DNA of 44,799 nt from a virus: the IMG/VR virus record IMGVR_UViG_3300047495_000021, positions 1-44,799 of that record; one strand, written 5' to 3'. The position numbers and the translations under genes are program-made. Below the pieces are notes generated by a model. It did not search any database. It saw nothing but the letters and a program-made list of their open reading frames with translations, and was not told where the DNA came from. The first letter of the stretch is position 1; the number at the start of each line of letters is the position of its first letter. Positions 1 to 44,799 of this stretch are shown here, one piece after another.

Positions 1-108
1 CCGTAGCCGTAGCCGCTGCTGCTGCCGCCGCCGCCGCCGTAGCCGCCGTTGCCGTAGCCGTAGCCGCTGCTGCTGCCGCCGCCGCCGCCGTAGCCGTAGC
101 CGTAGCTA
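1..108. repeat. Left-end GCC-phase hexanucleotide/trinucleotide repeat
   Basis: Almost pure triplet-phase repeat of GCC alternating with GTA, GCT, GCC and one GTT. A block of GCCGTA units, GCT triplets and a GCC run occurs twice (about 1-44 and 53-96). The same block, with one GCC fewer, lies at 44722-44763 in the same orientation, so the two window ends are direct repeats of each other. This is the pattern of an assembly broken inside a long tandem repeat, or of a terminally redundant molecule. Confidence 0.9.
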
Positions 109-125
109 TTTTTATTTGCAAGCAT
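1..125 (-). CDS. Gly/Tyr/Ser-rich repeat protein, N-terminal part (runs off the window start)
   Basis: An open frame starts at an ATG at 125-123 on the minus strand, inside the last codons of the leftward gene at 112-384 but in another reading frame. A weak GAG sits about 7 bases upstream. It begins MLANKNSYGYGYGGGGG and continues as Gly with Tyr, Ser and Asn to position 1 without a stop. The + strand is a GCC-phase repeat (GCC GTA, GCC GCT, GCC GCC), so alternate codons are Gly. The matching frame at the other window end stops at 44596. If the molecule is circular or concatemeric the two parts form one product of at least about 109 residues. Joining the given ends directly leaves the frame one base short, as expected if repeat units are missing. 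No function is known; it could also be non-coding repeat. Confidence 0.45.
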   Translation of the reverse strand, partial: MLANKNSYGYGYGGGGGSSSGYGYGNGGYGGGGGSSSGYGY

Positions 126-384
126 CGAAAGTCTCGCGCGCCTTTGCAGTTGTTGGAATGATTTCAATTGCTTCCATTAGCAATATGCTTTCAACAGCAA
201 TTGACATGCGCGAATTTTTTGCGTCAATGCCATCCGTGGCAACGGCTGACAAAGTGAACGCGCCTTCCCATCGCCAAAGACGCCGCGCATTGGTCAAAAC
301 AACTTCCTTGCCATCACGGCTGGCGAGCGTGCCGATATGCACGCCAGCGCTATAGGTGCGAATAACTACGTGTTTACCAATCAT
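112..384 (-). CDS. DUF6948-like small protein
   Basis: 90 residues from the ATG at 384, which has a strong GGGGAAAA ribosome site; the longer frame starting at 408 has none. The N-terminal core VIRTYSAGVHIGTL, then DGKEVVL, ARRLW and FTLSAVA, matches what I remember of DUF6948, a small family of phage and plasmid proteins of unknown role found mainly in Alphaproteobacteria. No membrane segment or signal is visible. It is the second gene of a leftward pair that faces away from the early region and may be expressed from the promoter above 618. Its 3' end overlaps the start of the Gly/Tyr-rich frame. Family assignment is from memory of the motif, not from a search. Confidence 0.75.
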   Translation of the reverse strand: MIGKHVVIRTYSAGVHIGTLASRDGKEVVLTNARRLWRWEGAFTLSAVATDGIDAKNSRMSIAVESILLMEAIEIIPTTAKARETFDACK

Positions 385-422
385 GTGTTTTCCCCTATCT
401 GACTGCAAAATTGCCAGTCAAA

Positions 423-445
423 GAAATTGCTATAAAAGCAATTTC
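423..445 (-). terminator. Hairpin below the 454-618 gene
   Basis: A perfect 8-bp stem (GAAATTGC / GCAATTTC) with a 7-base loop, followed in the leftward direction by TTTCTTT-like bases. It sits between two leftward genes, so it may be a weak or partial terminator, or only an mRNA stabilising structure. Confidence 0.4.
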
Positions 446-453
446 CTTCGCTG

Positions 454-618
454 TCAACCCAAAAGTCCGCTATTCCAATCGACAATTTGTTGAGCATTTG
501 CCGCAGCGGCTTCCTTTGTAGCAAAACCAAAAGAACGGTTGCGCTTGTAAACCAGCCCATCAGCATAGAAAATTGTGTAAAAGAATTTACCGGCTTTCTT
601 TTCAATTTTGACTGTCAT
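454..618 (-). CDS. Small early protein, unknown function (54 aa)
   Basis: 54 residues starting MTVKIEKKAGKFFYTIFYAD. The ATG at 618 follows the ACCGGAG leader shared by several small genes here; the longer frame from 678 is only the leader translated. The sequence is a small alpha/beta pattern: strands FFYTIFYADG and YKRNRSFGF, then helix TKEAAAANAQQIVDW. That resembles the general layout of DUF1508-like or small inhibitor-like proteins, but I cannot assign a family. It is the first leftward gene of the control region and is driven by a clear TTGACT-17-TAGGTT promoter. Confidence 0.7.
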   Translation of the reverse strand: MTVKIEKKAGKFFYTIFYADGLVYKRNRSFGFATKEAAAANAQQIVDWNSGLLG

Positions 619-678
619 TTGAGTTGCTCCGGTTTGCTTTGGTAAAAGCAACCTAAGCCTGCCTGATGGCAAAGTCAA
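619..678 (-). promoter_or_regulatory. Promoter and leader of the leftward early genes (module copy A)
   Basis: On the minus strand: TTGACT (678-673), a 17-base spacer, TAGGTT (655-650), then GCTTTTACC and an ACCGGAG ribosome site before the ATG at 618. The same arrangement recurs at 1088, 1703, 2203 and 32174, so this is one copy of a reused promoter-leader module. Confidence 0.75.
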
Positions 679-699
679 CAGATAAAATTAAAAAAGTTT

Positions 700-725
700 G
701 GCGACTTAGTAACGTGCGTTATCAG
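700..725. promoter_or_regulatory. Operator-like palindrome O1
   Basis: Core TAACGTGCGTTA at 710-721, preceded by GGCGACTTAG. The same extended arm, GGCRACTTAGTAAC, occurs inverted at O3 (1055-1042), so O1 and O3 are mirror images bracketing the control region. Such 12-bp palindromes are usual for small helix-turn-helix repressors; no repressor gene was recognised. Confidence 0.6.
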
Positions 726-751
726 TTTTGAACCTACCAGGGGTGGGGCGA

Positions 752-824
752 TACATACCTCATACATACCACATACCTACCCATGGTTAAGTCATTGAAA
801 TCGTTATACATACCTATATATACC
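752..824 (+). repeat. Iteron-like direct repeats TACATACC
   Basis: TACATACC at 752-759, 763-770 and 807-814, with close variants CACATACC at 770-777 and TATATACC at 817-824. All are on the + strand. Spacing of the first three is 7-11 bases, about one helical turn, as in replication iterons or arrayed protein sites. Confidence 0.6.
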
Positions 825-902
825 ATGTTTTTCAAGAAAAAAAAGAATAAAAGCAGTGAAAAATGGTGATTTTCGGCGGAAAAAAGCCCGTCTCATTTTT
901 TA

Positions 903-923
903 GACTAGTAACGCACGTTATTA
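903..923. promoter_or_regulatory. Operator-like palindrome O2
   Basis: Core TAACGCACGTTA at 909-920, a perfect TAACG / CGTTA palindrome with two central bases. Its flank ACTAGTAAC matches that of O1 and O3. It is about 190 bases from O1 and 125 from O3. Confidence 0.6.
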
Positions 924-951
924 CTTTTTGTTCTTTAGAGTAGTATATATA

Positions 952-1015
952 GGTATATATAGGTATATATAATACATATCAATGGTTTATCCCTGGTATC
1001 TGTAGAGGGTATGTA
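952..1015 (-). repeat. Inverted iteron-like repeats GGTATATA / GGTATGTA
   Basis: GGTATATA at 952-959 and 962-969 and GGTATGTA at 1008-1015 are reverse complements, exact or near exact, of the TACATACC series at 752-824. The two sets face each other across the AT-rich core. Confidence 0.55.
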
Positions 1016-1030
1016 TACGGTAAGGATCGA

Positions 1031-1055
1031 CAATAACGTGAGTTACTAAGTTGCC
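1031..1055. promoter_or_regulatory. Operator-like palindrome O3
   Basis: Core TAACGTGAGTTA at 1034-1045, with one half-site changed relative to O1 and O2. Extended similarity to O1 in the opposite orientation covers about 20 bases. It lies 30-40 bases upstream of the rightward -35 box at 1088, well placed to control that promoter. Confidence 0.6.
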
Positions 1056-1087
1056 TTAAGCTGTTACAATTTAGTTGAATTTGGCTG

Positions 1088-1142
1088 TTGACATTGGATC
1101 AGGCGCGGGTTAAGTTGCTCTTACCGAACCGGAGTAGAGCAA
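1088..1142 (+). promoter_or_regulatory. Rightward early promoter and leader (module copy B)
   Basis: TTGACA (1088-1093), 17-base spacer, TAAGTT (1111-1116), then GCTCTTACCGAACCGGAG and the ATG at 1143. Same module as at 619-678, 2203 and 32174. It would start transcription of the long rightward early block. Confidence 0.75.
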
Positions 1143-1325
1143 ATGACGGTATATGAGATTGCTGGTGATCATGGCAAAAAAGCCCAAGCTTTTCGCGTCA
1201 AGGGCGGAATTTTTGTGGTGGCTTATGTTTCGATTTGCCAGAACACGAAGCGCCGCGAATTTGCTAATGTCTTGGTGAAGTCGCTGGATGAAGCGACCGT
1301 TTGGGCGAAACAGAAAGTCGCCTAA
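1143..1325 (+). CDS. Small early protein, unknown function (60 aa)
   Basis: 60 residues, MTVYEIAGDHGKKAQAFRVK at the start. The ribosome site is the shared ACCGGAG leader. Like the protein at 454-618 it opens with MTV, has a strand-rich first half (FRVKGGIFVVAYVSI) and ends in a helix with the pattern SLDEATVWAKQKVA. The two may be distant relatives placed divergently around the control region, but identity is low. No catalytic motif is visible. As the first rightward early gene under an operator-bearing promoter it is a candidate regulator or host-takeover factor; that is inference. Confidence 0.7.
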   Translation: MTVYEIAGDHGKKAQAFRVKGGIFVVAYVSICQNTKRREFANVLVKSLDEATVWAKQKVA

Positions 1326-1353
1326 AAATTGTGGGCATATAGGAGCAAAGCCG

Positions 1354-1686
1354 ATGCGTGAATTAGAAGCCGCGTTTGATGCCGCTTTAGCTAATTACAA
1401 GGCAACGCGCGCGGCGGCTGGCGGCTGTAGCGCCGCGTCGGGCAGCAAAAGCAGCGCAAGGCGTGCTGTTCTGATGCTCCGCAACATTCCGCCAGTGACC
1501 AAGCCATCACCCCCAGCCGATGCGCCCGTGCTTGTCTGTTTAGGCCAGCCAGAACGGCTGTATGCCATTCCAGCCCCGCCAGAACCGGCAGACGCGGCTA
1601 AGTGGCGGGCTGGCATCCAGCGCCGCTACGCGGCTGGCCTGGGCGTTGCTGTTGGGGATGACTATTTGCCGAAAAAAGATTTGTAA
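1354..1686 (+). CDS. Hypothetical Ala/Pro-rich early protein (110 aa)
   Basis: 110 residues from the ATG at 1354, which has an AGGAG site 8 bases upstream; the frame also runs back to 1288 but without a ribosome site. A helical N-terminus (MRELEAAFDAALANYKATRA) is followed by a low-complexity Ser/Ala stretch, a Pro-rich linker and a basic tail. Higher GC than its neighbours suggests a different history. I recognise no family. Confidence 0.55.
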   Translation: MRELEAAFDAALANYKATRAAAGGCSAASGSKSSARRAVLMLRNIPPVTKPSPPADAPVLVCLGQPERLYAIPAPPEPADAAKWRAGIQRRYAAGLGVAVGDDYLPKKDL

Positions 1687-1702
1687 CAGTTGAAATTAGC
1701 AG

Positions 1703-1778
1703 TTGACTTTGCCGGTTGAAGTTAGTAAGTTTCTGTTACCGGCGGCACTTTTGCTGCCGGTTTTGGGAGTTTTCTACT
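1703..1778 (+). promoter_or_regulatory. Promoter (module copy C) with leader hairpin
   Basis: TTGACT (1703-1708), 17-base spacer, TAAGTT (1726-1731). From -35 to -10 it is identical to the promoter at 32174 on the other strand except one base in the -10. The usual ACCGGAG leader is replaced by an 8-bp hairpin (1739-1746 with 1753-1760, one mismatch) followed by TTTT, which resembles an attenuator or terminator. The ribosome site GGGAG at 1765 follows. Confidence 0.65.
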
Positions 1779-1976
1779 ATGGCCGCAAAATTCGACTTTT
1801 CTGCCGCTACGGTTTTCAAGCTGGCGAACAAGGGCATTTCGATTTTGCGGCCCACCGTTATCTCAAAGCCGGCTTCTGATATGCCGTTTGCTACTGGTAA
1901 TCGTGGCTATAGCGTCAACGATAACGGTTGCGGGCGCATTTGGACGTTCGCACAAGTCATGGAGGCAATCCGCTAA
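1779..1976 (+). CDS. Hypothetical early protein (65 aa)
   Basis: 65 residues starting MAAKFDFSAATVFKLANKGI. The ATG at 1779 follows a GGGAG site. Not recognised. It looks soluble with mixed helix and strand and no cysteine cluster beyond one Cys near the end (DNGCGRIW). The stop overlaps the next start (TAATG), so the two are translationally coupled. Confidence 0.6.
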   Translation: MAAKFDFSAATVFKLANKGISILRPTVISKPASDMPFATGNRGYSVNDNGCGRIWTFAQVMEAIR

Positions 1977-2185
1977 TGTTCACCGTAATTGCGCGCTATA
2001 ATAGTGCCGCTGTTGATAGCTTTGAATGCGAAACTTTGCCGCAAGCGAAAACATGGGGCAAAGAACAACTTCAAATGCATTACCGCGTGAACAATGCTAG
2101 CATTTTTAGCGAAGATTACAATTTTAAGACGTTGCATGCGTCTTTGACGCGCGGGGTTGTTCGTTGGAAAGCGAGTAAATTATAA
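1976..2185 (+). CDS. Hypothetical early protein (69 aa)
   Basis: 69 residues starting MFTVIARYNSAAVDSFECET. The start overlaps the previous stop, with GGAGG 10 bases upstream. The pattern of strand TVIARYNSAAVDSFECETL followed by helix PQAKTWGKEQLQMHY resembles the small proteins at 1143 and 454, suggesting a shared fold reused several times. Function unknown. Confidence 0.6.
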   Translation: MFTVIARYNSAAVDSFECETLPQAKTWGKEQLQMHYRVNNASIFSEDYNFKTLHASLTRGVVRWKASKL

Positions 2186-2202
2186 CAGGCTAACTTTGCT
2201 TA

Positions 2203-2262
2203 TTGACTTTAGCAGTTGCCGTAGCTATGTTGCTCTTACCAAAACACACCGGAGTAAGTCAG
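2203..2262 (+). promoter_or_regulatory. Promoter and leader of the 2263 cassette (module copy D)
   Basis: TTGACT (2203-2208), 17-base spacer, TATGTT (2226-2231), then GCTCTTACC and CACACCGGAGTAAGTCAG before the ATG at 2263. The last 18 bases including the ATG are the same as in the copy at 32174-32117 on the minus strand. Confidence 0.75.
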
Positions 2263-2427
2263 ATGGTTGTAGAAAGATTTAATTCAGATAGCTTACAATC
2301 TTGCAGGCTTTGGCTTGAAGCCGCTGGTTTTTCTTGTGTTGTTGGTATTGGATGGGTTAGGGGTGAAAATATGGAAGATTGTGCAGCTATTCAATTCTAT
2401 AAAGGCAAATGGCATGCTTGGTATTGA
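2263..2427 (+). CDS. Cassette gene, unknown function (54 aa)
   Basis: 54 residues, MVVERFNSDSLQSCRLWLEA at the start and ending YKGKWHAWY. The earlier TTG at 2203 only translates the promoter leader. It has its own promoter, leader and terminator and so forms an independent transcription unit inside the early block, like a moron. The same promoter leader and terminator enclose a different gene at 31937-32119. The acidic-aromatic make-up and small size are compatible with an inhibitor or adaptor, but nothing specific can be assigned. Confidence 0.65.
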   Translation: MVVERFNSDSLQSCRLWLEAAGFSCVVGIGWVRGENMEDCAAIQFYKGKWHAWY

Positions 2428-2436
2428 TCTTTGAGC

Positions 2437-2459
2437 AAGCCGCTTTCGGGCGGCTTTTT
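2437..2459 (+). terminator. Rho-independent terminator of the 2263 cassette
   Basis: Stem AAGCCGC / GCGGCTT with loop TTTCGG and a T run. The 32 bases beginning right after the stop codon are identical to those following the stop of the gene at 31937-32119 on the minus strand. Confidence 0.85.
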
Positions 2460-2486
2460 CAAGCATCAACAGAAGGAAGCTTTAAA

Positions 2487-2669
2487 ATGAACGATGTTTC
2501 TGAAAAGATTTTGCGTTGCAACGCAGCTTTTGCAGTTTTGGCTTTTGAAATCGAAGATGAAAGTATTAATACGCGTGGCGCGCGTAACGTTTTTCGCGAA
2601 ATTATGAATAATATGCATTTGATTACTAACATGCTTGCGCAACGTCATGATAAGGAAAGTTTCAAATGA
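2487..2669 (+). CDS. Hypothetical helical early protein (60 aa)
   Basis: 60 residues from the ATG at 2487, which has an AGAAGGAAG site; the frame runs back to 2409 across the terminator and cannot start there. Sequence MNDVSEKILRCNAAFAVLAF, then acidic EIEDES and a basic helix ending HDKESFK. Predicted all-helical. The stop overlaps the next start (ATGA). Not recognised. Confidence 0.6.
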   Translation: MNDVSEKILRCNAAFAVLAFEIEDESINTRGARNVFREIMNNMHLITNMLAQRHDKESFK

Positions 2670-2782
2670 ATGATCTAGCATATGTTGGCCGTAAGTTGCT
2701 TAATCGGCTAATCATTGCCGCAATTTTCGGTTGCACTTGCGGCTGGATTGCTTGCGTGTTGAAAGCCACGGGATGGCTTTAG
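2666..2782 (+). CDS. Tiny single-pass membrane protein (38 aa)
   Basis: 38 residues, MNDLAYVGRKLLNRLIIAAI then FGCTCGWIACVLKATGWL, with one hydrophobic segment at about residues 15-33. The start overlaps the stop of the gene before (ATGA). Only coupling and composition support it. Small membrane proteins upstream of a lysozyme are holin candidates, but this one is 2.5 kb away and could equally serve superinfection exclusion. Confidence 0.5.
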   Translation: MNDLAYVGRKLLNRLIIAAIFGCTCGWIACVLKATGWL

Positions 2783-2786
2783 CGCT

Positions 2787-2873
2787 ATGTTCTTTCTATA
2801 TGCATTTGCAGCCGCTTTCATTCGCTTTAAGCGGCTGCGTAGGATCAGACAACGCAGGGGGTTTAAGTCATGA
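2787..2873 (+). CDS. Possible micro-protein with membrane anchor and basic tail (28 aa)
   Basis: MFFLYAFAAAFIRFKRLRRI then RQRRGFKS. A short hydrophobic N-terminus is followed by nine Arg/Lys. Its TGA overlaps the next start (ATGA). There is no good ribosome site, so translation would rely on coupling. Could be chance. Confidence 0.3.
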   Translation: MFFLYAFAAAFIRFKRLRRIRQRRGFKS

Positions 2874-3289
2874 AGTTGTTTAACTTGTTTGGGATGCGGC
2901 GCAAGCAACCGGCAGAAAATCGGTTTGCCGATTTAGACCGGCATTTTGCAATAATTGAGTGCCGCGAATGTGGCGCAATTCAATGGGCAAAACCTGCGCA
3001 TAGCAATGCTTATATTCAGATTGTTGGGCGCTTTCCGCGCCCAGCCGTGCCGTATAGCAACCTGCGTGTGCCGATGCCTGCCGGTGTTGCCAGCCCCGCG
3101 CCAGAGCCGGTTAAGGCGCATGCCATGCTAGTTGAACGCGGAAGGCACCCAACATCGGTGCGGGTGCCCGTGGCGCTGTTGCAGCGGCTACGGCGGCATC
3201 ATGCCGACCGTGCTGCCTATGCCAGCATGGACGATTACGCGACGCATCGCGAGTTTGTGCATGCGCTGCACCTACTGTTGCCGTCTTAA
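2870..3289 (+). CDS. Hypothetical early protein (139 aa)
   Basis: 139 residues, MKLFNLFGMRRKQPAENRFA at the start. The ATG at 2870 has AGGGGG upstream. A CxxC pair (ECRECG, about 31-36) could be half of a metal site. A Pro-rich middle is followed by a helical C-terminus with VRVPVALLQRLRRHHADR, which reads like a ribbon-helix-helix or short DNA-binding helix. No family recognised. Confidence 0.6.
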   Translation: MKLFNLFGMRRKQPAENRFADLDRHFAIIECRECGAIQWAKPAHSNAYIQIVGRFPRPAVPYSNLRVPMPAGVASPAPEPVKAHAMLVERGRHPTSVRVPVALLQRLRRHHADRAAYASMDDYATHREFVHALHLLLPS

Positions 3290-3294
3290 AAATC

Positions 3295-3399
3295 ATGTCG
3301 AAATTTCTTTCGGATATGATCGGTTTGTTATTGTGCGCAGGCGGTTTCGCTGGCATAGTGATATTGGTTGACGCAACAGCTAGGAAATGGGGCAAATAA
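3295..3399 (+). CDS. Tiny single-pass membrane protein (34 aa)
   Basis: 34 residues: MSKFLSDMIGLLLCAGGFAG then IVILVDATARKWGK. One hydrophobic segment with GG in the middle and a basic C-terminus. The stop overlaps the next start (TAATG). Second of the row of small membrane proteins at 2666-3774. Confidence 0.5.
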   Translation: MSKFLSDMIGLLLCAGGFAGIVILVDATARKWGK

Positions 3400-3659
3400 T
3401 GGCAGGCGAATTTGATAAGCTTTCTCGGCAAGAGAAAAGTCAGTATCTTGAAGGCCAGTATCAGCGGCTAAATGCCGAAATAAACCGGCTTGAAGAAATC
3501 GAAAAAGCAAAGATGGCGTTGCTTTTGCAAATCGCAAAGACGTTGAACAAGCAGCTAATACATAGCGAGCGGTTCAATCGTTTTGATGAGGGCTTAGCAA
3601 TTCAACGCCGCATTAACGATCTTGAAATGCTGATTGGACAGCAATCGCGCGATGGCTGA
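3399..3659 (+). CDS. Coiled-coil early protein (86 aa)
   Basis: 86 residues, starting MAGEFDKLSRQEKSQYLEGQ. Start at 3399, coupled to the previous stop; an in-frame TTG-type start 12 bases earlier is less likely. The whole protein is a charged helix with heptad-like spacing (LEGQYQRLNAEINRLEEIE, then LLLQIAKTLNKQL), so a dimeric coiled coil is likely. It lies between two tiny membrane proteins and its stop overlaps the next start, so it could work with them. Function unknown. Confidence 0.6.
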   Translation: MAGEFDKLSRQEKSQYLEGQYQRLNAEINRLEEIEKAKMALLLQIAKTLNKQLIHSERFNRFDEGLAIQRRINDLEMLIGQQSRDG

Positions 3660-3774
3660 TCACGCAATTTACTTTGCAAGGCTCGCCGCGCTCCCGATCG
3701 GGATTTTCCTATTCGAGTTTTTAGCTATTGTATTTTGGCGCCTTCTCAACAGAAAACCACCGTTCGAAGGATAA
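3652..3774 (+). CDS. Tiny single-pass membrane protein (40 aa)
   Basis: 40 residues: MADHAIYFARLAALPIGIFL then FEFLAIVFWRLLNRKPPFEG. One strong membrane segment at about residues 8-31 and a basic Pro-rich tail. The start overlaps the coiled-coil gene by 8 bases. Among the small membrane proteins it is the best holin-like candidate by hydrophobicity, yet the lysozyme is 1.5 kb downstream. Confidence 0.5.
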   Translation: MADHAIYFARLAALPIGIFLFEFLAIVFWRLLNRKPPFEG

Positions 3775-3779
3775 ACCGG

Positions 3780-4046
3780 ATGACACTAGCACAGCTAGTA
3801 ACCGATGACGCTATAATTATTCATTGCATGCAGGATGGTATGCGCAAAGTATGGGGTCGCGTGCCAGCCGGTAGCACTGATGCTAAGGAAATCATGAAAG
3901 CCTTGGCTGTGCAGGGCACAACGTTTGCTTGGGTGCATAGGCGACCGGAAGCAAACGTTGTGCCTACAACGGAACAAGAGCGCGCGGCAATGCGTGAAAT
4001 GACGAAGCATTTAGGGGAAAAACATGGCAAAACCAATCACGCCTGA
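3780..4046 (+). CDS. Hypothetical early protein (88 aa)
   Basis: 88 residues from the ATG at 3780 (MTLAQLVTDDAIIIHCMQDG). The ribosome site is weak (GAAGGATAAACCGG). The C-terminus is a charged helix, TTEQERAAMREMTKHLGEKH, overlapping the nuclease gene by 23 bases, which suggests a joint role or at least co-translation. No family recognised. Confidence 0.6.
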   Translation: MTLAQLVTDDAIIIHCMQDGMRKVWGRVPAGSTDAKEIMKALAVQGTTFAWVHRRPEANVVPTTEQERAAMREMTKHLGEKHGKTNHA

Positions 4047-4479
4047 AAGCCTAGCGGCGAGCGGCACAGAAGATGGCGAACAAATGGCGTTGTTTTGTCA
4101 TGCTCAACGAAAAGTGCAGGTTGATTGGCGCTGGGGTTTATTGTTTGCCATTCCTAATGGCGGCAAGCGCGGCGTAGCTACGGCTTCCCGGTTAGTCGCT
4201 ACTGGCGTCAAACGCGGCGTGCCTGATGTGTGCTTGCCAATGACGCAACGTGTTAAGACTGTTGAGACGGCGCACATCATGTTCTATTTTAGTTGCCCCG
4301 GTTTATATATTGAATTGAAACGGATAGGCGACGTTAACAAACAGCCGGGCAAGATTTCGGAAGCACAAAAATACTGGCGTGAAGTGCTACGCGGCCAAGG
4401 CTATCAAGTGCATGTAGCGTATGGCTGGCAACAGGCGGCGGATCAAATTACGCATTACCTGCTTGATTGCCCCCCGTGA
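4024..4479 (+). CDS. VRR-NUC domain nuclease
   Basis: 151 residues. Features of the VRR-NUC branch of PD-(D/E)xK nucleases are visible in order: an early Glu (E20), IPNGGKRG at about 43-50, GVPDVC at 65-70, YIELKR with E97 and K99, and KISEAQKYW at 110-118. Phage proteins of this type are about this length and are thought to act as structure-specific endonucleases in replication or recombination. It is in the early block, with an AGGGGAAAAAC ribosome site. All expected catalytic residues are present. Confident on family; the substrate is inferred. Confidence 0.88.
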   Translation: MAKPITPESLAASGTEDGEQMALFCHAQRKVQVDWRWGLLFAIPNGGKRGVATASRLVATGVKRGVPDVCLPMTQRVKTVETAHIMFYFSCPGLYIELKRIGDVNKQPGKISEAQKYWREVLRGQGYQVHVAYGWQQAADQITHYLLDCPP

Positions 4480-4664
4480 CCGCCGAAGTCGATTACCGTG
4501 CGATTGTCAATCCACCCCCTGGCACGATTATGTTGTGCCGGTTGCCTACGCTTGAATGGGAAGTGTGCGCGGTAAACATTTATGGTAATTGACATCGAAA
4601 AACAGTTGCCAATAAAGCAGCGGCATGGCAACTTGCAATTGAGTTTGGTTTGCGACCGAGTTAG
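4476..4664 (+). pseudogene. Small gene interrupted by an in-frame TGA (or 38-aa protein)
   Basis: A GTG at 4476 overlaps the nuclease stop (GTGA) and opens a 38-codon frame ending EWEVCAVNIYGN at TGA 4590-4592. The same frame continues protein-like after the TGA: HRKTVANKAAAWQLAIEFGL and RPS, to TAG at 4662. The second part looks like a normal helical C-terminus. TGA is a normal stop elsewhere here and TGG is used for Trp, so recoding genome-wide is unlikely. A nonsense mutation, leaky readthrough, or a sequencing error are the options. Confidence 0.4.
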
Positions 4665-4674
4665 GGAAATGAAA

Positions 4675-4986
4675 ATGGTGCAGTTTACGGAAGATTATGT
4701 TTGTATCAAGTGCATAAAGCCTTGGCCGCAGCATTTTTTGAAATGTCAAGTTTGCGGCGCTGGGCGTAACTTTCGCGTGCATTATGAATTGCAAAATTAC
4801 TTTTTTGACGTTTGTAAACAGGTGGCAGCATTGCCGGTTGAAACGTCATCGCCACGCTTGTTTGCACAGTTAATTCCTTCTAATCATGGCAGCGATAATT
4901 TGCTATACGCAATTGCTACAGATGGTAGCGGATGGCAATTGACTGCTAGCGGATGGTTTAAGTTGGAGCCATTGCCAAATGCTTAA
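4675..4986 (+). CDS. Zinc-ribbon protein (103 aa)
   Basis: 103 residues starting MVQFTEDYVCIKCIKPWPQH. The ATG at 4675 has AGGGAA about 7 bases upstream; the frame also runs back to 4582, but that stretch overlaps the continuation of the interrupted frame. Two knuckles, CIKC and CQVC, separated by 11 residues, form a likely zinc ribbon near the N-terminus. The rest is strand-rich, ending WQLTASGWFKLEPLPNA. Probably a small nucleic-acid or protein-binding factor; not assigned. Confidence 0.6.
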   Translation: MVQFTEDYVCIKCIKPWPQHFLKCQVCGAGRNFRVHYELQNYFFDVCKQVAALPVETSSPRLFAQLIPSNHGSDNLLYAIATDGSGWQLTASGWFKLEPLPNA

Positions 4987-5158
4987 AAATTCATGGGCAG
5001 CATTCAAGGCAAAATTTGCTTCGCCTGATCCGCCGCATGGCTTTCAGAAATACTCAATACCGCCGCCCCGCAAGTCGCGTGCGCGCGTAATTTTGCTTGA
5101 ACAAAATCGGATCAACAACGAACGGATATTGCAAGAAAGGAAGGTGTATCGTGCGTAG
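4979..5158 (+). CDS. Basic hypothetical protein (59 aa)
   Basis: 59 residues: MLKNSWAAFKAKFASPDPPH, a PPPRKSRARV linker, then a charged helix ILLEQNRINNERILQERKVY. The start overlaps the previous stop. The Arg/Lys-rich helix suggests nucleic-acid or protein binding. Not recognised. Confidence 0.5.
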   Translation: MLKNSWAAFKAKFASPDPPHGFQKYSIPPPRKSRARVILLEQNRINNERILQERKVYRA

Positions 5159-5306
5159 ATCAACAGGGCTAAAAATGTTTGATGTATTCGTTAATGGCAA
5201 ACATTTGTGGCGGCGACAAGCTTACACGGCTAAGACGTTGCGGCATGCTGTGAAAGCGGTTTGCCGCAACATTGATAGTATAGAAATTGTGGAGTTAATA
5301 AAATGA
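5151..5306 (+). CDS. Hypothetical early protein (51 aa)
   Basis: 51 residues from a GTG at 5151 with a strong AAGGAAGG site; the frame reaches back to 5097 without a ribosome site. Sequence (M)RRSTGLKMFDVFVNGKHLW, then a helix TLRHAVKAVCRNID and a last strand IEIVELIK. Again the strand-helix-strand plan of the small early proteins. It overlaps the lysozyme start (ATGA). Confidence 0.55.
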   Translation: MRRSTGLKMFDVFVNGKHLWRRQAYTAKTLRHAVKAVCRNIDSIEIVELIK

Positions 5307-5740
5307 CGCCAGAAGGATTAGCACGATTGAAAGCTGATGAGGCTTTTCGTGCGCAGGTTTACGATGACGCAACCGGGCGACCGATTAAACGCGGTCCGGC
5401 TGGCGGGTTTCCGTCAATTGGTTATGGTTTGAATTTGGCAACCAATGGAATTACAGAAAGCGAAGCTAGCATGCTGCTTGCTAATCGACTTGATAGCATG
5501 TGGGCAGATTTGCTAAAAATTGATCCATGGTTAGGAGCAATTAGGCCAGTTGAAAAAGACGTTGTTTTGATGGTGCAATATAACACTGGCGATGTTTATG
5601 CATTTGCTGAATTTCTTGAACAGTTGCGGCTAGGCAATTTGACTAGCGCAGCCAATGAATTGATGAATAGTCGAGCGGCGCACGAATTGCCGGAACGTTA
5701 TGCGCGAATGAGTAAGGCGCTTATCGAAGAGCATTGGTAA
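5303..5740 (+). CDS. Endolysin, T4-type lysozyme (GH24)
   Basis: 145 residues. Cleaves the glycan strands of peptidoglycan at the end of infection. The active-site region is clear: Glu13 in DEAF, Asp22 nine residues on (as E11/D20 in T4 lysozyme), then PSIGYG at 37-42 where T4 has TIGIG, so Ser38 replaces the usual Thr. Between Asp and Ser there is a loop RPIKRGPAGG of about ten residues. QYNTGDVYAF and helices to the end fit the family's C-terminal lobe. No signal peptide or SAR anchor, so release would need a holin. Coupled to the preceding gene by overlap. Confidence 0.88.
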   Translation: MTPEGLARLKADEAFRAQVYDDATGRPIKRGPAGGFPSIGYGLNLATNGITESEASMLLANRLDSMWADLLKIDPWLGAIRPVEKDVVLMVQYNTGDVYAFAEFLEQLRLGNLTSAANELMNSRAAHELPERYARMSKALIEEHW

Positions 5741-5771
5741 CGCTTTTGTGAAGGATAGACTTGCGGATTAC

Positions 5772-5806
5772 AGCGCCGGGTGCTAGCGATGCATCCGGCG
5801 CTTTCC
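5772..5806 (+). terminator. Terminator after the lysozyme
   Basis: Stem AGCGCCGGGTGC / GCATCCGGCGCT, 12 bp with one wobble pair, 7-base loop, then TTTCC. It separates the early/lysis block from the adhesin genes. Confidence 0.7.
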
Positions 5807-5820
5807 GTTAAGGGGCAACT

Positions 5821-6318
5821 ATGCCGGTTCGGTTTCAAGAATACGTTCAGATCGGCAGCGGCGTGGCTGGGGGCGGCACGGTTGACTTTGTAAGCCCGCC
5901 TAGCGGCGGCATCCCTAGCGGCGGTGTGCCGCCCCAATGCCTCACGATAGGGGATGACGGTAATCCAGCGTGGCTTAATCAGCCGGTAGACTGGACCGCC
6001 TACACTGGCGGCTTGCTAGCCGCCAGTGCCGTTTTGATGGCGATTACGGTGCAGCGGGTTTTGACGTTTCCAGCCGCAGCCGCTTTCGGGCTAAATTTGG
6101 ATATTGCTGCAACATCAAATATGGTGTTGCCGGTAAAAGAAATTGTTAGCAATGTTACTTTAGGTAATTTGATTATCATGGCTGGTAGCCGGGCTGCTAC
6201 ATGGAGCGCGGCTGGAAGCTTTAGCGTAAGCCCTATTAGCATGATCCGCGTGTTAGCGCCTAGCAGTCAGGATGCAACTGCGGCAGGCGCACAAGTCTGT
6301 GCTACGGCGCTGCGCTAA
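5821..6318 (+). CDS. Hypothetical surface/virion-associated protein (165 aa)
   Basis: 165 residues, MPVRFQEYVQIGSGVAGGGT at the start. AAGGGGC precedes the ATG. A Gly/Pro/Ser-rich N-terminal stretch (about 12-40) leads to an Ala-rich and then strand-rich C-terminal half (VTLGNLIIMAGSRAATWSAAGSF). The style is that of phage tail-fibre or decoration components: no charge clusters, many Thr/Ser/Ala. It overlaps the next gene's start and so probably forms a unit with that large adhesin-like protein. Confidence 0.55.
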   Translation: MPVRFQEYVQIGSGVAGGGTVDFVSPPSGGIPSGGVPPQCLTIGDDGNPAWLNQPVDWTAYTGGLLAASAVLMAITVQRVLTFPAAAAFGLNLDIAATSNMVLPVKEIVSNVTLGNLIIMAGSRAATWSAAGSFSVSPISMIRVLAPSSQDATAAGAQVCATALR

Positions 6319-8327
6319 TGGCCGATCCCGCGTGGACGCAAGCAAATATATTTGCTGATGCTGCTAATTTTACGTTTCCGAATTATCAGACGTGCGTGCA
6401 TTCCAATTCCGGTAATCAGCCTCAGATAATTGTTCCGGCAGCAATACAAACAACTGATAGTTGGATTTATTTAGAATTACATGCGACTTGTGACGATGCC
6501 AGCACGGAATATATTGGCGCTGGCATTATGTCACAGTCGATTGCCAACGCATCAACGCCAAACATTCGCGCGGCTGGCAATGTAGCCGCTTGCACATGGG
6601 TAGAAGATCACAGCGGCGGTGCGGCGGGCGGCATTTACAATAACGGTTCGGAATATAGCAATGCGCTTTCGTTGCCTAATCCAACATTTCAATTAGGCAT
6701 TTTAGTTAAAGGAACAACCGGGTTATGCGCGTTTACGGTTGACGGAACGAATTGGAATGGCACATATACAGCCGCGCAAATTATGGCGGGCACTGGCGCA
6801 ATTACGATGGGCTACGCTGGCCCATGGTTGCCGTTTATTAGTGCGCAAAATTACGAAGGCACAAACGTAGGATTTACTGCCGAAGTTTATGCCTCTAGCG
6901 CAAATTGTGCTTATGCATTGCCAAGCGGTGCGGCGTATCTTGCTGCAAATCCAATTTTGACGATTTCGGAAATTGTTAGCTATCTTGACGAACCTGTGCA
7001 AATTAGTTGGGAAGCTGGCAACGTTGCCACGCCTGATCTTGCATACGTTCTCAATAGAAACGCGCCAGCCAATTGCACTGGCATAACCAGCGGAACAAGC
7101 GGGCTTGCACTTGGCGCTACGTTGACGGAACAAAGCGCCGATTTAATGTATATTACGCCAGTTGCTAATCCGACGAATAAAAGTCCGACTGTTTTCTTTC
7201 CGTCGAATAATCCGCCCGAAGGCGCTGGTGCATTGCTTTACAGCGACGGCGGTGGAAATTTATCAAGCGTATTCGCTAGCGTTTCAAATGCATTAAGTGT
7301 TACCGGCTTTATTTTTTCAATGTATTTTGAAGCCGCTTCTACTTCCGGCACTGAAAACGTGACTGGCGGTAACAATTTAGAAATAACGTCTAATGGCACC
7401 GGCACGGGTTTGCCGTATTATTCGACTAGTGGCAATTTCGGCACTGTTAGCGGAAGCAATAACCAAAATGGTTATATTGGATTAGCGGCGATTACTGGCC
7501 CAAGCGAAGTGCCTATTTTTACGGCTACCACGATCAGCGGCACAGTGATTTTGACGCAATCTGGCACAGCTACAACGATGAACGCCACCATAAAAAACAA
7601 TGGCACGATTTCGACTTTTTCAAACGGCTTTTCTACTGATGGCCCATTTGCTAACGTTGAATTAGACAGCGGCGATATTTTTCCAGGCTATGACACAACT
7701 TACAACTATAGCTTGGCAATATATGCAGTTGCATTGCCTGAAATTCTGACAATCGACAACGCTAGCTATTCGACTGGCACGTTGACAATTGAAGGCGAAA
7801 GCAATTCGCCATATCTTCATCAGTTAAATATCAGCACGAATAACGGAACGACGGCAGAACCGGCTTCAACGCTTGTTTTAGACGCGGATGCAGGCACCTA
7901 TAACGCTACGCTACTCGGCACGCTTGCTAATGGTGTATATCCTCTCCAATCGTTTGACGTGCCTAATAGCACTGCTTCAAATGTCTATACGCTTTCGATT
8001 GTGCCGCCGCCATCAGAAACGCTTACACTGCTTTCTGTATCTGGCACAATTGGCGGCACGCTTTCAATTGTTGGCACTGTGACTAATGACAGCACGTTAA
8101 CCGGTTTGAATTATTCCACGAATGCCGGAAGCAGTTACAGCGCGTCTAGCAATTTTACGGTAAACGAAACTGGATCGTTTTCGTGCAGCGGTTCGATGCT
8201 ATCGGCTGGCACGTTTGTAATTGGCGTTGAAGATATAGTGACAGACGATGTTTCAAATTTTTTAACCTTGGTTTTGTCGCCGCCTTCCACAGCATCCGGT
8301 TTGCTCAACATTCATACGGCTATGTAA
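6318..8327 (+). CDS. Large adhesin-like protein with Ig-like repeats (669 aa)
   Basis: 669 residues, very poor in Lys/Arg and rich in Asn, Thr, Ser and Gly, as in exported or virion beta-proteins. About residues 1-210 have a jelly-roll/SPRY-like pattern (YIGAGIMSQS, LGILVKGTTGLCAFTVDGTN). The last third has two or more Ig-like repeats beginning EILTIDNASYSTGTLTIEGE and ETLTLLSVSGTIGGTLSIVG. Likely a receptor-binding or host-attachment protein on the particle. It lies about 20 kb from the fibre genes in the tail block, so its position is unusual. No depolymerase motif seen. Confidence 0.6.
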   Translation: MADPAWTQANIFADAANFTFPNYQTCVHSNSGNQPQIIVPAAIQTTDSWIYLELHATCDDASTEYIGAGIMSQSIANASTPNIRAAGNVAACTWVEDHSGGAAGGIYNNGSEYSNALSLPNPTFQLGILVKGTTGLCAFTVDGTNWNGTYTAAQIMAGTGAITMGYAGPWLPFISAQNYEGTNVGFTAEVYASSANCAYALPSGAAYLAANPILTISEIVSYLDEPVQISWEAGNVATPDLAYVLNRNAPANCTGITSGTSGLALGATLTEQSADLMYITPVANPTNKSPTVFFPSNNPPEGAGALLYSDGGGNLSSVFASVSNALSVTGFIFSMYFEAASTSGTENVTGGNNLEITSNGTGTGLPYYSTSGNFGTVSGSNNQNGYIGLAAITGPSEVPIFTATTISGTVILTQSGTATTMNATIKNNGTISTFSNGFSTDGPFANVELDSGDIFPGYDTTYNYSLAIYAVALPEILTIDNASYSTGTLTIEGESNSPYLHQLNISTNNGTTAEPASTLVLDADAGTYNATLLGTLANGVYPLQSFDVPNSTASNVYTLSIVPPPSETLTLLSVSGTIGGTLSIVGTVTNDSTLTGLNYSTNAGSSYSASSNFTVNETGSFSCSGSMLSAGTFVIGVEDIVTDDVSNFLTLVLSPPSTASGLLNIHTAM

Positions 8328-8412
8328 ACAAACTGTTGTGAAAATAGCGCAAGAGTTTGAAAGTGCAGAAAAATCTAGTGACTTCACGATTACTTGTGTA
8401 TGAAGCAAAGGC

Positions 8413-8466
8413 GGCGCGTTAATCGTTACCCCTTTGTCACACATGCAAAACAAAGGAAAACGCGCC
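8413..8466 (+). promoter_or_regulatory. Nested hairpin hiding the ribosome site of the 8467 gene
   Basis: GGCGCGTT (8413-8420) pairs with AACGCGCC (8459-8466), ending just before the ATG. Inside it CCTTTGT (8431-8437) pairs with ACAAAGG (8450-8456). The AAAGGAAAA ribosome site lies within and between the 3' arms, so the folded leader should block translation initiation. Confidence 0.55.
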
Positions 8467-8898
8467 ATGTATGCCATTGCAGAAAAATCATACGCGTTTA
8501 AGGGTAACTTCAATATGGCTGCAATTAGTGAGAAATTCGACTGGAAAATTCAATTAGGTTCAATTTTAGTTGGCATACAGTTGCTTGCCTATGCCGCTAT
8601 CTATCTTATTAACGATCATCAAACAAATGCACTTAACGCAGCAAATAACGTTATTATAATGCAGAAGCTTGAAGCAATTTCAATGCAAATGCCTCTGACT
8701 AATCGCAATATAGAAATCAGCGCAAATCGCATTTCACAATTGGAAAGTCAATATAGCGAAGTGCGGGACAGAATTACGCAATTGCAACAATTTGAAGCGA
8801 CAACCGAGCAAACGCTTATTCAATTACGAGAAAGTTACAGCGAATTGGTTGCCGCTTCTCAAGAACGCGCGCCGGTTAATCGCCCGCATGGACGTTAA
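8467..8898 (+). CDS. Membrane-anchored coiled-coil protein (i-spanin- or holin-like)
   Basis: 143 residues from the ATG at 8467; another ATG at 8517 (MAAISEKFDWK) is possible. One membrane segment (about GSILVGIQLLAYAAIYLI), then a long charged helix with heptads (ISQLESQYSEVRDRITQLQQ). N-terminal anchor plus periplasmic coiled coil is the plan of inner-membrane spanins (Rz). It overlaps a lipoprotein-type gene at 8888, as Rz overlaps Rz1. Assignment is by architecture only. Confidence 0.55.
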   Translation: MYAIAEKSYAFKGNFNMAAISEKFDWKIQLGSILVGIQLLAYAAIYLINDHQTNALNAANNVIIMQKLEAISMQMPLTNRNIEISANRISQLESQYSEVRDRITQLQQFEATTEQTLIQLRESYSELVAASQERAPVNRPHGR

Positions 8899-9250
8899 AC
8901 TTAAGCCGTTGTTTTGGGCAATTGTTGGAAGCATTTGCTTGTGGGGGCTAATTGTATTTGCGGTTGTGTTGATTGCCATGGCAATTACCGGCTGCACAGC
9001 CGCGCCAGTCGCTCCTAAGCAGCCCGTGGCACTGCTTGCCCACGTCATTAGCCCTGCCGATCCTTTGGCATATTGTGGGCATGAGGGGGCTTATGTGGCC
9101 GCGTTGAAGCCTATTCGCACAGCTAAACAACTGGCTGATTATACAAACCGGCTGGAAACATCGCGCGAAAAGCTATTGACTTCGCTGCAAAATTGTGACG
9201 AAAAGCGAGCAAAGCTTTTTGATATGGTGCAGCATGACGTTGCTAGATAG
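8888..9250 (+). CDS. Putative lipoprotein (o-spanin-like, 120 aa)
   Basis: 120 residues from the ATG at 8888. N-terminal KLK, a long hydrophobic stretch (about 8-33) and a lipobox-like AITGC with Cys36, then an Ala/Pro stretch and a helical C-terminus (AKQLADYTNRLETSREKLLT). The start lies inside the end of the upstream coiled-coil gene. Order and overlap suggest the outer-membrane partner of a two-component spanin. The hydrophobic region is longer than in a usual lipoprotein signal, so a plain membrane protein is the alternative. Confidence 0.5.
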   Translation: MDVKLKPLFWAIVGSICLWGLIVFAVVLIAMAITGCTAAPVAPKQPVALLAHVISPADPLAYCGHEGAYVAALKPIRTAKQLADYTNRLETSREKLLTSLQNCDEKRAKLFDMVQHDVAR

Positions 9251-9629
9251 TTTGGCCGCGATTGCGCAAGTCACTGCCGAAGCATGCGCACCAATTATCG
9301 CGGTCGCATTACTTCGCAAAGTCGGTTTGGATAAAGATGCCGCTGCTAATACTGCGGTAACAACGGCGATTACTCGCGCGGCAGGTTTGGCAATTGCCGA
9401 AGGCGTCAAGCGCGGCGATCCTCTGTTGAAAAACGAAACTACATTGCACCCGGCGCTTGGGATTGCTTTGAGTTATTTTCAGGCGGCGGCTGGCGATGCT
9501 GCTAAGCGGTTAAAAGTATCGCCTGATATGGTCGCACAAAAGTTAGCATCACAATTGACGTTGACGCTTCACGTTCCAACGGTGCAGGTTGCAACGCCTA
9601 TGGTTGTTAACAATATAAAAGAAGGATAA
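9234..9629 (+). CDS. Hypothetical Ala-rich protein, possible LLH-type holin (131 aa)
   Basis: 131 residues from the ATG at 9234, overlapping the previous stop. The N-terminal helix SLAAIAQVTAEACAPIIAVA is moderately hydrophobic, followed by an Ala/Thr-rich segment and an amphipathic C-terminal half (GDAAKRLKVSPDMVAQKLAS). Some LLH-family holins have this plan of one N-terminal membrane helix plus helical domain. Context between two lipoprotein-like genes supports a cell-envelope role. Weak assignment. Confidence 0.45.
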   Translation: MTLLDSLAAIAQVTAEACAPIIAVALLRKVGLDKDAAANTAVTTAITRAAGLAIAEGVKRGDPLLKNETTLHPALGIALSYFQAAAGDAAKRLKVSPDMVAQKLASQLTLTLHVPTVQVATPMVVNNIKEG

Positions 9630-9634
9630 CCAAA

Positions 9635-9892
9635 ATGCATAAAATTTTTTATGGCTGCTTGTTGATTATTTTGCCGTCGATTGCCGCATGTTCTTCACAG
9701 CAACAGGCACAAGCGCAAGTTGATGCGGCGGCGCTGTGCCAGCTTGGGGCACTCGCGGCGACGGCAGACCCTGCCCTCGCCAAGCACAACCCCACGGCGG
9801 TTGCGGCGGCTGCTACAGGCTGTGCAGCGGCCCCGCAGGTTGGCACGATCCTAGCGCCGGTTTTGACGAAGCCAGCCGCCACAACCCCGTAG
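9635..9892 (+). CDS. Small lipoprotein (85 aa)
   Basis: 85 residues with a clean lipoprotein signal: MHKIFYGCLLIILPSIAACS, lipobox SIAAC with Cys at about 19. The mature part is Gln/Ala-rich (SSQQQAQAQVDAAALCQLGA) and ends in Pro/Thr. Such small outer-membrane lipoproteins occur as Rz1-like spanins or as superinfection-exclusion factors. Last gene before a strong terminator. Confidence 0.6.
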   Translation: MHKIFYGCLLIILPSIAACSSQQQAQAQVDAAALCQLGALAATADPALAKHNPTAVAAAATGCAAAPQVGTILAPVLTKPAATTP

Positions 9893-9916
9893 CGTTGCGT
9901 CTATCTAACGTGATAG

Positions 9917-9946
9917 AAAAGGCCAGCCGCAACGCTGGCCTTTTTA
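9917..9946 (+). terminator. Rho-independent terminator before the packaging genes
   Basis: GGCCAGC (9921-9927) pairs with GCTGGCC (9934-9940), extended by AAAA/TTTT, and followed by TTTTTATTT. It separates the lysis cluster from the virion operon. Confidence 0.9.
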
Positions 9947-9960
9947 TTTGAGTATTGATC

Positions 9961-10449
9961 ATGTCGCGTATTCAGGTTCAACCGTATTGCCCTTTTGGCC
10001 GTGATACCTCATGGATGACGCAGACAATAATTGAAGGTTATATTTACGCATGGATTAAAGGCGAGCGGTTTGCCGAAACATATATTTCAAAATATGCTGG
10101 CGGCGATTTGATAAAAATTTCTACGTTTAAAGAAGTGTTAGTTGATGACATGGATTTTGATGATTTAAAAGATCAAATTTGGGAAGAAATGAATTTGCCC
10201 GCTGTTGGAACAATTGAATACCATATATGGCAAATCGAAAGACTGTTGCAAAGCCCGTATTTAATTCAAACAGAATTGGCGAAGCTGTATAAAATACTTG
10301 GCGAATACCGTGGTTGGATTGCTAAGCCTGGTGAAGCGAAAGTTTCGACTACGGTTGTTACCATAAACGATACGCGCGCTGATCTTACTACTATGAACGA
10401 AGCACAAGCAGAAATTCTTTATCATAACGTGATGACCGGCAGAAATTAA
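9961..10449 (+). CDS. terS: Putative terminase small subunit
   Basis: 162 residues from the ATG at 9961, directly upstream of and abutting the large terminase. Mostly helical: TQTIIEGYIYAWIKGERFAE, DFDDLKDQIWEEMNLP, then IEYHIWQIERLLQSPYLIQT. The central helices fit an oligomerising DNA-recognition subunit, but no helix-turn-helix can be named. Position is the main evidence. The C-terminal segment STTVVTINDTRADL is strand-like, as in the barrel part of some TerS. Confidence 0.55.
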   Translation: MSRIQVQPYCPFGRDTSWMTQTIIEGYIYAWIKGERFAETYISKYAGGDLIKISTFKEVLVDDMDFDDLKDQIWEEMNLPAVGTIEYHIWQIERLLQSPYLIQTELAKLYKILGEYRGWIAKPGEAKVSTTVVTINDTRADLTTMNEAQAEILYHNVMTGRN

Positions 10450-12078
10450 ATGCCGGTGCCGTTTGAATTTGATTTCGTTAAGCCTGATTATCGTAAGGTT
10501 TTTATTCATCGCATCAAAGCGAAGGAACAACTTTCCGATCCTTCAATTCTTATTGCGATGAAAAGTTACTACAAACAAAACCCGGCGCAATTCATAAACG
10601 ATTGGGGCTGCACAGTTGATCCGCGCAATATCGAAATCGGTTTGCCTTCGCTAATTCCTTTTATTTTGTTTCCAAAACAAGAGGAATGGTGCGACTGGCT
10701 TATGGAGCATTGGCGCGGGCGGTCCCCTGGCCTATGCGAAAAAAGCCGTGATATGGGTTTGACGTGGCTTGCCATTTCCATGGCATGCACGCTTTGCCTT
10801 TTTAACGATGGGCTATCTATCGGCTTTGGCTCGCGTTTGCTGAATTACGTTGATCAAATCGGCAACCCTAAATCAATTTTTTGGCGAGCGCGTGAATTTT
10901 TAAAATATATTCCGGCCGAATTTAAAGGCGGGTGGGATGTAAACAAACATGCGCCATTTTGCCGCATAATTTTTCCAGGAACAAATAGCACAATTACAGG
11001 CGAAGGCGGCGACAACATTGGGCGCGGCGATCGGCAATCAATATATTTTATTGACGAAAGCGCGCATCTTGAACGCCCGCACCTTATAGAAGCTTCGCTT
11101 TCAGCAACCACGAATTGCCGCATTGATATTTCTAGCGCGGCAGGTTCTGACAATGTTTTTGCGCAGAAACGGCACAGTGGCAAAATTGATGTTTTTACAA
11201 TGCACTGGCGCGATGATCCGCGCAAAAATCCCGCTATAAAATTTATGTATAAAGGGCAACTAGTTAACTGGTATGAAAAGCAACAAATCGACTTAGACGA
11301 AGTAACGTTAGCGCAGGAAGTTGATATAAATTATTCCGCCTCCATGGAAGGTATCGTTTTGCCTTCCAAATGGGTGCAAGCGGCCATCGGCGCGGCTGAA
11401 AAACTTGGCATTAAAGTGCGCGGCATTCGCGATGCTGCACTAGACGTTGCTGATCAAGGCCGCGATTTAAATGCGTTTGCCGGTAAGTATGGTATTGAAT
11501 TGCACTATCTAACGGAATGGACTGGCAAAGATAGCGACACACTTTATACGGTAGAAAAAGCGTTTCTTTGCGCGGATGAATTTGAAGCCGAAAAATTACA
11601 GTATGATGCTGATGGTATAGGCGCGCTTGTGCGCGGTGATAGCCGTATGATCAACGAAAGACGTGCTAGCAAAAAAGAACGCATCTTAACTGTCATTCCA
11701 TTTCGCGGTTCTGGCGAAGTTATAGACCCAACAAAAGAAACCGTTAAAGGTAGAAAAAACGAAGATTATTTTGGCAATCGAAAAGCACAAGCATGGTGGG
11801 CGCTACGGCTGAAATTCCAAAATACGTTTCGTGCAATTGAAAGCTTACGGCTTAGGGTTAAATTCGAGTATGATCCTGATAACTTGATTTCAATTTCGCC
11901 AACATTGCCTTTGCTGTCAAAGCTTATTATGGAATTATCGCAACCGACTTACACGCCTAACACAGCGGGCAAGATTATCATAAATAAGCAGCCAGACAAT
12001 ACCAAATCACCAAATCTTGCTGATAGCGTTATGATGCTCTATAGTCCCGCAAAGCGCGCAACTGGCTTGTTTTCCTAA
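10450..12078 (+). CDS. terL: Terminase large subunit
   Basis: 542 residues. Motor ATPase and nuclease that packages DNA into the prohead. An atypical Walker A region CEKSRDMGLTW at 96-106 is in the usual TerL place, Walker B IYFIDE at 198-203 is followed by SAH, and the coupling region contains SATTNCRIDISSA. The nuclease domain begins near RGIRDAALDVAD (Asp332). Length is typical. It directly precedes the portal gene, as usual. High confidence. Confidence 0.93.
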   Translation: MPVPFEFDFVKPDYRKVFIHRIKAKEQLSDPSILIAMKSYYKQNPAQFINDWGCTVDPRNIEIGLPSLIPFILFPKQEEWCDWLMEHWRGRSPGLCEKSRDMGLTWLAISMACTLCLFNDGLSIGFGSRLLNYVDQIGNPKSIFWRAREFLKYIPAEFKGGWDVNKHAPFCRIIFPGTNSTITGEGGDNIGRGDRQSIYFIDESAHLERPHLIEASLSATTNCRIDISSAAGSDNVFAQKRHSGKIDVFTMHWRDDPRKNPAIKFMYKGQLVNWYEKQQIDLDEVTLAQEVDINYSASMEGIVLPSKWVQAAIGAAEKLGIKVRGIRDAALDVADQGRDLNAFAGKYGIELHYLTEWTGKDSDTLYTVEKAFLCADEFEAEKLQYDADGIGALVRGDSRMINERRASKKERILTVIPFRGSGEVIDPTKETVKGRKNEDYFGNRKAQAWWALRLKFQNTFRAIESLRLRVKFEYDPDNLISISPTLPLLSKLIMELSQPTYTPNTAGKIIINKQPDNTKSPNLADSVMMLYSPAKRATGLFS

Positions 12079-12090
12079 AGGATATTTTAT

Positions 12091-13689
12091 ATGTGGCCGT
12101 TTGGAAAAGCTAAGCCGGTTGAAGTCACCCGTAAGAAAAGCGGTGGTATTTTTTCAACAGATGGTGAGGTAGAAATTGGCGAACGCAAGCTAGTTAAATT
12201 GCCCGATCCGCAAATACCATTGCCCACAATTCATATTGAAGGACTGGGCATGGATGATAACGGCGACGGATCATATTCATTAAAATTTAATCTATCACAA
12301 GCCTGCGGTGTGCCTGAAGCGCAAATAGAATGGTATGGCTTGCAGTCATTTATTGGTTATCAGCTTTGCGCGATTTTAGCGCAGCATTGGCTTGTAGCTA
12401 AGGCGTGCGCGATGCCGGGCCGTGATGCGGTGCGCAACGGCTATGAGTTGTCGGTTGATGATGGTAGCGACATTGATGTAAAAATAATAGCAGCGATTAA
12501 AAAAGCTGATAAGAAATTTAAGATCAAAAAACAGTTGCAAGATTTTGCTAATTTTGGGCGCGTTTTTGGTATACGGCATGCGTTGTTTAAAGTCGATAGC
12601 CCTGATCCAGAATACTATGCGAAGCCGTTTAACATTGACGGTGTTTTGCCCGGTTCATATCGCGGCATCAAACAAATTGATCCTTACTGGATTACGCCAG
12701 AATTGACTTCGCAAAATCTTGTCAATCCAGGTTCGGAGGGATTTTACGAACCGGAATACTGGCGTGTCAACGGTATGGGGCTTATTCATAAATCGCATTT
12801 GTGCATTTTTAGAACGGGCGAAGTTGCAGACATTTTGAAGCCGTCATATTTTTACGGCGGTGTAAGTATTCCACAACGTATTTATGAACGCATATACGCA
12901 GCCGAACGATCAGCTAATGAAGCGCCGATGCTTTTGCTTACAAAGCGCTTGACGATTATGTATGCGGATTTGAGTGCGGCAATTGCTGATCCGCAAAAGT
13001 TTGCCGAGCGTATGCAATGGTGGACGGAAAATCGCGACAATTGGGGCGTAAAAATTTGTGGCGAAGAGGAAAAAATAGACCAGAAAGATACGGCGCTAAC
13101 CGAAGTTGATAACGTCATTATGACGCAATACCAAATTGTTGCCGCTATTTCCGAAGTGCCGGGCACAAAAATGATGGGCACGCAACCAAAAGGATTTAAT
13201 TCGACTGGCGATTACGAAGAAAGTAGTTACCATGAAATGCTAGAAAGTATGGAGGAAAACGATTTAACCCCGTTGCTTGATAAACATTACGAATTAGTTG
13301 TGCAATCGGTTGTAAAACAGAAATTTCCTGATCAAGCCGCATTTGAAATTAGTGTAAATTGGAACGAATTGGATGCTATGACAGCCGCCGAACAAGCTGA
13401 AGTTAATGCGACTAAGGCGACAACTGGACTTGCGCTAATTCAGGGCGGCGTAATTGACAGTCAGATTGAACACACGCGAATTGTTAATGACAAGAATAGC
13501 GGTTACAGCGGTATGCCGGAAGAAGTGCCGCCGATGCCGGATGACCCTAACCCTGATGGTCCGGCTGATAACATGCCCCAGGCTGGCGGCGGGGCTGTGC
13601 TAGGGCAGACAACCGAAGAAGCAGCGGCGGCAGGTGCGGCCAAGGCGTTGCCCCATCCGCCGCGCCCTAAAGCCCCGGCTGGGCATTAA
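12091..13689 (+). CDS. Portal protein (DUF1073 type)
   Basis: 532 residues. Forms the dodecameric ring through which DNA passes. The region LAQHWLVAKACAMPGRDAVR followed by NGYEL is the DUF1073 portal signature; later segments YYAKPFNIDGVLPGSYRG and KMMGTQPKGFNSTGDYEESS fit the same family. The last 50 residues are a Pro/Gly/Ala-rich tail. The start follows AAAGGATATTTT. It sits between terminase and head morphogenesis protein, the standard order. Confidence 0.88.
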   Translation: MWPFGKAKPVEVTRKKSGGIFSTDGEVEIGERKLVKLPDPQIPLPTIHIEGLGMDDNGDGSYSLKFNLSQACGVPEAQIEWYGLQSFIGYQLCAILAQHWLVAKACAMPGRDAVRNGYELSVDDGSDIDVKIIAAIKKADKKFKIKKQLQDFANFGRVFGIRHALFKVDSPDPEYYAKPFNIDGVLPGSYRGIKQIDPYWITPELTSQNLVNPGSEGFYEPEYWRVNGMGLIHKSHLCIFRTGEVADILKPSYFYGGVSIPQRIYERIYAAERSANEAPMLLLTKRLTIMYADLSAAIADPQKFAERMQWWTENRDNWGVKICGEEEKIDQKDTALTEVDNVIMTQYQIVAAISEVPGTKMMGTQPKGFNSTGDYEESSYHEMLESMEENDLTPLLDKHYELVVQSVVKQKFPDQAAFEISVNWNELDAMTAAEQAEVNATKATTGLALIQGGVIDSQIEHTRIVNDKNSGYSGMPEEVPPMPDDPNPDGPADNMPQAGGGAVLGQTTEEAAAAGAAKALPHPPRPKAPAGH

Positions 13690-13692
13690 GCC

Positions 13693-14595
13693 GTGGCAAA
13701 GCGCAAGCTACCTAAGCAGCCCCGTGTAATCAAACGGGGGAAAGTTTTTCACATTAACGCAGTAATACAAAAAAGATATGTGCATTCAGTTATGACTTTA
13801 GTTACTGCAATGCAAGAGGAAACACGTAAAAAGTTTGTTAAATTGTTTGAAGAAGATTTTGCTCGCCAGCATTTTGAAGCCGTTGGCGATAGTGTGGGCA
13901 TGGATGCGGCAAGCGTTTCTAGTCAATCGCGCATTTTAACTAATGCGTTAAAAAGAAAATATGGGCAGTTATTCAATCAAATAGCTACGCCCGCAAGTGT
14001 GCGTGTAATGGACGCACTAAATCGGCAGTCACACATTGCGTCTAGCGAGGCTGTAAAAGATTTGTTTGAAGAAAGTAAGCATTACACGCTTGACACAAAG
14101 AAGTTAGATAAGCCAACGCTAGAAATTTTGAAAGCTTCAACCGAACGGTCGGCTAAATTCATCAAATCAATTCCAGAAAGTTATCTAGGCCACGTTGAAC
14201 GTGCTGTATTTAACAGCATTACTAACGGCAACGGTTTAAAAGATTTAATTCCGTTTCTAGAAAAACAGGGCGAAAAAACTAAGAATTGGGCCAATAATAC
14301 GGCAATGGATCAAACGCGAAAATCATATAACGGTTTGAATAAAGGGCGTATGCAGTCGATTGGAATTACGCAAGGCGAATGGATACATTCCGGCGGAAGT
14401 CAACATCCGCGGCCATTGCATGAAGCATTTGACGGCAAAATATACAATTTAGCAGAAGGTGCGCCGGTTAGCGATGATGACGGCAATAATGTTGACGCTG
14501 GCGAAGAGCCGAATTGCCGATGCACATTTGCGCCAGTGATAACTGATGACAAAATCGACACAGAAGAAGGTGGTGAAAACGCTGATGATGAATAG
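13693..14595 (+). CDS. Head morphogenesis protein (SPP1 gp7 / Mu gpF type)
   Basis: 300 residues from a GTG at 13693, very close to the portal stop. The C-terminal motif is diagnostic: WIHSGGSQHPRPLHEAFDGK, then EEPNCRCTFAPV near the end. The N-terminus is basic (AKRKLPKQPRVIKRGK). These minor head proteins sit inside the prohead near the portal and help assembly or DNA ejection. All key residues of the family motif (HSG, PRPLH, NCRC) are present. Confidence 0.88.
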   Translation: MAKRKLPKQPRVIKRGKVFHINAVIQKRYVHSVMTLVTAMQEETRKKFVKLFEEDFARQHFEAVGDSVGMDAASVSSQSRILTNALKRKYGQLFNQIATPASVRVMDALNRQSHIASSEAVKDLFEESKHYTLDTKKLDKPTLEILKASTERSAKFIKSIPESYLGHVERAVFNSITNGNGLKDLIPFLEKQGEKTKNWANNTAMDQTRKSYNGLNKGRMQSIGITQGEWIHSGGSQHPRPLHEAFDGKIYNLAEGAPVSDDDGNNVDAGEEPNCRCTFAPVITDDKIDTEEGGENADDE

Positions 14596-14650
14596 GCTAG
14601 CGCCACAACATACTGTGTGCTAGGGCAATGGGAACACATAGGCGGCGGCT

Positions 14651-16012
14651 TTGAGCGCGCGGGTTATAGATCGCAACGGATGGTTTGAAGTGCCGCAAAA
14701 CCCGCTTTCTAGAGCGGGCGTATTTGATTATCGCGGTTCGTCTATTAACGCGCCTGATCCTAATGCGATGTATAAAGTTTACCGCCCAGCGGAAGAATTA
14801 GCAGACCCAGAAACAATTAATAGTTTTCGCCTTGTTCCGTTTGTAATTGAACATACGATGTTAAGCGGAACGGGTGTAAATAAACCGGGTTATGTTACGC
14901 CGCAAGAAAAAGGTGTGCATGGTGTAACTGGTGATAAGATTTTTTTTGATCACGAAAAGCAAATTCTTTTCGGAAATTTAAAAGTTTTTTCGCCGTCTGC
15001 TGATCAAATTATGAATGAAGGCATAATTGATCTTTCGTTGGGTTATCATTGTCAGTATATCCCGCAGTCAGGAATTGCGCCAGATGGAACGCATTATGAT
15101 TTCATTCAGCGTAACATGCGCGGAAATCATACGGCACTTGTGAAAGACAGCCGTTGTGATGTTGCGGTTTTGGACGCAATAGACGACAAATTTGTTGTTA
15201 CTTTTGATGCAAAGGATATTCAGCTAATGCCTAAAAGCTTGAAAGATCGCAATTCAAAGGCGCATGCCGCAATCGTAAAGCAGGTTACGGCTGCTTATGG
15301 CAACGCCATGCAGAAAAAGTTTCCGAAAGTGAAATTTAGCATTGCCGCCATGGATGCCGCCGATGATGAAGCGGTGTCAAGCGAACCGGGCTTGTCTGAT
15401 GTTGCCGAAATCCTTGGCGATGTATTGCCAGCAATTGCGGAAATCAATTCGACTATTTCGGATGCCATGACACCACCGGATGATGGTATGGAAGACGAAA
15501 TGGAAGACGTTATGGACGCGGCGGGAAAGCCGGTCATGGACGAAAAAGGCCAGCCAAAAAAGCAAGCGGTTATGGATGCCGCAACTGGCAAGCCGAAGCG
15601 CGTTGCAAAAAAGGTGCCAGTTGTCGCGCCCGCCACGATTGACGGCAAAGCCATGGATGCAGCGGTCGCGGCGGCAGTTGAAAAAGCTGTGTTGCCTTTT
15701 CGCAAGCAACTTGCCGAAATTTCAACCGGCAAGGGTGTAATGGCAGAAATTAGCAAGCGCAATATGCTGGCTGATAAACTTTCAAAGCACATAGGCACTT
15801 TCGATCATGCTGAAATGACAACGCATGACGTTGCAAAATACGGTGTTGAAAAGCTGAAAATTCCAGCCATGGACGGGCAAGAAATTAACGCGGTTGAAGT
15901 TTGGTTGCACGCAATGGGTGCGCCAACGCCGCGTTTGATTAGCGGCGTTGGCAATGATAGCCGCGAAAATAGTAGCGTGAAAGCATTTCTTAACCCGGCT
16001 AAAACCGCTTAA
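14651..16012 (+). CDS. DUF2213 protein (capsid maturation/scaffold role)
   Basis: 453 residues from a TTG at 14651 with AGGCGG upstream; an in-frame TAG at 14639 excludes an earlier start. The N-terminal 170 residues carry the DUF2213 pattern (FRLVPFVIEHTM, GVHGVTGD, IIDLSLGYHCQYI, GNHTALVKDSRCDVAVLDA). The middle is acidic and Met/Asp-rich (about 275-305), like scaffold regions, and the C-terminus is helical. In related phages it lies just before the decoration and capsid genes and is proposed to be a protease-scaffold. Confidence 0.83.
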   Translation: MSARVIDRNGWFEVPQNPLSRAGVFDYRGSSINAPDPNAMYKVYRPAEELADPETINSFRLVPFVIEHTMLSGTGVNKPGYVTPQEKGVHGVTGDKIFFDHEKQILFGNLKVFSPSADQIMNEGIIDLSLGYHCQYIPQSGIAPDGTHYDFIQRNMRGNHTALVKDSRCDVAVLDAIDDKFVVTFDAKDIQLMPKSLKDRNSKAHAAIVKQVTAAYGNAMQKKFPKVKFSIAAMDAADDEAVSSEPGLSDVAEILGDVLPAIAEINSTISDAMTPPDDGMEDEMEDVMDAAGKPVMDEKGQPKKQAVMDAATGKPKRVAKKVPVVAPATIDGKAMDAAVAAAVEKAVLPFRKQLAEISTGKGVMAEISKRNMLADKLSKHIGTFDHAEMTTHDVAKYGVEKLKIPAMDGQEINAVEVWLHAMGAPTPRLISGVGNDSRENSSVKAFLNPAKTA

Positions 16013-16042
16013 TTTCTGTAACATTTTCTAAGGAATTGTATT

Positions 16043-16546
16043 ATGGGTTTTCAGCAAGGGCCGATTAATCAGACGAATATGGGCCAGGGTATTCCTGGCG
16101 AAAAAGCGTATGACGGCCCTAGCCGTTGCTTTCCATGGACATTGGTTAGCACGCCGCAATTGAATATCGTCGGCGCAACAGCGTATACAGAAGTGTCAGA
16201 AGGTGTTGCCATGGCTGGCGGCACTGGCACGTTTGCCGGTATTCTTGTTGATCCGAAGGCTTATGCTGCTTTCAATTACGGCGGGCCGGAAGGCGCGCTA
16301 TTGCCAACGATGCAATTGCCTGATGGCACCATCGGCCAACTGATGACCATGGGCATTTATTTCGTTGTGCTAGTCACTGCGGGCAACATTGGTGATCAGG
16401 TTATTTACAACACTACTACGGGCGTGCTTGACCGCGTTGCGTTTGGTGGTAGCCCTGGCACCGGCAACGCGGCTGTGCCAAACGCTCGAATTATTTTGCG
16501 TGCGTCGGCGGCGAATGGTTTGGCGATTGTGCAATTGACGAATTAA
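16043..16546 (+). CDS. Head decoration / structural cement protein
   Basis: 167 residues, MGFQQGPINQTNMGQGIPGE at the start. Beta-rich with many Gly/Thr/Ala: VAMAGGTGTFAGILVDPKAY and VVLVTAGNIGDQVIYNTTTG. This is the style of cement proteins that stabilise expanded capsids. It lies between the DUF2213 protein and the major capsid gene. AAGGAATTG ribosome site. Confidence 0.75.
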   Translation: MGFQQGPINQTNMGQGIPGEKAYDGPSRCFPWTLVSTPQLNIVGATAYTEVSEGVAMAGGTGTFAGILVDPKAYAAFNYGGPEGALLPTMQLPDGTIGQLMTMGIYFVVLVTAGNIGDQVIYNTTTGVLDRVAFGGSPGTGNAAVPNARIILRASAANGLAIVQLTN

Positions 16547-16586
16547 CGCGCATAACGTTAATTGCAACTTAGAAAGGAATTTTAAA

Positions 16587-17693
16587 GTGGCCTTGCATCC
16601 TTCCACCGAGCATTCGCACATTGGCCCGCGTCAAGTGCGCGCATTTACCGGCTTCAAAGCCGAAGATTACCGCGACTTGGCACAGATCGGTATTGATATG
16701 TCAGACCGGACTGTGCGGGAAATGTTTGAAGGTGTGGGCATGGATGCGCTAACGCCTTCGGTTACAACTGCGTCAATTACTACGCCTATTCAGTTTCTAC
16801 AGACTTGGCTTCCGGGTTTTGTGGAAATTATGACGCGCGCGCGAAAGATTGATGAATTGGTCGGCATTAGCACGATTGGTTCATGGGAAGATGAAGAAAT
16901 CGTGCAACCGGTTTTGGAGCGTTTGGGTTCCGCTGTTCCTTATGGCGACGAAACTAACGTTCCGTTTGCCAGTTGGAATTTGAATTTTGAAGAACGGTCT
17001 ATTATCCGTTTTGAAGAAGGCATGCAGGTTGGCAAATTGGAGGAAGCGCGTGCGGCGCGTGTGCGTATGAACAGCGCGCAAACGAAGCGCGATGCTGCGG
17101 CGGAAGCGTTGGAAATCGAACGCAATACGATTGGCTTTTTCGGCTATAATGGCGGCGCAAATATCACTTATGGATTTTTGAACGATCCAGGCTTGCCTGC
17201 TTATGTGAATTTGCCGAACGGCGGGCAAGGTTCGTCAACCTGGGCCAGCAAAACCTTTTTGGAAATTACGGCGGATATTCGTAACGCCGTTGCCGCTTTG
17301 CGCACTTCTTCCGGTGCCAACATTGATCCGAAGCAGGCTGAAATTACTTTGGGAATTGCTTCCAACGTTGTCGATTTTCTTTCTGTTACGTCAACGATTG
17401 GTGATAGCAGTGTGCAGGATTGGTTGACAAAAACTTACCCGAAAATTCGCGTGGTTGATGCGCCGGAATTGGATGCAGCGAACGGCGGCGCAAACGTTTT
17501 TTATCTGTATGCCGAAAGCTTCAAGGGCGGTTCGTCCGATGATGGCCGCGTATTTTTGCAGCCTGTTCCAACAAAGTTTATTACCATTGGTGTGCAGCCG
17601 CGCATTAAAGGTTATGCGGAAGACTATGGGAACGCGCTTAGTGGTGTCTGGTGCAAACGTTCTTATGCGGTTGTTCGTTTTTCCGGCTGCTAA
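16587..17693 (+). CDS. Major capsid protein (DUF2184 type)
   Basis: 368 residues from a GTG at 16587 with AAAGGAATT upstream. HK97-fold shell subunit; DUF2184-type features include FLQTWLPGFVEIMTRARKID, the strand EEEIV-like WEDEEIVQPV, NLNFEERSIIRFEEGMQVGK and the C-terminal RIKGYAEDYGNALSGVWCKR. No long N-terminal scaffold domain, so a separate scaffold (perhaps the DUF2213 protein) is expected. Very likely the most abundant virion protein. Confidence 0.88.
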   Translation: MALHPSTEHSHIGPRQVRAFTGFKAEDYRDLAQIGIDMSDRTVREMFEGVGMDALTPSVTTASITTPIQFLQTWLPGFVEIMTRARKIDELVGISTIGSWEDEEIVQPVLERLGSAVPYGDETNVPFASWNLNFEERSIIRFEEGMQVGKLEEARAARVRMNSAQTKRDAAAEALEIERNTIGFFGYNGGANITYGFLNDPGLPAYVNLPNGGQGSSTWASKTFLEITADIRNAVAALRTSSGANIDPKQAEITLGIASNVVDFLSVTSTIGDSSVQDWLTKTYPKIRVVDAPELDAANGGANVFYLYAESFKGGSSDDGRVFLQPVPTKFITIGVQPRIKGYAEDYGNALSGVWCKRSYAVVRFSGC

Positions 17694-17715
17694 GTTAAAT
17701 TGAAATAGGTAAATT

Positions 17716-18159
17716 ATGCCGTATGTGTATTCCACGCTAACTTGCCCGCAATTATACGTTGAATGGATTGCGGGCGGTGGCGATTTGAAGCGAAAGGGCC
17801 GCAGCGTTCGCATTAACGGCGGCGCTGGATTGGCACAAAAACGCACATTACTAACGCCTTTGGGTGTTAGCACCGAAGTTTCTGTTGAAGAATTGGCGTT
17901 TTTGCAAGATACGTCAACGGAAGCCGGGCAGCATTTTAAAGCACACGTTGATGCTGGATTTATTACAATTGTAAATCGTGGCAAACCAAATGCGGAAAAA
18001 GTTGCTGCTAATATGGAGCAACGCGACGGTGCCGCGCCGATGGTGCCTAATGATTATGTTGATAAAAACCCGCCTAAAACTGGCGGCGAAGTTAAAGCGG
18101 AAGTTACAACGAAGCCGCGCTTTCAGGCAAAAAACGCTGGCGCATCCGCTTTTAGGTAA
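17716..18159 (+). CDS. Virion-block hypothetical protein (147 aa)
   Basis: 147 residues: MPYVYSTLTCPQLYVEWIAG at the start, a small strand-rich N-terminal domain (about 1-90) containing GGAGLAQKRTLLTPLGVSTE, and a charged Lys/Pro-rich C-terminus. In related phages a protein of this size between capsid and connector genes is structural. Not assigned to a family. Confidence 0.6.
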   Translation: MPYVYSTLTCPQLYVEWIAGGGDLKRKGRSVRINGGAGLAQKRTLLTPLGVSTEVSVEELAFLQDTSTEAGQHFKAHVDAGFITIVNRGKPNAEKVAANMEQRDGAAPMVPNDYVDKNPPKTGGEVKAEVTTKPRFQAKNAGASAFR

Positions 18160-18174
18160 GGAAGTTTTGCGCCA

Positions 18175-18639
18175 ATGTCTTTCTCATCAACCTTGACTTA
18201 TACAGATGCGGATTTTCGGGCGCAATTTCCGTTTTTTGCTGATCCTACTGTTTATTCAGAAGCGCAACTTGAAGGCTATTTCAATCAAGGTAGCGTTTGG
18301 ATTTCAACATTCAATTTTGGCGCCTTAAATAATCAAGGGCGACAAAGCGCGCTTTATATGATGACCGCGCATTTGCAAACGCTTGCCGATCAAACCGTTG
18401 CAAATAATAATGCGCCGGGCGGCGTTGAAATTGAAGCGCGAATTGATAAAATTCAAGTTGCCATAATGCCGCCGAAGGTTAACAATTTTTGGCAACAATG
18501 GCTTACACAGACGCCATACGGTCAACAGCTTCTAGCATTGCTTTTGCAACAAGCTGTTGGCGGTTTTTGGATCGGCGGTAATCCTGAATTGGCCGCGTTT
18601 CGGCGCGTTGGCGGCGGTTTTAGCCGGGGGTTTTGGTGA
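18175..18639 (+). CDS. Head-tail adaptor (DUF4054 type)
   Basis: 154 residues. The N-terminal TYTDADFRAQFPFFADPTVY, then EAQLEGYFNQGSVWI and LYMMTAHLQTLADQ, match the DUF4054 adaptor family, which binds the portal and opens the connector. The C-terminal segment NNFWQQWLTQTPYGQQLLAL and GGFSRGFW is also typical (Gly-rich end). Overlaps the next gene's start. Confidence 0.85.
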   Translation: MSFSSTLTYTDADFRAQFPFFADPTVYSEAQLEGYFNQGSVWISTFNFGALNNQGRQSALYMMTAHLQTLADQTVANNNAPGGVEIEARIDKIQVAIMPPKVNNFWQQWLTQTPYGQQLLALLLQQAVGGFWIGGNPELAAFRRVGGGFSRGFW

Positions 18640-19196
18640 CAACCGTAACGCGGCAGGAAGGCGATGGCGGGCGGCGGCTACGGGCCGCGCTGGCTGGGCT
18701 GCGTGGCGTCACTGGCAAAGTTGGATGGTTCGCTTCGGCAAAATATCCAGACGGCACGCCAGTTGCTTACATAGCCGTCATTCACGAATACGGCTACGCC
18801 CCACGCGGTATTCCGCCGCGCATGGGGCTACGGGCCATGATCCCGGAAAAACAAGCCGAATGGGCACGATATGCCGAGCATGGCGCTAAGGCTGTCCTGG
18901 CTGGCACCATGACGGCGATACAGGCCATGGAATTGATCGGCGGTCGTGCCAGTGGTGACATTCGCAAACAAATCGCAAGCGTGCAATCGCCTGCATTGAA
19001 AGACAGCACACTTGACGCGCGTGCGCGTAATCTAGGTTTGAAAAGCCGCGATGATCTAACTGGCACAGGACGCAAGCCACTAGTTGAACCAAAAATGAAA
19101 GACGGCAAAACGCCCGGCGGTTTGCTACAAGCGACGGCAACTTATATCGTTGAAAAAGATGGCGCGGTAGTGGCGCAAGGCGCAACCGGCAAATGA
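18636..19196 (+). CDS. Head-tail connector / tail completion protein
   Basis: 186 residues from a GTG overlapping the adaptor stop (GTGA). The segment VGWFASAKYPDGTPVAYIAV, then IHEYG and IPPRMGLRAMI is the pattern of the HK97 gp10-like / phage virion morphogenesis proteins (VAxIaxxxEyG, IPxRPFLR-like). These complete the connector before tail joining. Fourth gene of the connector set. Confidence 0.75.
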   Translation: MTTVTRQEGDGGRRLRAALAGLRGVTGKVGWFASAKYPDGTPVAYIAVIHEYGYAPRGIPPRMGLRAMIPEKQAEWARYAEHGAKAVLAGTMTAIQAMELIGGRASGDIRKQIASVQSPALKDSTLDARARNLGLKSRDDLTGTGRKPLVEPKMKDGKTPGGLLQATATYIVEKDGAVVAQGATGK

Positions 19197-19558
19197 ATAT
19201 GGGCAATTTATTTTTGCGCGCGGCGGCATTAACTGGCACGTCTACTATTCAATGGTTTTCTGCATCTGGACGTGCATCAAACGGCATTGGTTTAGACGTT
19301 GTGACATTTGCTGATCCCGTGCCGGTTAGGGCTTCGGTTCAACCCGTGCCGCGTTCAATCATGCAGCAAATGGGGTTAGATTTTAATAAAGAATACGTAA
19401 TGGTTTATGCTGCACAAAAAATGGATGATCTTGCGCGCGACCGTTCGGGCGATCAATTCCAATTTTCGTTCTATCGTTATCAGATATTGAGCAACACTGA
19501 ATGGCACCCGGTTAACGGCTGGAATGGTTCGCTTGCTGTAAAAGTGCAATCGCCATGA
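19193..19558 (+). CDS. Connector/tail-completion protein (121 aa)
   Basis: 121 residues; start overlaps the previous stop. Contains WFSASGRASNGIGLDVVTFA, then PVPRSIMQQMGLDFNKEYVM and a C-terminal GDQFQF...NTEWHPVNGW. Strand-rich. Related proteins lie at this point in DUF3383-type myophages and are annotated as collar or head-closure proteins. Assigned by pattern and position. Confidence 0.65.
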   Translation: MNMGNLFLRAAALTGTSTIQWFSASGRASNGIGLDVVTFADPVPVRASVQPVPRSIMQQMGLDFNKEYVMVYAAQKMDDLARDRSGDQFQFSFYRYQILSNTEWHPVNGWNGSLAVKVQSP

Positions 19559-20091
19559 CAGATAATCAAATTTACGCCGCGCTAATCAGCATAATAAGCG
19601 CAAACCTAGCCGCGCAATCTATTAGTGTGGGCATAAAGCAAAGCTATCAGCCACGGCAACAAGGCGCACCATCCGCGCCGACTATCTTCCTGCATAAGCT
19701 GGGCGACAAGGCTTATGGCTTTCCGGTTCGCAATGACGTATATGTGTCTCCCGGTGTCACTGCCCACACTGAAACACAGAATTGGGAAACCACATTTCAA
19801 GTTAATGCGCTAGCAATTCAAAACCCTAGCAATTTAACGCAGTTAACAGCTTCGGATTATTTAAAAGCCACACAGCTTTCATTAGCATCCGAAAGCGGAA
19901 TTATAGCGTTAAATTTGGCCGGTTTAAGCTTGCTTCGCATTACCACGATAAAACAAACCGATTTTAAAGACGAACAAAGCCGATGGGAAACAGACCCTAG
20001 TTTTGATTTTACGGTTTGTCATACTGTAACAAATACCGTAAACATTGGCAGCGCAAACGAAGTAGTTGCAACGCTTGTTCCTGCAAATTAA
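19555..20091 (+). CDS. Neck/tail terminator protein (LIC_12616-like)
   Basis: 178 residues; start overlaps the previous stop (ATGA). Pattern: YAALISIISANLAAQSISVG, PSAPTIFLHKLGDKAYGFPV, ETQNWETTFQVNAL, then FDFTVCHTVTNTVN. This is the layout of the phage neck-terminator gp12-like proteins found upstream of the DUF3383 sheath. It would cap the tail at the head-proximal end. Confidence 0.75.
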   Translation: MTDNQIYAALISIISANLAAQSISVGIKQSYQPRQQGAPSAPTIFLHKLGDKAYGFPVRNDVYVSPGVTAHTETQNWETTFQVNALAIQNPSNLTQLTASDYLKATQLSLASESGIIALNLAGLSLLRITTIKQTDFKDEQSRWETDPSFDFTVCHTVTNTVNIGSANEVVATLVPAN

Positions 20092-20106
20092 CCGGAGTAA
20101 TTGAAA

Positions 20107-21651
20107 GTGGCTATTTCTTTCGACAACTATATTGACATTACTTCCGGGGTTTCTGGCACGGGACAAATTCGCGCGCGTGAATTGATTACGCGAGTTTTTT
20201 CTGAAAACCCGTTGATCCCTGCAAATTCGTTTGCTGAATTTACGAATGCTGATGACGTTGGCACGTATTTTGGCACTACGTCAACCGAGTATGCGCGTGC
20301 TGCATATTACTTTGGCTTTTTGAGCAAGCAAAATACGCAGCCACAAAAAATTAGTTTTGCTTCTTATGTGAACGCCGCACGTGCGCCGACTGCTTATAGC
20401 GATCCGGCGCAAGTTGCATCGCTTGCTACGCTGGCGGCTATTGCCAACGGAAAACTTGATTTGACGCTGGGCGCGACTACCGGCAACATTACCGGCATCA
20501 ATCTCACAACTGCCACAAGCCTTGCGAGCGTAGCTACGCTGTTGCAGGCGGCAATACGTGGCGCATCGGTGGCTGGCGGCGATGCGCAATGGTTGACTGC
20601 TACGGTCACGTATAATGCAGTTGGGCCGAATGGTGCTTATTTTGAATTGGTCGGCGGCGTAGCTGGCCCAGGCGCAATTGCTTTTACAGATGAAACTTCC
20701 GGCACCGATCTTGCGGCAGCATTGGGATGGGAAAGCGTAAACGCGATCTTGTCGCAAGGTTCGGCAATAATGACTTTGACGCAGACAATGATTTCGTCGG
20801 TTGCTGCTTCAAACAATTTTGGTTCATTCTGCTTTGATATTGCAGGCGGATTGAATGAAGCGCAAATTTTGGAATTGGCAACTTGGCTTGCAACTGTCAA
20901 CGTTGAATATATTGGCTTGTTTGGCGTGACGGCAAGCAATGCGGAAGCAGTTTCGGCGGCTATTATTAGCTTGCCGGGCAACGCAATGACATTGACGGTT
21001 GCGGGCAACCCTGATTTTCCCGAAATGATACCGGGCATGATCCTAGCATCAACTGACTATGATCAGCCGAACGCTTCACAGAATTATATGTATCAGCAAG
21101 TGCCGGGCAGTGTTGCGACCGTTGCCGATGATACAGACCAAAAAACGTATGATGCTTTGCGCGTAAATTATTACGGGCAAACGCAACAGGCTGGGCAGCA
21201 AATTTCGTTTTACCAGCGCGGCATTCTAACCGGCTTGGCTTCTTCGCCTTCTGATATGAATGTATTTGCCAACGAAATTTGGTTGAAATCAACGATGGGC
21301 GATGCGTTTATGAACGTGTTGCTGGCGGAAACTGAAATTCCGGCCAACGCAAGCGGTAAAGCTACGGTGCTTTCGATCATTGATAGTGTGGTTACAGAAG
21401 CATTGCCGAACGGTGTTATCAGTGTCGCAGTGCAGCCAGGGCTTACGCAGTCGCAAATTGCCGCTATCACGTCTAGTTCTGGTAGCCCCACGGCATGGCG
21501 GCAGGTTGCGGCAATCGGTTATTGGCGCACCATGAATTTCAGTAGCTACGTTACCGTGGACGAGCACACTGAATATCAGGCCAACTATACGCTGATTTAT
21601 ACGAAAAATAACGCCATCCGCAAGGTTGTCGGCACGCACAATCTGATTTAA
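20107..21651 (+). CDS. Tail sheath protein (DUF3383 type)
   Basis: 514 residues from the GTG at 20107, giving the family-like N-terminus MAISFDNYIDITSGVSGTGQ; an in-frame TTG lies 6 bases earlier. The ribosome site ACCGGAGTAA is the same as in the early leaders. DUF3383 proteins are the contractile sheath of this phage type. The Gly/Ala-rich middle holds tandem beta-domains, and the C-terminal YWRTMNFSSYVTVDEHTEYQ fits the family. Its presence defines a myovirus. Confidence 0.85.
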   Translation: MAISFDNYIDITSGVSGTGQIRARELITRVFSENPLIPANSFAEFTNADDVGTYFGTTSTEYARAAYYFGFLSKQNTQPQKISFASYVNAARAPTAYSDPAQVASLATLAAIANGKLDLTLGATTGNITGINLTTATSLASVATLLQAAIRGASVAGGDAQWLTATVTYNAVGPNGAYFELVGGVAGPGAIAFTDETSGTDLAAALGWESVNAILSQGSAIMTLTQTMISSVAASNNFGSFCFDIAGGLNEAQILELATWLATVNVEYIGLFGVTASNAEAVSAAIISLPGNAMTLTVAGNPDFPEMIPGMILASTDYDQPNASQNYMYQQVPGSVATVADDTDQKTYDALRVNYYGQTQQAGQQISFYQRGILTGLASSPSDMNVFANEIWLKSTMGDAFMNVLLAETEIPANASGKATVLSIIDSVVTEALPNGVISVAVQPGLTQSQIAAITSSSGSPTAWRQVAAIGYWRTMNFSSYVTVDEHTEYQANYTLIYTKNNAIRKVVGTHNLI

Positions 21652-21693
21652 CCGCGCCGCATAGTGTGGGCATTTCAATAAAGGAATTTCGCT

Positions 21694-22146
21694 ATGGGCT
21701 ATGACGTTTCAGGTTTTGGTTTTCAGGTTCGTATTATTGCAAGTAATACCTTTCCAAGCGGATTTACGATTTCGGCCTTTTCAGACGACGCTGATCCGAT
21801 GGACGTGCCGGAAATCACAATCACAGACGTTGCAACTGGCGTTAATGGTGATTTGATTTCATGGAGCAAAGCTTCGCCAACAATGGTGAAATTTGCAGTC
21901 ATTGACGGTTCGCCTGATGACGTGAATTTGCAAATTTTGTTTAACGCAAATCGCGTTGGGCGCGGGCTTGCGCCAGCCGCCGACATTATTACAGCTACGG
22001 CAGTCTACCCTGATGGCAATACGTATGGATATTTGAACGGAAAAATTACGAAAGGCATGCCCACAAGCAGTGTTGCTAGCAGCGGTCGCATTAAAACGAA
22101 AACTTATGAATTTGCGTTTGAAAGCACGGCTGGCAATGGCGGTTGA
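21694..22146 (+). CDS. Tail tube protein (DUF3277-like)
   Basis: 150 residues: [20 protein letters not shown] at the start and [17 protein letters not shown] at the end. Small beta-barrel pattern with [20 protein letters not shown] and [15 protein letters not shown]. Position right after the sheath is that of the inner tube. Ribosome site AAAGGAATTTCGCT. Confidence 0.78.
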
Positions 22147-22576
22147 TCTTCTTCACACAAAAACGGTTGAAATTGTTGCGCTAGACGGAACGTTGCGTAA
22201 CTATATTTTGTCAAAATTTCCCGCTGTGCAAGGCCGAGAAATTGTGGCAAATTATCCACTTACTGCGGTGCCAAAGGTAAGCGATTACAAATCGAATGAA
22301 GCTGTAATGCTTAAGCTGATGGCTTTCGTTGCCGTCGAAAGCAAAACAGGCGATTTGCTGCGGCTTACCACGCAGGCGTTGATTGACAATCACGTGCCGG
22401 ATTGGGAAACGCTTGTCCGCATTGAAATCGAAATGATGAAATACAACACAAGTTTTTTTCGCGAAGGGGTAGTCTCGACTTTCTTAAGCGATATCGCAAC
22501 GAAAGCCCTAGCGTCGATTACCCCAACGTTGACTACTTTCTTGCGGCAATTATCGGAGCGGGCAAAGCAAGCCTAG
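22136..22576 (+). CDS. Tail assembly chaperone, unshifted form (G-like)
   Basis: 146 residues from the ATG at 22136, overlapping the tube stop. Helical: [40 protein letters not shown]. Chaperones that coat the tape measure before the tube forms are made as a short and a frameshifted long form. Here the short form ends at TAG 22574. A TTTTTTT slippery run at 22453-22459 with codons TTT TTT in frame lies two thirds of the way in. Confidence 0.78.
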
Positions 22577-22695
22577 CTGAATTGCGCACAATTTATACGC
22601 TTGAAGATGCATTAGATATTTTTGAGATTTTAGCGGTTCAACGGTTTAACGAATATCTGGCGTTTGAATTTCAGAAGAAGAAAGCTAAATCGTAA
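22136..22695 (+). CDS. Tail assembly chaperone, -1 frameshift form (G-T-like)
   Basis: Frame 0 from 22136 to 22459, then -1 frame to TAA 22693-22695: 108 + 78 = 186 residues. After the slip the sequence reads [60 protein letters not shown] and [18 protein letters not shown], clearly protein-like with good helices, and it fills the 119-base gap before the tape measure gene, whose ATG overlaps its stop. The slip site T TTT TTT fits the X XXY YYZ rule. Confidence 0.82.
22453..22459 (+). promoter_or_regulatory. -1 ribosomal slippery site TTTTTTT
   Basis: Seven T bases with frame-0 codons TTT (22454) and TTT (22457). After the slip the ribosome reads TCG at 22459. No obvious downstream pseudoknot was worked out. 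Confidence 0.78.
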
Positions 22696-24662
22696 TGAGT
22701 ATTCTTGATACCTTTACGATACTTTTTAATTCTAACGTTGATCAAGTGCGCGAGGGCGAGGAAGAAGCCACTACAGCGGGCAAAAAACTTGCCAGCGAGT
22801 TAGAGGCTACCGGCCATAAAGGCGCTGCGGCAGCGCATGAAATCACAGAAGCAAATAGCAAACTTGCGAAAAGCTTTGATGTAATCAAAGAACACGCAGG
22901 GGAAATGGCTTCGCGGCTTATTGAACATGCGTTAGAAGTCGCCGCTGCATTTCAAGCATTGTTTGCAGTTGAAAAAATTGTCGATAATTTTTTCGAGACT
23001 TCCGAAGCTTCCGACCAATTAGGCGAGCGTGCCAAATCGCTTGGCGTTAATGTTGAACAATTAGACGCTTGGGGCAACGCTGCAAAACGTGTAGGCGGAT
23101 CGGCGGAAGCATTTGGCGAAAGCCTGATAAACGTTAATCGCCAGATGGCGCGAATGGAGGCAACTGGAAAAAGCCGTATATTGCCATTTTTTGAAGAATT
23201 AGGCGTATCCATGACGGATGCGCAAGGGCATGAAAAAGATTTGTTTGCGCTGTTGCCTGAATTGGCAAAAGCAACAGAAGGCAAGTCAAAGCAAGAAAGC
23301 GCTGGCGCGCTTCGCGGGATCGGTTTTGACGAAGGCACGATCCGTCTTTTACAGCGCGGCGGCAAAGAAATTGATGAATTAATTTCGCGTCAAAAAATGC
23401 TTGGCCTTGTGACTGCCGAAGATGCAGAAACCGCCGAACGTTTTAATATCGAATGGGATGACATTAAACAGATTTTTCATTCGCTTACGGTTGAAGCTGA
23501 TACTTACTTATTGCCAACGCTGCAAACGCTTCTAACTTATGTCGAAGAATTTGTAGAATTTTTACGCGACCACAAAGATTTAGTAGTAGGTTTTTTTATC
23601 GCGTTAGGCGCTGCGGCATTATATGCGGCTACCGCTTTTGGTTTGCTTGATTTTGCTCTCGCGATATTTAGCCCGATAACGCTTATCGTTGCCGCTGTTG
23701 CTGGCGTAATCGCGGCGTTTGCCTTGCTTTATGAAGATATTATGGTTTACTCGCGCGGCGGTAAATCAGCTATTGGGGAATTAGCGAAACGGTTTCCGCT
23801 AGTAGCCGAAGCCATTAAATTCATTTCTACAGCCGTTAAAGAATTGCGCGAAATTGCCGACGAAAGTTTTGCGGCGATACGGGAATGGATTGACAGAATA
23901 CCGGAAGGATTTCGGCAATGGGAACACATAATCAGCGAAGCAACGGAAAGCTGGCTTCCTGATCTTATGCGAGGTATGGGCGGCATCGGCAAGCGCATTG
24001 AATTAGATTTGCACGATATAGAAAAACGGTTTGCTAAAACTTTTGGCGATGCAATTCCTGGCACATTTCAAGCTTTTGTTGACACCATCAAAGCTATTTT
24101 GCATCTGTTTTCTGATCTTTTCGTTGATCCTATAAACGCTATAAATAATTTTGACAAAGCAATTGACAAAATACTAGAGCATCTAGAAAAGCGATTTTCT
24201 ATCGTGCATCGTATTGCGGAAGATATGCGCGACTTAGGTTCGGCGCTTAATTGGATTGCAACAAAAACAGGCGCGGCTGATTTTAGCAAACCTAAAACTA
24301 AAGAAGAAATAAAAGAAGAAAGAATAGCGCAAAAGGAAAAAGAGGCGGATGACAACCGCGAACGTAAGCAATGGGCGGACTGGGCAAAGGGTGGAGCTGT
24401 TCCGGGCAAGCCTGGGGCTGTTCCTAGCCTTCCTGCGGCCCAAGCCATGATAGCCGCTACCCAAGCCCCTATCATGGCTCAAACAACCGCTAGCCTGGGC
24501 GCTGGCGGCACGGTAAACCACAACACGGTAAGTGTTGGCCCCACGACGATCAACGCCACCACAAACGACCCGGCTGGCATAGCGGCTGCGGTAGACAACC
24601 ACATGCGTGAGCATGTCAGTAACGCGCTTAACCAAATGATGGCGGATGGAGTAAGCCACTAA
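22695..24662 (+). CDS. Tape measure protein
   Basis: 655 residues, setting tail length. Long helices with heptads near the N-terminus, a hydrophobic pair in the middle (VVGFFIALGAAALYAATAFG and FSPITLIVAAVAGVIAAFAL, about 295-350), further helices, then a Gly/Ala/Pro-rich C-terminus. Start overlaps the frameshift product's stop (TAATG). At about 0.15 nm per residue the tail would be near 95-100 nm, but that is a rule of thumb. Confidence 0.88.
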   Translation: MSILDTFTILFNSNVDQVREGEEEATTAGKKLASELEATGHKGAAAAHEITEANSKLAKSFDVIKEHAGEMASRLIEHALEVAAAFQALFAVEKIVDNFFETSEASDQLGERAKSLGVNVEQLDAWGNAAKRVGGSAEAFGESLINVNRQMARMEATGKSRILPFFEELGVSMTDAQGHEKDLFALLPELAKATEGKSKQESAGALRGIGFDEGTIRLLQRGGKEIDELISRQKMLGLVTAEDAETAERFNIEWDDIKQIFHSLTVEADTYLLPTLQTLLTYVEEFVEFLRDHKDLVVGFFIALGAAALYAATAFGLLDFALAIFSPITLIVAAVAGVIAAFALLYEDIMVYSRGGKSAIGELAKRFPLVAEAIKFISTAVKELREIADESFAAIREWIDRIPEGFRQWEHIISEATESWLPDLMRGMGGIGKRIELDLHDIEKRFAKTFGDAIPGTFQAFVDTIKAILHLFSDLFVDPINAINNFDKAIDKILEHLEKRFSIVHRIAEDMRDLGSALNWIATKTGAADFSKPKTKEEIKEERIAQKEKEADDNRERKQWADWAKGGAVPGKPGAVPSLPAAQAMIAATQAPIMAQTTASLGAGGTVNHNTVSVGPTTINATTNDPAGIAAAVDNHMREHVSNALNQMMADGVSH

Positions 24663-24664
24663 AA

Positions 24665-25216
24665 ATGTCTTATTCTCAAAGCAGCCAAACACAAGATGTT
24701 GTGGGCATATACGATAGCAATTTTAATCAATTGTTTATCGGTGCGCGGCCTATGAAAGCCAGGATTGAGCGCAAAGCTAAATTGATGAAGCAGCCAATCG
24801 AAAGCGGCGGCACAATTGAAGATTTTCGCGTAATCGAACCGATTAAAATAACCATGGAAGTTGTTTTAAACGCGGCAACGTATCAGGATGATTATTACCA
24901 GCTTTCGCAAGTTTTTGAAGGTAGCAACCTTTTAAACATTCAAACCAAAGTCACGTTATTTCCGAATATGGCGCTAGATGGCATTCCGCACGAAGAAAGC
25001 CCTGCGCATTTCGACACTATAAAAATGACTTTGAGTTTTGAAGAAGCGCGAATAGTTACAACGTCATCCTCGCCATTGCCACAAAGCGCGGTCACAAAAA
25101 GTAATGGTAACATCAGCGGCACGCCAGCCAGCCAAACGCAGACAAATCAAGCCAAAGCAACTGCGCAAAATTCCAGTTTTGGCTATAACCTTGGGCATCG
25201 CGCGGGATTGTTTTGA
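24665..25216 (+). CDS. Tail/baseplate protein, Dit-N-like (183 aa)
   Basis: 183 residues: DVVGIYDSNFNQLFIGARPM, then KARIERKAKLMKQPIESGGT, IEDFRVIEPIKITMEVVLNA. This is the pattern of Dit-like N-terminal domains and of the baseplate proteins that follow the tape measure in DUF3383-type phages. The C-terminal 50 residues are Ser/Gln/Asn-rich and probably disordered. ATGA-type overlap with the next gene. Confidence 0.68.
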   Translation: MSYSQSSQTQDVVGIYDSNFNQLFIGARPMKARIERKAKLMKQPIESGGTIEDFRVIEPIKITMEVVLNAATYQDDYYQLSQVFEGSNLLNIQTKVTLFPNMALDGIPHEESPAHFDTIKMTLSFEEARIVTTSSSPLPQSAVTKSNGNISGTPASQTQTNQAKATAQNSSFGYNLGHRAGLF

Positions 25217-25572
25217 TGCAAACTTTGTCGCTTAGTAATGTGCCAAATCAAAGTTTTAGCACAACGCTAGACGGCAACCGCTATGATTTCACTATTTTTC
25301 AAGCTAATGGTGTAATGTGTTTTAATGTAAATATAAATGAAATCGACACAGCAGATGGCTTTCGTATTACAACAGACGAATTTTTGATACCGCCAGCTTA
25401 CGCGCAAGGCGGTGGCAATTTTTTGTTGCTTACGCTCAACGATGCGCTGCCAGATTTTAACCAATTTGGAATAACCCAAACCTTAATATATCTTTCAGTT
25501 GATGAAATTAATGCAGCCATTGCTAGCACGCCAGCCGTTGCGCAACCATTTACCCCATATGCTCTTGCATGA
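25216..25572 (+). CDS. Baseplate plug-like protein (DUF6983 type)
   Basis: 118 residues from the ATG at 25216. LSNVPNQSFSTTLDGNRYDF and a second half rich in strands (LNDALPDFNQFGITQTLIYL, SVDEINAAIAS). The opening with PNQSFSTTLDGxRYD is typical of the family called baseplate plug in small myophages. Its start overlaps the previous stop and its stop overlaps the next start. Confidence 0.75.
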   Translation: MQTLSLSNVPNQSFSTTLDGNRYDFTIFQANGVMCFNVNINEIDTADGFRITTDEFLIPPAYAQGGGNFLLLTLNDALPDFNQFGITQTLIYLSVDEINAAIASTPAVAQPFTPYALA

Positions 25573-26426
25573 GCGGCAACGTTGCATCAGCCGGTCAAAC
25601 TACAGCGTTTGACGATAGATTACTTTCGGTGCAAATCGCGGTAAACGGGCAATTGCTGACATTCAATCAGGATTTTTGGATAACTGTTAAAGGCGAGAAA
25701 TTCGCTAACGCTTTAGAAAATACGTGTCACATTGAAATTGCGAATTTGAATACAGCGCATCGCAATTTTATTTTAACAGAAACGTCGCCTTTCAATTCGT
25801 TACGCGTTCCAAAGGTTTGCAGCGTATTTGCCGGGCGTGTATCAACCGGAATGTTTCTCGTTTATACTGGCGACGTGATGACTTCCAGAATTTCACAACC
25901 GCCTGATATTAAAATTGGTTTAAAATGCGGAACGTGCCATTTTAAAAAAGGAAGCGTTGGGCGTAGAACCGGCGGCAAATCGGCCAAGCTTTCGACACTG
26001 GCGAACGGCGTTGCTGGTAATTTAGGGTTATCTTTACGCATGGAAAGCCCAGATATGAATGTGGGCAATTATGCCTACAGTGGCAACGCATTAAATGAAG
26101 TCGATTTGCTTGGTAAATCTGGCAATTGCCTTGCTTACGTTGATGATCAACAATTGATTTTAAAGCCTATTTCGGCAGCGCTTTCGGGTTCTGTTTTGAA
26201 TTTGAGTGAACAAACTGGCATGATCGGATTACCAGAAATTACTGATAAAGGCTTAAAAGTAAAATTTCTTTACGATAGCAGTGTAAAACTTGGTGGCGCA
26301 ATCGTAATTACTAGCGTATTAAATCCAGCCGCCAACGGCAAATTTGTGATTTACAAATTGCGGTTTGATCTTGCTAGCCGTGAAAATCCGTTCCATTACG
26401 AAGCGGAATGCCTTAAGGCTGCGTGA
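25569..26426 (+). CDS. Baseplate hub protein (gp44/gpD-like)
   Basis: 285 residues. Opens with strand-rich LLSVQIAVNGQLLTFNQDFW and ENTCHIEIANLNTAHRNFIL, followed by FAGRVSTGMFLVYTGDVMTS, the tail-hub fold of gpD/gp44/T4 gp27 type. The C-terminal GLKVKFLYDSSVKLGGAIVI and KLRFDLASRENPFHYEAECL fits too. It should form the trimeric hub on which the spike sits. Overlaps on both sides. Confidence 0.78.
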   Translation: MSGNVASAGQTTAFDDRLLSVQIAVNGQLLTFNQDFWITVKGEKFANALENTCHIEIANLNTAHRNFILTETSPFNSLRVPKVCSVFAGRVSTGMFLVYTGDVMTSRISQPPDIKIGLKCGTCHFKKGSVGRRTGGKSAKLSTLANGVAGNLGLSLRMESPDMNVGNYAYSGNALNEVDLLGKSGNCLAYVDDQQLILKPISAALSGSVLNLSEQTGMIGLPEITDKGLKVKFLYDSSVKLGGAIVITSVLNPAANGKFVIYKLRFDLASRENPFHYEAECLKAA

Positions 26427-27082
26427 TGACTTCGCCCCCAGCGCAACAGGCACAGCCGCCTAGCTATAGCTTTCCCAATGACAGCACATTGGGCGGCTTA
26501 ATAAATCAACTAAAGGATTACATTAACAAAAACACTGATGATATGTTACCTGCAACAATTGTTTCATATGACCGTGTAAACAACGTTGCAACTGTGCAGC
26601 CATCTATCCACATGGTTACAACTGACAATTTAGTTGTTGGTCGCGCGGCATTGGCAACTGTGCAAGTGCTAGCACTTGGCGGCGGCGGTTTTGTTGTCAA
26701 TTTTCCTTTAGTAGCAGGTTCGCGTGGCTGGATTAAAGCAAGTGACCGTGACATAAGCCTTTACTTGCAAAGCGGCACAGCCAGCGCGCCTAATACGCAG
26801 CGGTTGCATTCTTTTTCGGATGGGCTTTTCATACCAGATGCGACCAATGGTTTTACTATTTCGGAAGAAGATAGCGCAAATATGGTCATTCAAAGCTTTG
26901 ATGGAACGCAAAAAATTTCGATCGGTGGCAATCAAATAACAGTTGCCGCGCCGACAATAAATTTGAATGGGGAAACTGTTAACGTAAACGGAACGCTTGT
27001 GATCAACGAAAAGCTGTATATTGCGCACGTGCATATTGATGGCGGCGGCGAAGGTGATAGCGGGCCGGTGTTGAATGAATAA
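26426..27082 (+). CDS. Baseplate spike (Gp138 N-terminal domain, gpV-like)
   Basis: 218 residues from the ATG at 26426. N-terminal OB-fold: MLPATIVSYDRVNNVATVQP, then FPLVAGSRGWIKASDRDISL. C-terminal half is a narrow beta-helix (ISIGGNQITVAAPTINLNGE, TVNVNGTLVINEKLYI) ending AHVHIDGGGEGDSGP. The HVH in the tip matches the HxH iron-binding tip of P2 gpV-type membrane-piercing spikes. Lies right after the hub as expected. Confidence 0.85.
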   Translation: MTSPPAQQAQPPSYSFPNDSTLGGLINQLKDYINKNTDDMLPATIVSYDRVNNVATVQPSIHMVTTDNLVVGRAALATVQVLALGGGGFVVNFPLVAGSRGWIKASDRDISLYLQSGTASAPNTQRLHSFSDGLFIPDATNGFTISEEDSANMVIQSFDGTQKISIGGNQITVAAPTINLNGETVNVNGTLVINEKLYIAHVHIDGGGEGDSGPVLNE

Positions 27083-27446
27083 TATCAGTTTTGCTTTAAA
27101 CGCCAACGGTGATATGTATATCGGGCCGGATGGTAATTTAGCGATGGTAACAGGCGTTGCCGCAGTGCAGCAAGATTGCTTGTGCAAAATGCGCGCGCAA
27201 CAAGGTGAAATGATTTATCAGCCGCTAGATGGTTTGCCATATTTAACGGACGTTTGGTTGCAAAAAAATTTGGCAAAATGGCAAGCGGTTGCACGTCAAC
27301 AACTTTTGGCTGTGCCCGGTGTCATCATGGTCCCGTCTATTTCATTTGCATTGGTTGAGGATATTTTGACATATACGGCTGAAATTCAAACCGTTTACAG
27401 CCAAGCGATCACGATAACCGGCAACATTAGTGGGCCATTAACATGA
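27075..27446 (+). CDS. Baseplate wedge protein (gp25/W-like)
   Basis: 123 residues: DMYIGPDGNLAMVTGVAAVQ, QDCLCKMRAQQGEMIYQPLD, and LYSQ-type C-terminus (YTAEIQTVYSQAITITGNIS). This is the small lysozyme-like-fold wedge protein that precedes gpJ in most myophages. Overlaps the spike and J genes. Confidence 0.82.
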   Translation: MNNISFALNANGDMYIGPDGNLAMVTGVAAVQQDCLCKMRAQQGEMIYQPLDGLPYLTDVWLQKNLAKWQAVARQQLLAVPGVIMVPSISFALVEDILTYTAEIQTVYSQAITITGNISGPLT

Positions 27447-28666
27447 GTGATACGCTTTATACCTATATTGAAACAACTGGCGTAATTGTTCCTGACACGT
27501 CAACTTTGTTAACCGAAGTGCAAAGTGAATTTACAGGATCATTCGGCGCTGGATTGAATACTGATAGCAGCACGCCGCAAGGTAAAGTAATTTCAGCCGA
27601 AACAACGGCGCGAAGTAATTTACTGCAAAATAATGCTGCGTTAGCAAACCAAATCAATCCAAATTTTTCGGAAGGCGTATTTTTAGACGCGGTTTGCGCG
27701 CTTACTGGCCTATTGCGCGAAGCTGACACTTACACCGTAGTTGAAAACGTGCTGTTGCAAGGCGTGCCAGGAACGCCAGTGCCCGCAGGATCAGCGGCGG
27801 CGACGGAAATAGGCGATTTGTTTACGCTTACCGCAGCCGTTGAATTGGAATTGTCTAGCGGCACGGGGCAAGCGTTTGGGACGTTCATGGCGGTTGCCCC
27901 TGGCCCGATCCCATGCGGCGAAGCTGGCGCTGGCTTAGTAAACGTTGAAACAGACGTGCTAGGATGGGAAACCGTTAGCAATGCGGGCGCTGCTACAGCA
28001 ATCGGCACGCTACAACAAAACGATGGCCCGTTGCGTATTCTTCGGCGGAAAACACTTGCCTTGCAAGGCGTGTCGCTAATGGAAGCGATTTTATCTAGCA
28101 TTAACAATTTAAATGGCGTAATTGGAAGCCAAGGGCTAGAGAATGTTCAATCTACAACGCAAACAATTAGCACGATTGTTATGGAGGCAAAATCTATTTG
28201 GGTTTGCGTCGATGGTGGCGCGCAAGCTGATATTGCGACCGTGTTGCTACAGCAAAAAAGCGGCGGTTGTGATTGGAACGGCGCGCAATCTGTAAGCGTA
28301 GTTGAACCTTCAAGCGGGCAAACTTATACAGTTTTGTATGACATTCCTACGCAAGTGCCGGTTCTGGCGCAATTTATCGTAAAACAGGGCATGTATGTTG
28401 GAAATCTGTTTACTGATATACCAAACGCAGCGGTTGCTTTTGGTTTAAATAAAGTTGACGGTTTTACAGGGTTCGTTGTAGGTGAAAGCGCGTCACCATT
28501 TGAATTGGCCGCAGCGGTGCAACAGCAATGCCCTGGTATATATATCCGCGCTGTAAATTTGTCGCTTGTCGGCGGATCGTATGCGCCAACGGAATTGGCG
28601 ATGGCAATTAATCAAAAAGCCGTTTTTAGTAGCGGTGGCTCAATTGATGTAGAAGTCATTACATGA
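27443..28666 (+). CDS. Baseplate J-like protein
   Basis: 407 residues. Family signature regions: PDTSTLLTEVQSEFTGSFGA near the N-terminus, STPQGKVISAETTARSNLLQ, the GVPGTPVPAGS turn with ATEIGDLFTLT, and QNDGPLRILRRKTLALQG. Builds the wedge together with the gp25-like and I-like proteins on either side. Confidence 0.88.
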   Translation: MSDTLYTYIETTGVIVPDTSTLLTEVQSEFTGSFGAGLNTDSSTPQGKVISAETTARSNLLQNNAALANQINPNFSEGVFLDAVCALTGLLREADTYTVVENVLLQGVPGTPVPAGSAAATEIGDLFTLTAAVELELSSGTGQAFGTFMAVAPGPIPCGEAGAGLVNVETDVLGWETVSNAGAATAIGTLQQNDGPLRILRRKTLALQGVSLMEAILSSINNLNGVIGSQGLENVQSTTQTISTIVMEAKSIWVCVDGGAQADIATVLLQQKSGGCDWNGAQSVSVVEPSSGQTYTVLYDIPTQVPVLAQFIVKQGMYVGNLFTDIPNAAVAFGLNKVDGFTGFVVGESASPFELAAAVQQQCPGIYIRAVNLSLVGGSYAPTELAMAINQKAVFSSGGSIDVEVIT

Positions 28667-29298
28667 CAACCGAAGTCACGCAAACCGGCATACGAACGTT
28701 TGATTTTTCGGTTAACCTGCTTAGCGCATTGCTATGGCAGGACAACCAAGCCGTTAATTTAACGCAACTTTTACAGTTTAAGCAAGCGTGGTATGACGAA
28801 AACCAAACCGCGTATTGGGAAAACTGGATAACAGACGTTTTTGATTTACGCTCATGCAATAATTTTGGGCTTGTAGTGTGGGCAATTATTCTCGGTTTTC
28901 CGCTTTCGGTTATTGTCGGCGGCGGTTATCAAAATCCTAACCCTTGGGGTTTTGGGCCAGATAGTGGCACGGGATCAAACGGAAATCAAAACTTTTTTAA
29001 TTCAAATTTTGGGCCATCGCAACCATATCAAATAAATTTGTCTTTAGCGCAAAAACGCATTTTATTGCAGTTGCGTTATAGACAACTTGTGTCGCGTGGC
29101 ACTGTGCCAGAAATTAACAAAATTTTAGCTGATTTACTTGTGCCGACAAATGGCCCAATGTATGTGATAGATAATCACGATATGAGCATTACGGTCATGT
29201 GTGTAAACGGCATCAATAATTTTCTTGCGTATTTGTCAACGCAATTCGATTTAATACCGCGACCGGCTGGCGTTTCAATTACGTTTGCTGTCCTGTAA
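28663..29298 (+). CDS. Baseplate protein (DUF2612, gpI-like)
   Basis: 211 residues; start overlaps the J stop. Contains LLSALLWQDNQAVNLTQLLQ, then DLRSCNNFGLVVWAIILGFP and LRYRQLVSRGTVPEINKILA, with a C-terminal YVIDNHDMSITVMCVNG. This is the DUF2612 pattern, a wedge protein that links baseplate and fibres. Confidence 0.78.
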   Translation: MTTEVTQTGIRTFDFSVNLLSALLWQDNQAVNLTQLLQFKQAWYDENQTAYWENWITDVFDLRSCNNFGLVVWAIILGFPLSVIVGGGYQNPNPWGFGPDSGTGSNGNQNFFNSNFGPSQPYQINLSLAQKRILLQLRYRQLVSRGTVPEINKILADLLVPTNGPMYVIDNHDMSITVMCVNGINNFLAYLSTQFDLIPRPAGVSITFAVL

Positions 29299-29319
29299 TA
29301 CCCACAAGGAAGTTATCAG

Positions 29320-30357
29320 ATGCAACAGCATTATTTTCTTTATCCATGGGCACAAAACGGCGACGTTACAGAAATACCGAATGCGGCTGATCCTAGCGGT
29401 TACGTGTCCTATAGCATTGGGTTTGGTATCGACTACCAGCTTGAATTGGGCACAGAAAATGCAAAAAATATCGAACGCACAAAGTTTAATGCTGCGTTGA
29501 ATGACATTACGTTAAATTTACAAGATTATCAGCAATACAGCACGCCAGAATTTATTGACACGGCAGACAATGGCGGTGCGGCGTTTGCTTATGATATTTG
29601 GGCGCGCTGCCGTTATAGCAATTCTGGCGACGCGCCTTTTGTTAATTACGTTTCGCTTGTTACAAATAATACTGAAACGCCCGGCACTGGCGAAAAATGG
29701 GCAGACGTAAATGGGCGGTTTATTGGCTGGCAAGCTTTTGGCGCTGGCACGCATACGTTTACGATGCCAGCCGGGCCAATTGAAGTCACGTTACTAGCGG
29801 CTGGTAGTGGCGGGACGGGTTGCACGTCTAGCGGCCCTAGCGCGGGCGCGTGCGGCGGTGGCGGCGGATGGGTAATTGCACGAATTGATAATAATGCGGT
29901 TGCTGCGGGTGCATTATGCACAATTTTTATTGGCAGCGGTAGCGGCGGCGCATCGGCTGGGGGTGCTTCGGCGGCGGGTGGCAATTCAACTTTTAGCGCG
30001 GGTGGCAGCGTATTATTTGGCGCGACTGGCGGCGGTGTGGCCGGTAATGCTGATACCGCTGTTAATGGCGGACGTGGCGGCGCTGGATATAGTGTAGGCG
30101 GCGCGTTTGCCGCTATTACCGGCGCGGGGGAAGATGGCTCTGACGGCTGCGCACAGCCTGTTACAAGTGCATTTAATTGGCCTGGGCGATCTGGGTCTAG
30201 CTATCTCGGTGGCGGGGTGCGCTGCGGCGAAGGCGCTAACGGTTTTCAAGGCGGGCAAAGCGGCGCAGGCGGCGCTAGCGCGTATTCTACCCCTGGGGCT
30301 TCTACGCTGATCGGCGGGGCCGGTCGCGATGGGTATTGCCTCATAAAACGCATCTAA
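29320..30357 (+). CDS. Tail fibre with Gly-rich receptor-binding domain
   Basis: 345 residues from the ATG at 29320 after AAGGAAGTTATCAG. N-terminal 110 residues are the baseplate-attachment part. From about residue 145 (AGTHTFTMPAGPIEVTLLAA) starts a Gly-rich domain with many GGG, GAGG and SGGG clusters up to the C-terminus RDGYCLIKRI. This is the common Gly-rich tail-fibre tip domain, in which polyglycine-II-like strands carry variable loops. It most likely chooses the host receptor. Confidence 0.75.
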   Translation: MQQHYFLYPWAQNGDVTEIPNAADPSGYVSYSIGFGIDYQLELGTENAKNIERTKFNAALNDITLNLQDYQQYSTPEFIDTADNGGAAFAYDIWARCRYSNSGDAPFVNYVSLVTNNTETPGTGEKWADVNGRFIGWQAFGAGTHTFTMPAGPIEVTLLAAGSGGTGCTSSGPSAGACGGGGGWVIARIDNNAVAAGALCTIFIGSGSGGASAGGASAAGGNSTFSAGGSVLFGATGGGVAGNADTAVNGGRGGAGYSVGGAFAAITGAGEDGSDGCAQPVTSAFNWPGRSGSSYLGGGVRCGEGANGFQGGQSGAGGASAYSTPGASTLIGGAGRDGYCLIKRI

Positions 30358-30420
30358 AACTTTCATGCGGCGCTTACGTTGTGGGCATGCTACAAGCAGC
30401 CGTTACAGGGCGAAATGGTC

Positions 30421-30927
30421 ATGCAAAATAAAACAATTGATGAACAATTCGCAATTGTAATAGATGCAATTCGGCAGTTTCGACATAGTGTTGAAACTAA
30501 ATTGAAGAAGGTAACAGAAAACATGGCCGCACTTGACGATGCAATTACACAGTTGCAAACCGACGAAACGGCGCTTTCTGGCGAAGTAACAACGGCGGTT
30601 AATCTATTGCAAGCGTTGTCAATTGATTTGACAAACGCAATTGCAAATCTTGCCGCTAATGGCATTTCCCAAACGCAACTTAACGAATTGAACGGCATTG
30701 ATGCCGCAATTCAACAGGCAACCGCCACGCTTACGGGCAGCGTCAACGCATCCGCGCAAGCGACGGTCACGGGTGGCGCTGATGCCACCGCTGCACCCCA
30801 GGCGAAGGTTGCCGCCGCTACGCCTGTTGTCGGCGCTGGTAGCGCTCCTACGGCAAAGGCTGGGGCTGATCCGCATGCGGGTGCGCCTGCACCCATGCCA
30901 GCAACTACGCCAGTCGCAAAGAAATAG
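30421..30927 (+). CDS. Coiled-coil tail-associated protein (168 aa)
   Basis: 168 residues from the ATG at 30421; ATG 30415 is also possible. Helical coiled coil from about 5-100 (RQFRHSVETKLKKVTENMAA, ITQLQTDETALSGEVTTAVN), then an Ala/Gly/Pro/Thr-rich tail. The TALSGEVTTAVNLLQ segment is common in phage tail-end proteins. Follows the fibre and precedes a terminator, so probably a virion or fibre accessory protein. Confidence 0.62.
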   Translation: MQNKTIDEQFAIVIDAIRQFRHSVETKLKKVTENMAALDDAITQLQTDETALSGEVTTAVNLLQALSIDLTNAIANLAANGISQTQLNELNGIDAAIQQATATLTGSVNASAQATVTGGADATAAPQAKVAAATPVVGAGSAPTAKAGADPHAGAPAPMPATTPVAKK

Positions 30928-30955
30928 GCTTTTCGCCTAGCTGTGAGTTAACTAG

Positions 30956-30985
30956 GCGGCGCTGGTAACAGTGCCGCTTTTTCTT
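30956..30985 (+). terminator. Terminator after the tail operon
   Basis: GCGGCGCTG (30956-30964) pairs with CAGTGCCGC (30969-30977), one wobble, then TTTTTCTTT. An alternative stem GCCTAG / CTAGGC at 30935-30957 overlaps its 5' arm. Confidence 0.8.
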
Positions 30986-30998
30986 TGGAGTAAATAAA

Positions 30999-31904
30999 AT
31001 GTCTGTAAATTTGCCGCCGATTTATGTCGCATCTGGCGATGCTATCAAAGGAAAAAAGAATACAGACTTTGCAGCCGCTTTGGCTGATCCTAATGTAACT
31101 GGGCCAGTGCTTCCCTGGGCATGGGATGGTGGCACCTTGTTTAACGATATGTTGGCCGCATCTGGCGATATGCCATTTATTCTTTCGCAACGGCCATGGC
31201 CTGTTCCGTCTGATGGCAGCGTGCCCACATTTCAGCTAGATGGTCGCACGGTCGCGGCCTACTGGCAACCGGCCTATTTAACGGCTTGGGAAGCTTATTC
31301 AACGGCAATGATGGCAGCGATTGCGCCCGTGCAAAATAGACTTGCCGGTATGCGGTTTTGTTTCGTTACGCCATACGGCGATAATGAAGATGGCTTGTTT
31401 GCATCTGATCCGGCAAGCGGCGACACGCGGTATGACGCGCTATTTGCTGCGCAGGGTTATACGCCAGTAGGTGCCATCGCTGCGCACACTTCGGCTTTTC
31501 TTTGGATGGCAAGCCAGCCAGAAATTGCCGACATTTCAATAAGCCTTGCACTGCTTACACCCGGCAATCAGCCGCGCGTCAATAATGCCGGGCAAGTCAC
31601 GCCAAGCGGCAACGATCAAGAAGCGCCTAATGGTATTGTGGCTGCTTTCGTTTCGGCATTTCCTGACAATGCAATTGGCATGGCATACGATGTTTATGAA
31701 GGCCAAGCGCTGCCCGATTGGTGGCAAGCAGCGGTTACGCAAACCGGCAATCTTGTCATGCAAATGCATGGCACAGCGGCAATTACAAAAGAAGTTTTCT
31801 TAGCCGCATTCAAAGCAGCCGTTGCACTCAATCCGTTGTGGATTGAAGTGCATACGTATCAAGTGCAATACTTGGCTGATGCTATTGCGGGGTTATCGAA
31901 TTGA
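30999..31904 (+). CDS. Putative TIM-barrel glycoside hydrolase-like protein (301 aa)
   Basis: 301 residues with GGAG ribosome site. The pattern PWAWDGGTLFNDML, VAAYWQPAYLTAWEAYSTAM, LAGMRFCFVTPYGDNEDGLF, VSAFPDNAIGMAYDVYEGQA and NPLWIEVHTYQVQYLADAIA resembles TIM-barrel hydrolases (beta-galactosidase or cellulase-like) encoded by many phages after the tail genes. Candidate acids are E134-D135 region (NEDG) and E in VHTY strand (WIEVH). No signal peptide. It could be a virion enzyme that degrades capsule or exopolysaccharide. Family-level call is tentative; own promoter not seen, but it follows a terminator. Confidence 0.5.
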   Translation: MSVNLPPIYVASGDAIKGKKNTDFAAALADPNVTGPVLPWAWDGGTLFNDMLAASGDMPFILSQRPWPVPSDGSVPTFQLDGRTVAAYWQPAYLTAWEAYSTAMMAAIAPVQNRLAGMRFCFVTPYGDNEDGLFASDPASGDTRYDALFAAQGYTPVGAIAAHTSAFLWMASQPEIADISISLALLTPGNQPRVNNAGQVTPSGNDQEAPNGIVAAFVSAFPDNAIGMAYDVYEGQALPDWWQAAVTQTGNLVMQMHGTAAITKEVFLAAFKAAVALNPLWIEVHTYQVQYLADAIAGLSN

Positions 31905-31927
31905 AAAAAGCCGCCCGAAAGCGGCTT
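31904..31927 (-). terminator. Terminator of the 31937 cassette
   Basis: Read leftward: AAGCCGC, loop TTTCGG, GCGGCTT, then TTTTT. Identical over 32 bases to the terminator at 2428-2459. It touches the stop codon of the rightward gene ending at 31904. Confidence 0.85.
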
Positions 31928-31936
31928 GCTCAAAGA

Positions 31937-32119
31937 TTAAACCTCGCAATTTTCAACTTTTACGGTCCAAACTAAAAAAGACGTTTGTGCTGCCTTAGCT
32001 GCCCGATCAAATGTGCTATAATTCATCGGGCTATCTTCAACCGTCATACTGTTGACTTCAATGCACCAAAACCAGTCGCCGCGATGTTGGCCCATAACAA
32101 TTTCTGTAACTTTTTCCAT
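31937..32119 (-). CDS. Cassette gene, unknown function (60 aa)
   Basis: 60 residues: MEKVTEIVMGQHRGDWFWCI then EVNSMTVEDSPMNYSTFDRA and a final WTVKVENCEV. The longer frame from 32161 is the promoter leader translated. A small alpha/beta pattern, acidic. Promoter, leader and terminator are those of the gene at 2263-2427, while the protein is different. It stands alone between the convergent ends of the structural and replication blocks, a moron-like place. Function unknown. Confidence 0.68.
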   Translation of the reverse strand: MEKVTEIVMGQHRGDWFWCIEVNSMTVEDSPMNYSTFDRAAKAAQTSFLVWTVKVENCEV

Positions 32120-32174
32120 CTGACTTACTCCGGTTCGGTAAGAGTAATTTACTAACTTCAACCGGCAAAGTCAA
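32120..32174 (-). promoter_or_regulatory. Promoter and leader of the 31937 cassette (module copy E)
   Basis: On the minus strand: TTGACT (32174-32169), 17-base spacer, TAAATT (32151-32146), then ACTCTTACCGAACCGGAG and TAAGTCAG before the ATG at 32119. Spacer and -35 are identical to copy C at 1703; the leader end is identical to copy D at 2246. Confidence 0.8.
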
Positions 32175-32183
32175 CTGCTAAAA

Positions 32184-32209
32184 GCAACATTAACAAAAAT
32201 TAATGTTGC
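32184..32209. other. Perfect 10-bp hairpin upstream of the 31937 promoter
   Basis: GCAACATTAA (32184-32193) and TTAATGTTGC (32200-32209) with a 6-base loop CAAAAA. It lies about ten bases upstream of the -35 box, so it could be an operator-like inverted repeat or an end mark of the cassette. Confidence 0.45.
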
Positions 32210-32247
32210 CACGATTTGTTCTTTTTGGCCGTCGAACCCAAATAAAA

Positions 32248-32276
32248 CCCGCCCAGCTAGGGGTTAGCTGGGCGGG
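32248..32276 (-). terminator. Second terminator of the leftward replication operon
   Basis: CCCGCCCAGCTA pairs with TAGCTGGGCGGG (12 bp, loop GGGGT); read leftward it is followed by TTTTATTT. Strong rho-independent shape. Confidence 0.85.
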
Positions 32277-32303
32277 CAGGGCTGGCAACGCAGCGGCTAA
32301 AAT

Positions 32304-32333
32304 CGGCTAGGTTATTGGGGTATAACCTAGCCG
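32304..32333 (-). terminator. First hairpin after the 32338-33027 gene
   Basis: Perfect 12-bp stem CGGCTAGGTTAT / ATAACCTAGCCG with a 6-base loop, 5 bases below the stop codon. There is no T run, so it may protect the 3' end of the mRNA while 32248-32276 ends transcription. Confidence 0.6.
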
Positions 32334-32337
32334 AACG

Positions 32338-33027
32338 CTACTCTATACGCAGGACGCGCGCGCCTGCAACCCCAAACTGCGCATCAACTTCAACGGGCAC
32401 GATTTTAAACTTGCGTCCGGTTGCGCCGCCTTCCGGGGTTCCTTTAGCAAATTTTTTGTTGGCCTTGTTGACATTGCCCCCAAGCGACTTGGCCGGATTA
32501 GTCAGCTTGCTATTTGCTTCCACAAAAAAGCTGTCAAGCCCCTCCGGGGTCGGCGGCAGCAAATCGGCAAAGCCATACTTGTCACGCGGCCCGCGCCGAA
32601 CGGTCACAGCCGCCGCAACCGGCATCGGCATGCGAAAGCCTATCTCACGCTTGATTACCGTAGGCGGCGCGTTCGGATCGCGCTTGCCTTTGGGGCCACG
32701 CTTCTTCGGCGCGTTGGCATCGGCGCCAGCGGCAGGGGCCGAAGCCGGTTCCTGGGGCGTGGCTGGGGCTTCCTGGCCTTCCTGGGGCGCGGCAGGGGCG
32801 GCATCGCTAGCAACCGGCACTTCGGCCAAGCCTTTTGCCGTTGCCTTGTATGCGATTTGGTTAGCATCAGCGGGGTTTTTGTTGGCAGCGTCGCCTTCAA
32901 TATAACCTTCCTTTTCCAACGCCTTGATAAGCGGCCCCTTCGGATTGGCAAAAACGCCGCCATTCGGCCCCCTGGTATGCGACACAATCGGCACAAGCGC
33001 GGCCAACAAATTTGCATTGATTGTCAT
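32338..33027 (-). CDS. Ala/Pro-rich linker protein, possible DNA-binding (229 aa)
   Basis: 229 residues from the ATG at 33027; GGAG lies 11 bases upstream. N-terminal about 60 residues (LLAALVPIVSHTRGPNGGVF, GPLIKALEKEGYIEGD) read like a small winged-helix. Then an Ala/Pro/Gln-rich linker (about 72-105), a basic patch KKRGPKGKRDP, and a C-terminal domain ending FGVAGARVLRIE. It has its own TTGACA promoter at the end of the polymerase gene, and is the last gene of the replication operon. Possibly abundant DNA-binding or regulatory protein; not assigned. Confidence 0.6.
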   Translation of the reverse strand: MTINANLLAALVPIVSHTRGPNGGVFANPKGPLIKALEKEGYIEGDAANKNPADANQIAYKATAKGLAEVPVASDAAPAAPQEGQEAPATPQEPASAPAAGADANAPKKRGPKGKRDPNAPPTVIKREIGFRMPMPVAAAVTVRRGPRDKYGFADLLPPTPEGLDSFFVEANSKLTNPAKSLGGNVNKANKKFAKGTPEGGATGRKFKIVPVEVDAQFGVAGARVLRIE

Positions 33028-33063
33028 AAACTTTAACACTCCATAAAAACGGGTTCAACGCAG

Positions 33064-33094
33064 TTTATATGCACGACATTCAACCGACTGTCAA
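33064..33094 (-). promoter_or_regulatory. Promoter of the 32338-33027 gene
   Basis: TTGACA (33094-33089) on the minus strand, overlapping the polymerase stop codon, with CATATA at a 17-base spacing or TATAAA at 19 bases. The transcript would have a leader of roughly 40 bases. Confidence 0.55.
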
Positions 33095-35007
33095 CCCATC
33101 AATTTTAACTGATTGCCGCTTTTTTCTAAAAAACCTATATCTTCAAGTATTTCTATCGCAATTCGTTCATACCGAAAGTAATCAATGTCATCTGGAAAGT
33201 ATTTAGGCAACGTCATGCATGGTTTGCCGCCATCAGACATAGGCACTTTATTGCCGCTTTTACAGTATACAATGCTACCTAATACGTTTTCTGCATAATA
33301 ATAACGCACAGTTTTGCCTAAATAGTGGCTGTCTTTGGCCGCGCCGCCTGTTACCTTTTGCACGATTACAAATCGACGCAAATCTTTGCTTGCTGTTATA
33401 GTTTCCATTACTGGCGTGCCTTTAGTAATGGCCGCAATTGCCGCGTCAACGCAAATCAAATGTTGCGGATTTTTAGAAAGCGGGCTGTTCAAAGCCGAAC
33501 CGACTTCCGAATAAACGCCTTTTACTTTCGTCTTACCATCCGGCTTTACTACAATGTAATTATTTACGTCGCGGCTATAAATTGCGCTGTATTCAGTTTC
33601 TTCCGTTTGCAACCCGGTATGTGCTTCCCAAGCCGCCCAAAGATCAGTAAATTCACCATAGCGGTTGTGTGGGCATAACGTCACGATGCCATCTGTATTT
33701 GCAGAAATCACTTCAAAACCGCGATCAGTTAACGCTTCAATTGCCATAAGCAACGAAAATTGCCCGGTTAACGTGGTTTGCACCATATTTTTAGGGCTGT
33801 AAAGCGTCGAATAAGGATCAGATTTTTTGCCAAATGTTCCATTACTGGCGATTTTTAAGCCATCAGCTTCGGCTTTTGCGTAGGCGTCTTTCGTCTTTTC
33901 ATAAAGCCGCTTTGCTTTTGTTCGCTTGTCAACGATAGTCTGCAACGCTTCTAATTCGCCCGGTATATCCGAAAATTTATTTTTTAAAATTAAATTCGGA
34001 TAGTAGCCGGTTACGTCGCGATCAAGTATACGATACTTTCCGGCGCTATAAGCTTGCGTTTTTTCTTGACTGTGTAAACCGCCCATGCCGATAGCATAGC
34101 GTCGCCCAGCAATAACAAACGCGCGGCCTTCAATTGACTTAGGACAGATAACATGGCCTGAATGTCCTATTTCAATTTCGGCAGTTTGTATTTCACGCAA
34201 CACAGCATTGTTATTTTCATTGCGAAAGCCAACATAACTAGGCGCTGTGTAAGTAAAGCTACTGCCCACAAGTGCAGTAAAATCTTGCCGCTTTGGGAAT
34301 TTGCCAGTTATGCGATAGATTTCGCCATTTATGATTTCTTGCGCTAGTTGTGCATCTGATCGGCTGCGCAAGTCTTTCCCAAATTCAGCAGATAGCGCGG
34401 CGCGTAAATCTAGATGCGGTGACAATTCTTTTAAAACAAGTGCAGTGTTGTCAAGATCGTTAAAATTATAGGCGCGAACGAACGCCATTTCTTCGCGCGT
34501 CAATCGCTTGGCCGGTTCGTATGGCAAATCTTGTATGGTTTCACAGTGCAACCGTGCCGCGTATGTTTTCAAGCTGGCTGACAAGGGCGCTACGTCAAAA
34601 ATGTCTATATGATTAATGCCAGCTAGCGGCGGGCAACCGTAGGATTTTAGCACGTCGCCCGGCTTTTCATTGTCAACGATCATTGCCACGGTCGCGGCAT
34701 ATAGATCAGAAGCCGTTACGTTTCGATATTGAATTGCAATTGCCAATACAATTAGGTCATAAGAACCTGAATTGAAACCGACGATGCAAAAATTATCAAT
34801 CATCCAACGCAACCAATCGGATTGCACCGGGTCGTTTTCTGCGCTTTCAAAATAAGCTATTTTGCCGGTAGCTATATTTTTAAAGCCAACAAGCCAATAA
34901 TTATAGAAGCTTTCCGCGTCGAATACGAAAATGCCGCCTTTTTCGGCTAGTAATTCTTCGGTTATGTAAAACGAACGTTCTACCACGTTTTTATTGCAAT
35001 GTCGCAA
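33091..35007 (-). CDS. Family B DNA polymerase with 3'-5' exonuclease
   Basis: 638 residues if it starts at the TTG 35007; a GTG at 34986 is the alternative. Exonuclease motifs: FDAE (Asp30, Glu32), VGFNSGSYD (Asn79, Asp84), YNFND (Tyr180, Asp184). Polymerase motifs: A, DVTGYYPNLI (331-340); B, KIASNGTFG (385-393); C, SANTDGIV with NTD instead of the usual DTD (437-439). It replicates the phage genome. It is a compact phage-type PolB. The protein ends LKLMG. Overlaps the small gene 34980-35159. Confidence 0.85.
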   Translation of the reverse strand: MRHCNKNVVERSFYITEELLAEKGGIFVFDAESFYNYWLVGFKNIATGKIAYFESAENDPVQSDWLRWMIDNFCIVGFNSGSYDLIVLAIAIQYRNVTASDLYAATVAMIVDNEKPGDVLKSYGCPPLAGINHIDIFDVAPLSASLKTYAARLHCETIQDLPYEPAKRLTREEMAFVRAYNFNDLDNTALVLKELSPHLDLRAALSAEFGKDLRSRSDAQLAQEIINGEIYRITGKFPKRQDFTALVGSSFTYTAPSYVGFRNENNNAVLREIQTAEIEIGHSGHVICPKSIEGRAFVIAGRRYAIGMGGLHSQEKTQAYSAGKYRILDRDVTGYYPNLILKNKFSDIPGELEALQTIVDKRTKAKRLYEKTKDAYAKAEADGLKIASNGTFGKKSDPYSTLYSPKNMVQTTLTGQFSLLMAIEALTDRGFEVISANTDGIVTLCPHNRYGEFTDLWAAWEAHTGLQTEETEYSAIYSRDVNNYIVVKPDGKTKVKGVYSEVGSALNSPLSKNPQHLICVDAAIAAITKGTPVMETITASKDLRRFVIVQKVTGGAAKDSHYLGKTVRYYYAENVLGSIVYCKSGNKVPMSDGGKPCMTLPKYFPDDIDYFRYERIAIEILEDIGFLEKSGNQLKLMG

Positions 35008-35159
35008 GCATCTTTCAAATCTTGCGCTATGGTTTTAAGTTTTTCCATGTCTTCCGGTCGGCATATTTTGCTTTTACTCGCGTTTGTTAATTCTATATTT
35101 CCTGGATTTCTTGGGCAAAATGCTTGCACAGTAATAGTATAATATAAAGCTTTAGCCAT
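34980..35159 (-). CDS. Hypothetical protein between clamp and polymerase (59 aa)
   Basis: 59 residues from the ATG at 35159 (coupled TAATG) or 61 from 35165. MAKALYYTITVQAFCPRNPG, then PEDMEKLKTIAQDLKDACDI. Strand then helix, acidic. It lies between the clamp-like and polymerase genes, overlapping both, so a polymerase accessory role is plausible. Not recognised. Confidence 0.6.
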   Translation of the reverse strand: MAKALYYTITVQAFCPRNPGNIELTNASKSKICRPEDMEKLKTIAQDLKDACDIAIKTW

Positions 35160-36181
35160 TACCATGTTTTCCCCATAATTAAACCACGTATATTTGAACC
35201 AATAAACGCAGTCGGATTGGCAGCGGTCGCGCCTAGCTTAACCTGCTTGATATAGGGTAGCAATGCGCGCCAATAACTTTCTGCAAACGCCTGTTGCCCG
35301 CGAAGTGTGGGCACGTCATAGCTAGCGCAGTGTTCTAGGCTCTTGCCGGTAGCAAGCTTTCCGTCATGGAAAAATAGCCGGTCATCTTCTACAAATTTGT
35401 GCAGTGCTTTCATGGCTGGCGCAAAGCCATCCCATAGCGGCACAAATTCGCCTTGCATATTTTGATCAAACAACGTTCGCATGTTGCTAGGCCATTCCCC
35501 TGCGTAAAGCCGGGTGCGAATAAATGAATAATCATCGTAATAGAATGTGGCCGAAATATCAGGATTGTAACCAAATCCGCGCATTGATTTTTCTAGTTTG
35601 GTTATTGCGTCAACTGATTTTTTCGGAATAAGCAAGTTTTGCGGCAAATCTATGCCATGCCAAAATTCGATTGCGAAACCGCCATTGGTTGACGTGATCG
35701 AATTAGCTTGCAAATGCACACATTGATGGATTGTGCGGTCGCCTTTGCCAGTGCAGCCTTTGCTAACGGCTTTAAAACCATTAGCTAAGTCATTGTGAAT
35801 TATTCCAATCCATTCGTCGGGCGTTGACTGGCGCACCATTTCGGTTTCTAGAATTGGAATTACAGCCCGGAATTTGCCAGACGTTATCGACAATTCTTGT
35901 TTACCTACTTGCACCATTTGAAAATTATCGCCGCATTGTTCTAGCGCAGCCTGCAATTTTTCGCCATGCAGCGCCATATCTAGCGGCGTATCAACTGGCA
36001 TGCCTACAGCAAAGGTTTCGTTTTCGCTCATAAGCAAGCCGTCTTTGACTGTCACGTAAGCAGCAAGTCCGCTGTTGTCATCTTTGCTAATTGCAACAGC
36101 GGCAAAATCAAGCGCGGCTAGTAACGCCTTACGAACGTTGCCGGTTGATGCCGCTTTTAGTTTTGCCGCTGTTGTTACCAT
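35159..36181 (-). CDS. Putative sliding clamp (beta-clamp-like)
   Basis: 340 residues from the ATG at 36181; the frame runs on to 36259 but that stretch overlaps the small gene before it. Features: LLMSENETFAVGMPVD, LSITSGKFRAVIPILETE, FAIEFWHGIDLPQNLLIPKK, LYAGEWPSNMRTLF. The repeated strand-helix units and the SGKFR...P segment are like phage beta clamps. Located just before the DNA polymerase in the same operon, which supports a processivity factor. Family call needs a profile or structure check. Confidence 0.58.
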   Translation of the reverse strand: MVTTAAKLKAASTGNVRKALLAALDFAAVAISKDDNSGLAAYVTVKDGLLMSENETFAVGMPVDTPLDMALHGEKLQAALEQCGDNFQMVQVGKQELSITSGKFRAVIPILETEMVRQSTPDEWIGIIHNDLANGFKAVSKGCTGKGDRTIHQCVHLQANSITSTNGGFAIEFWHGIDLPQNLLIPKKSVDAITKLEKSMRGFGYNPDISATFYYDDYSFIRTRLYAGEWPSNMRTLFDQNMQGEFVPLWDGFAPAMKALHKFVEDDRLFFHDGKLATGKSLEHCASYDVPTLRGQQAFAESYWRALLPYIKQVKLGATAANPTAFIGSNIRGLIMGKTW

Positions 36182-36182
36182 T

Positions 36183-36353
36183 TTACAGTTTTTCCGGCAA
36201 AATACCGCGACTTGCCAATTCAGCAATGAATTTTGCAGCTTCCGCACAAGCGGTTGCATCCGGGTCCATTACGCCGGGTTTGCTTATCGCGTAAGCAATT
36301 CGCAAAGCAATCGCCATTAATCCAATTGCTTCTTTCTTTTCCGAAGGTGTCAT
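36183..36353 (-). CDS. Small helical protein (56 aa)
   Basis: 56 residues: MTPSEKKEAIGLMAIALRIA, YAISKPGVMDPDATACAEAA, KFIAELASRGILPEKL. Strong GGAAGGAAAAATC ribosome site; the stop is one base from the clamp-like start. All-helical, Ala-rich. No family recognised. This gene is too short for a simple ORF filter but coding signs are good (start, ribosome site, spacing). Confidence 0.65.
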   Translation of the reverse strand: MTPSEKKEAIGLMAIALRIAYAISKPGVMDPDATACAEAAKFIAELASRGILPEKL

Positions 36354-36411
36354 TTATGATTTTTCCTTCCCATATAACCTACATCGTTACGCCACATAAT
36401 AGCATGCAGCA

Positions 36412-37113
36412 TCAGAAAGGAACATCATCAAACGTAAACGCAGGGCAATTAACCTTAGCATTTACGATGATTTTTATGGGCGGCGTTTGCTTGTAAAAGT
36501 CGCACAGATTAGCCGCAAAATTTACATGCTCGCAATTGCCGCAAGTCATTATTCTTTCTATTTGTAGCGTTTCCGGTTCGGGCTGATCTTCAATGATCGT
36601 TTGCGCCATTGTTAAAAGATCAGCGCGCAATTGCTGCAAAGCGTCATCAATCGTTTTAACAATCCACGCGTCATCTTCCCCAGCCTGTTCCACGGTAGCA
36701 GTGTGGGCAGGCTGTGCGGCTTGTGCGATCAATTCGGCAGGCGATTTGCCGGGTGGCAACCATCCCCCAGGCGGTGCGCCAGTTTGGGCGGCTGGGGGCG
36801 GTGTTGGCTGGCTTACAGGGGCTTGGGGACCAGTTGCCGCTTCCCCTTTGCGCGGCCTTCCACGGGGGCGAGTGGGGCCGGTGGTGACGGTTTCGGCTGG
36901 CATACGCATTGCTTCTATTTCCTTATAGATAGTAGTCCAGTTGATCGGGCAAAGTATGTGGTTTGTTCGGCCTTCCAAAGTCAACGCGTAAGTATTTTTT
37001 TTAAGCACTTTATAAGCGACTAAATTATTTTCAATTTCGGCTTCTATTACGTCACCCAAATTGATTTTATTCATTGCCTCTTGCGCGATGCCGATATAAA
37101 GATCACTTACCAT
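36412..37113 (-). CDS. Zinc-finger/AT-hook-like protein (233 aa)
   Basis: 233 residues; start overlaps the helicase stop. N-terminal about 70 residues are a compact domain (LGDVIEAEIENNLVAYKVLK). Then RPRGRPRKGE, an AT-hook-type GRP core, and a Pro/Ala/Gln-rich linker. A helix (DDALQQLRADLLTMAQTI) is followed by a four-Cys site: CGNC, then C about 10 residues on and NCPAF. Tripartite build suggests a DNA-binding factor working with the helicase. No named family. Confidence 0.62.
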   Translation of the reverse strand: MVSDLYIGIAQEAMNKINLGDVIEAEIENNLVAYKVLKKNTYALTLEGRTNHILCPINWTTIYKEIEAMRMPAETVTTGPTRPRGRPRKGEAATGPQAPVSQPTPPPAAQTGAPPGGWLPPGKSPAELIAQAAQPAHTATVEQAGEDDAWIVKTIDDALQQLRADLLTMAQTIIEDQPEPETLQIERIMTCGNCEHVNFAANLCDFYKQTPPIKIIVNAKVNCPAFTFDDVPF

Positions 37114-38720
37114 TGTGCCTCTACAATTTCAGGCCATTTTCTATTAACCCATACTTTGATAGTTTTAGGCGGTAGTAATTTGTCAACATATCTCATAGCA
37201 TCGTTGACAGTTGACGGCAAAAAGCCTTCGGCTGGAAATCTTTGACGCCACCATTCACGTGCCCGCTTGCCTCCAAATCCAGCCGCTTCTAACGCAACAA
37301 ATTCTGTAAACGATTGCATGCCGCAACGATAAACCGCCTTCAAAACCGGCTTATCTTCGCTAGTAGCCGCTTTTTTCAGATATTGCGTGTAAAAAACGTG
37401 ATCAACTTTATATGTTTCATATACCGGAAGATCACTGCGCACAAGCGCGTCATCGAAAGAAGTTTTCTTAAATCCAACTTTTGTTTCAAACGGTTCGCCG
37501 CAGCAATCGCACACAGCCGCCCGCGCATGATTATAGGTGCCACAAGCTGGACACAGCTTTACAGGCGCATCGCCAGTGCCTTTGCCTTTCAGCTTGGGTA
37601 TATAAGGATCGTCTATCGTGCCCAGGCGGCGCGCATTGCCTCCGTGATCAGTCACAAGGCAATCTTGCTTGTGCCAGCCGTTCAAATCGTAAGGGCGCGT
37701 GCCACGCCCTAGCATCTGCACCCATAACCCCGCGCTCATGGTTGGGCGAAGCATTATTATGTGATCAATCGGCGGGTGATCAATGCCAGTAGTGGCAATA
37801 CCATTGTTAACAAGAGTGTCAAATTCGTTAGCAAAATAAGCTTTAAATATAGCATCTCTTTCTGTGTCCGGCATACGTGAATGCACACAACGCGCGTTAA
37901 CGCCCAAATGACGCATCATATCAGTAGCTAAGATAGCATGATCAACGCCGCTGCAAAAAACAAGTCTACAATTTCTGTCATGGCCTTTGTTCAAACTTTC
38001 TTGCAAAGCCGCCCAGGTTATTTTTTCATTTTTCGTGACTTGCTGCAAGCCCGCCTGACTAAATTCGCCTGCGGTTATTTTAATTTCACTTACGTCTATT
38101 TCAGTTGTAGTTTTTTTTGCACGCGGCGGCACCAAATAATTTTCATCGAATAGCCGCCGAAAACCCGGAATGTCGCAAATATCATAAGCAACATCTGTAA
38201 AAATGCTGCCATTGGTTAGGCAACCCATGCCAGTGCGCCAGCGCGTTGCCGTCAATCCAATAACTTTTAGATAAGGATTGCGTTCACGCAATGCTCTGAT
38301 AACGTATTGATATTTGCTATCTGCCGCATCACCAAGCAAATGTGCTTCGTCAATTAAAAGCAAATCAATATGACCGAAGGCAAAAATTACATTGGCAACA
38401 GATTTAACCGAACCAAACGTGATCGGATAATGCAAATCGCGCTGATGCAGCCCCGCTGAATAAATACCGGCTGGCGCATTTGCCCATACATTATGCATGG
38501 TTTTATGATTATTTTTTACCAATTCCTTCACGTGCGTTAAGCACAAAACCCGCTGATTAGGATACATTTGCAAAACGATTTCAAGAAACCGCGCTTGCAC
38601 TCGGCTTTTGCCTGCGCCAGTTGGCAAGCAAATCAACGGATTGCCAGAATTATTCTGGAAATAATTAAACAGCGCATCAATTGCGCCTGTCTGATACCAG
38701 CGATCAGCATGCACAGTCAT
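37107..38720 (-). CDS. SF2 helicase (DEAH type) with zinc motif
   Basis: 537 residues from the ATG at 38720, coupled to the nuclease stop (ATGA). Motifs in order: Walker A PTGAGKS at 33-39, DEAH at 124-127, TAT at 157-159, FCSG at about 255, NGIATTGIDHPPIDH around 306-320, motif VI QMLGRGTRP at 335-343. After the helicase core two CxxC pairs (PACG at 391-394 and CDCC at 404-407) form a zinc knuckle, then a helical C-terminal domain. Likely unwinds DNA at origins or forks or for recombination. Confidence 0.9.
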   Translation of the reverse strand: MTVHADRWYQTGAIDALFNYFQNNSGNPLICLPTGAGKSRVQARFLEIVLQMYPNQRVLCLTHVKELVKNNHKTMHNVWANAPAGIYSAGLHQRDLHYPITFGSVKSVANVIFAFGHIDLLLIDEAHLLGDAADSKYQYVIRALRERNPYLKVIGLTATRWRTGMGCLTNGSIFTDVAYDICDIPGFRRLFDENYLVPPRAKKTTTEIDVSEIKITAGEFSQAGLQQVTKNEKITWAALQESLNKGHDRNCRLVFCSGVDHAILATDMMRHLGVNARCVHSRMPDTERDAIFKAYFANEFDTLVNNGIATTGIDHPPIDHIIMLRPTMSAGLWVQMLGRGTRPYDLNGWHKQDCLVTDHGGNARRLGTIDDPYIPKLKGKGTGDAPVKLCPACGTYNHARAAVCDCCGEPFETKVGFKKTSFDDALVRSDLPVYETYKVDHVFYTQYLKKAATSEDKPVLKAVYRCGMQSFTEFVALEAAGFGGKRAREWWRQRFPAEGFLPSTVNDAMRYVDKLLPPKTIKVWVNRKWPEIVEAQW

Positions 38721-39574
38721 GAAAAAGCTTCCCAACGCTCGCATGCTTTTGGAATAGCGTCATGCGGAATGGTCGCGTTCCATTGGCGGCAGTGCCAATC
38801 TTTTGTTGACTGTCGCGGTATACTGTAGCGGCAAGATCGGCAATTAACGTCAATAGGTTCGCCCCGGTGGCAGACGCCAGCCATGGGACAGAATTTGCAA
38901 TCCATATAGGCTTCACTTGCGGCAATTTTGTTCGGCAAGTGCGGCGCGCTTATAACGGCTTCGGCCTTAGCTAATAGTTTTTTAGCGTGCGCGTGATCTA
39001 ATTCGACAATTTCAATCCACAATTCATCTGTGTTTTTGTTTACAGCGAAATATATTGCGTAATCGAATTTGTATGCTTCCCCATATACGCACATTTGATC
39101 AAAGTGCTTAGGCTTTGACAGCTTTACACCATCAGCTTTAAGCATCTTGAAAGACTTTTCCCCATGCGTTTTAAATTCAGTCAGAAACGCAGGCAAGTTG
39201 CCAAATAGTGTGGGCAACAGTGCAACGCCATCCAACGAACCGCCGAAAAAACCATGCCCTTCAACGCGGAATTGTTTGCCAGTATTAGGATCATTTTCAA
39301 AGGCTTGCGCGCCAATAAGCCGAAGCCATTGAACAAAGCGTGCTTCTTCGCTGTGGCCGCGATTAAACAAGCGAAGCATACACCCATTGAATTGTTCGCG
39401 ATGCATCCATCGAAAACTATAAACAAGTCTTCGCATGCATTTTTCGCCAATTTCAGACGCGCCTAAATGATCGCGCGGCAATTCGGCAAAATGTGTAACG
39501 CAAGCATCGTCAATATCAGCCAGCATTTTTGCTGCTAGCTTTTTACGTTCCGCGCCGCTTAGACGGATATTCAT
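38717..39574 (-). CDS. Cas4/RecB-like PD-(D/E)xK nuclease with Fe-S cysteines
   Basis: 285 residues. Core motifs: GGSLDG with Asp115, EFK at 133-135, and QMCVY (QxxxY, 160-164). Cys46 and Cys227/Cys230/Cys236 match the four-cysteine Fe-S arrangement of Cas4/AddB-type nucleases (one Cys before and three after the core). Extra Cys/His follow in the C-terminal tail. An exonuclease for end processing or single-strand annealing recombination. Paired by overlap with helicase, like RecBCD- or Dna2-type teams. Confidence 0.83.
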   Translation of the reverse strand: MNIRLSGAERKKLAAKMLADIDDACVTHFAELPRDHLGASEIGEKCMRRLVYSFRWMHREQFNGCMLRLFNRGHSEEARFVQWLRLIGAQAFENDPNTGKQFRVEGHGFFGGSLDGVALLPTLFGNLPAFLTEFKTHGEKSFKMLKADGVKLSKPKHFDQMCVYGEAYKFDYAIYFAVNKNTDELWIEIVELDHAHAKKLLAKAEAVISAPHLPNKIAASEAYMDCKFCPMAGVCHRGEPIDVNCRSCRYSIPRQSTKDWHCRQWNATIPHDAIPKACERWEAFS

Positions 39575-40002
39575 TAAGGTTGCCGCGTCGCTTCTTCGGT
39601 TTCAGGAAACAGCGGCGTTTGCTTCCATCTGCCATAATTTTCATACCGCCAACGCGACATTTCTTTAGCAAGCTGGCGCATTTCTGCAATTTTCTCGCGG
39701 TCGCTTTCGGGCTTAATGCCCAATTCGATCATTTTTTCGCAAGTATCTGCCCATACTAAAATTGCACGTGGGCCAGCTTGGTCACGCCCTGCAATCACCG
39801 CGTATGGTTCATCCGGCAAAAGACTTTCGTAAACGTCGAATTTGCCTGGATTTAGTTTAGTTGCCATTCGCGTTGCCTTAAAATTCTGTTTACGCCAAAG
39901 AAGAGCGCAGTCATAGCAACTTTCCCAATCTCTCAACTGATTATGATTAGTGTTGCATTGCGGATGTTTTTGATAGTGCAATATTGTGCTGGGGTTCGTC
40001 AT
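39574..40002 (-). CDS. Conserved phage hypothetical (142 aa)
   Basis: 142 residues from the ATG at 40002 with AGGAAATC; an internal ATG at 39867 (MATKLNPGKF) with AAGGC is an alternative giving 97 residues. A Cys/His-containing N-terminus (HPQCNTNH, ESCYDC) could bind zinc. The C-terminal part is helical (EKIAEMRQLAKEMSRWRYEN). Stop overlaps the nuclease start. Function unknown. Confidence 0.6.
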   Translation of the reverse strand: MTNPSTILHYQKHPQCNTNHNQLRDWESCYDCALLWRKQNFKATRMATKLNPGKFDVYESLLPDEPYAVIAGRDQAGPRAILVWADTCEKMIELGIKPESDREKIAEMRQLAKEMSRWRYENYGRWKQTPLFPETEEATRQP

Positions 40003-40011
40003 CTAGATTTC

Positions 40012-40097
40012 CTGCAAAAGAAAAGCGGGGCGAGCAACCGCGCCAAACGCTTGATCACCCGCCCCTAGCGCCGCACACCTTGCATGGGTGCGCGGCG
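40012..40097 (-). terminator. Tandem hairpins below the ssDNA-binding gene
   Basis: First hairpin 40069-40079 with 40087-40097 (11 bp, one wobble). Second, GGGGCG / CGCCCC (40027-40032 with 40060-40065), followed leftward by GCTTTTCTTTT. They divide the leftward operon after its first three genes. Confidence 0.65.
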
Positions 40098-40103
40098 ATC
40101 CGT

Positions 40104-40751
40104 TTACCGCCCCCAGGGCGGTGCAGCGTTGCCGCTAGGCTGTTGGCCCCAGGCTGGTGTAGGAGCGGCTTGCGCTGGCGCGGGCGGCTGTGTAGCCGTG
40201 CCACCCCATGATGCCGGGGTAACGGTAGCTTGCGGCGCTGGCTGGGCGGCAGGCGCACCCCAAGCAGGCGTTGGCGCAGGCGTTGGCGCAGGCGTTGCTT
40301 GCGGTGGCGGGGCAGCAGGTTGTGCGGGGCCGGTCGGCGCGGCTTGCCGCACGGGCGGTTGCCCGTGCATGTCGAATACAGCCGAAATTTCGGTGTATTT
40401 TTCATCGTTCTTTTGCGACGTAACAAGCACCACAAAAGGCTTGTTGAACAATTCCGCTGCGTTTTCACTTTCCAGAACATATTGCCCGGTTACATGGCAA
40501 AGCGATGAAAGTTGTTTGCTCGCAATTTCCGCTGCTTGCGGGTTTTCGTTCCACAAATTCAGTCTGTAGCCGCCTTCAAAATTCTTTGAAGGACCATCAA
40601 TCACGCGCAAAGTAAATTCCAGCATACCGCTTTGCGGCTTGTCTTTCACCGATTTACGGTGGCCCGCAATAATCACAACCGGATGTTTGCCGAGCGGCCA
40701 TGTAGCCGATCCGGTTGCAGGTTCAACTTGCCTTGCATCAAACCACGCCAT
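40104..40751 (-). CDS. DUF669-like single-stranded DNA-binding protein
   Basis: 215 residues: ATWPLGKHPVVIIAGHRKSV, GMLEFTLRVIDGPSKNFEGG, YRLNLWNENPQAAEIASKQL, the OB-fold-like core of DUF669 proteins, which act as phage SSB. From about 130 a long Pro/Ala/Gln/Thr-rich tail ends NAAPPWGR, in place of the acidic tip seen in bacterial SSB. Directly below the Sak4-like ATPase, a standard annealing-recombination pair. Confidence 0.75.
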   Translation of the reverse strand: MAWFDARQVEPATGSATWPLGKHPVVIIAGHRKSVKDKPQSGMLEFTLRVIDGPSKNFEGGYRLNLWNENPQAAEIASKQLSSLCHVTGQYVLESENAAELFNKPFVVLVTSQKNDEKYTEISAVFDMHGQPPVRQAAPTGPAQPAAPPPQATPAPTPAPTPAWGAPAAQPAPQATVTPASWGGTATQPPAPAQAAPTPAWGQQPSGNAAPPWGR

Positions 40752-40753
40752 TT

Positions 40754-41431
40754 TTAACTTCCTTGTATTTTAGCAATGATATGGGAAAGGTTTGCCGGTT
40801 CCCATAAATCCAGCCTGCCAAGCCGATTGCGTGCGTTGCATTGCACATTCTCACGGCAACACAAAGCAACTTGTTCAATCCCGCTTGCGTCGCGACTACG
40901 CTGCATAAACAGAACGTTGTCGAAATAGTATGGCAAATTAGGTGCCAGCTTCGGCATGGCGGCGTAGGGTTCAAACCACACGCTGCCATTTTCCAAAACT
41001 GATTTGGTTGCCTTGCACGTCATCCATACATTTTTATTAGGTATGTTGCAATAATCCAGCACAAGCGCGCAGATTTCGCTGACTGTTTCTGGCGAGTATT
41101 TTCGCGCATCATTCTTATATTTGCGGCGGTTCTCGCCTAGCGCCTGATCGGCTATTGCGGAAATACTGTCAAAATAAATGTTAACTAAATTTTTTTGCTG
41201 CTTAATCCACGGTATAAGGTTGCGAGCTTCCGTTGCAGTTTCACAAGGCACATAAGATAAGCCCGCGCCTTTCAACGATAGGGTGCCGGGTTCGGTCGCG
41301 ATCAATAGCGTGGAACGGCGCGCGTCCGGTAAGCTGGCGGCAATTGGTGTTTTCCCAGCGCCAGCCATACCGTAAATCATTGTATTGATTTTATCGGATG
41401 GTATGGTGTCTGTGTTATAGATTGTGGGCAT
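40754..41431 (-). CDS. Sak4-like RecA-fold ATPase (recombination)
   Basis: 225 residues. Walker A GMAGAGKT at 21-28, Walker B IYFDS at 85-89, then a conserved VWMTCKATK-type strand. These short RecA-like proteins act in phage homologous recombination together with an SSB, which here is the next gene. Start adjoins the previous stop. One TGTGGGCA (41423-41430) lies at its start codon. Confidence 0.83.
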   Translation of the reverse strand: MPTIYNTDTIPSDKINTMIYGMAGAGKTPIAASLPDARRSTLLIATEPGTLSLKGAGLSYVPCETATEARNLIPWIKQQKNLVNIYFDSISAIADQALGENRRKYKNDARKYSPETVSEICALVLDYCNIPNKNVWMTCKATKSVLENGSVWFEPYAAMPKLAPNLPYYFDNVLFMQRSRDASGIEQVALCCRENVQCNARNRLGRLDLWEPANLSHIIAKIQGS

Positions 41432-41848
41432 TTAGTCGCTATCTCTTTCAATGAGCGTAATTTCGACAAGCGCTGGTTTGATTGTAAGCACGTCATTCAA
41501 AATTTGTTGCTGTTCAACTGGCATTGCTTCATAGATTTTAACGTCTAGCGAAGCTTTCCAGGCAATGACTTCGGTTACGTCAACTTCAGGAAATTCTTTC
41601 GTTAAACGATCCAATGCGGCTGTGATTTTATCGTTGTCTCTATCTAACGTGTAAGTCAATTTACGCACGCATTTTAATTCTTTGTCAGCGCTGTAAAACG
41701 TGCCTTTATCGGGCACGCCTTCAAATTCAGCAAAAAATAATTCAATGCGTGCGTAACCTTCATCTTTTTTTGCGGCAGTCAAGCGTGATTTGGCGATCAA
41801 CCAATTGCAGCGTAATTTCAACCTGCTAAGCATTGTTATTCGCCGCAT
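41432..41848 (-). CDS. Hypothetical first gene of the leftward replication operon (138 aa)
   Basis: 138 residues from the ATG at 41848, or 133 from 41833 (MLSRLKLRCNWLIAKSRLTA). A basic N-terminus, strand-rich middle (RIELFFAEFEGVPDKGTFYS) and acidic helices later. It directly precedes Sak4 and DUF669, so a recombination or annealing partner is possible. Not recognised. Confidence 0.6.
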   Translation of the reverse strand: MRRITMLSRLKLRCNWLIAKSRLTAAKKDEGYARIELFFAEFEGVPDKGTFYSADKELKCVRKLTYTLDRDNDKITAALDRLTKEFPEVDVTEVIAWKASLDVKIYEAMPVEQQQILNDVLTIKPALVEITLIERDSD

Positions 41849-41973
41849 CCCGCATTCACGTTTATGTCACTTATAGCCTGCCGCTTAGCGTGTCAACTGC
41901 TTTTCTTAGTCAATGATGGCTTGCACTTTAGTTGACTAAGATGTATGCCGATCACAGAAAAATGAGGTGCATG
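41849..41973. promoter_or_regulatory. Divergent promoter region of the replication block
   Basis: Leftward: TTGACA (41896-41891) with TAAGTG at 17-base or TATAAG at 15-base spacing. Rightward candidates are TTGCAC (41921) with TATGCC at 17 bases, or TTGACT (41932), weaker. A perfect 9-bp inverted repeat, CTTAGTCAA (41905-41913) and TTGACTAAG (41932-41940), with an 18-base spacer lies in between, placed like an operator over both. Confidence 0.55.
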
Positions 41974-42204
41974 ATGCTTTGGCAGTCTTTGAAAGTAGTC
42001 ACGCAAGCGATGCTACAAAATCGCACGCGTAATTTAACATACGCCAAGATCGCGGAAGAAGTCATGCAGTATTGCCCACAAGATCAGCAAATAACAGCGG
42101 CTTGGCTTGAACAGTTTGCAACAGACCGTATTAAAGCCCCGTCGGTTGATAAGGTGCAGGTTCTTTACGAATACTTGTCAAAGCAGCCGCTTATTTCTGC
42201 ATAA
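41974..42204 (+). CDS. Small helical protein, possible regulator (76 aa)
   Basis: 76 residues from the ATG at 41974 with GAGG six bases upstream; 41971 and 41962 are alternatives. LWQSLKVVTQAMLQNRTRNL, then TYAKIAEEVMQYC, ITAAWLEQFATDRIKAPSVD. Two or three helices with a TYAKIAEEV...ITAAWLEQF arrangement like a helix-turn-helix. It sits directly at the divergent promoter, so it may regulate replication genes. HTH call is by eye. Confidence 0.5.
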   Translation: MLWQSLKVVTQAMLQNRTRNLTYAKIAEEVMQYCPQDQQITAAWLEQFATDRIKAPSVDKVQVLYEYLSKQPLISA

Positions 42205-42235
42205 CTTGCACGCTGTAATAACTAAGGCGGCGTTT

Positions 42236-44590
42236 ATGGCCTTGTCAGATATTCCGCAAGAATTGCGGCAGTTAAATCAATGGATAAATTGGAAATACGA
42301 GGAAATTGATGGTAAACAGACTAAAATTCCCCTACGTTCTATTGATGGAAAAAAGGCCAGCGTCACCGATCCTAGGGATTGGACGGATTTCTTTTCAGCA
42401 AATGCTGCTATCCAATACTGCGCTGGCATCGGGTTCGTCTTTACCGCCGACGATCCCTATTGCGGTTTGGATTTCGACAACAAATCTAATGATGCGGCGG
42501 TTAATATCTATATACGCGAAACTGTGCAAAAAATCGCCAGTTACGCGGAAATCACGCCTAGCGGATTTGGCCTGCATTCTATTGTCAAAGCAAAATTACC
42601 TGGCAACGGTCGCAGGCGCGGCGCTTTGGAAATCTATGACACAAAACGTTTCTTCACCTTTACAGGAAACGTATATTTAAATGCGCCAATTGCCGAACGT
42701 CAATCCGAAGTTGTCGAATTGTGGCAATCAATCGGACCAGCCCAAACCGTTGAAACAATTGCTACGGGCAACGATGCGGAAATCTATACCGATGACGAAA
42801 TACTCGCCAAGGCCAAAGAGGCTGTTAATGGCGAGAAATTCGCAAGGCTATTTTCTGGCGATTGGGAAAGCGATTACGGCGACAAATCCCAATCGGAAGC
42901 GGATTTTGCGCTTATCAACATTCTGGCGTTTTATTCGCGGAATTTAACGCAAACAATTCGGATTTTTCGTGCAAGCGGTTTAGGCCAGCGCCAAAAGGCG
43001 CAACGCGGTAGCTATGTGAGTTTGATGGCGCGGCGCGCGTTTGATCGCATGCCCGCGACCGTTTCAACCGTGACCGGCAGTGGCCCGTGGTTTGATGCGC
43101 GAGTGATAGCCCCCTGGGCGCCATCACTCGCCCAGGGGGCCGCGCTAGGGGCAGCAATCGGCATTGCGCACACGCCAGCGCCCAAGGAAGCTAGCCTAAG
43201 CCTTCCCCCCGTGGCAAGCCTGCCGCCCATTCCTGGCCTTGTGGGCAAGCTTATGGCCCATTGCTGGCACAGAAGCACCTATCCCGTGGCGGAAGTCGCT
43301 ATTGCGTCCGCATTGGCTTCCATGGCGCTCCTAGCCGGGCGAACGTATCGGATCGGCAGCAATGGCCTAAGCCTGTATATTTTGGTTATGGCAAAAACTT
43401 CTATTGGTAAATCTTTTGCGTATCAAGCGCAACACGCATGGCAAAACGCGTTAATTCGGCGCTATCAAAATCCAACAGGCGGCGGTCAATATAAACAGCG
43501 TTGCGAATATCTTGAAGGAATGATTACTGGTAAAATTGGAAGTGCATCAGGCGTTGCGCAGCATGTTGTGCGGCATCCTAATTCGCTTTGTCAATATGAT
43601 GAATTTGTTAACAAAATGAAGGAAATTGCGCATCCTCGTGCAAATCCTAATGACTTAGCAATTCAAGGCGAATTATTATCGCTAACTGATAATTCGCAAC
43701 CCGGCGCGATCTATCGCGAAAAATCATATTCGCAACGCGGCGGTAAAGAGAAGTTGCCGCCGGTCATTTCGCCAGCCTTCACCCTACTTGGAACCGGCAC
43801 GCCAGAAGGTTTCTATAATGATCTTGGTAACGGCATGCTTGAAGGCGGGTTTTTGCCGCGTTTCATCATTATGGAATACGAAGGCACGCTGCCGGAAGAG
43901 AACGAAAATGTTGTGACTGAAATTGACAGCGGTATGCTTGACGAAATTGCGTTGCATTTTAATAGAGCGTTTGATCTTAACGCAGTAATTACTGGCGACA
44001 TTAATCAGATTATTAATGTTGAAGCTGATAAATTTGCATCCGTTAAATTAACAGAATGGAAACGTTTGTGTGAAACCGCAGTGCGGCACGCGCACGGTGA
44101 AGGGCAACCGACCGCCGGTTTATGGTCGCGCGCTATTCAACACGTCTATAAGATTGCCGCGCTAATTGCTATTGGGGTAAATCCCCACAAACCAGTAATT
44201 TTAAGTGAATACGTTTATTATGCTAGATTGATAGTTGAGCCGGGCATTCATCGCATTGTGGGGAAGCTACAAACTGGCGAAGTAGGGCAAGGCGATAGCC
44301 GGTGCGAAGCGGAAGTGCGCAATTATGTGCGGCGAGTTAGGTCACAAGGTCTAGGTTTTGTGGAAGCTTACCCTGGCTTTAGTCGCGAAATTGCGCAAAC
44401 GGCTTATTTACAGATTGGACCTATGAAATGGTTTGTCACTAAACGCGGTGCGTTTAAGTCGCATAAACTTGGCGAAAGCCGTGGCTTTGATGAAACTATT
44501 AACGCTATGATAACTGGTGGTGAATTTGAACGTAAAGATTTTGCCATAATTAACGGCAGAAAGGTTAAAGCCCTTCTGCCGTTATTTTAA
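42236..44590 (+). CDS. PrimPol-DUF3987 fusion (primase-helicase)
   Basis: 784 residues from the ATG at 42236 with AAGG. N-terminal AEP-type primase-polymerase like NrS-1: GLDFDN at 77-82 (Asp79, Asp81), SGFGLH at 109-114, EIYDTKRFFTFTGN at 132-145. Then the helical segment SEADFALINILAFYSRNL and FRASGLGQRQK, typical of the PrimPol C-terminal region. A Pro/Ala linker (about 285-335) leads to DUF3987 with Walker A AKTSIGKS at 386-393. Both parts are complete. It can make primers and probably unwind DNA at the origin, replacing separate primase and DnaB-type helicase. Confidence 0.85.
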   Translation: MALSDIPQELRQLNQWINWKYEEIDGKQTKIPLRSIDGKKASVTDPRDWTDFFSANAAIQYCAGIGFVFTADDPYCGLDFDNKSNDAAVNIYIRETVQKIASYAEITPSGFGLHSIVKAKLPGNGRRRGALEIYDTKRFFTFTGNVYLNAPIAERQSEVVELWQSIGPAQTVETIATGNDAEIYTDDEILAKAKEAVNGEKFARLFSGDWESDYGDKSQSEADFALINILAFYSRNLTQTIRIFRASGLGQRQKAQRGSYVSLMARRAFDRMPATVSTVTGSGPWFDARVIAPWAPSLAQGAALGAAIGIAHTPAPKEASLSLPPVASLPPIPGLVGKLMAHCWHRSTYPVAEVAIASALASMALLAGRTYRIGSNGLSLYILVMAKTSIGKSFAYQAQHAWQNALIRRYQNPTGGGQYKQRCEYLEGMITGKIGSASGVAQHVVRHPNSLCQYDEFVNKMKEIAHPRANPNDLAIQGELLSLTDNSQPGAIYREKSYSQRGGKEKLPPVISPAFTLLGTGTPEGFYNDLGNGMLEGGFLPRFIIMEYEGTLPEENENVVTEIDSGMLDEIALHFNRAFDLNAVITGDINQIINVEADKFASVKLTEWKRLCETAVRHAHGEGQPTAGLWSRAIQHVYKIAALIAIGVNPHKPVILSEYVYYARLIVEPGIHRIVGKLQTGEVGQGDSRCEAEVRNYVRRVRSQGLGFVEAYPGFSREIAQTAYLQIGPMKWFVTKRGAFKSHKLGESRGFDETINAMITGGEFERKDFAIINGRKVKALLPLF

Positions 44591-44595
44591 GGTTT
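44552..44595. terminator. Terminator overlapping the end of the PrimPol gene
   Basis: AACGGCAGAA (44552-44561) pairs with TTCTGCCGTT (44574-44583), 12-base loop, followed by ATTTTAAGGTTTTT. The 3' arm and loop are coding. It may act in both directions against the convergent Gly/Tyr-rich frame. Confidence 0.6.
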
Positions 44596-44799
44596 TTAGC
44601 CGTCGCCGTAGCCGCCGTAGCCGCCGTAGCCGCCGTAGCCGCTGCCTTCGCCGTAGCCGCTGCCGTAGCCGCTGCCGCTGCCGCTGCCGCTGCCGCCGCC
44701 GCTGCTGCTGCCGCCGCCGCCGTTGCCGTAGCCGTAGCCGCTGCTGCTGCCGCCGCCGCCGTAGCCGCTGCCGCTGCCGCTGCCGCTGCCGCTGCCGCT
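44596..44799 (-). CDS. Gly/Tyr/Ser-rich repeat protein, C-terminal part (runs off the window end)
   Basis: On the minus strand the frame is open from 44799 to a TAA at 44598-44596: 67 codons of Gly with Ser, Tyr and single Asn, Glu and Asp, ending GYGGYGGYGGYGDG. The repeat keeps a strict 3-base phase throughout, and non-Gly codons are nearly all NAC or AGC. The stop follows the repeat immediately. It is in the frame expected for the continuation of the ORF starting at 125 if one base (mod 3) is missing between the two ends. Selection on a protein, or simple triplet slippage, would both keep the phase. Confidence 0.45.
   Translation of the reverse strand, partial: SGSGSGSGSGSGYGGGGSSSGYGYGNGGGGSSSGGGSGSGSGSGYGSGYGEGSGYGGYGGYGGYGDG
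44599..44799. repeat. Right-end GCC-phase repeat
   Basis: GCC alternating with GTA, GCC, GCT, once each GTC, TTC and GTT. It contains subarrays: GCCGTAGCC repeats (44605-44639), GCCGCT repeats (from 44670, and again to the end), and a block shared with the left end (44711-44765). Confidence 0.9.

Follow-up and report, generated by a model that had tools for sequence, protein, structure and literature searches.

Among the known strand-oriented octamers that are over-represented genome-wide are the Chi sites of RecBCD and AddAB, whose reader is encoded by the host. In bacteria, Chi, uptake and segregation words generally occur more often than expected and favour one strand. T7 gp4 and DnaG are familiar examples of primases that prime the lagging strand at specific sequences dispersed along a phage genome, although they are of the TOPRIM type, with a trinucleotide core and very frequent sites, and need no even layout at 2–4 kb. 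Closer to the case described here are two primase-polymerases (PrimPols), that of NrS-1 and ORF904 of the archaeal plasmid pRN1. The NrS-1 primase recognises 5′-TTTGGTTA-3′ and, more efficiently, 5′-GTGG/GTGA-3′, and initiates at the first base 5′ of its recognition site (PMC8718748), and the NrS-1 genome holds only two copies of TTTGGTTA, proposed to be origins (PMC7102993). In pRN1 ORF904 the helix-bundle domain (HBD) reads 5′-GTG-3′ in the template, synthesis starts outside it and the primers are about 8 nt long (PMC8718748).

Here we analyse a virus record of 44,799 b (the window), in which the octamer TGTGGGCA is enriched and evenly spaced; we predict that this word is very probably where the phage's own NrS-1-type PrimPol recognises its template and starts to prime. 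Profile match (E=5e-46), fold and the HBD Pfam family all place the window enzyme in one family with the NrS-1 PrimPol, and the sites are alike in having 8 nt and a GTGG core, the Seuratvirus form TGTGGTTA being one base from TTTGGTTA. The two systems differ in that NrS-1 has two TTTGGTTA copies whereas the window has 23 even copies and the enrichment extends across many phage genera, and in that the phages considered here also encode a clamp and a replicative polymerase distinct from the PrimPol. In fold, the Prim/Pol and HBD parts of pRN1 ORF904 likewise match the window primase, but the requirement there is 3 nt long and the plasmid sites are not described as dispersed. Unlike Chi, the window word is tied to a phage replication module that occurs in different hosts. 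Searches of the open literature for such words or for evenly spaced primase sites returned nothing relevant.

An enriched and strand-biased octamer

An exact search found TGTGGGCA 17 times on the + strand and 6 times on the − strand (Table 1), against 0.7–1.0 and 0.4–0.7 copies expected from Markov models of order 0 to order 3 and a mean total of 1.65 copies (maximum 7) in dinucleotide shuffles. The over-representation claimed in a preliminary description of this DNA thus holds, as do all the positions it listed apart from 5509, which is actually 5499. It had also proposed counting all octamers against a Markov model. Once copies less than 300 b apart were thinned, TGTGGGCA was by far the top octamer in the window (log10P 15.5, compared with 5.8 for the next unrelated octamer) and the sole dispersed octamer with such enrichment, the other frequent octamers dropping out. 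The GCCGTAGC and GCCGCTGC family is also frequent, but largely from low-complexity tandem repeats at both contig ends. None of the 24 single-base variants of TGTGGGCA was clearly enriched in the window.

Table 1. Coordinates of the word and of replication genes in the window
Feature	Coordinates	Strand	Basis or remark
TGTGGGCA copies, 8 b each, spanning 1330..43247	1330, 5499, 9074, 13893, 16733, 19626, 21665, 24700, 26060	+	exact search
TGTGGGCA copies, continued, 8 b each	28877, 30380, 33668, 35306, 36702, 39209, 41423, 43240	+	exact search
TGTGGGCA copies, 8 b each, spanning 12221..42080	12221, 19761, 22058, 31222, 34263, 42073	-	exact search
DNA polymerase (phrog_1252)	33091..35007	-	
Sliding clamp / processivity factor homologue	35159..36259	-	tblastn to annotated clamps
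SF2 DNA helicase (phrog_16)	37107..38744	-	
Cas4-domain exonuclease (phrog_1990)	38717..39574	-	
Single-strand DNA binding protein (phrog_6015, DUF669)	40104..40751	-	
Sak4-like annealing ATPase (phrog_124)	40754..41431	-	
NrS-1-type primase-polymerase with C-terminal ATPase/helicase-like part; proposed word reader	42236..44590	+	
Archaeo-eukaryotic Prim/Pol domain, approx. residues 1-180	42236..42780	+	D79xD81 and SGxGLH (H114) invariant in 34 homologues
Helix-bundle domain (HBD), approx. residues 186-270	42790..43050	+	

As had been argued before, codon use does not explain the word, since its sites occupy all three codon positions and genes of both strands. The sites at 21665 and 42073 are intergenic; the former had been so described together with 1330 and 30380, but 1330 lies inside an ORF (1288–1686) and 30380 falls right where a doubtful TTG ORF begins. 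The strand bias is modest in the window alone (17:6, binomial P=0.035), but it is common to relatives, with 201:128 toward the late-gene strand (P=7e-5), which bears out the earlier claim. Coding bias was rejected as its source because the excess is equal in genes of either orientation (114/72 and 59/41, Fisher P=0.71). Another check that had been suggested, conservation in relatives, also favoured the word, with 47 of 99 sites fully kept between relatives compared with 15.4% for same-composition octamers (P=1e-13).

Spacing of the word on each strand

The + sites of the window are evenly spaced, with a mean distance of 2635 b (minimum 1360, maximum 4819) and a coefficient of variation (CV) of 0.36, against 0.92 for random placement (P<5e-5). 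This evenness is the strongest feature of the sites and was absent from the preliminary description. Per-strand CVs elsewhere were 0.27 in Kharn, 0.28 and 0.29 in R3 and 0.17 in Shy; in Loki, RcHartney, Axy20 and VCLv21, clear regularity needed a degenerate or shifted word that was picked after looking.

Across 15 genomes, only 2 same-strand pairs lay less than 800 bp apart where 83.9 were expected, whereas opposite-strand pairs at this distance were as frequent as expected (78 seen, 79.8 expected). The same-strand exclusion repeats in 73 other contigs (21 pairs against 119.6), in which opposite-strand pairs again follow expectation (115 against 117.9), and control octamers (n=2045) showed no same-strand exclusion. 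Exclusion on the same strand without a cross-strand effect indicates a process that works on one strand at a time, which is the behaviour looked for in a PrimPol site. A pairing of + with − sites, suggested by G001, was unsupported, the pooled result lying in the other direction (P=0.99).

In a blind scan of all 6–8-mers for per-strand regularity, the GTGG word had the highest rank in 9 of 10 phages with the replication module. In the window it came second, behind AAGCTT, whose regularity comes from a palindrome being counted twice. The same scan of 7 control phages found nothing comparable.

The primase-polymerase and its predicted priming site

The window phage is contractile-tailed, with a portal, capsid and DUF3383 sheath. 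Its leftward replication module at 33–42 kb comprises the polymerase, clamp, helicase, Cas4-domain exonuclease, SSB and Sak4, and beside it the primase gene runs rightward at 42.2–44.6 kb; the mechanical ORF begins at 42107, and the ATG at 42236 was adopted as the start. A profile built from 34 homologues over the N-terminal 345 residues of the primase matches NrS-1 PrimPol structures, the hmmsearch match in the PDB being 6k9a (E=5e-46, residues 7–254). The Pfam family of the NrS-1 HBD (PF22763) matches the window protein with E=1.7e-7 and is present in 34 of 34 homologues, and the AEP catalytic residues (DxD, SxH), here D79, D81 and H114, are invariant in 34 sequences. An AlphaFold model of the primase (pLDDT 87) matched NrS-1 N300 (E=2.6e-18) and the pRN1 PrimPol (2e-6) in Foldseek. 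With the Prim/Pol and HBD matches, the helix-bundle domain and the catalytic residues all in place, the window protein is a member of the NrS-1-like PrimPol family.

The sequence around the word is constrained on one side. Across 720 sites, preference beyond the word is confined to the 8 bases that precede it on the 5′ side, with almost none on the 3′ side; within the 5′ flank the second base is A in 59%, and A is depleted 5–8 bases out. A preference on the 5′ side would be expected if a short primer were made there.

We infer a mechanism in which the fork would expose single-stranded 5′-TGTGGGCA-3′, the primase HBD would recognise and bind the GTGG core, the Prim/Pol domain would begin a primer of ∼8 nt opposite the bases that immediately precede this core on its 5′ side, and the phage polymerase would extend it. 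Each strand would require a site every few kilobases, so that selection would retain sites at large same-strand gaps while near-duplicates would decay. The 17 + copies would then be the template sites where primers are laid on the + strand. The excess on this strand, the late-gene strand, may reflect its more frequent use as lagging-strand template, with forks running mainly rightward or the + strand being displaced.

If this is true, lagging-strand starts could be predicted at base resolution in hundreds of phages, and the strand excess would predict the main direction of replication. Selection would be holding an 8-base word at even per-strand intervals through coding sequence, and natural dialects of the word would tie primase specificity to genome sequence. 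Primase site choice in vivo, a hard problem, could also be tested directly, using phages that infect ordinary hosts such as E. coli K-12.

Distribution and dialects of the word

TGTGGGCA is the top octamer, or among the top octamers, in phages with the same replication module, which infect Pseudomonas, Variovorax, Sphingomonas, Paracoccus, Rhodobacter, Acinetobacter and E. coli. Counts on the + and − strands are 9/6 in PaMx42, 10/6 in VCLv11, 13/5 in Kharn, 16/10 in R3, 12/8 in Shy, 7/6 in Loki, 9/7 in RcHartney and 7/3 in Axy20, and, where the records are reversed, 8/15 in Ab_SZ3 and 8/11 in LPPA15. The whole records of the window's nearest uncultured relatives hold 16/12, 8/11 and 14/4 copies, with 0 for the reversed-word control. 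Over-representation and strand bias would also suit a Chi, uptake or segregation word picked up from the host, since bacterial words of this kind have both properties. However, the phages that carry TGTGGGCA infect hosts of three classes, the alpha-, beta- and gammaproteobacteria, so that, judged from the phage genomes, the word does not represent a Chi or uptake sequence of the host; it is also not enriched in two phages with different replication modules, Magia of Burkholderia and IFTN9 of Bordetella. A host origin is therefore highly improbable.

The latter two phages also bear on a role in packaging, terminase action or virion assembly, for which sites spaced along the whole genome would be suitable. 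The window TerL is closest to theirs (57–59% identity), yet Magia and IFTN9 hold 0 and 1 copies, and partial contigs fetched by TerL or portal (L009–L012) hold 0–1, while phages with unrelated terminases carry the word in full. A word missing from relatives that share only the terminase or portal is not a packaging signal, and we give this role a negligible probability. The preliminary description was right to see a functional strand-oriented word, but the classes it offered (Chi-like, uptake or packaging) do not fit. The window polymerase is closest to those of Variovorax VCLv21 (49%) and Septimatrevirus PaMx42 (44%). A TerL-only scan of genome contigs for a host prophage found none.

The word therefore tracks the replication module, and its parts can be separated to some extent by comparing phages. 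The word is retained in R3, which lacks this polymerase family, and in Axy20, which lacks the Cas4 nuclease. It is absent from Vibrio 1.017.O, whose sole module protein is the polymerase, and from PEi21 and KpV79, in which some module parts have only distant homologues. Listeria LP-030-2 and Lactobacillus CL2 phages have a related Prim/Pol N-terminus and no dispersed word, which, together with the two TTTGGTTA copies of NrS-1, means that the presence of a PrimPol alone does not predict the word.

Of 134 non-redundant contigs with a length of at least 11 kb, 93 have a top octamer that includes GTGG, compared with 3.9% by chance; almost all of the contigs were fetched by primase homology, so that these contigs alone do not discriminate the primase from its module partners. 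The dialects TGTGGGCA, TGTGGTCA, TGTGGTTA and CTGTGG, of which TGTGGGCA is dominant, have a constant GTGG core, and although some dialect calls were picked after inspection, every reliable dialect holds the GTGG that a PrimPol site should contain. A separate primase clade uses TGTGGTCA (Nipunavirus NP1 and Vibrio BA3) or TGTGGTTA (Seuratvirus SLUR76). On the primase tree (102 rows) the sixth base changes 2 times, the minimum for three states, compared with 2 on the SSB tree, 3 on Cas4, 4 on helicase and 5 on Sak4; the clamp and polymerase trees had too few T-dialect members for this comparison. RHEph06 has homologues of the polymerase, clamp, helicase, Cas4, SSB and Sak4, its primase aligns only over residues 1–234, and its word is a different one. 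Judged from these genomes, the PrimPol-type primase best fits the word within the module, and the comparisons of R3, Axy20, Vibrio 1.017.O and RHEph06 point to it as the reader, with the SSB tree fitting equally well.

The same comparisons bear on a phage-encoded Chi-like site that would switch the helicase/Cas4-exonuclease from degradation to recombination with Sak4. In favour of this reading, Chi-like words too are octamers with a strand orientation, the module encodes a helicase together with a Cas4-type nuclease and an annealing ATPase, and a directional reader could also yield same-strand spacing. We nevertheless consider such a site unlikely, because the word does not co-occur and co-vary with helicase and Cas4: Axy20 retains it without the nuclease, the trees of all three proteins require extra dialect changes, and RHEph06 has all three with another word. 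In addition, the GTGG core and the 5′ context agree with published PrimPol behaviour. Binding by another strand-specific part of the replisome, such as SSB or the clamp, for loading or priming is very unlikely; the dialects agree with the SSB tree as well as they do with that of the primase, but RHEph06 combines an SSB homologue with a different word, SSBs usually lack sequence specificity, and the published specificity resides in the PrimPol helix bundle.

With the primase as the predicted reader, we think it likely that these viruses form a widespread group of phages with one PrimPol octamer per strand every 2–5 kb, the strands being independent, the clade dialects co-evolving with the primase and the initiation points readable from the sequence. 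The per-strand spacing test is a general means of finding directional DNA signals. A TTGTGGGG dialect call (L069) fails it, and ACCTGGG in RHEph06 is strongly enriched yet irregularly spaced and so is not the functional word; the evenly spaced word of RHEph06 is CTGTGG, with 19 copies per strand.

Mosaic organisation and contig ends

The window is a mosaic of a morphogenesis module and a replication module with differing relatives, and a low-complexity repeat of the same kind is found at both of its termini. Since both ends carry the same repeat type, the record probably broke within a single repetitive gene, and the genome is probably circularly mapping.

Modules and terminal repeats of the window
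Feature	Position	Character
Terminal repeat	1-110	GCCGTAGCC/GCTGCTGCC; minus-strand reading Gly/Tyr-rich
Morphogenesis module	9.9-30 kb	TerL-centred; kin to Bordetella/Burkholderia temperate myophages (Magia, IFTN9)
Replication module	33-44.6 kb	Resembles that of Septimatrevirus-type siphophages
Terminal repeat	44600-44799	GCCGTAGCC/GCTGCTGCC; minus-strand reading Gly/Tyr-rich

A lineage carrying a different octamer

Three compared contigs (L067-L069) form a single phage lineage in which TTGTGGGG stands in place of TGTGGGCA, the octamer under study; in L069, TTGTGGGG is present in 11/9 copies on the two strands and TGTGGGCA in none. Same-strand exclusion, the scarcity of close same-strand copies, was not seen for TTGTGGGG in this lineage.

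Other enriched words

Further octamers (CTCCGGCG, CGATTTCG, CGTATTCG and AACTCGCC) are strongly enriched in Variovorax phage VCLv21, and in four other compared contigs (L033, L042, L206, L207) TGTGGGCA is outranked by the dispersed enriched octamers TACTCGAC, CTGCGGCT, TGCGGAGC and AACCGGGC. Rhizobium phage RHEph06 has, alongside its priming-like CTGTGG, a second, highly enriched word, ACCTGGG, whose 28/11 copies are irregularly spaced.

Follow-up and report, generated by a model that had tools for sequence, protein, structure and literature searches.

Gene content of the window

The window, that is the whole stretch of DNA analysed here, is a 44,799-bp IMG/VR virus record classed as linear. 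It comes from a tailed phage, whose plus strand encodes portal, capsid and tail proteins, with genes for a DNA polymerase, a helicase, a Cas4-type exonuclease, an SSB and Sak4 on the minus strand. No near DNA relative of the window was found among phages, and no match to Rfam. Five features at its two ends are used below:

Positions 1 to 125, minus strand: putative 5' part of a repeat gene (ATG at 125-123, leader MLANKNS, then the array), running off the contig end.
Positions 112 to 384, minus strand: DUF6948 gene (90 aa; PF22253, E = 4.5e-31), with an AlphaFold2 model of pLDDT 97.7 whose Foldseek and VIA matches are Sm/LSm proteins.
Positions 42107 to 44590, plus strand: DNA primase/polymerase gene (phrog_3022, DNA primase, E = 1.9e-140; NrS-1 pol-like HBD domain).
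Positions 44551 to 44584, no strand assigned: 14-bp hairpin (RNA fold -24.8 kcal/mol, z = -5.3, 0 of 200 shuffles as stable).
Positions 44596 to 44799, minus strand: putative 3' part of the repeat gene (array, then TAA at 44598-44596), whose frame joins that of the 5' part with one added base.

The primase gene is convergent with the repeat gene and flanks the right part of the array; it is context and lies outside the gene pair described below. When it was used to look for a contig spanning the junction, no relatives of this gene were found in IMG/VR. The hairpin lies just past the stop codon of the repeat gene, within the 3' end of the convergent primase gene, and is a probable terminator common to both. 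A 10-bp GTATATATAG tandem repeat (943-971) and a diverged inverted repeat (638-713 / 952-1029) precede the leftward operon of DUF6948 and possibly form its control region. A perfect repeat of GCAGGCGTTGGC (2.8 copies, 40264-40297) is found within an SSB-like gene (40104-40751).

A repeat gene at both contig ends

Read on the minus strand, positions 125 to 1 encode MLANKNSYGYGYGGGGGSSSGYGYGNGGYGGGGGSSSGYGY, i.e. 41 codons and two bases, open to base 1. At the other end, positions 44799 to 44596 encode 67 residues followed by the TAA at 44598-44596. Translation thus confirms the two open frames of the original prediction. The same prediction placed both contig ends within a single Gly/Tyr/Ser-rich gene of at least about 109 residues, which our results support, and proposed the loss of one base (modulo 3) at the junction, which is right. 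Joined directly, the ends break the frame; with two added bases a stop follows immediately; with one added base the frame is open from the ATG to the TAA over 109 residues.

The left piece has a start without a stop, the right piece has a stop without a start, and the sole DUF6948 gene of the window adjoins the left piece. The two arrays are for this reason best read as one gene. In addition, a 46-nt exact stretch is common to both array parts, a length reached in 0 of 2000 shuffles permuting all codons and in 10 of 2000 shuffles keeping the Gly skeleton. This stretch alone would be moderate evidence that both arrays are one, the distribution of start, stop and DUF6948 being the stronger argument. 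Alternatively, the arrays could belong to different genes, the window being a linear fragment with similar repeats at its ends by chance: the ends have no exact terminal overlap, the record is classed as linear, and in locus L003 a single DUF6948 gene has two tandem Gly-rich repeat frames on its 3' side. This alternative is nonetheless very improbable given the lone start on the left and lone stop on the right, the single base that restores the frame, the 46 shared nucleotides and the frequency with which contigs break exactly here. From its sequence, the gene is almost certainly one, present as two halves.

The ATG of the repeat gene lies within the last codons of DUF6948, on the same strand, and the two genes overlap by 14 nt up to the DUF6948 stop. 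The original prediction had missed the adjacent DUF6948 gene, the Sm-like fold of its product and this overlap. With the same strand, a start overlapping the DUF6948 stop and a Gly-X array, the repeat gene of the window has the features of the second gene of the pairs described below, and we are highly confident that the window carries such a pair, the second gene being split.

The DUF6948 gene and its predicted fold

The DUF6948 profile (PF22253) was matched with 107.3 bits, against a curated cut-off of 27. The AlphaFold2 model (125 sequences) shows a five-strand barrel and a C-terminal helix. When this model is compared with the PDB by Foldseek or by VIA-align, all of the top 50 matches are Sm/LSm proteins, among them 3BY7. 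The Foldseek E-values are modest, the best being 8.5e-4; the best VIA match has Z 8.7 (rmsd 1.8 over 62 aa), and Z scores of 8-9 come close to those of common small beta barrels. A BFVD search with the model also returned named Sm-like phage proteins, lower in the list. By sequence, the DUF6948 profile has no relative in the PDB. Nor is the protein an Hfq by sequence, as the Pfam scan gave DUF6948 only and there was no NCBIfam match. An Sm/LSm fold is consequently a structure-based prediction, with moderate scores that are consistent over all matches.

We aligned the contact residues by eye on the strands of the model. The canonical Sm contacts (Sm1 Asn, Sm2 Arg-Gly) are absent from DUF6948: among the 125 sequences, columns 27-28 are Glu/Val and columns 70-71 are mostly Thr/Glu. 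RNA binding in an Sm pore is therefore unsupported, and DUF6948 is better described as Sm-like in predicted fold than classed as a functional Sm protein. Invariance is instead seen at R9-T10, A13-G14, G18, R35, W39 and E74, which include parts of an RTYSAGV hairpin. No mention of DUF6948 was found in the literature searched.

Distribution of the gene pair

The first six IMG/VR relatives all have a Gly-rich frame, mostly of Gly-X dipeptides, straight after DUF6948. An alignment search for DUF6948 retrieved 80 loci from IMG/VR and 61 from GTDB. Among the 108 distinct full-length DUF6948 loci that have 400 nt or more of downstream sequence, a Gly-X array directly follows DUF6948 in 103, while it was found in only 3 out of 103 when the 600 nt upstream were taken as a control. 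Three of the five exceptions (L101, L149 and L150) have short or degenerate Gly-rich stretches. For the reverse test, an exact DNA pattern for the array only, blind to DUF6948, gave 80 loci; DUF6948 was present upstream in 58 of the 64 arrays with at least 500 nt of upstream sequence. The pairing thus appears near-obligate in both directions.

The pair is found in finished phages (Chlorobiaceae CV-1-33, Pectobacterium Taid and its relatives, Vibrio IKEMa6-1 and Iodobacter PhiPLPE) and in a circular Manatee Spring podovirus. According to contig titles, hosts belong to Pseudomonadota, Clostridia, Bacteroidota, Chlorobi, Planctomycetes, Cyanobacteria and others, along with a few bins named as archaea; some of these bins may hold misplaced phage contigs. 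DUF6948 is rare in bacterial genomes, with a single match among 398 genomes of one phylum, in the Neisseria sicca genome that was already known to have it. Two Neisseria gonorrhoeae records (L138 and L275) have DUF6948 and an array in three places each; X is mostly Asn in these arrays, and the PLSDB table lists no gene there. The gonococcal PLSDB entries NZ_CP119142.1 and NZ_CP119140.1 are of chromosome size (2.17 Mb), yet listed as plasmids.

The original prediction considered a silk-like protein among phage early genes to be unusual. Such a protein is in fact what normally follows DUF6948 in phages and prophages across many bacterial phyla. The repeat gene is as such ordinary, since nearly all phages with DUF6948 have one; its interest lies in being part of a widespread and hypervariable pair, beside a predicted Sm-like fold. 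RecT/RecE-type recombination, SSB and replication initiation genes are frequent neighbours of the pair (families scanned with PHROGs only), and PADLOC gave no match. The repeat gene falls outside all curated families of the libraries searched; matches of arrays to Pfam TrAA12 were below the cut-off and were rejected as chance similarity of low complexity. The pair, although near-obligate and spread across phages of many bacterial phyla, is apparently undescribed in the literature and libraries searched.

Among 249 DUF6948 frames, none is fused to an array. Array-like and DUF6948-like stretches apparently stand in one PHROGs profile, phrog_18306, and no carrier was found in about 800 genomes. 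Fusions of arrays to other domains do occur. In Bacteroidota and one Clostridia element, a folded domain follows the array in the same protein, which fits the array as a tail or tether. These versions (L144, L145, L147, L276 and L291, from Bacteroidota and a Monoglobus element) have the Gly-X array N-terminal to a domain of about 150 residues (FIAR..SFAHG..WH..LTGSC). The model of this C-terminal domain has a pLDDT of 90 and no PDB match with E ≤ 0.001. Two further loci (L198 and L212) have arrays fused to a different C-terminal domain (SKEYWLATIDAFASKWP..), and no DUF6948 was found upstream in L198.

Contig ends at the array

Three contigs of the first six IMG/VR relatives likewise end within the Gly-rich frame. 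In the 80 IMG/VR loci, a contig end lies within 400 nt downstream of DUF6948 in 20 cases and upstream in 1 (about 1.7 expected per side). In GTDB, the corresponding numbers are 12 out of 57 loci downstream and 3 upstream (about 1.8 expected). Pooled, 32 of the 137 loci end just downstream vs. 4 of 137 upstream. As contigs end in the array far above expectation, the ends of the window are most likely an assembly break within one minus-strand gene. Such breaks alone are not proof of a circular genome. The array is nevertheless a recurrent break point, at which roughly one in four DUF6948 contigs ends, and it may account for the label of linear or incomplete on many phage genomes.

Composition and start of the repeat gene

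The start of the repeat gene overlaps the DUF6948 stop, mostly by 13 nt (64 of 132 cases), and is an ATG in 120 of the 132. Translation of the two genes is probably coupled, given this usual overlap. More than one frame offset is used between DUF6948 and the repeat gene. ATG starts and varied relative frames argue that the repeat gene is initiated independently, probably with coupling, and against frameshifting; as a general mechanism, a programmed frameshift from DUF6948 was rejected, the offset being variable and the arrays having their own start codons.

The 99 closed arrays have a median length of 66 residues, with Gly at 3248 of 3306 expected positions. The X residue is Ser (34.6%), Tyr (28.7%) or Asp (24.0%) in 87% of cases; other residues at X include Asn (3.2%), Phe (2.7%), Ala (1%) and Cys (0.5%). 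Aromatic residues make up at least 10% of X in all 99 arrays, and 92 arrays have no Lys or Arg. Tyr has Gly on both sides, as expected of [G/S]Y[G/S] low-complexity proteins that undergo phase separation. Acidic residues occupy X in a median of 24% of units and become slightly more frequent toward the C end; in several arrays they take up 4-8% of X. Acidity is not constant, because the array of the window itself has 2 acidic residues in 101.

At Gly codons, nonsynonymous departures per site are 0.22 times the synonymous ones (4.6 times rarer), an approximate value owing to repeat duplication. The same dipeptides are written in differing codons across phages (GGCTATGGCGAT, GGCTACGGCGAC and GGGTACGGGGAC), with for instance GGCTAT/GGCGAT in L009 and GGGTCC in L006. 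The array is thus a genuine gene, selected for its composition and register. A microcin B17-like RiPP precursor is disfavoured, with Cys at 0.5% of X and no modification genes among the commonest neighbours (PHROGs only).

Variation of the array between related phages

In eight related Pectobacterium/Dickeya phages, the repeat proteins are 53-89 residues long, and in all 28 pairwise comparisons the array lengths differ by a multiple of 6 nt. Ymer and Amona have identical flanks (532 nt upstream, 450 nt downstream), yet their arrays differ in length (by 18 nt) and in unit order, 85 of the 125 24-mers of one array being missing from the other. Between Taid and Ymer, the length difference is 36 nt. 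Koroua and Ymer have the same downstream sequence but different upstream ones, which makes the array a mosaic junction as well. Except for Setonix, these phages are short-read assemblies (NextSeq, metaSPAdes; PMC11445585); their exact copy numbers may be wrong, and the unit content differs regardless. Similarly, in the Chlorobi pair L058/L009, DUF6948 is 96.7% and the downstream sequence 93% identical, and the arrays differ, with a 36-nt length difference.

In these comparisons, the array changes fast by 6-base units, while Gly continues to alternate and X stays within a small alphabet (Ser/Tyr/Asp, with hardly any Lys/Arg). The original prediction pointed out an unbroken 3-base phase; the real unit in relatives is a 6-base Gly-X dipeptide. 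The variation in copy number that was anticipated between particles is seen here between near-identical isolates. A diversity-generating retroelement target, expected to be a variable region of fixed length changed only at template adenines, does not match the arrays, since those of near-identical phages vary in length, unit order and content.

Possible roles of the pair

We propose that DUF6948 may assemble into an Sm-like ring or another oligomer, which would bind phage RNA or ssDNA. With recombination, SSB and replication initiation genes as neighbours, ssDNA is as likely a substrate as RNA. The Gly-X protein would be the detached disordered tail of DUF6948, the two products interacting. 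Through Tyr stickers set apart by Ser/Gly spacers, with acidic residues scattered among them, this tail would draw the complexes together into a condensate; alternatively, it may tune nucleic-acid binding and release. It would act as the tails of two Hfq proteins do in cis: the Gly-rich one of Acinetobacter and, in E. coli, the acidic tip. Slippage and recombination could alter the array length freely, because only composition and register would matter. Counted against this mechanism were the lack of a DUF6948-array fusion, the missing canonical Sm contacts, the modest scores of the fold matches and the inconstant acidity of the arrays. An Sm-like core and a separately encoded disordered tail acting jointly on phage RNA or ssDNA is a plausible mechanism, to which we give somewhat less than an even chance; as a single compromise judgement, the explanation as a whole is about evenly poised between right and wrong. 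More generally, tailed phages and prophages might widely encode a two-gene RNP scaffold, in which the Sm-like DUF6948 would offer a new face to nucleic acid and a hypervariable Gly-Tyr/Ser/Asp chain would condense it in trans on phage RNA or ssDNA; the order of this chain would be free to vary fast, perhaps escaping host recognition. We consider this extension rather doubtful. If the Sm-like reading is true, the pair would provide a tractable phage system for the role of disordered Gly-rich tails on Sm/Hfq cores, split here into two genes.

The Gly-X protein could also be a polyanion-like mimic or decoy of nucleic acid, freeing nucleic acid from DUF6948 or blocking a host nucleic-acid-binding protein. 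The acidic X residues, their mild rise at the C end and the near absence of basic residues are in favour of such a role, for which the E. coli Hfq tail is a precedent (PMC5606850). Acidity drops, however, to a few percent of X in several arrays and to two residues in the window, and Tyr and Ser are more constant than acidic residues. We regard a decoy as unlikely.

Less probable still is an independent, self-assembling material or structural protein (silk-like, with beta-sheets), merely travelling with DUF6948. In silk dipeptides, alternating Gly places all X side chains on one face of the strand. The strict Gly alternation of the arrays would do the same, and aromatic residues are kept in all of them. 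Against this, Ala, the main X residue of silk, is almost missing, the gene is mostly found among replication and recombination genes and not structural ones, and the pairing with DUF6948 is near-obligate both ways.

Finally, different arrays between identical flanks in near-identical phages, mosaics changing at the array and neighbouring recombination genes could indicate an element acting as DNA (a hot spot of recombination, or a site for replication or packaging) with an incidental reading frame, but the same protein written in different codons, the start codon overlapping the upstream stop, the constant strand orientation and the constrained Gly codons make this highly improbable.

Comparison with known systems

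Two Sm-like proteins resemble DUF6948 in their small Sm/LSm fold: 3BY7, from a marine metagenome and presumably linked to phages (VIA Z 7.5, 69 aa aligned), and the annotated Sm-like protein of Synechococcus phage S-CAM3 in BFVD (Foldseek E 6.2e-3). Identity with DUF6948 in the aligned parts is however low (13% and 8%, respectively).

With regard to the Gly-X protein, the arrays resemble silk-like Gly dipeptide repeats, having Gly at every second position in tandem units, but they are nearly without Ala and have Ser/Tyr/Asp instead. FUS-type low-complexity domains are disordered chains with [G/S]Y[G/S] motifs, in which Tyr stickers are spaced by Gly/Ser. The Gly-X protein also has Tyr between Gly/Ser, with no homology implied; it differs from these domains by its strict Gly-X alternation and by being encoded by a separate gene.

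By analogy, the closest precedent for the pair would be Hfq of Acinetobacter baumannii, in which a Gly-rich tail of GGFGGQ repeats and an acidic tip tune RNA binding, the repeat number being important (PMC11617691). In the E. coli protein, nucleic acid and the acidic tip of the tail compete on the Sm ring (PMC5606850). Like the A. baumannii protein, the pair would combine an Sm-fold core (predicted here) with a Gly-rich, aromatic-containing, repeat-built disordered tail. In contrast to the A. baumannii protein, the tail would be a separate, overlapping Gly-X gene, and the core is not Hfq by sequence and is without the canonical Sm contacts.
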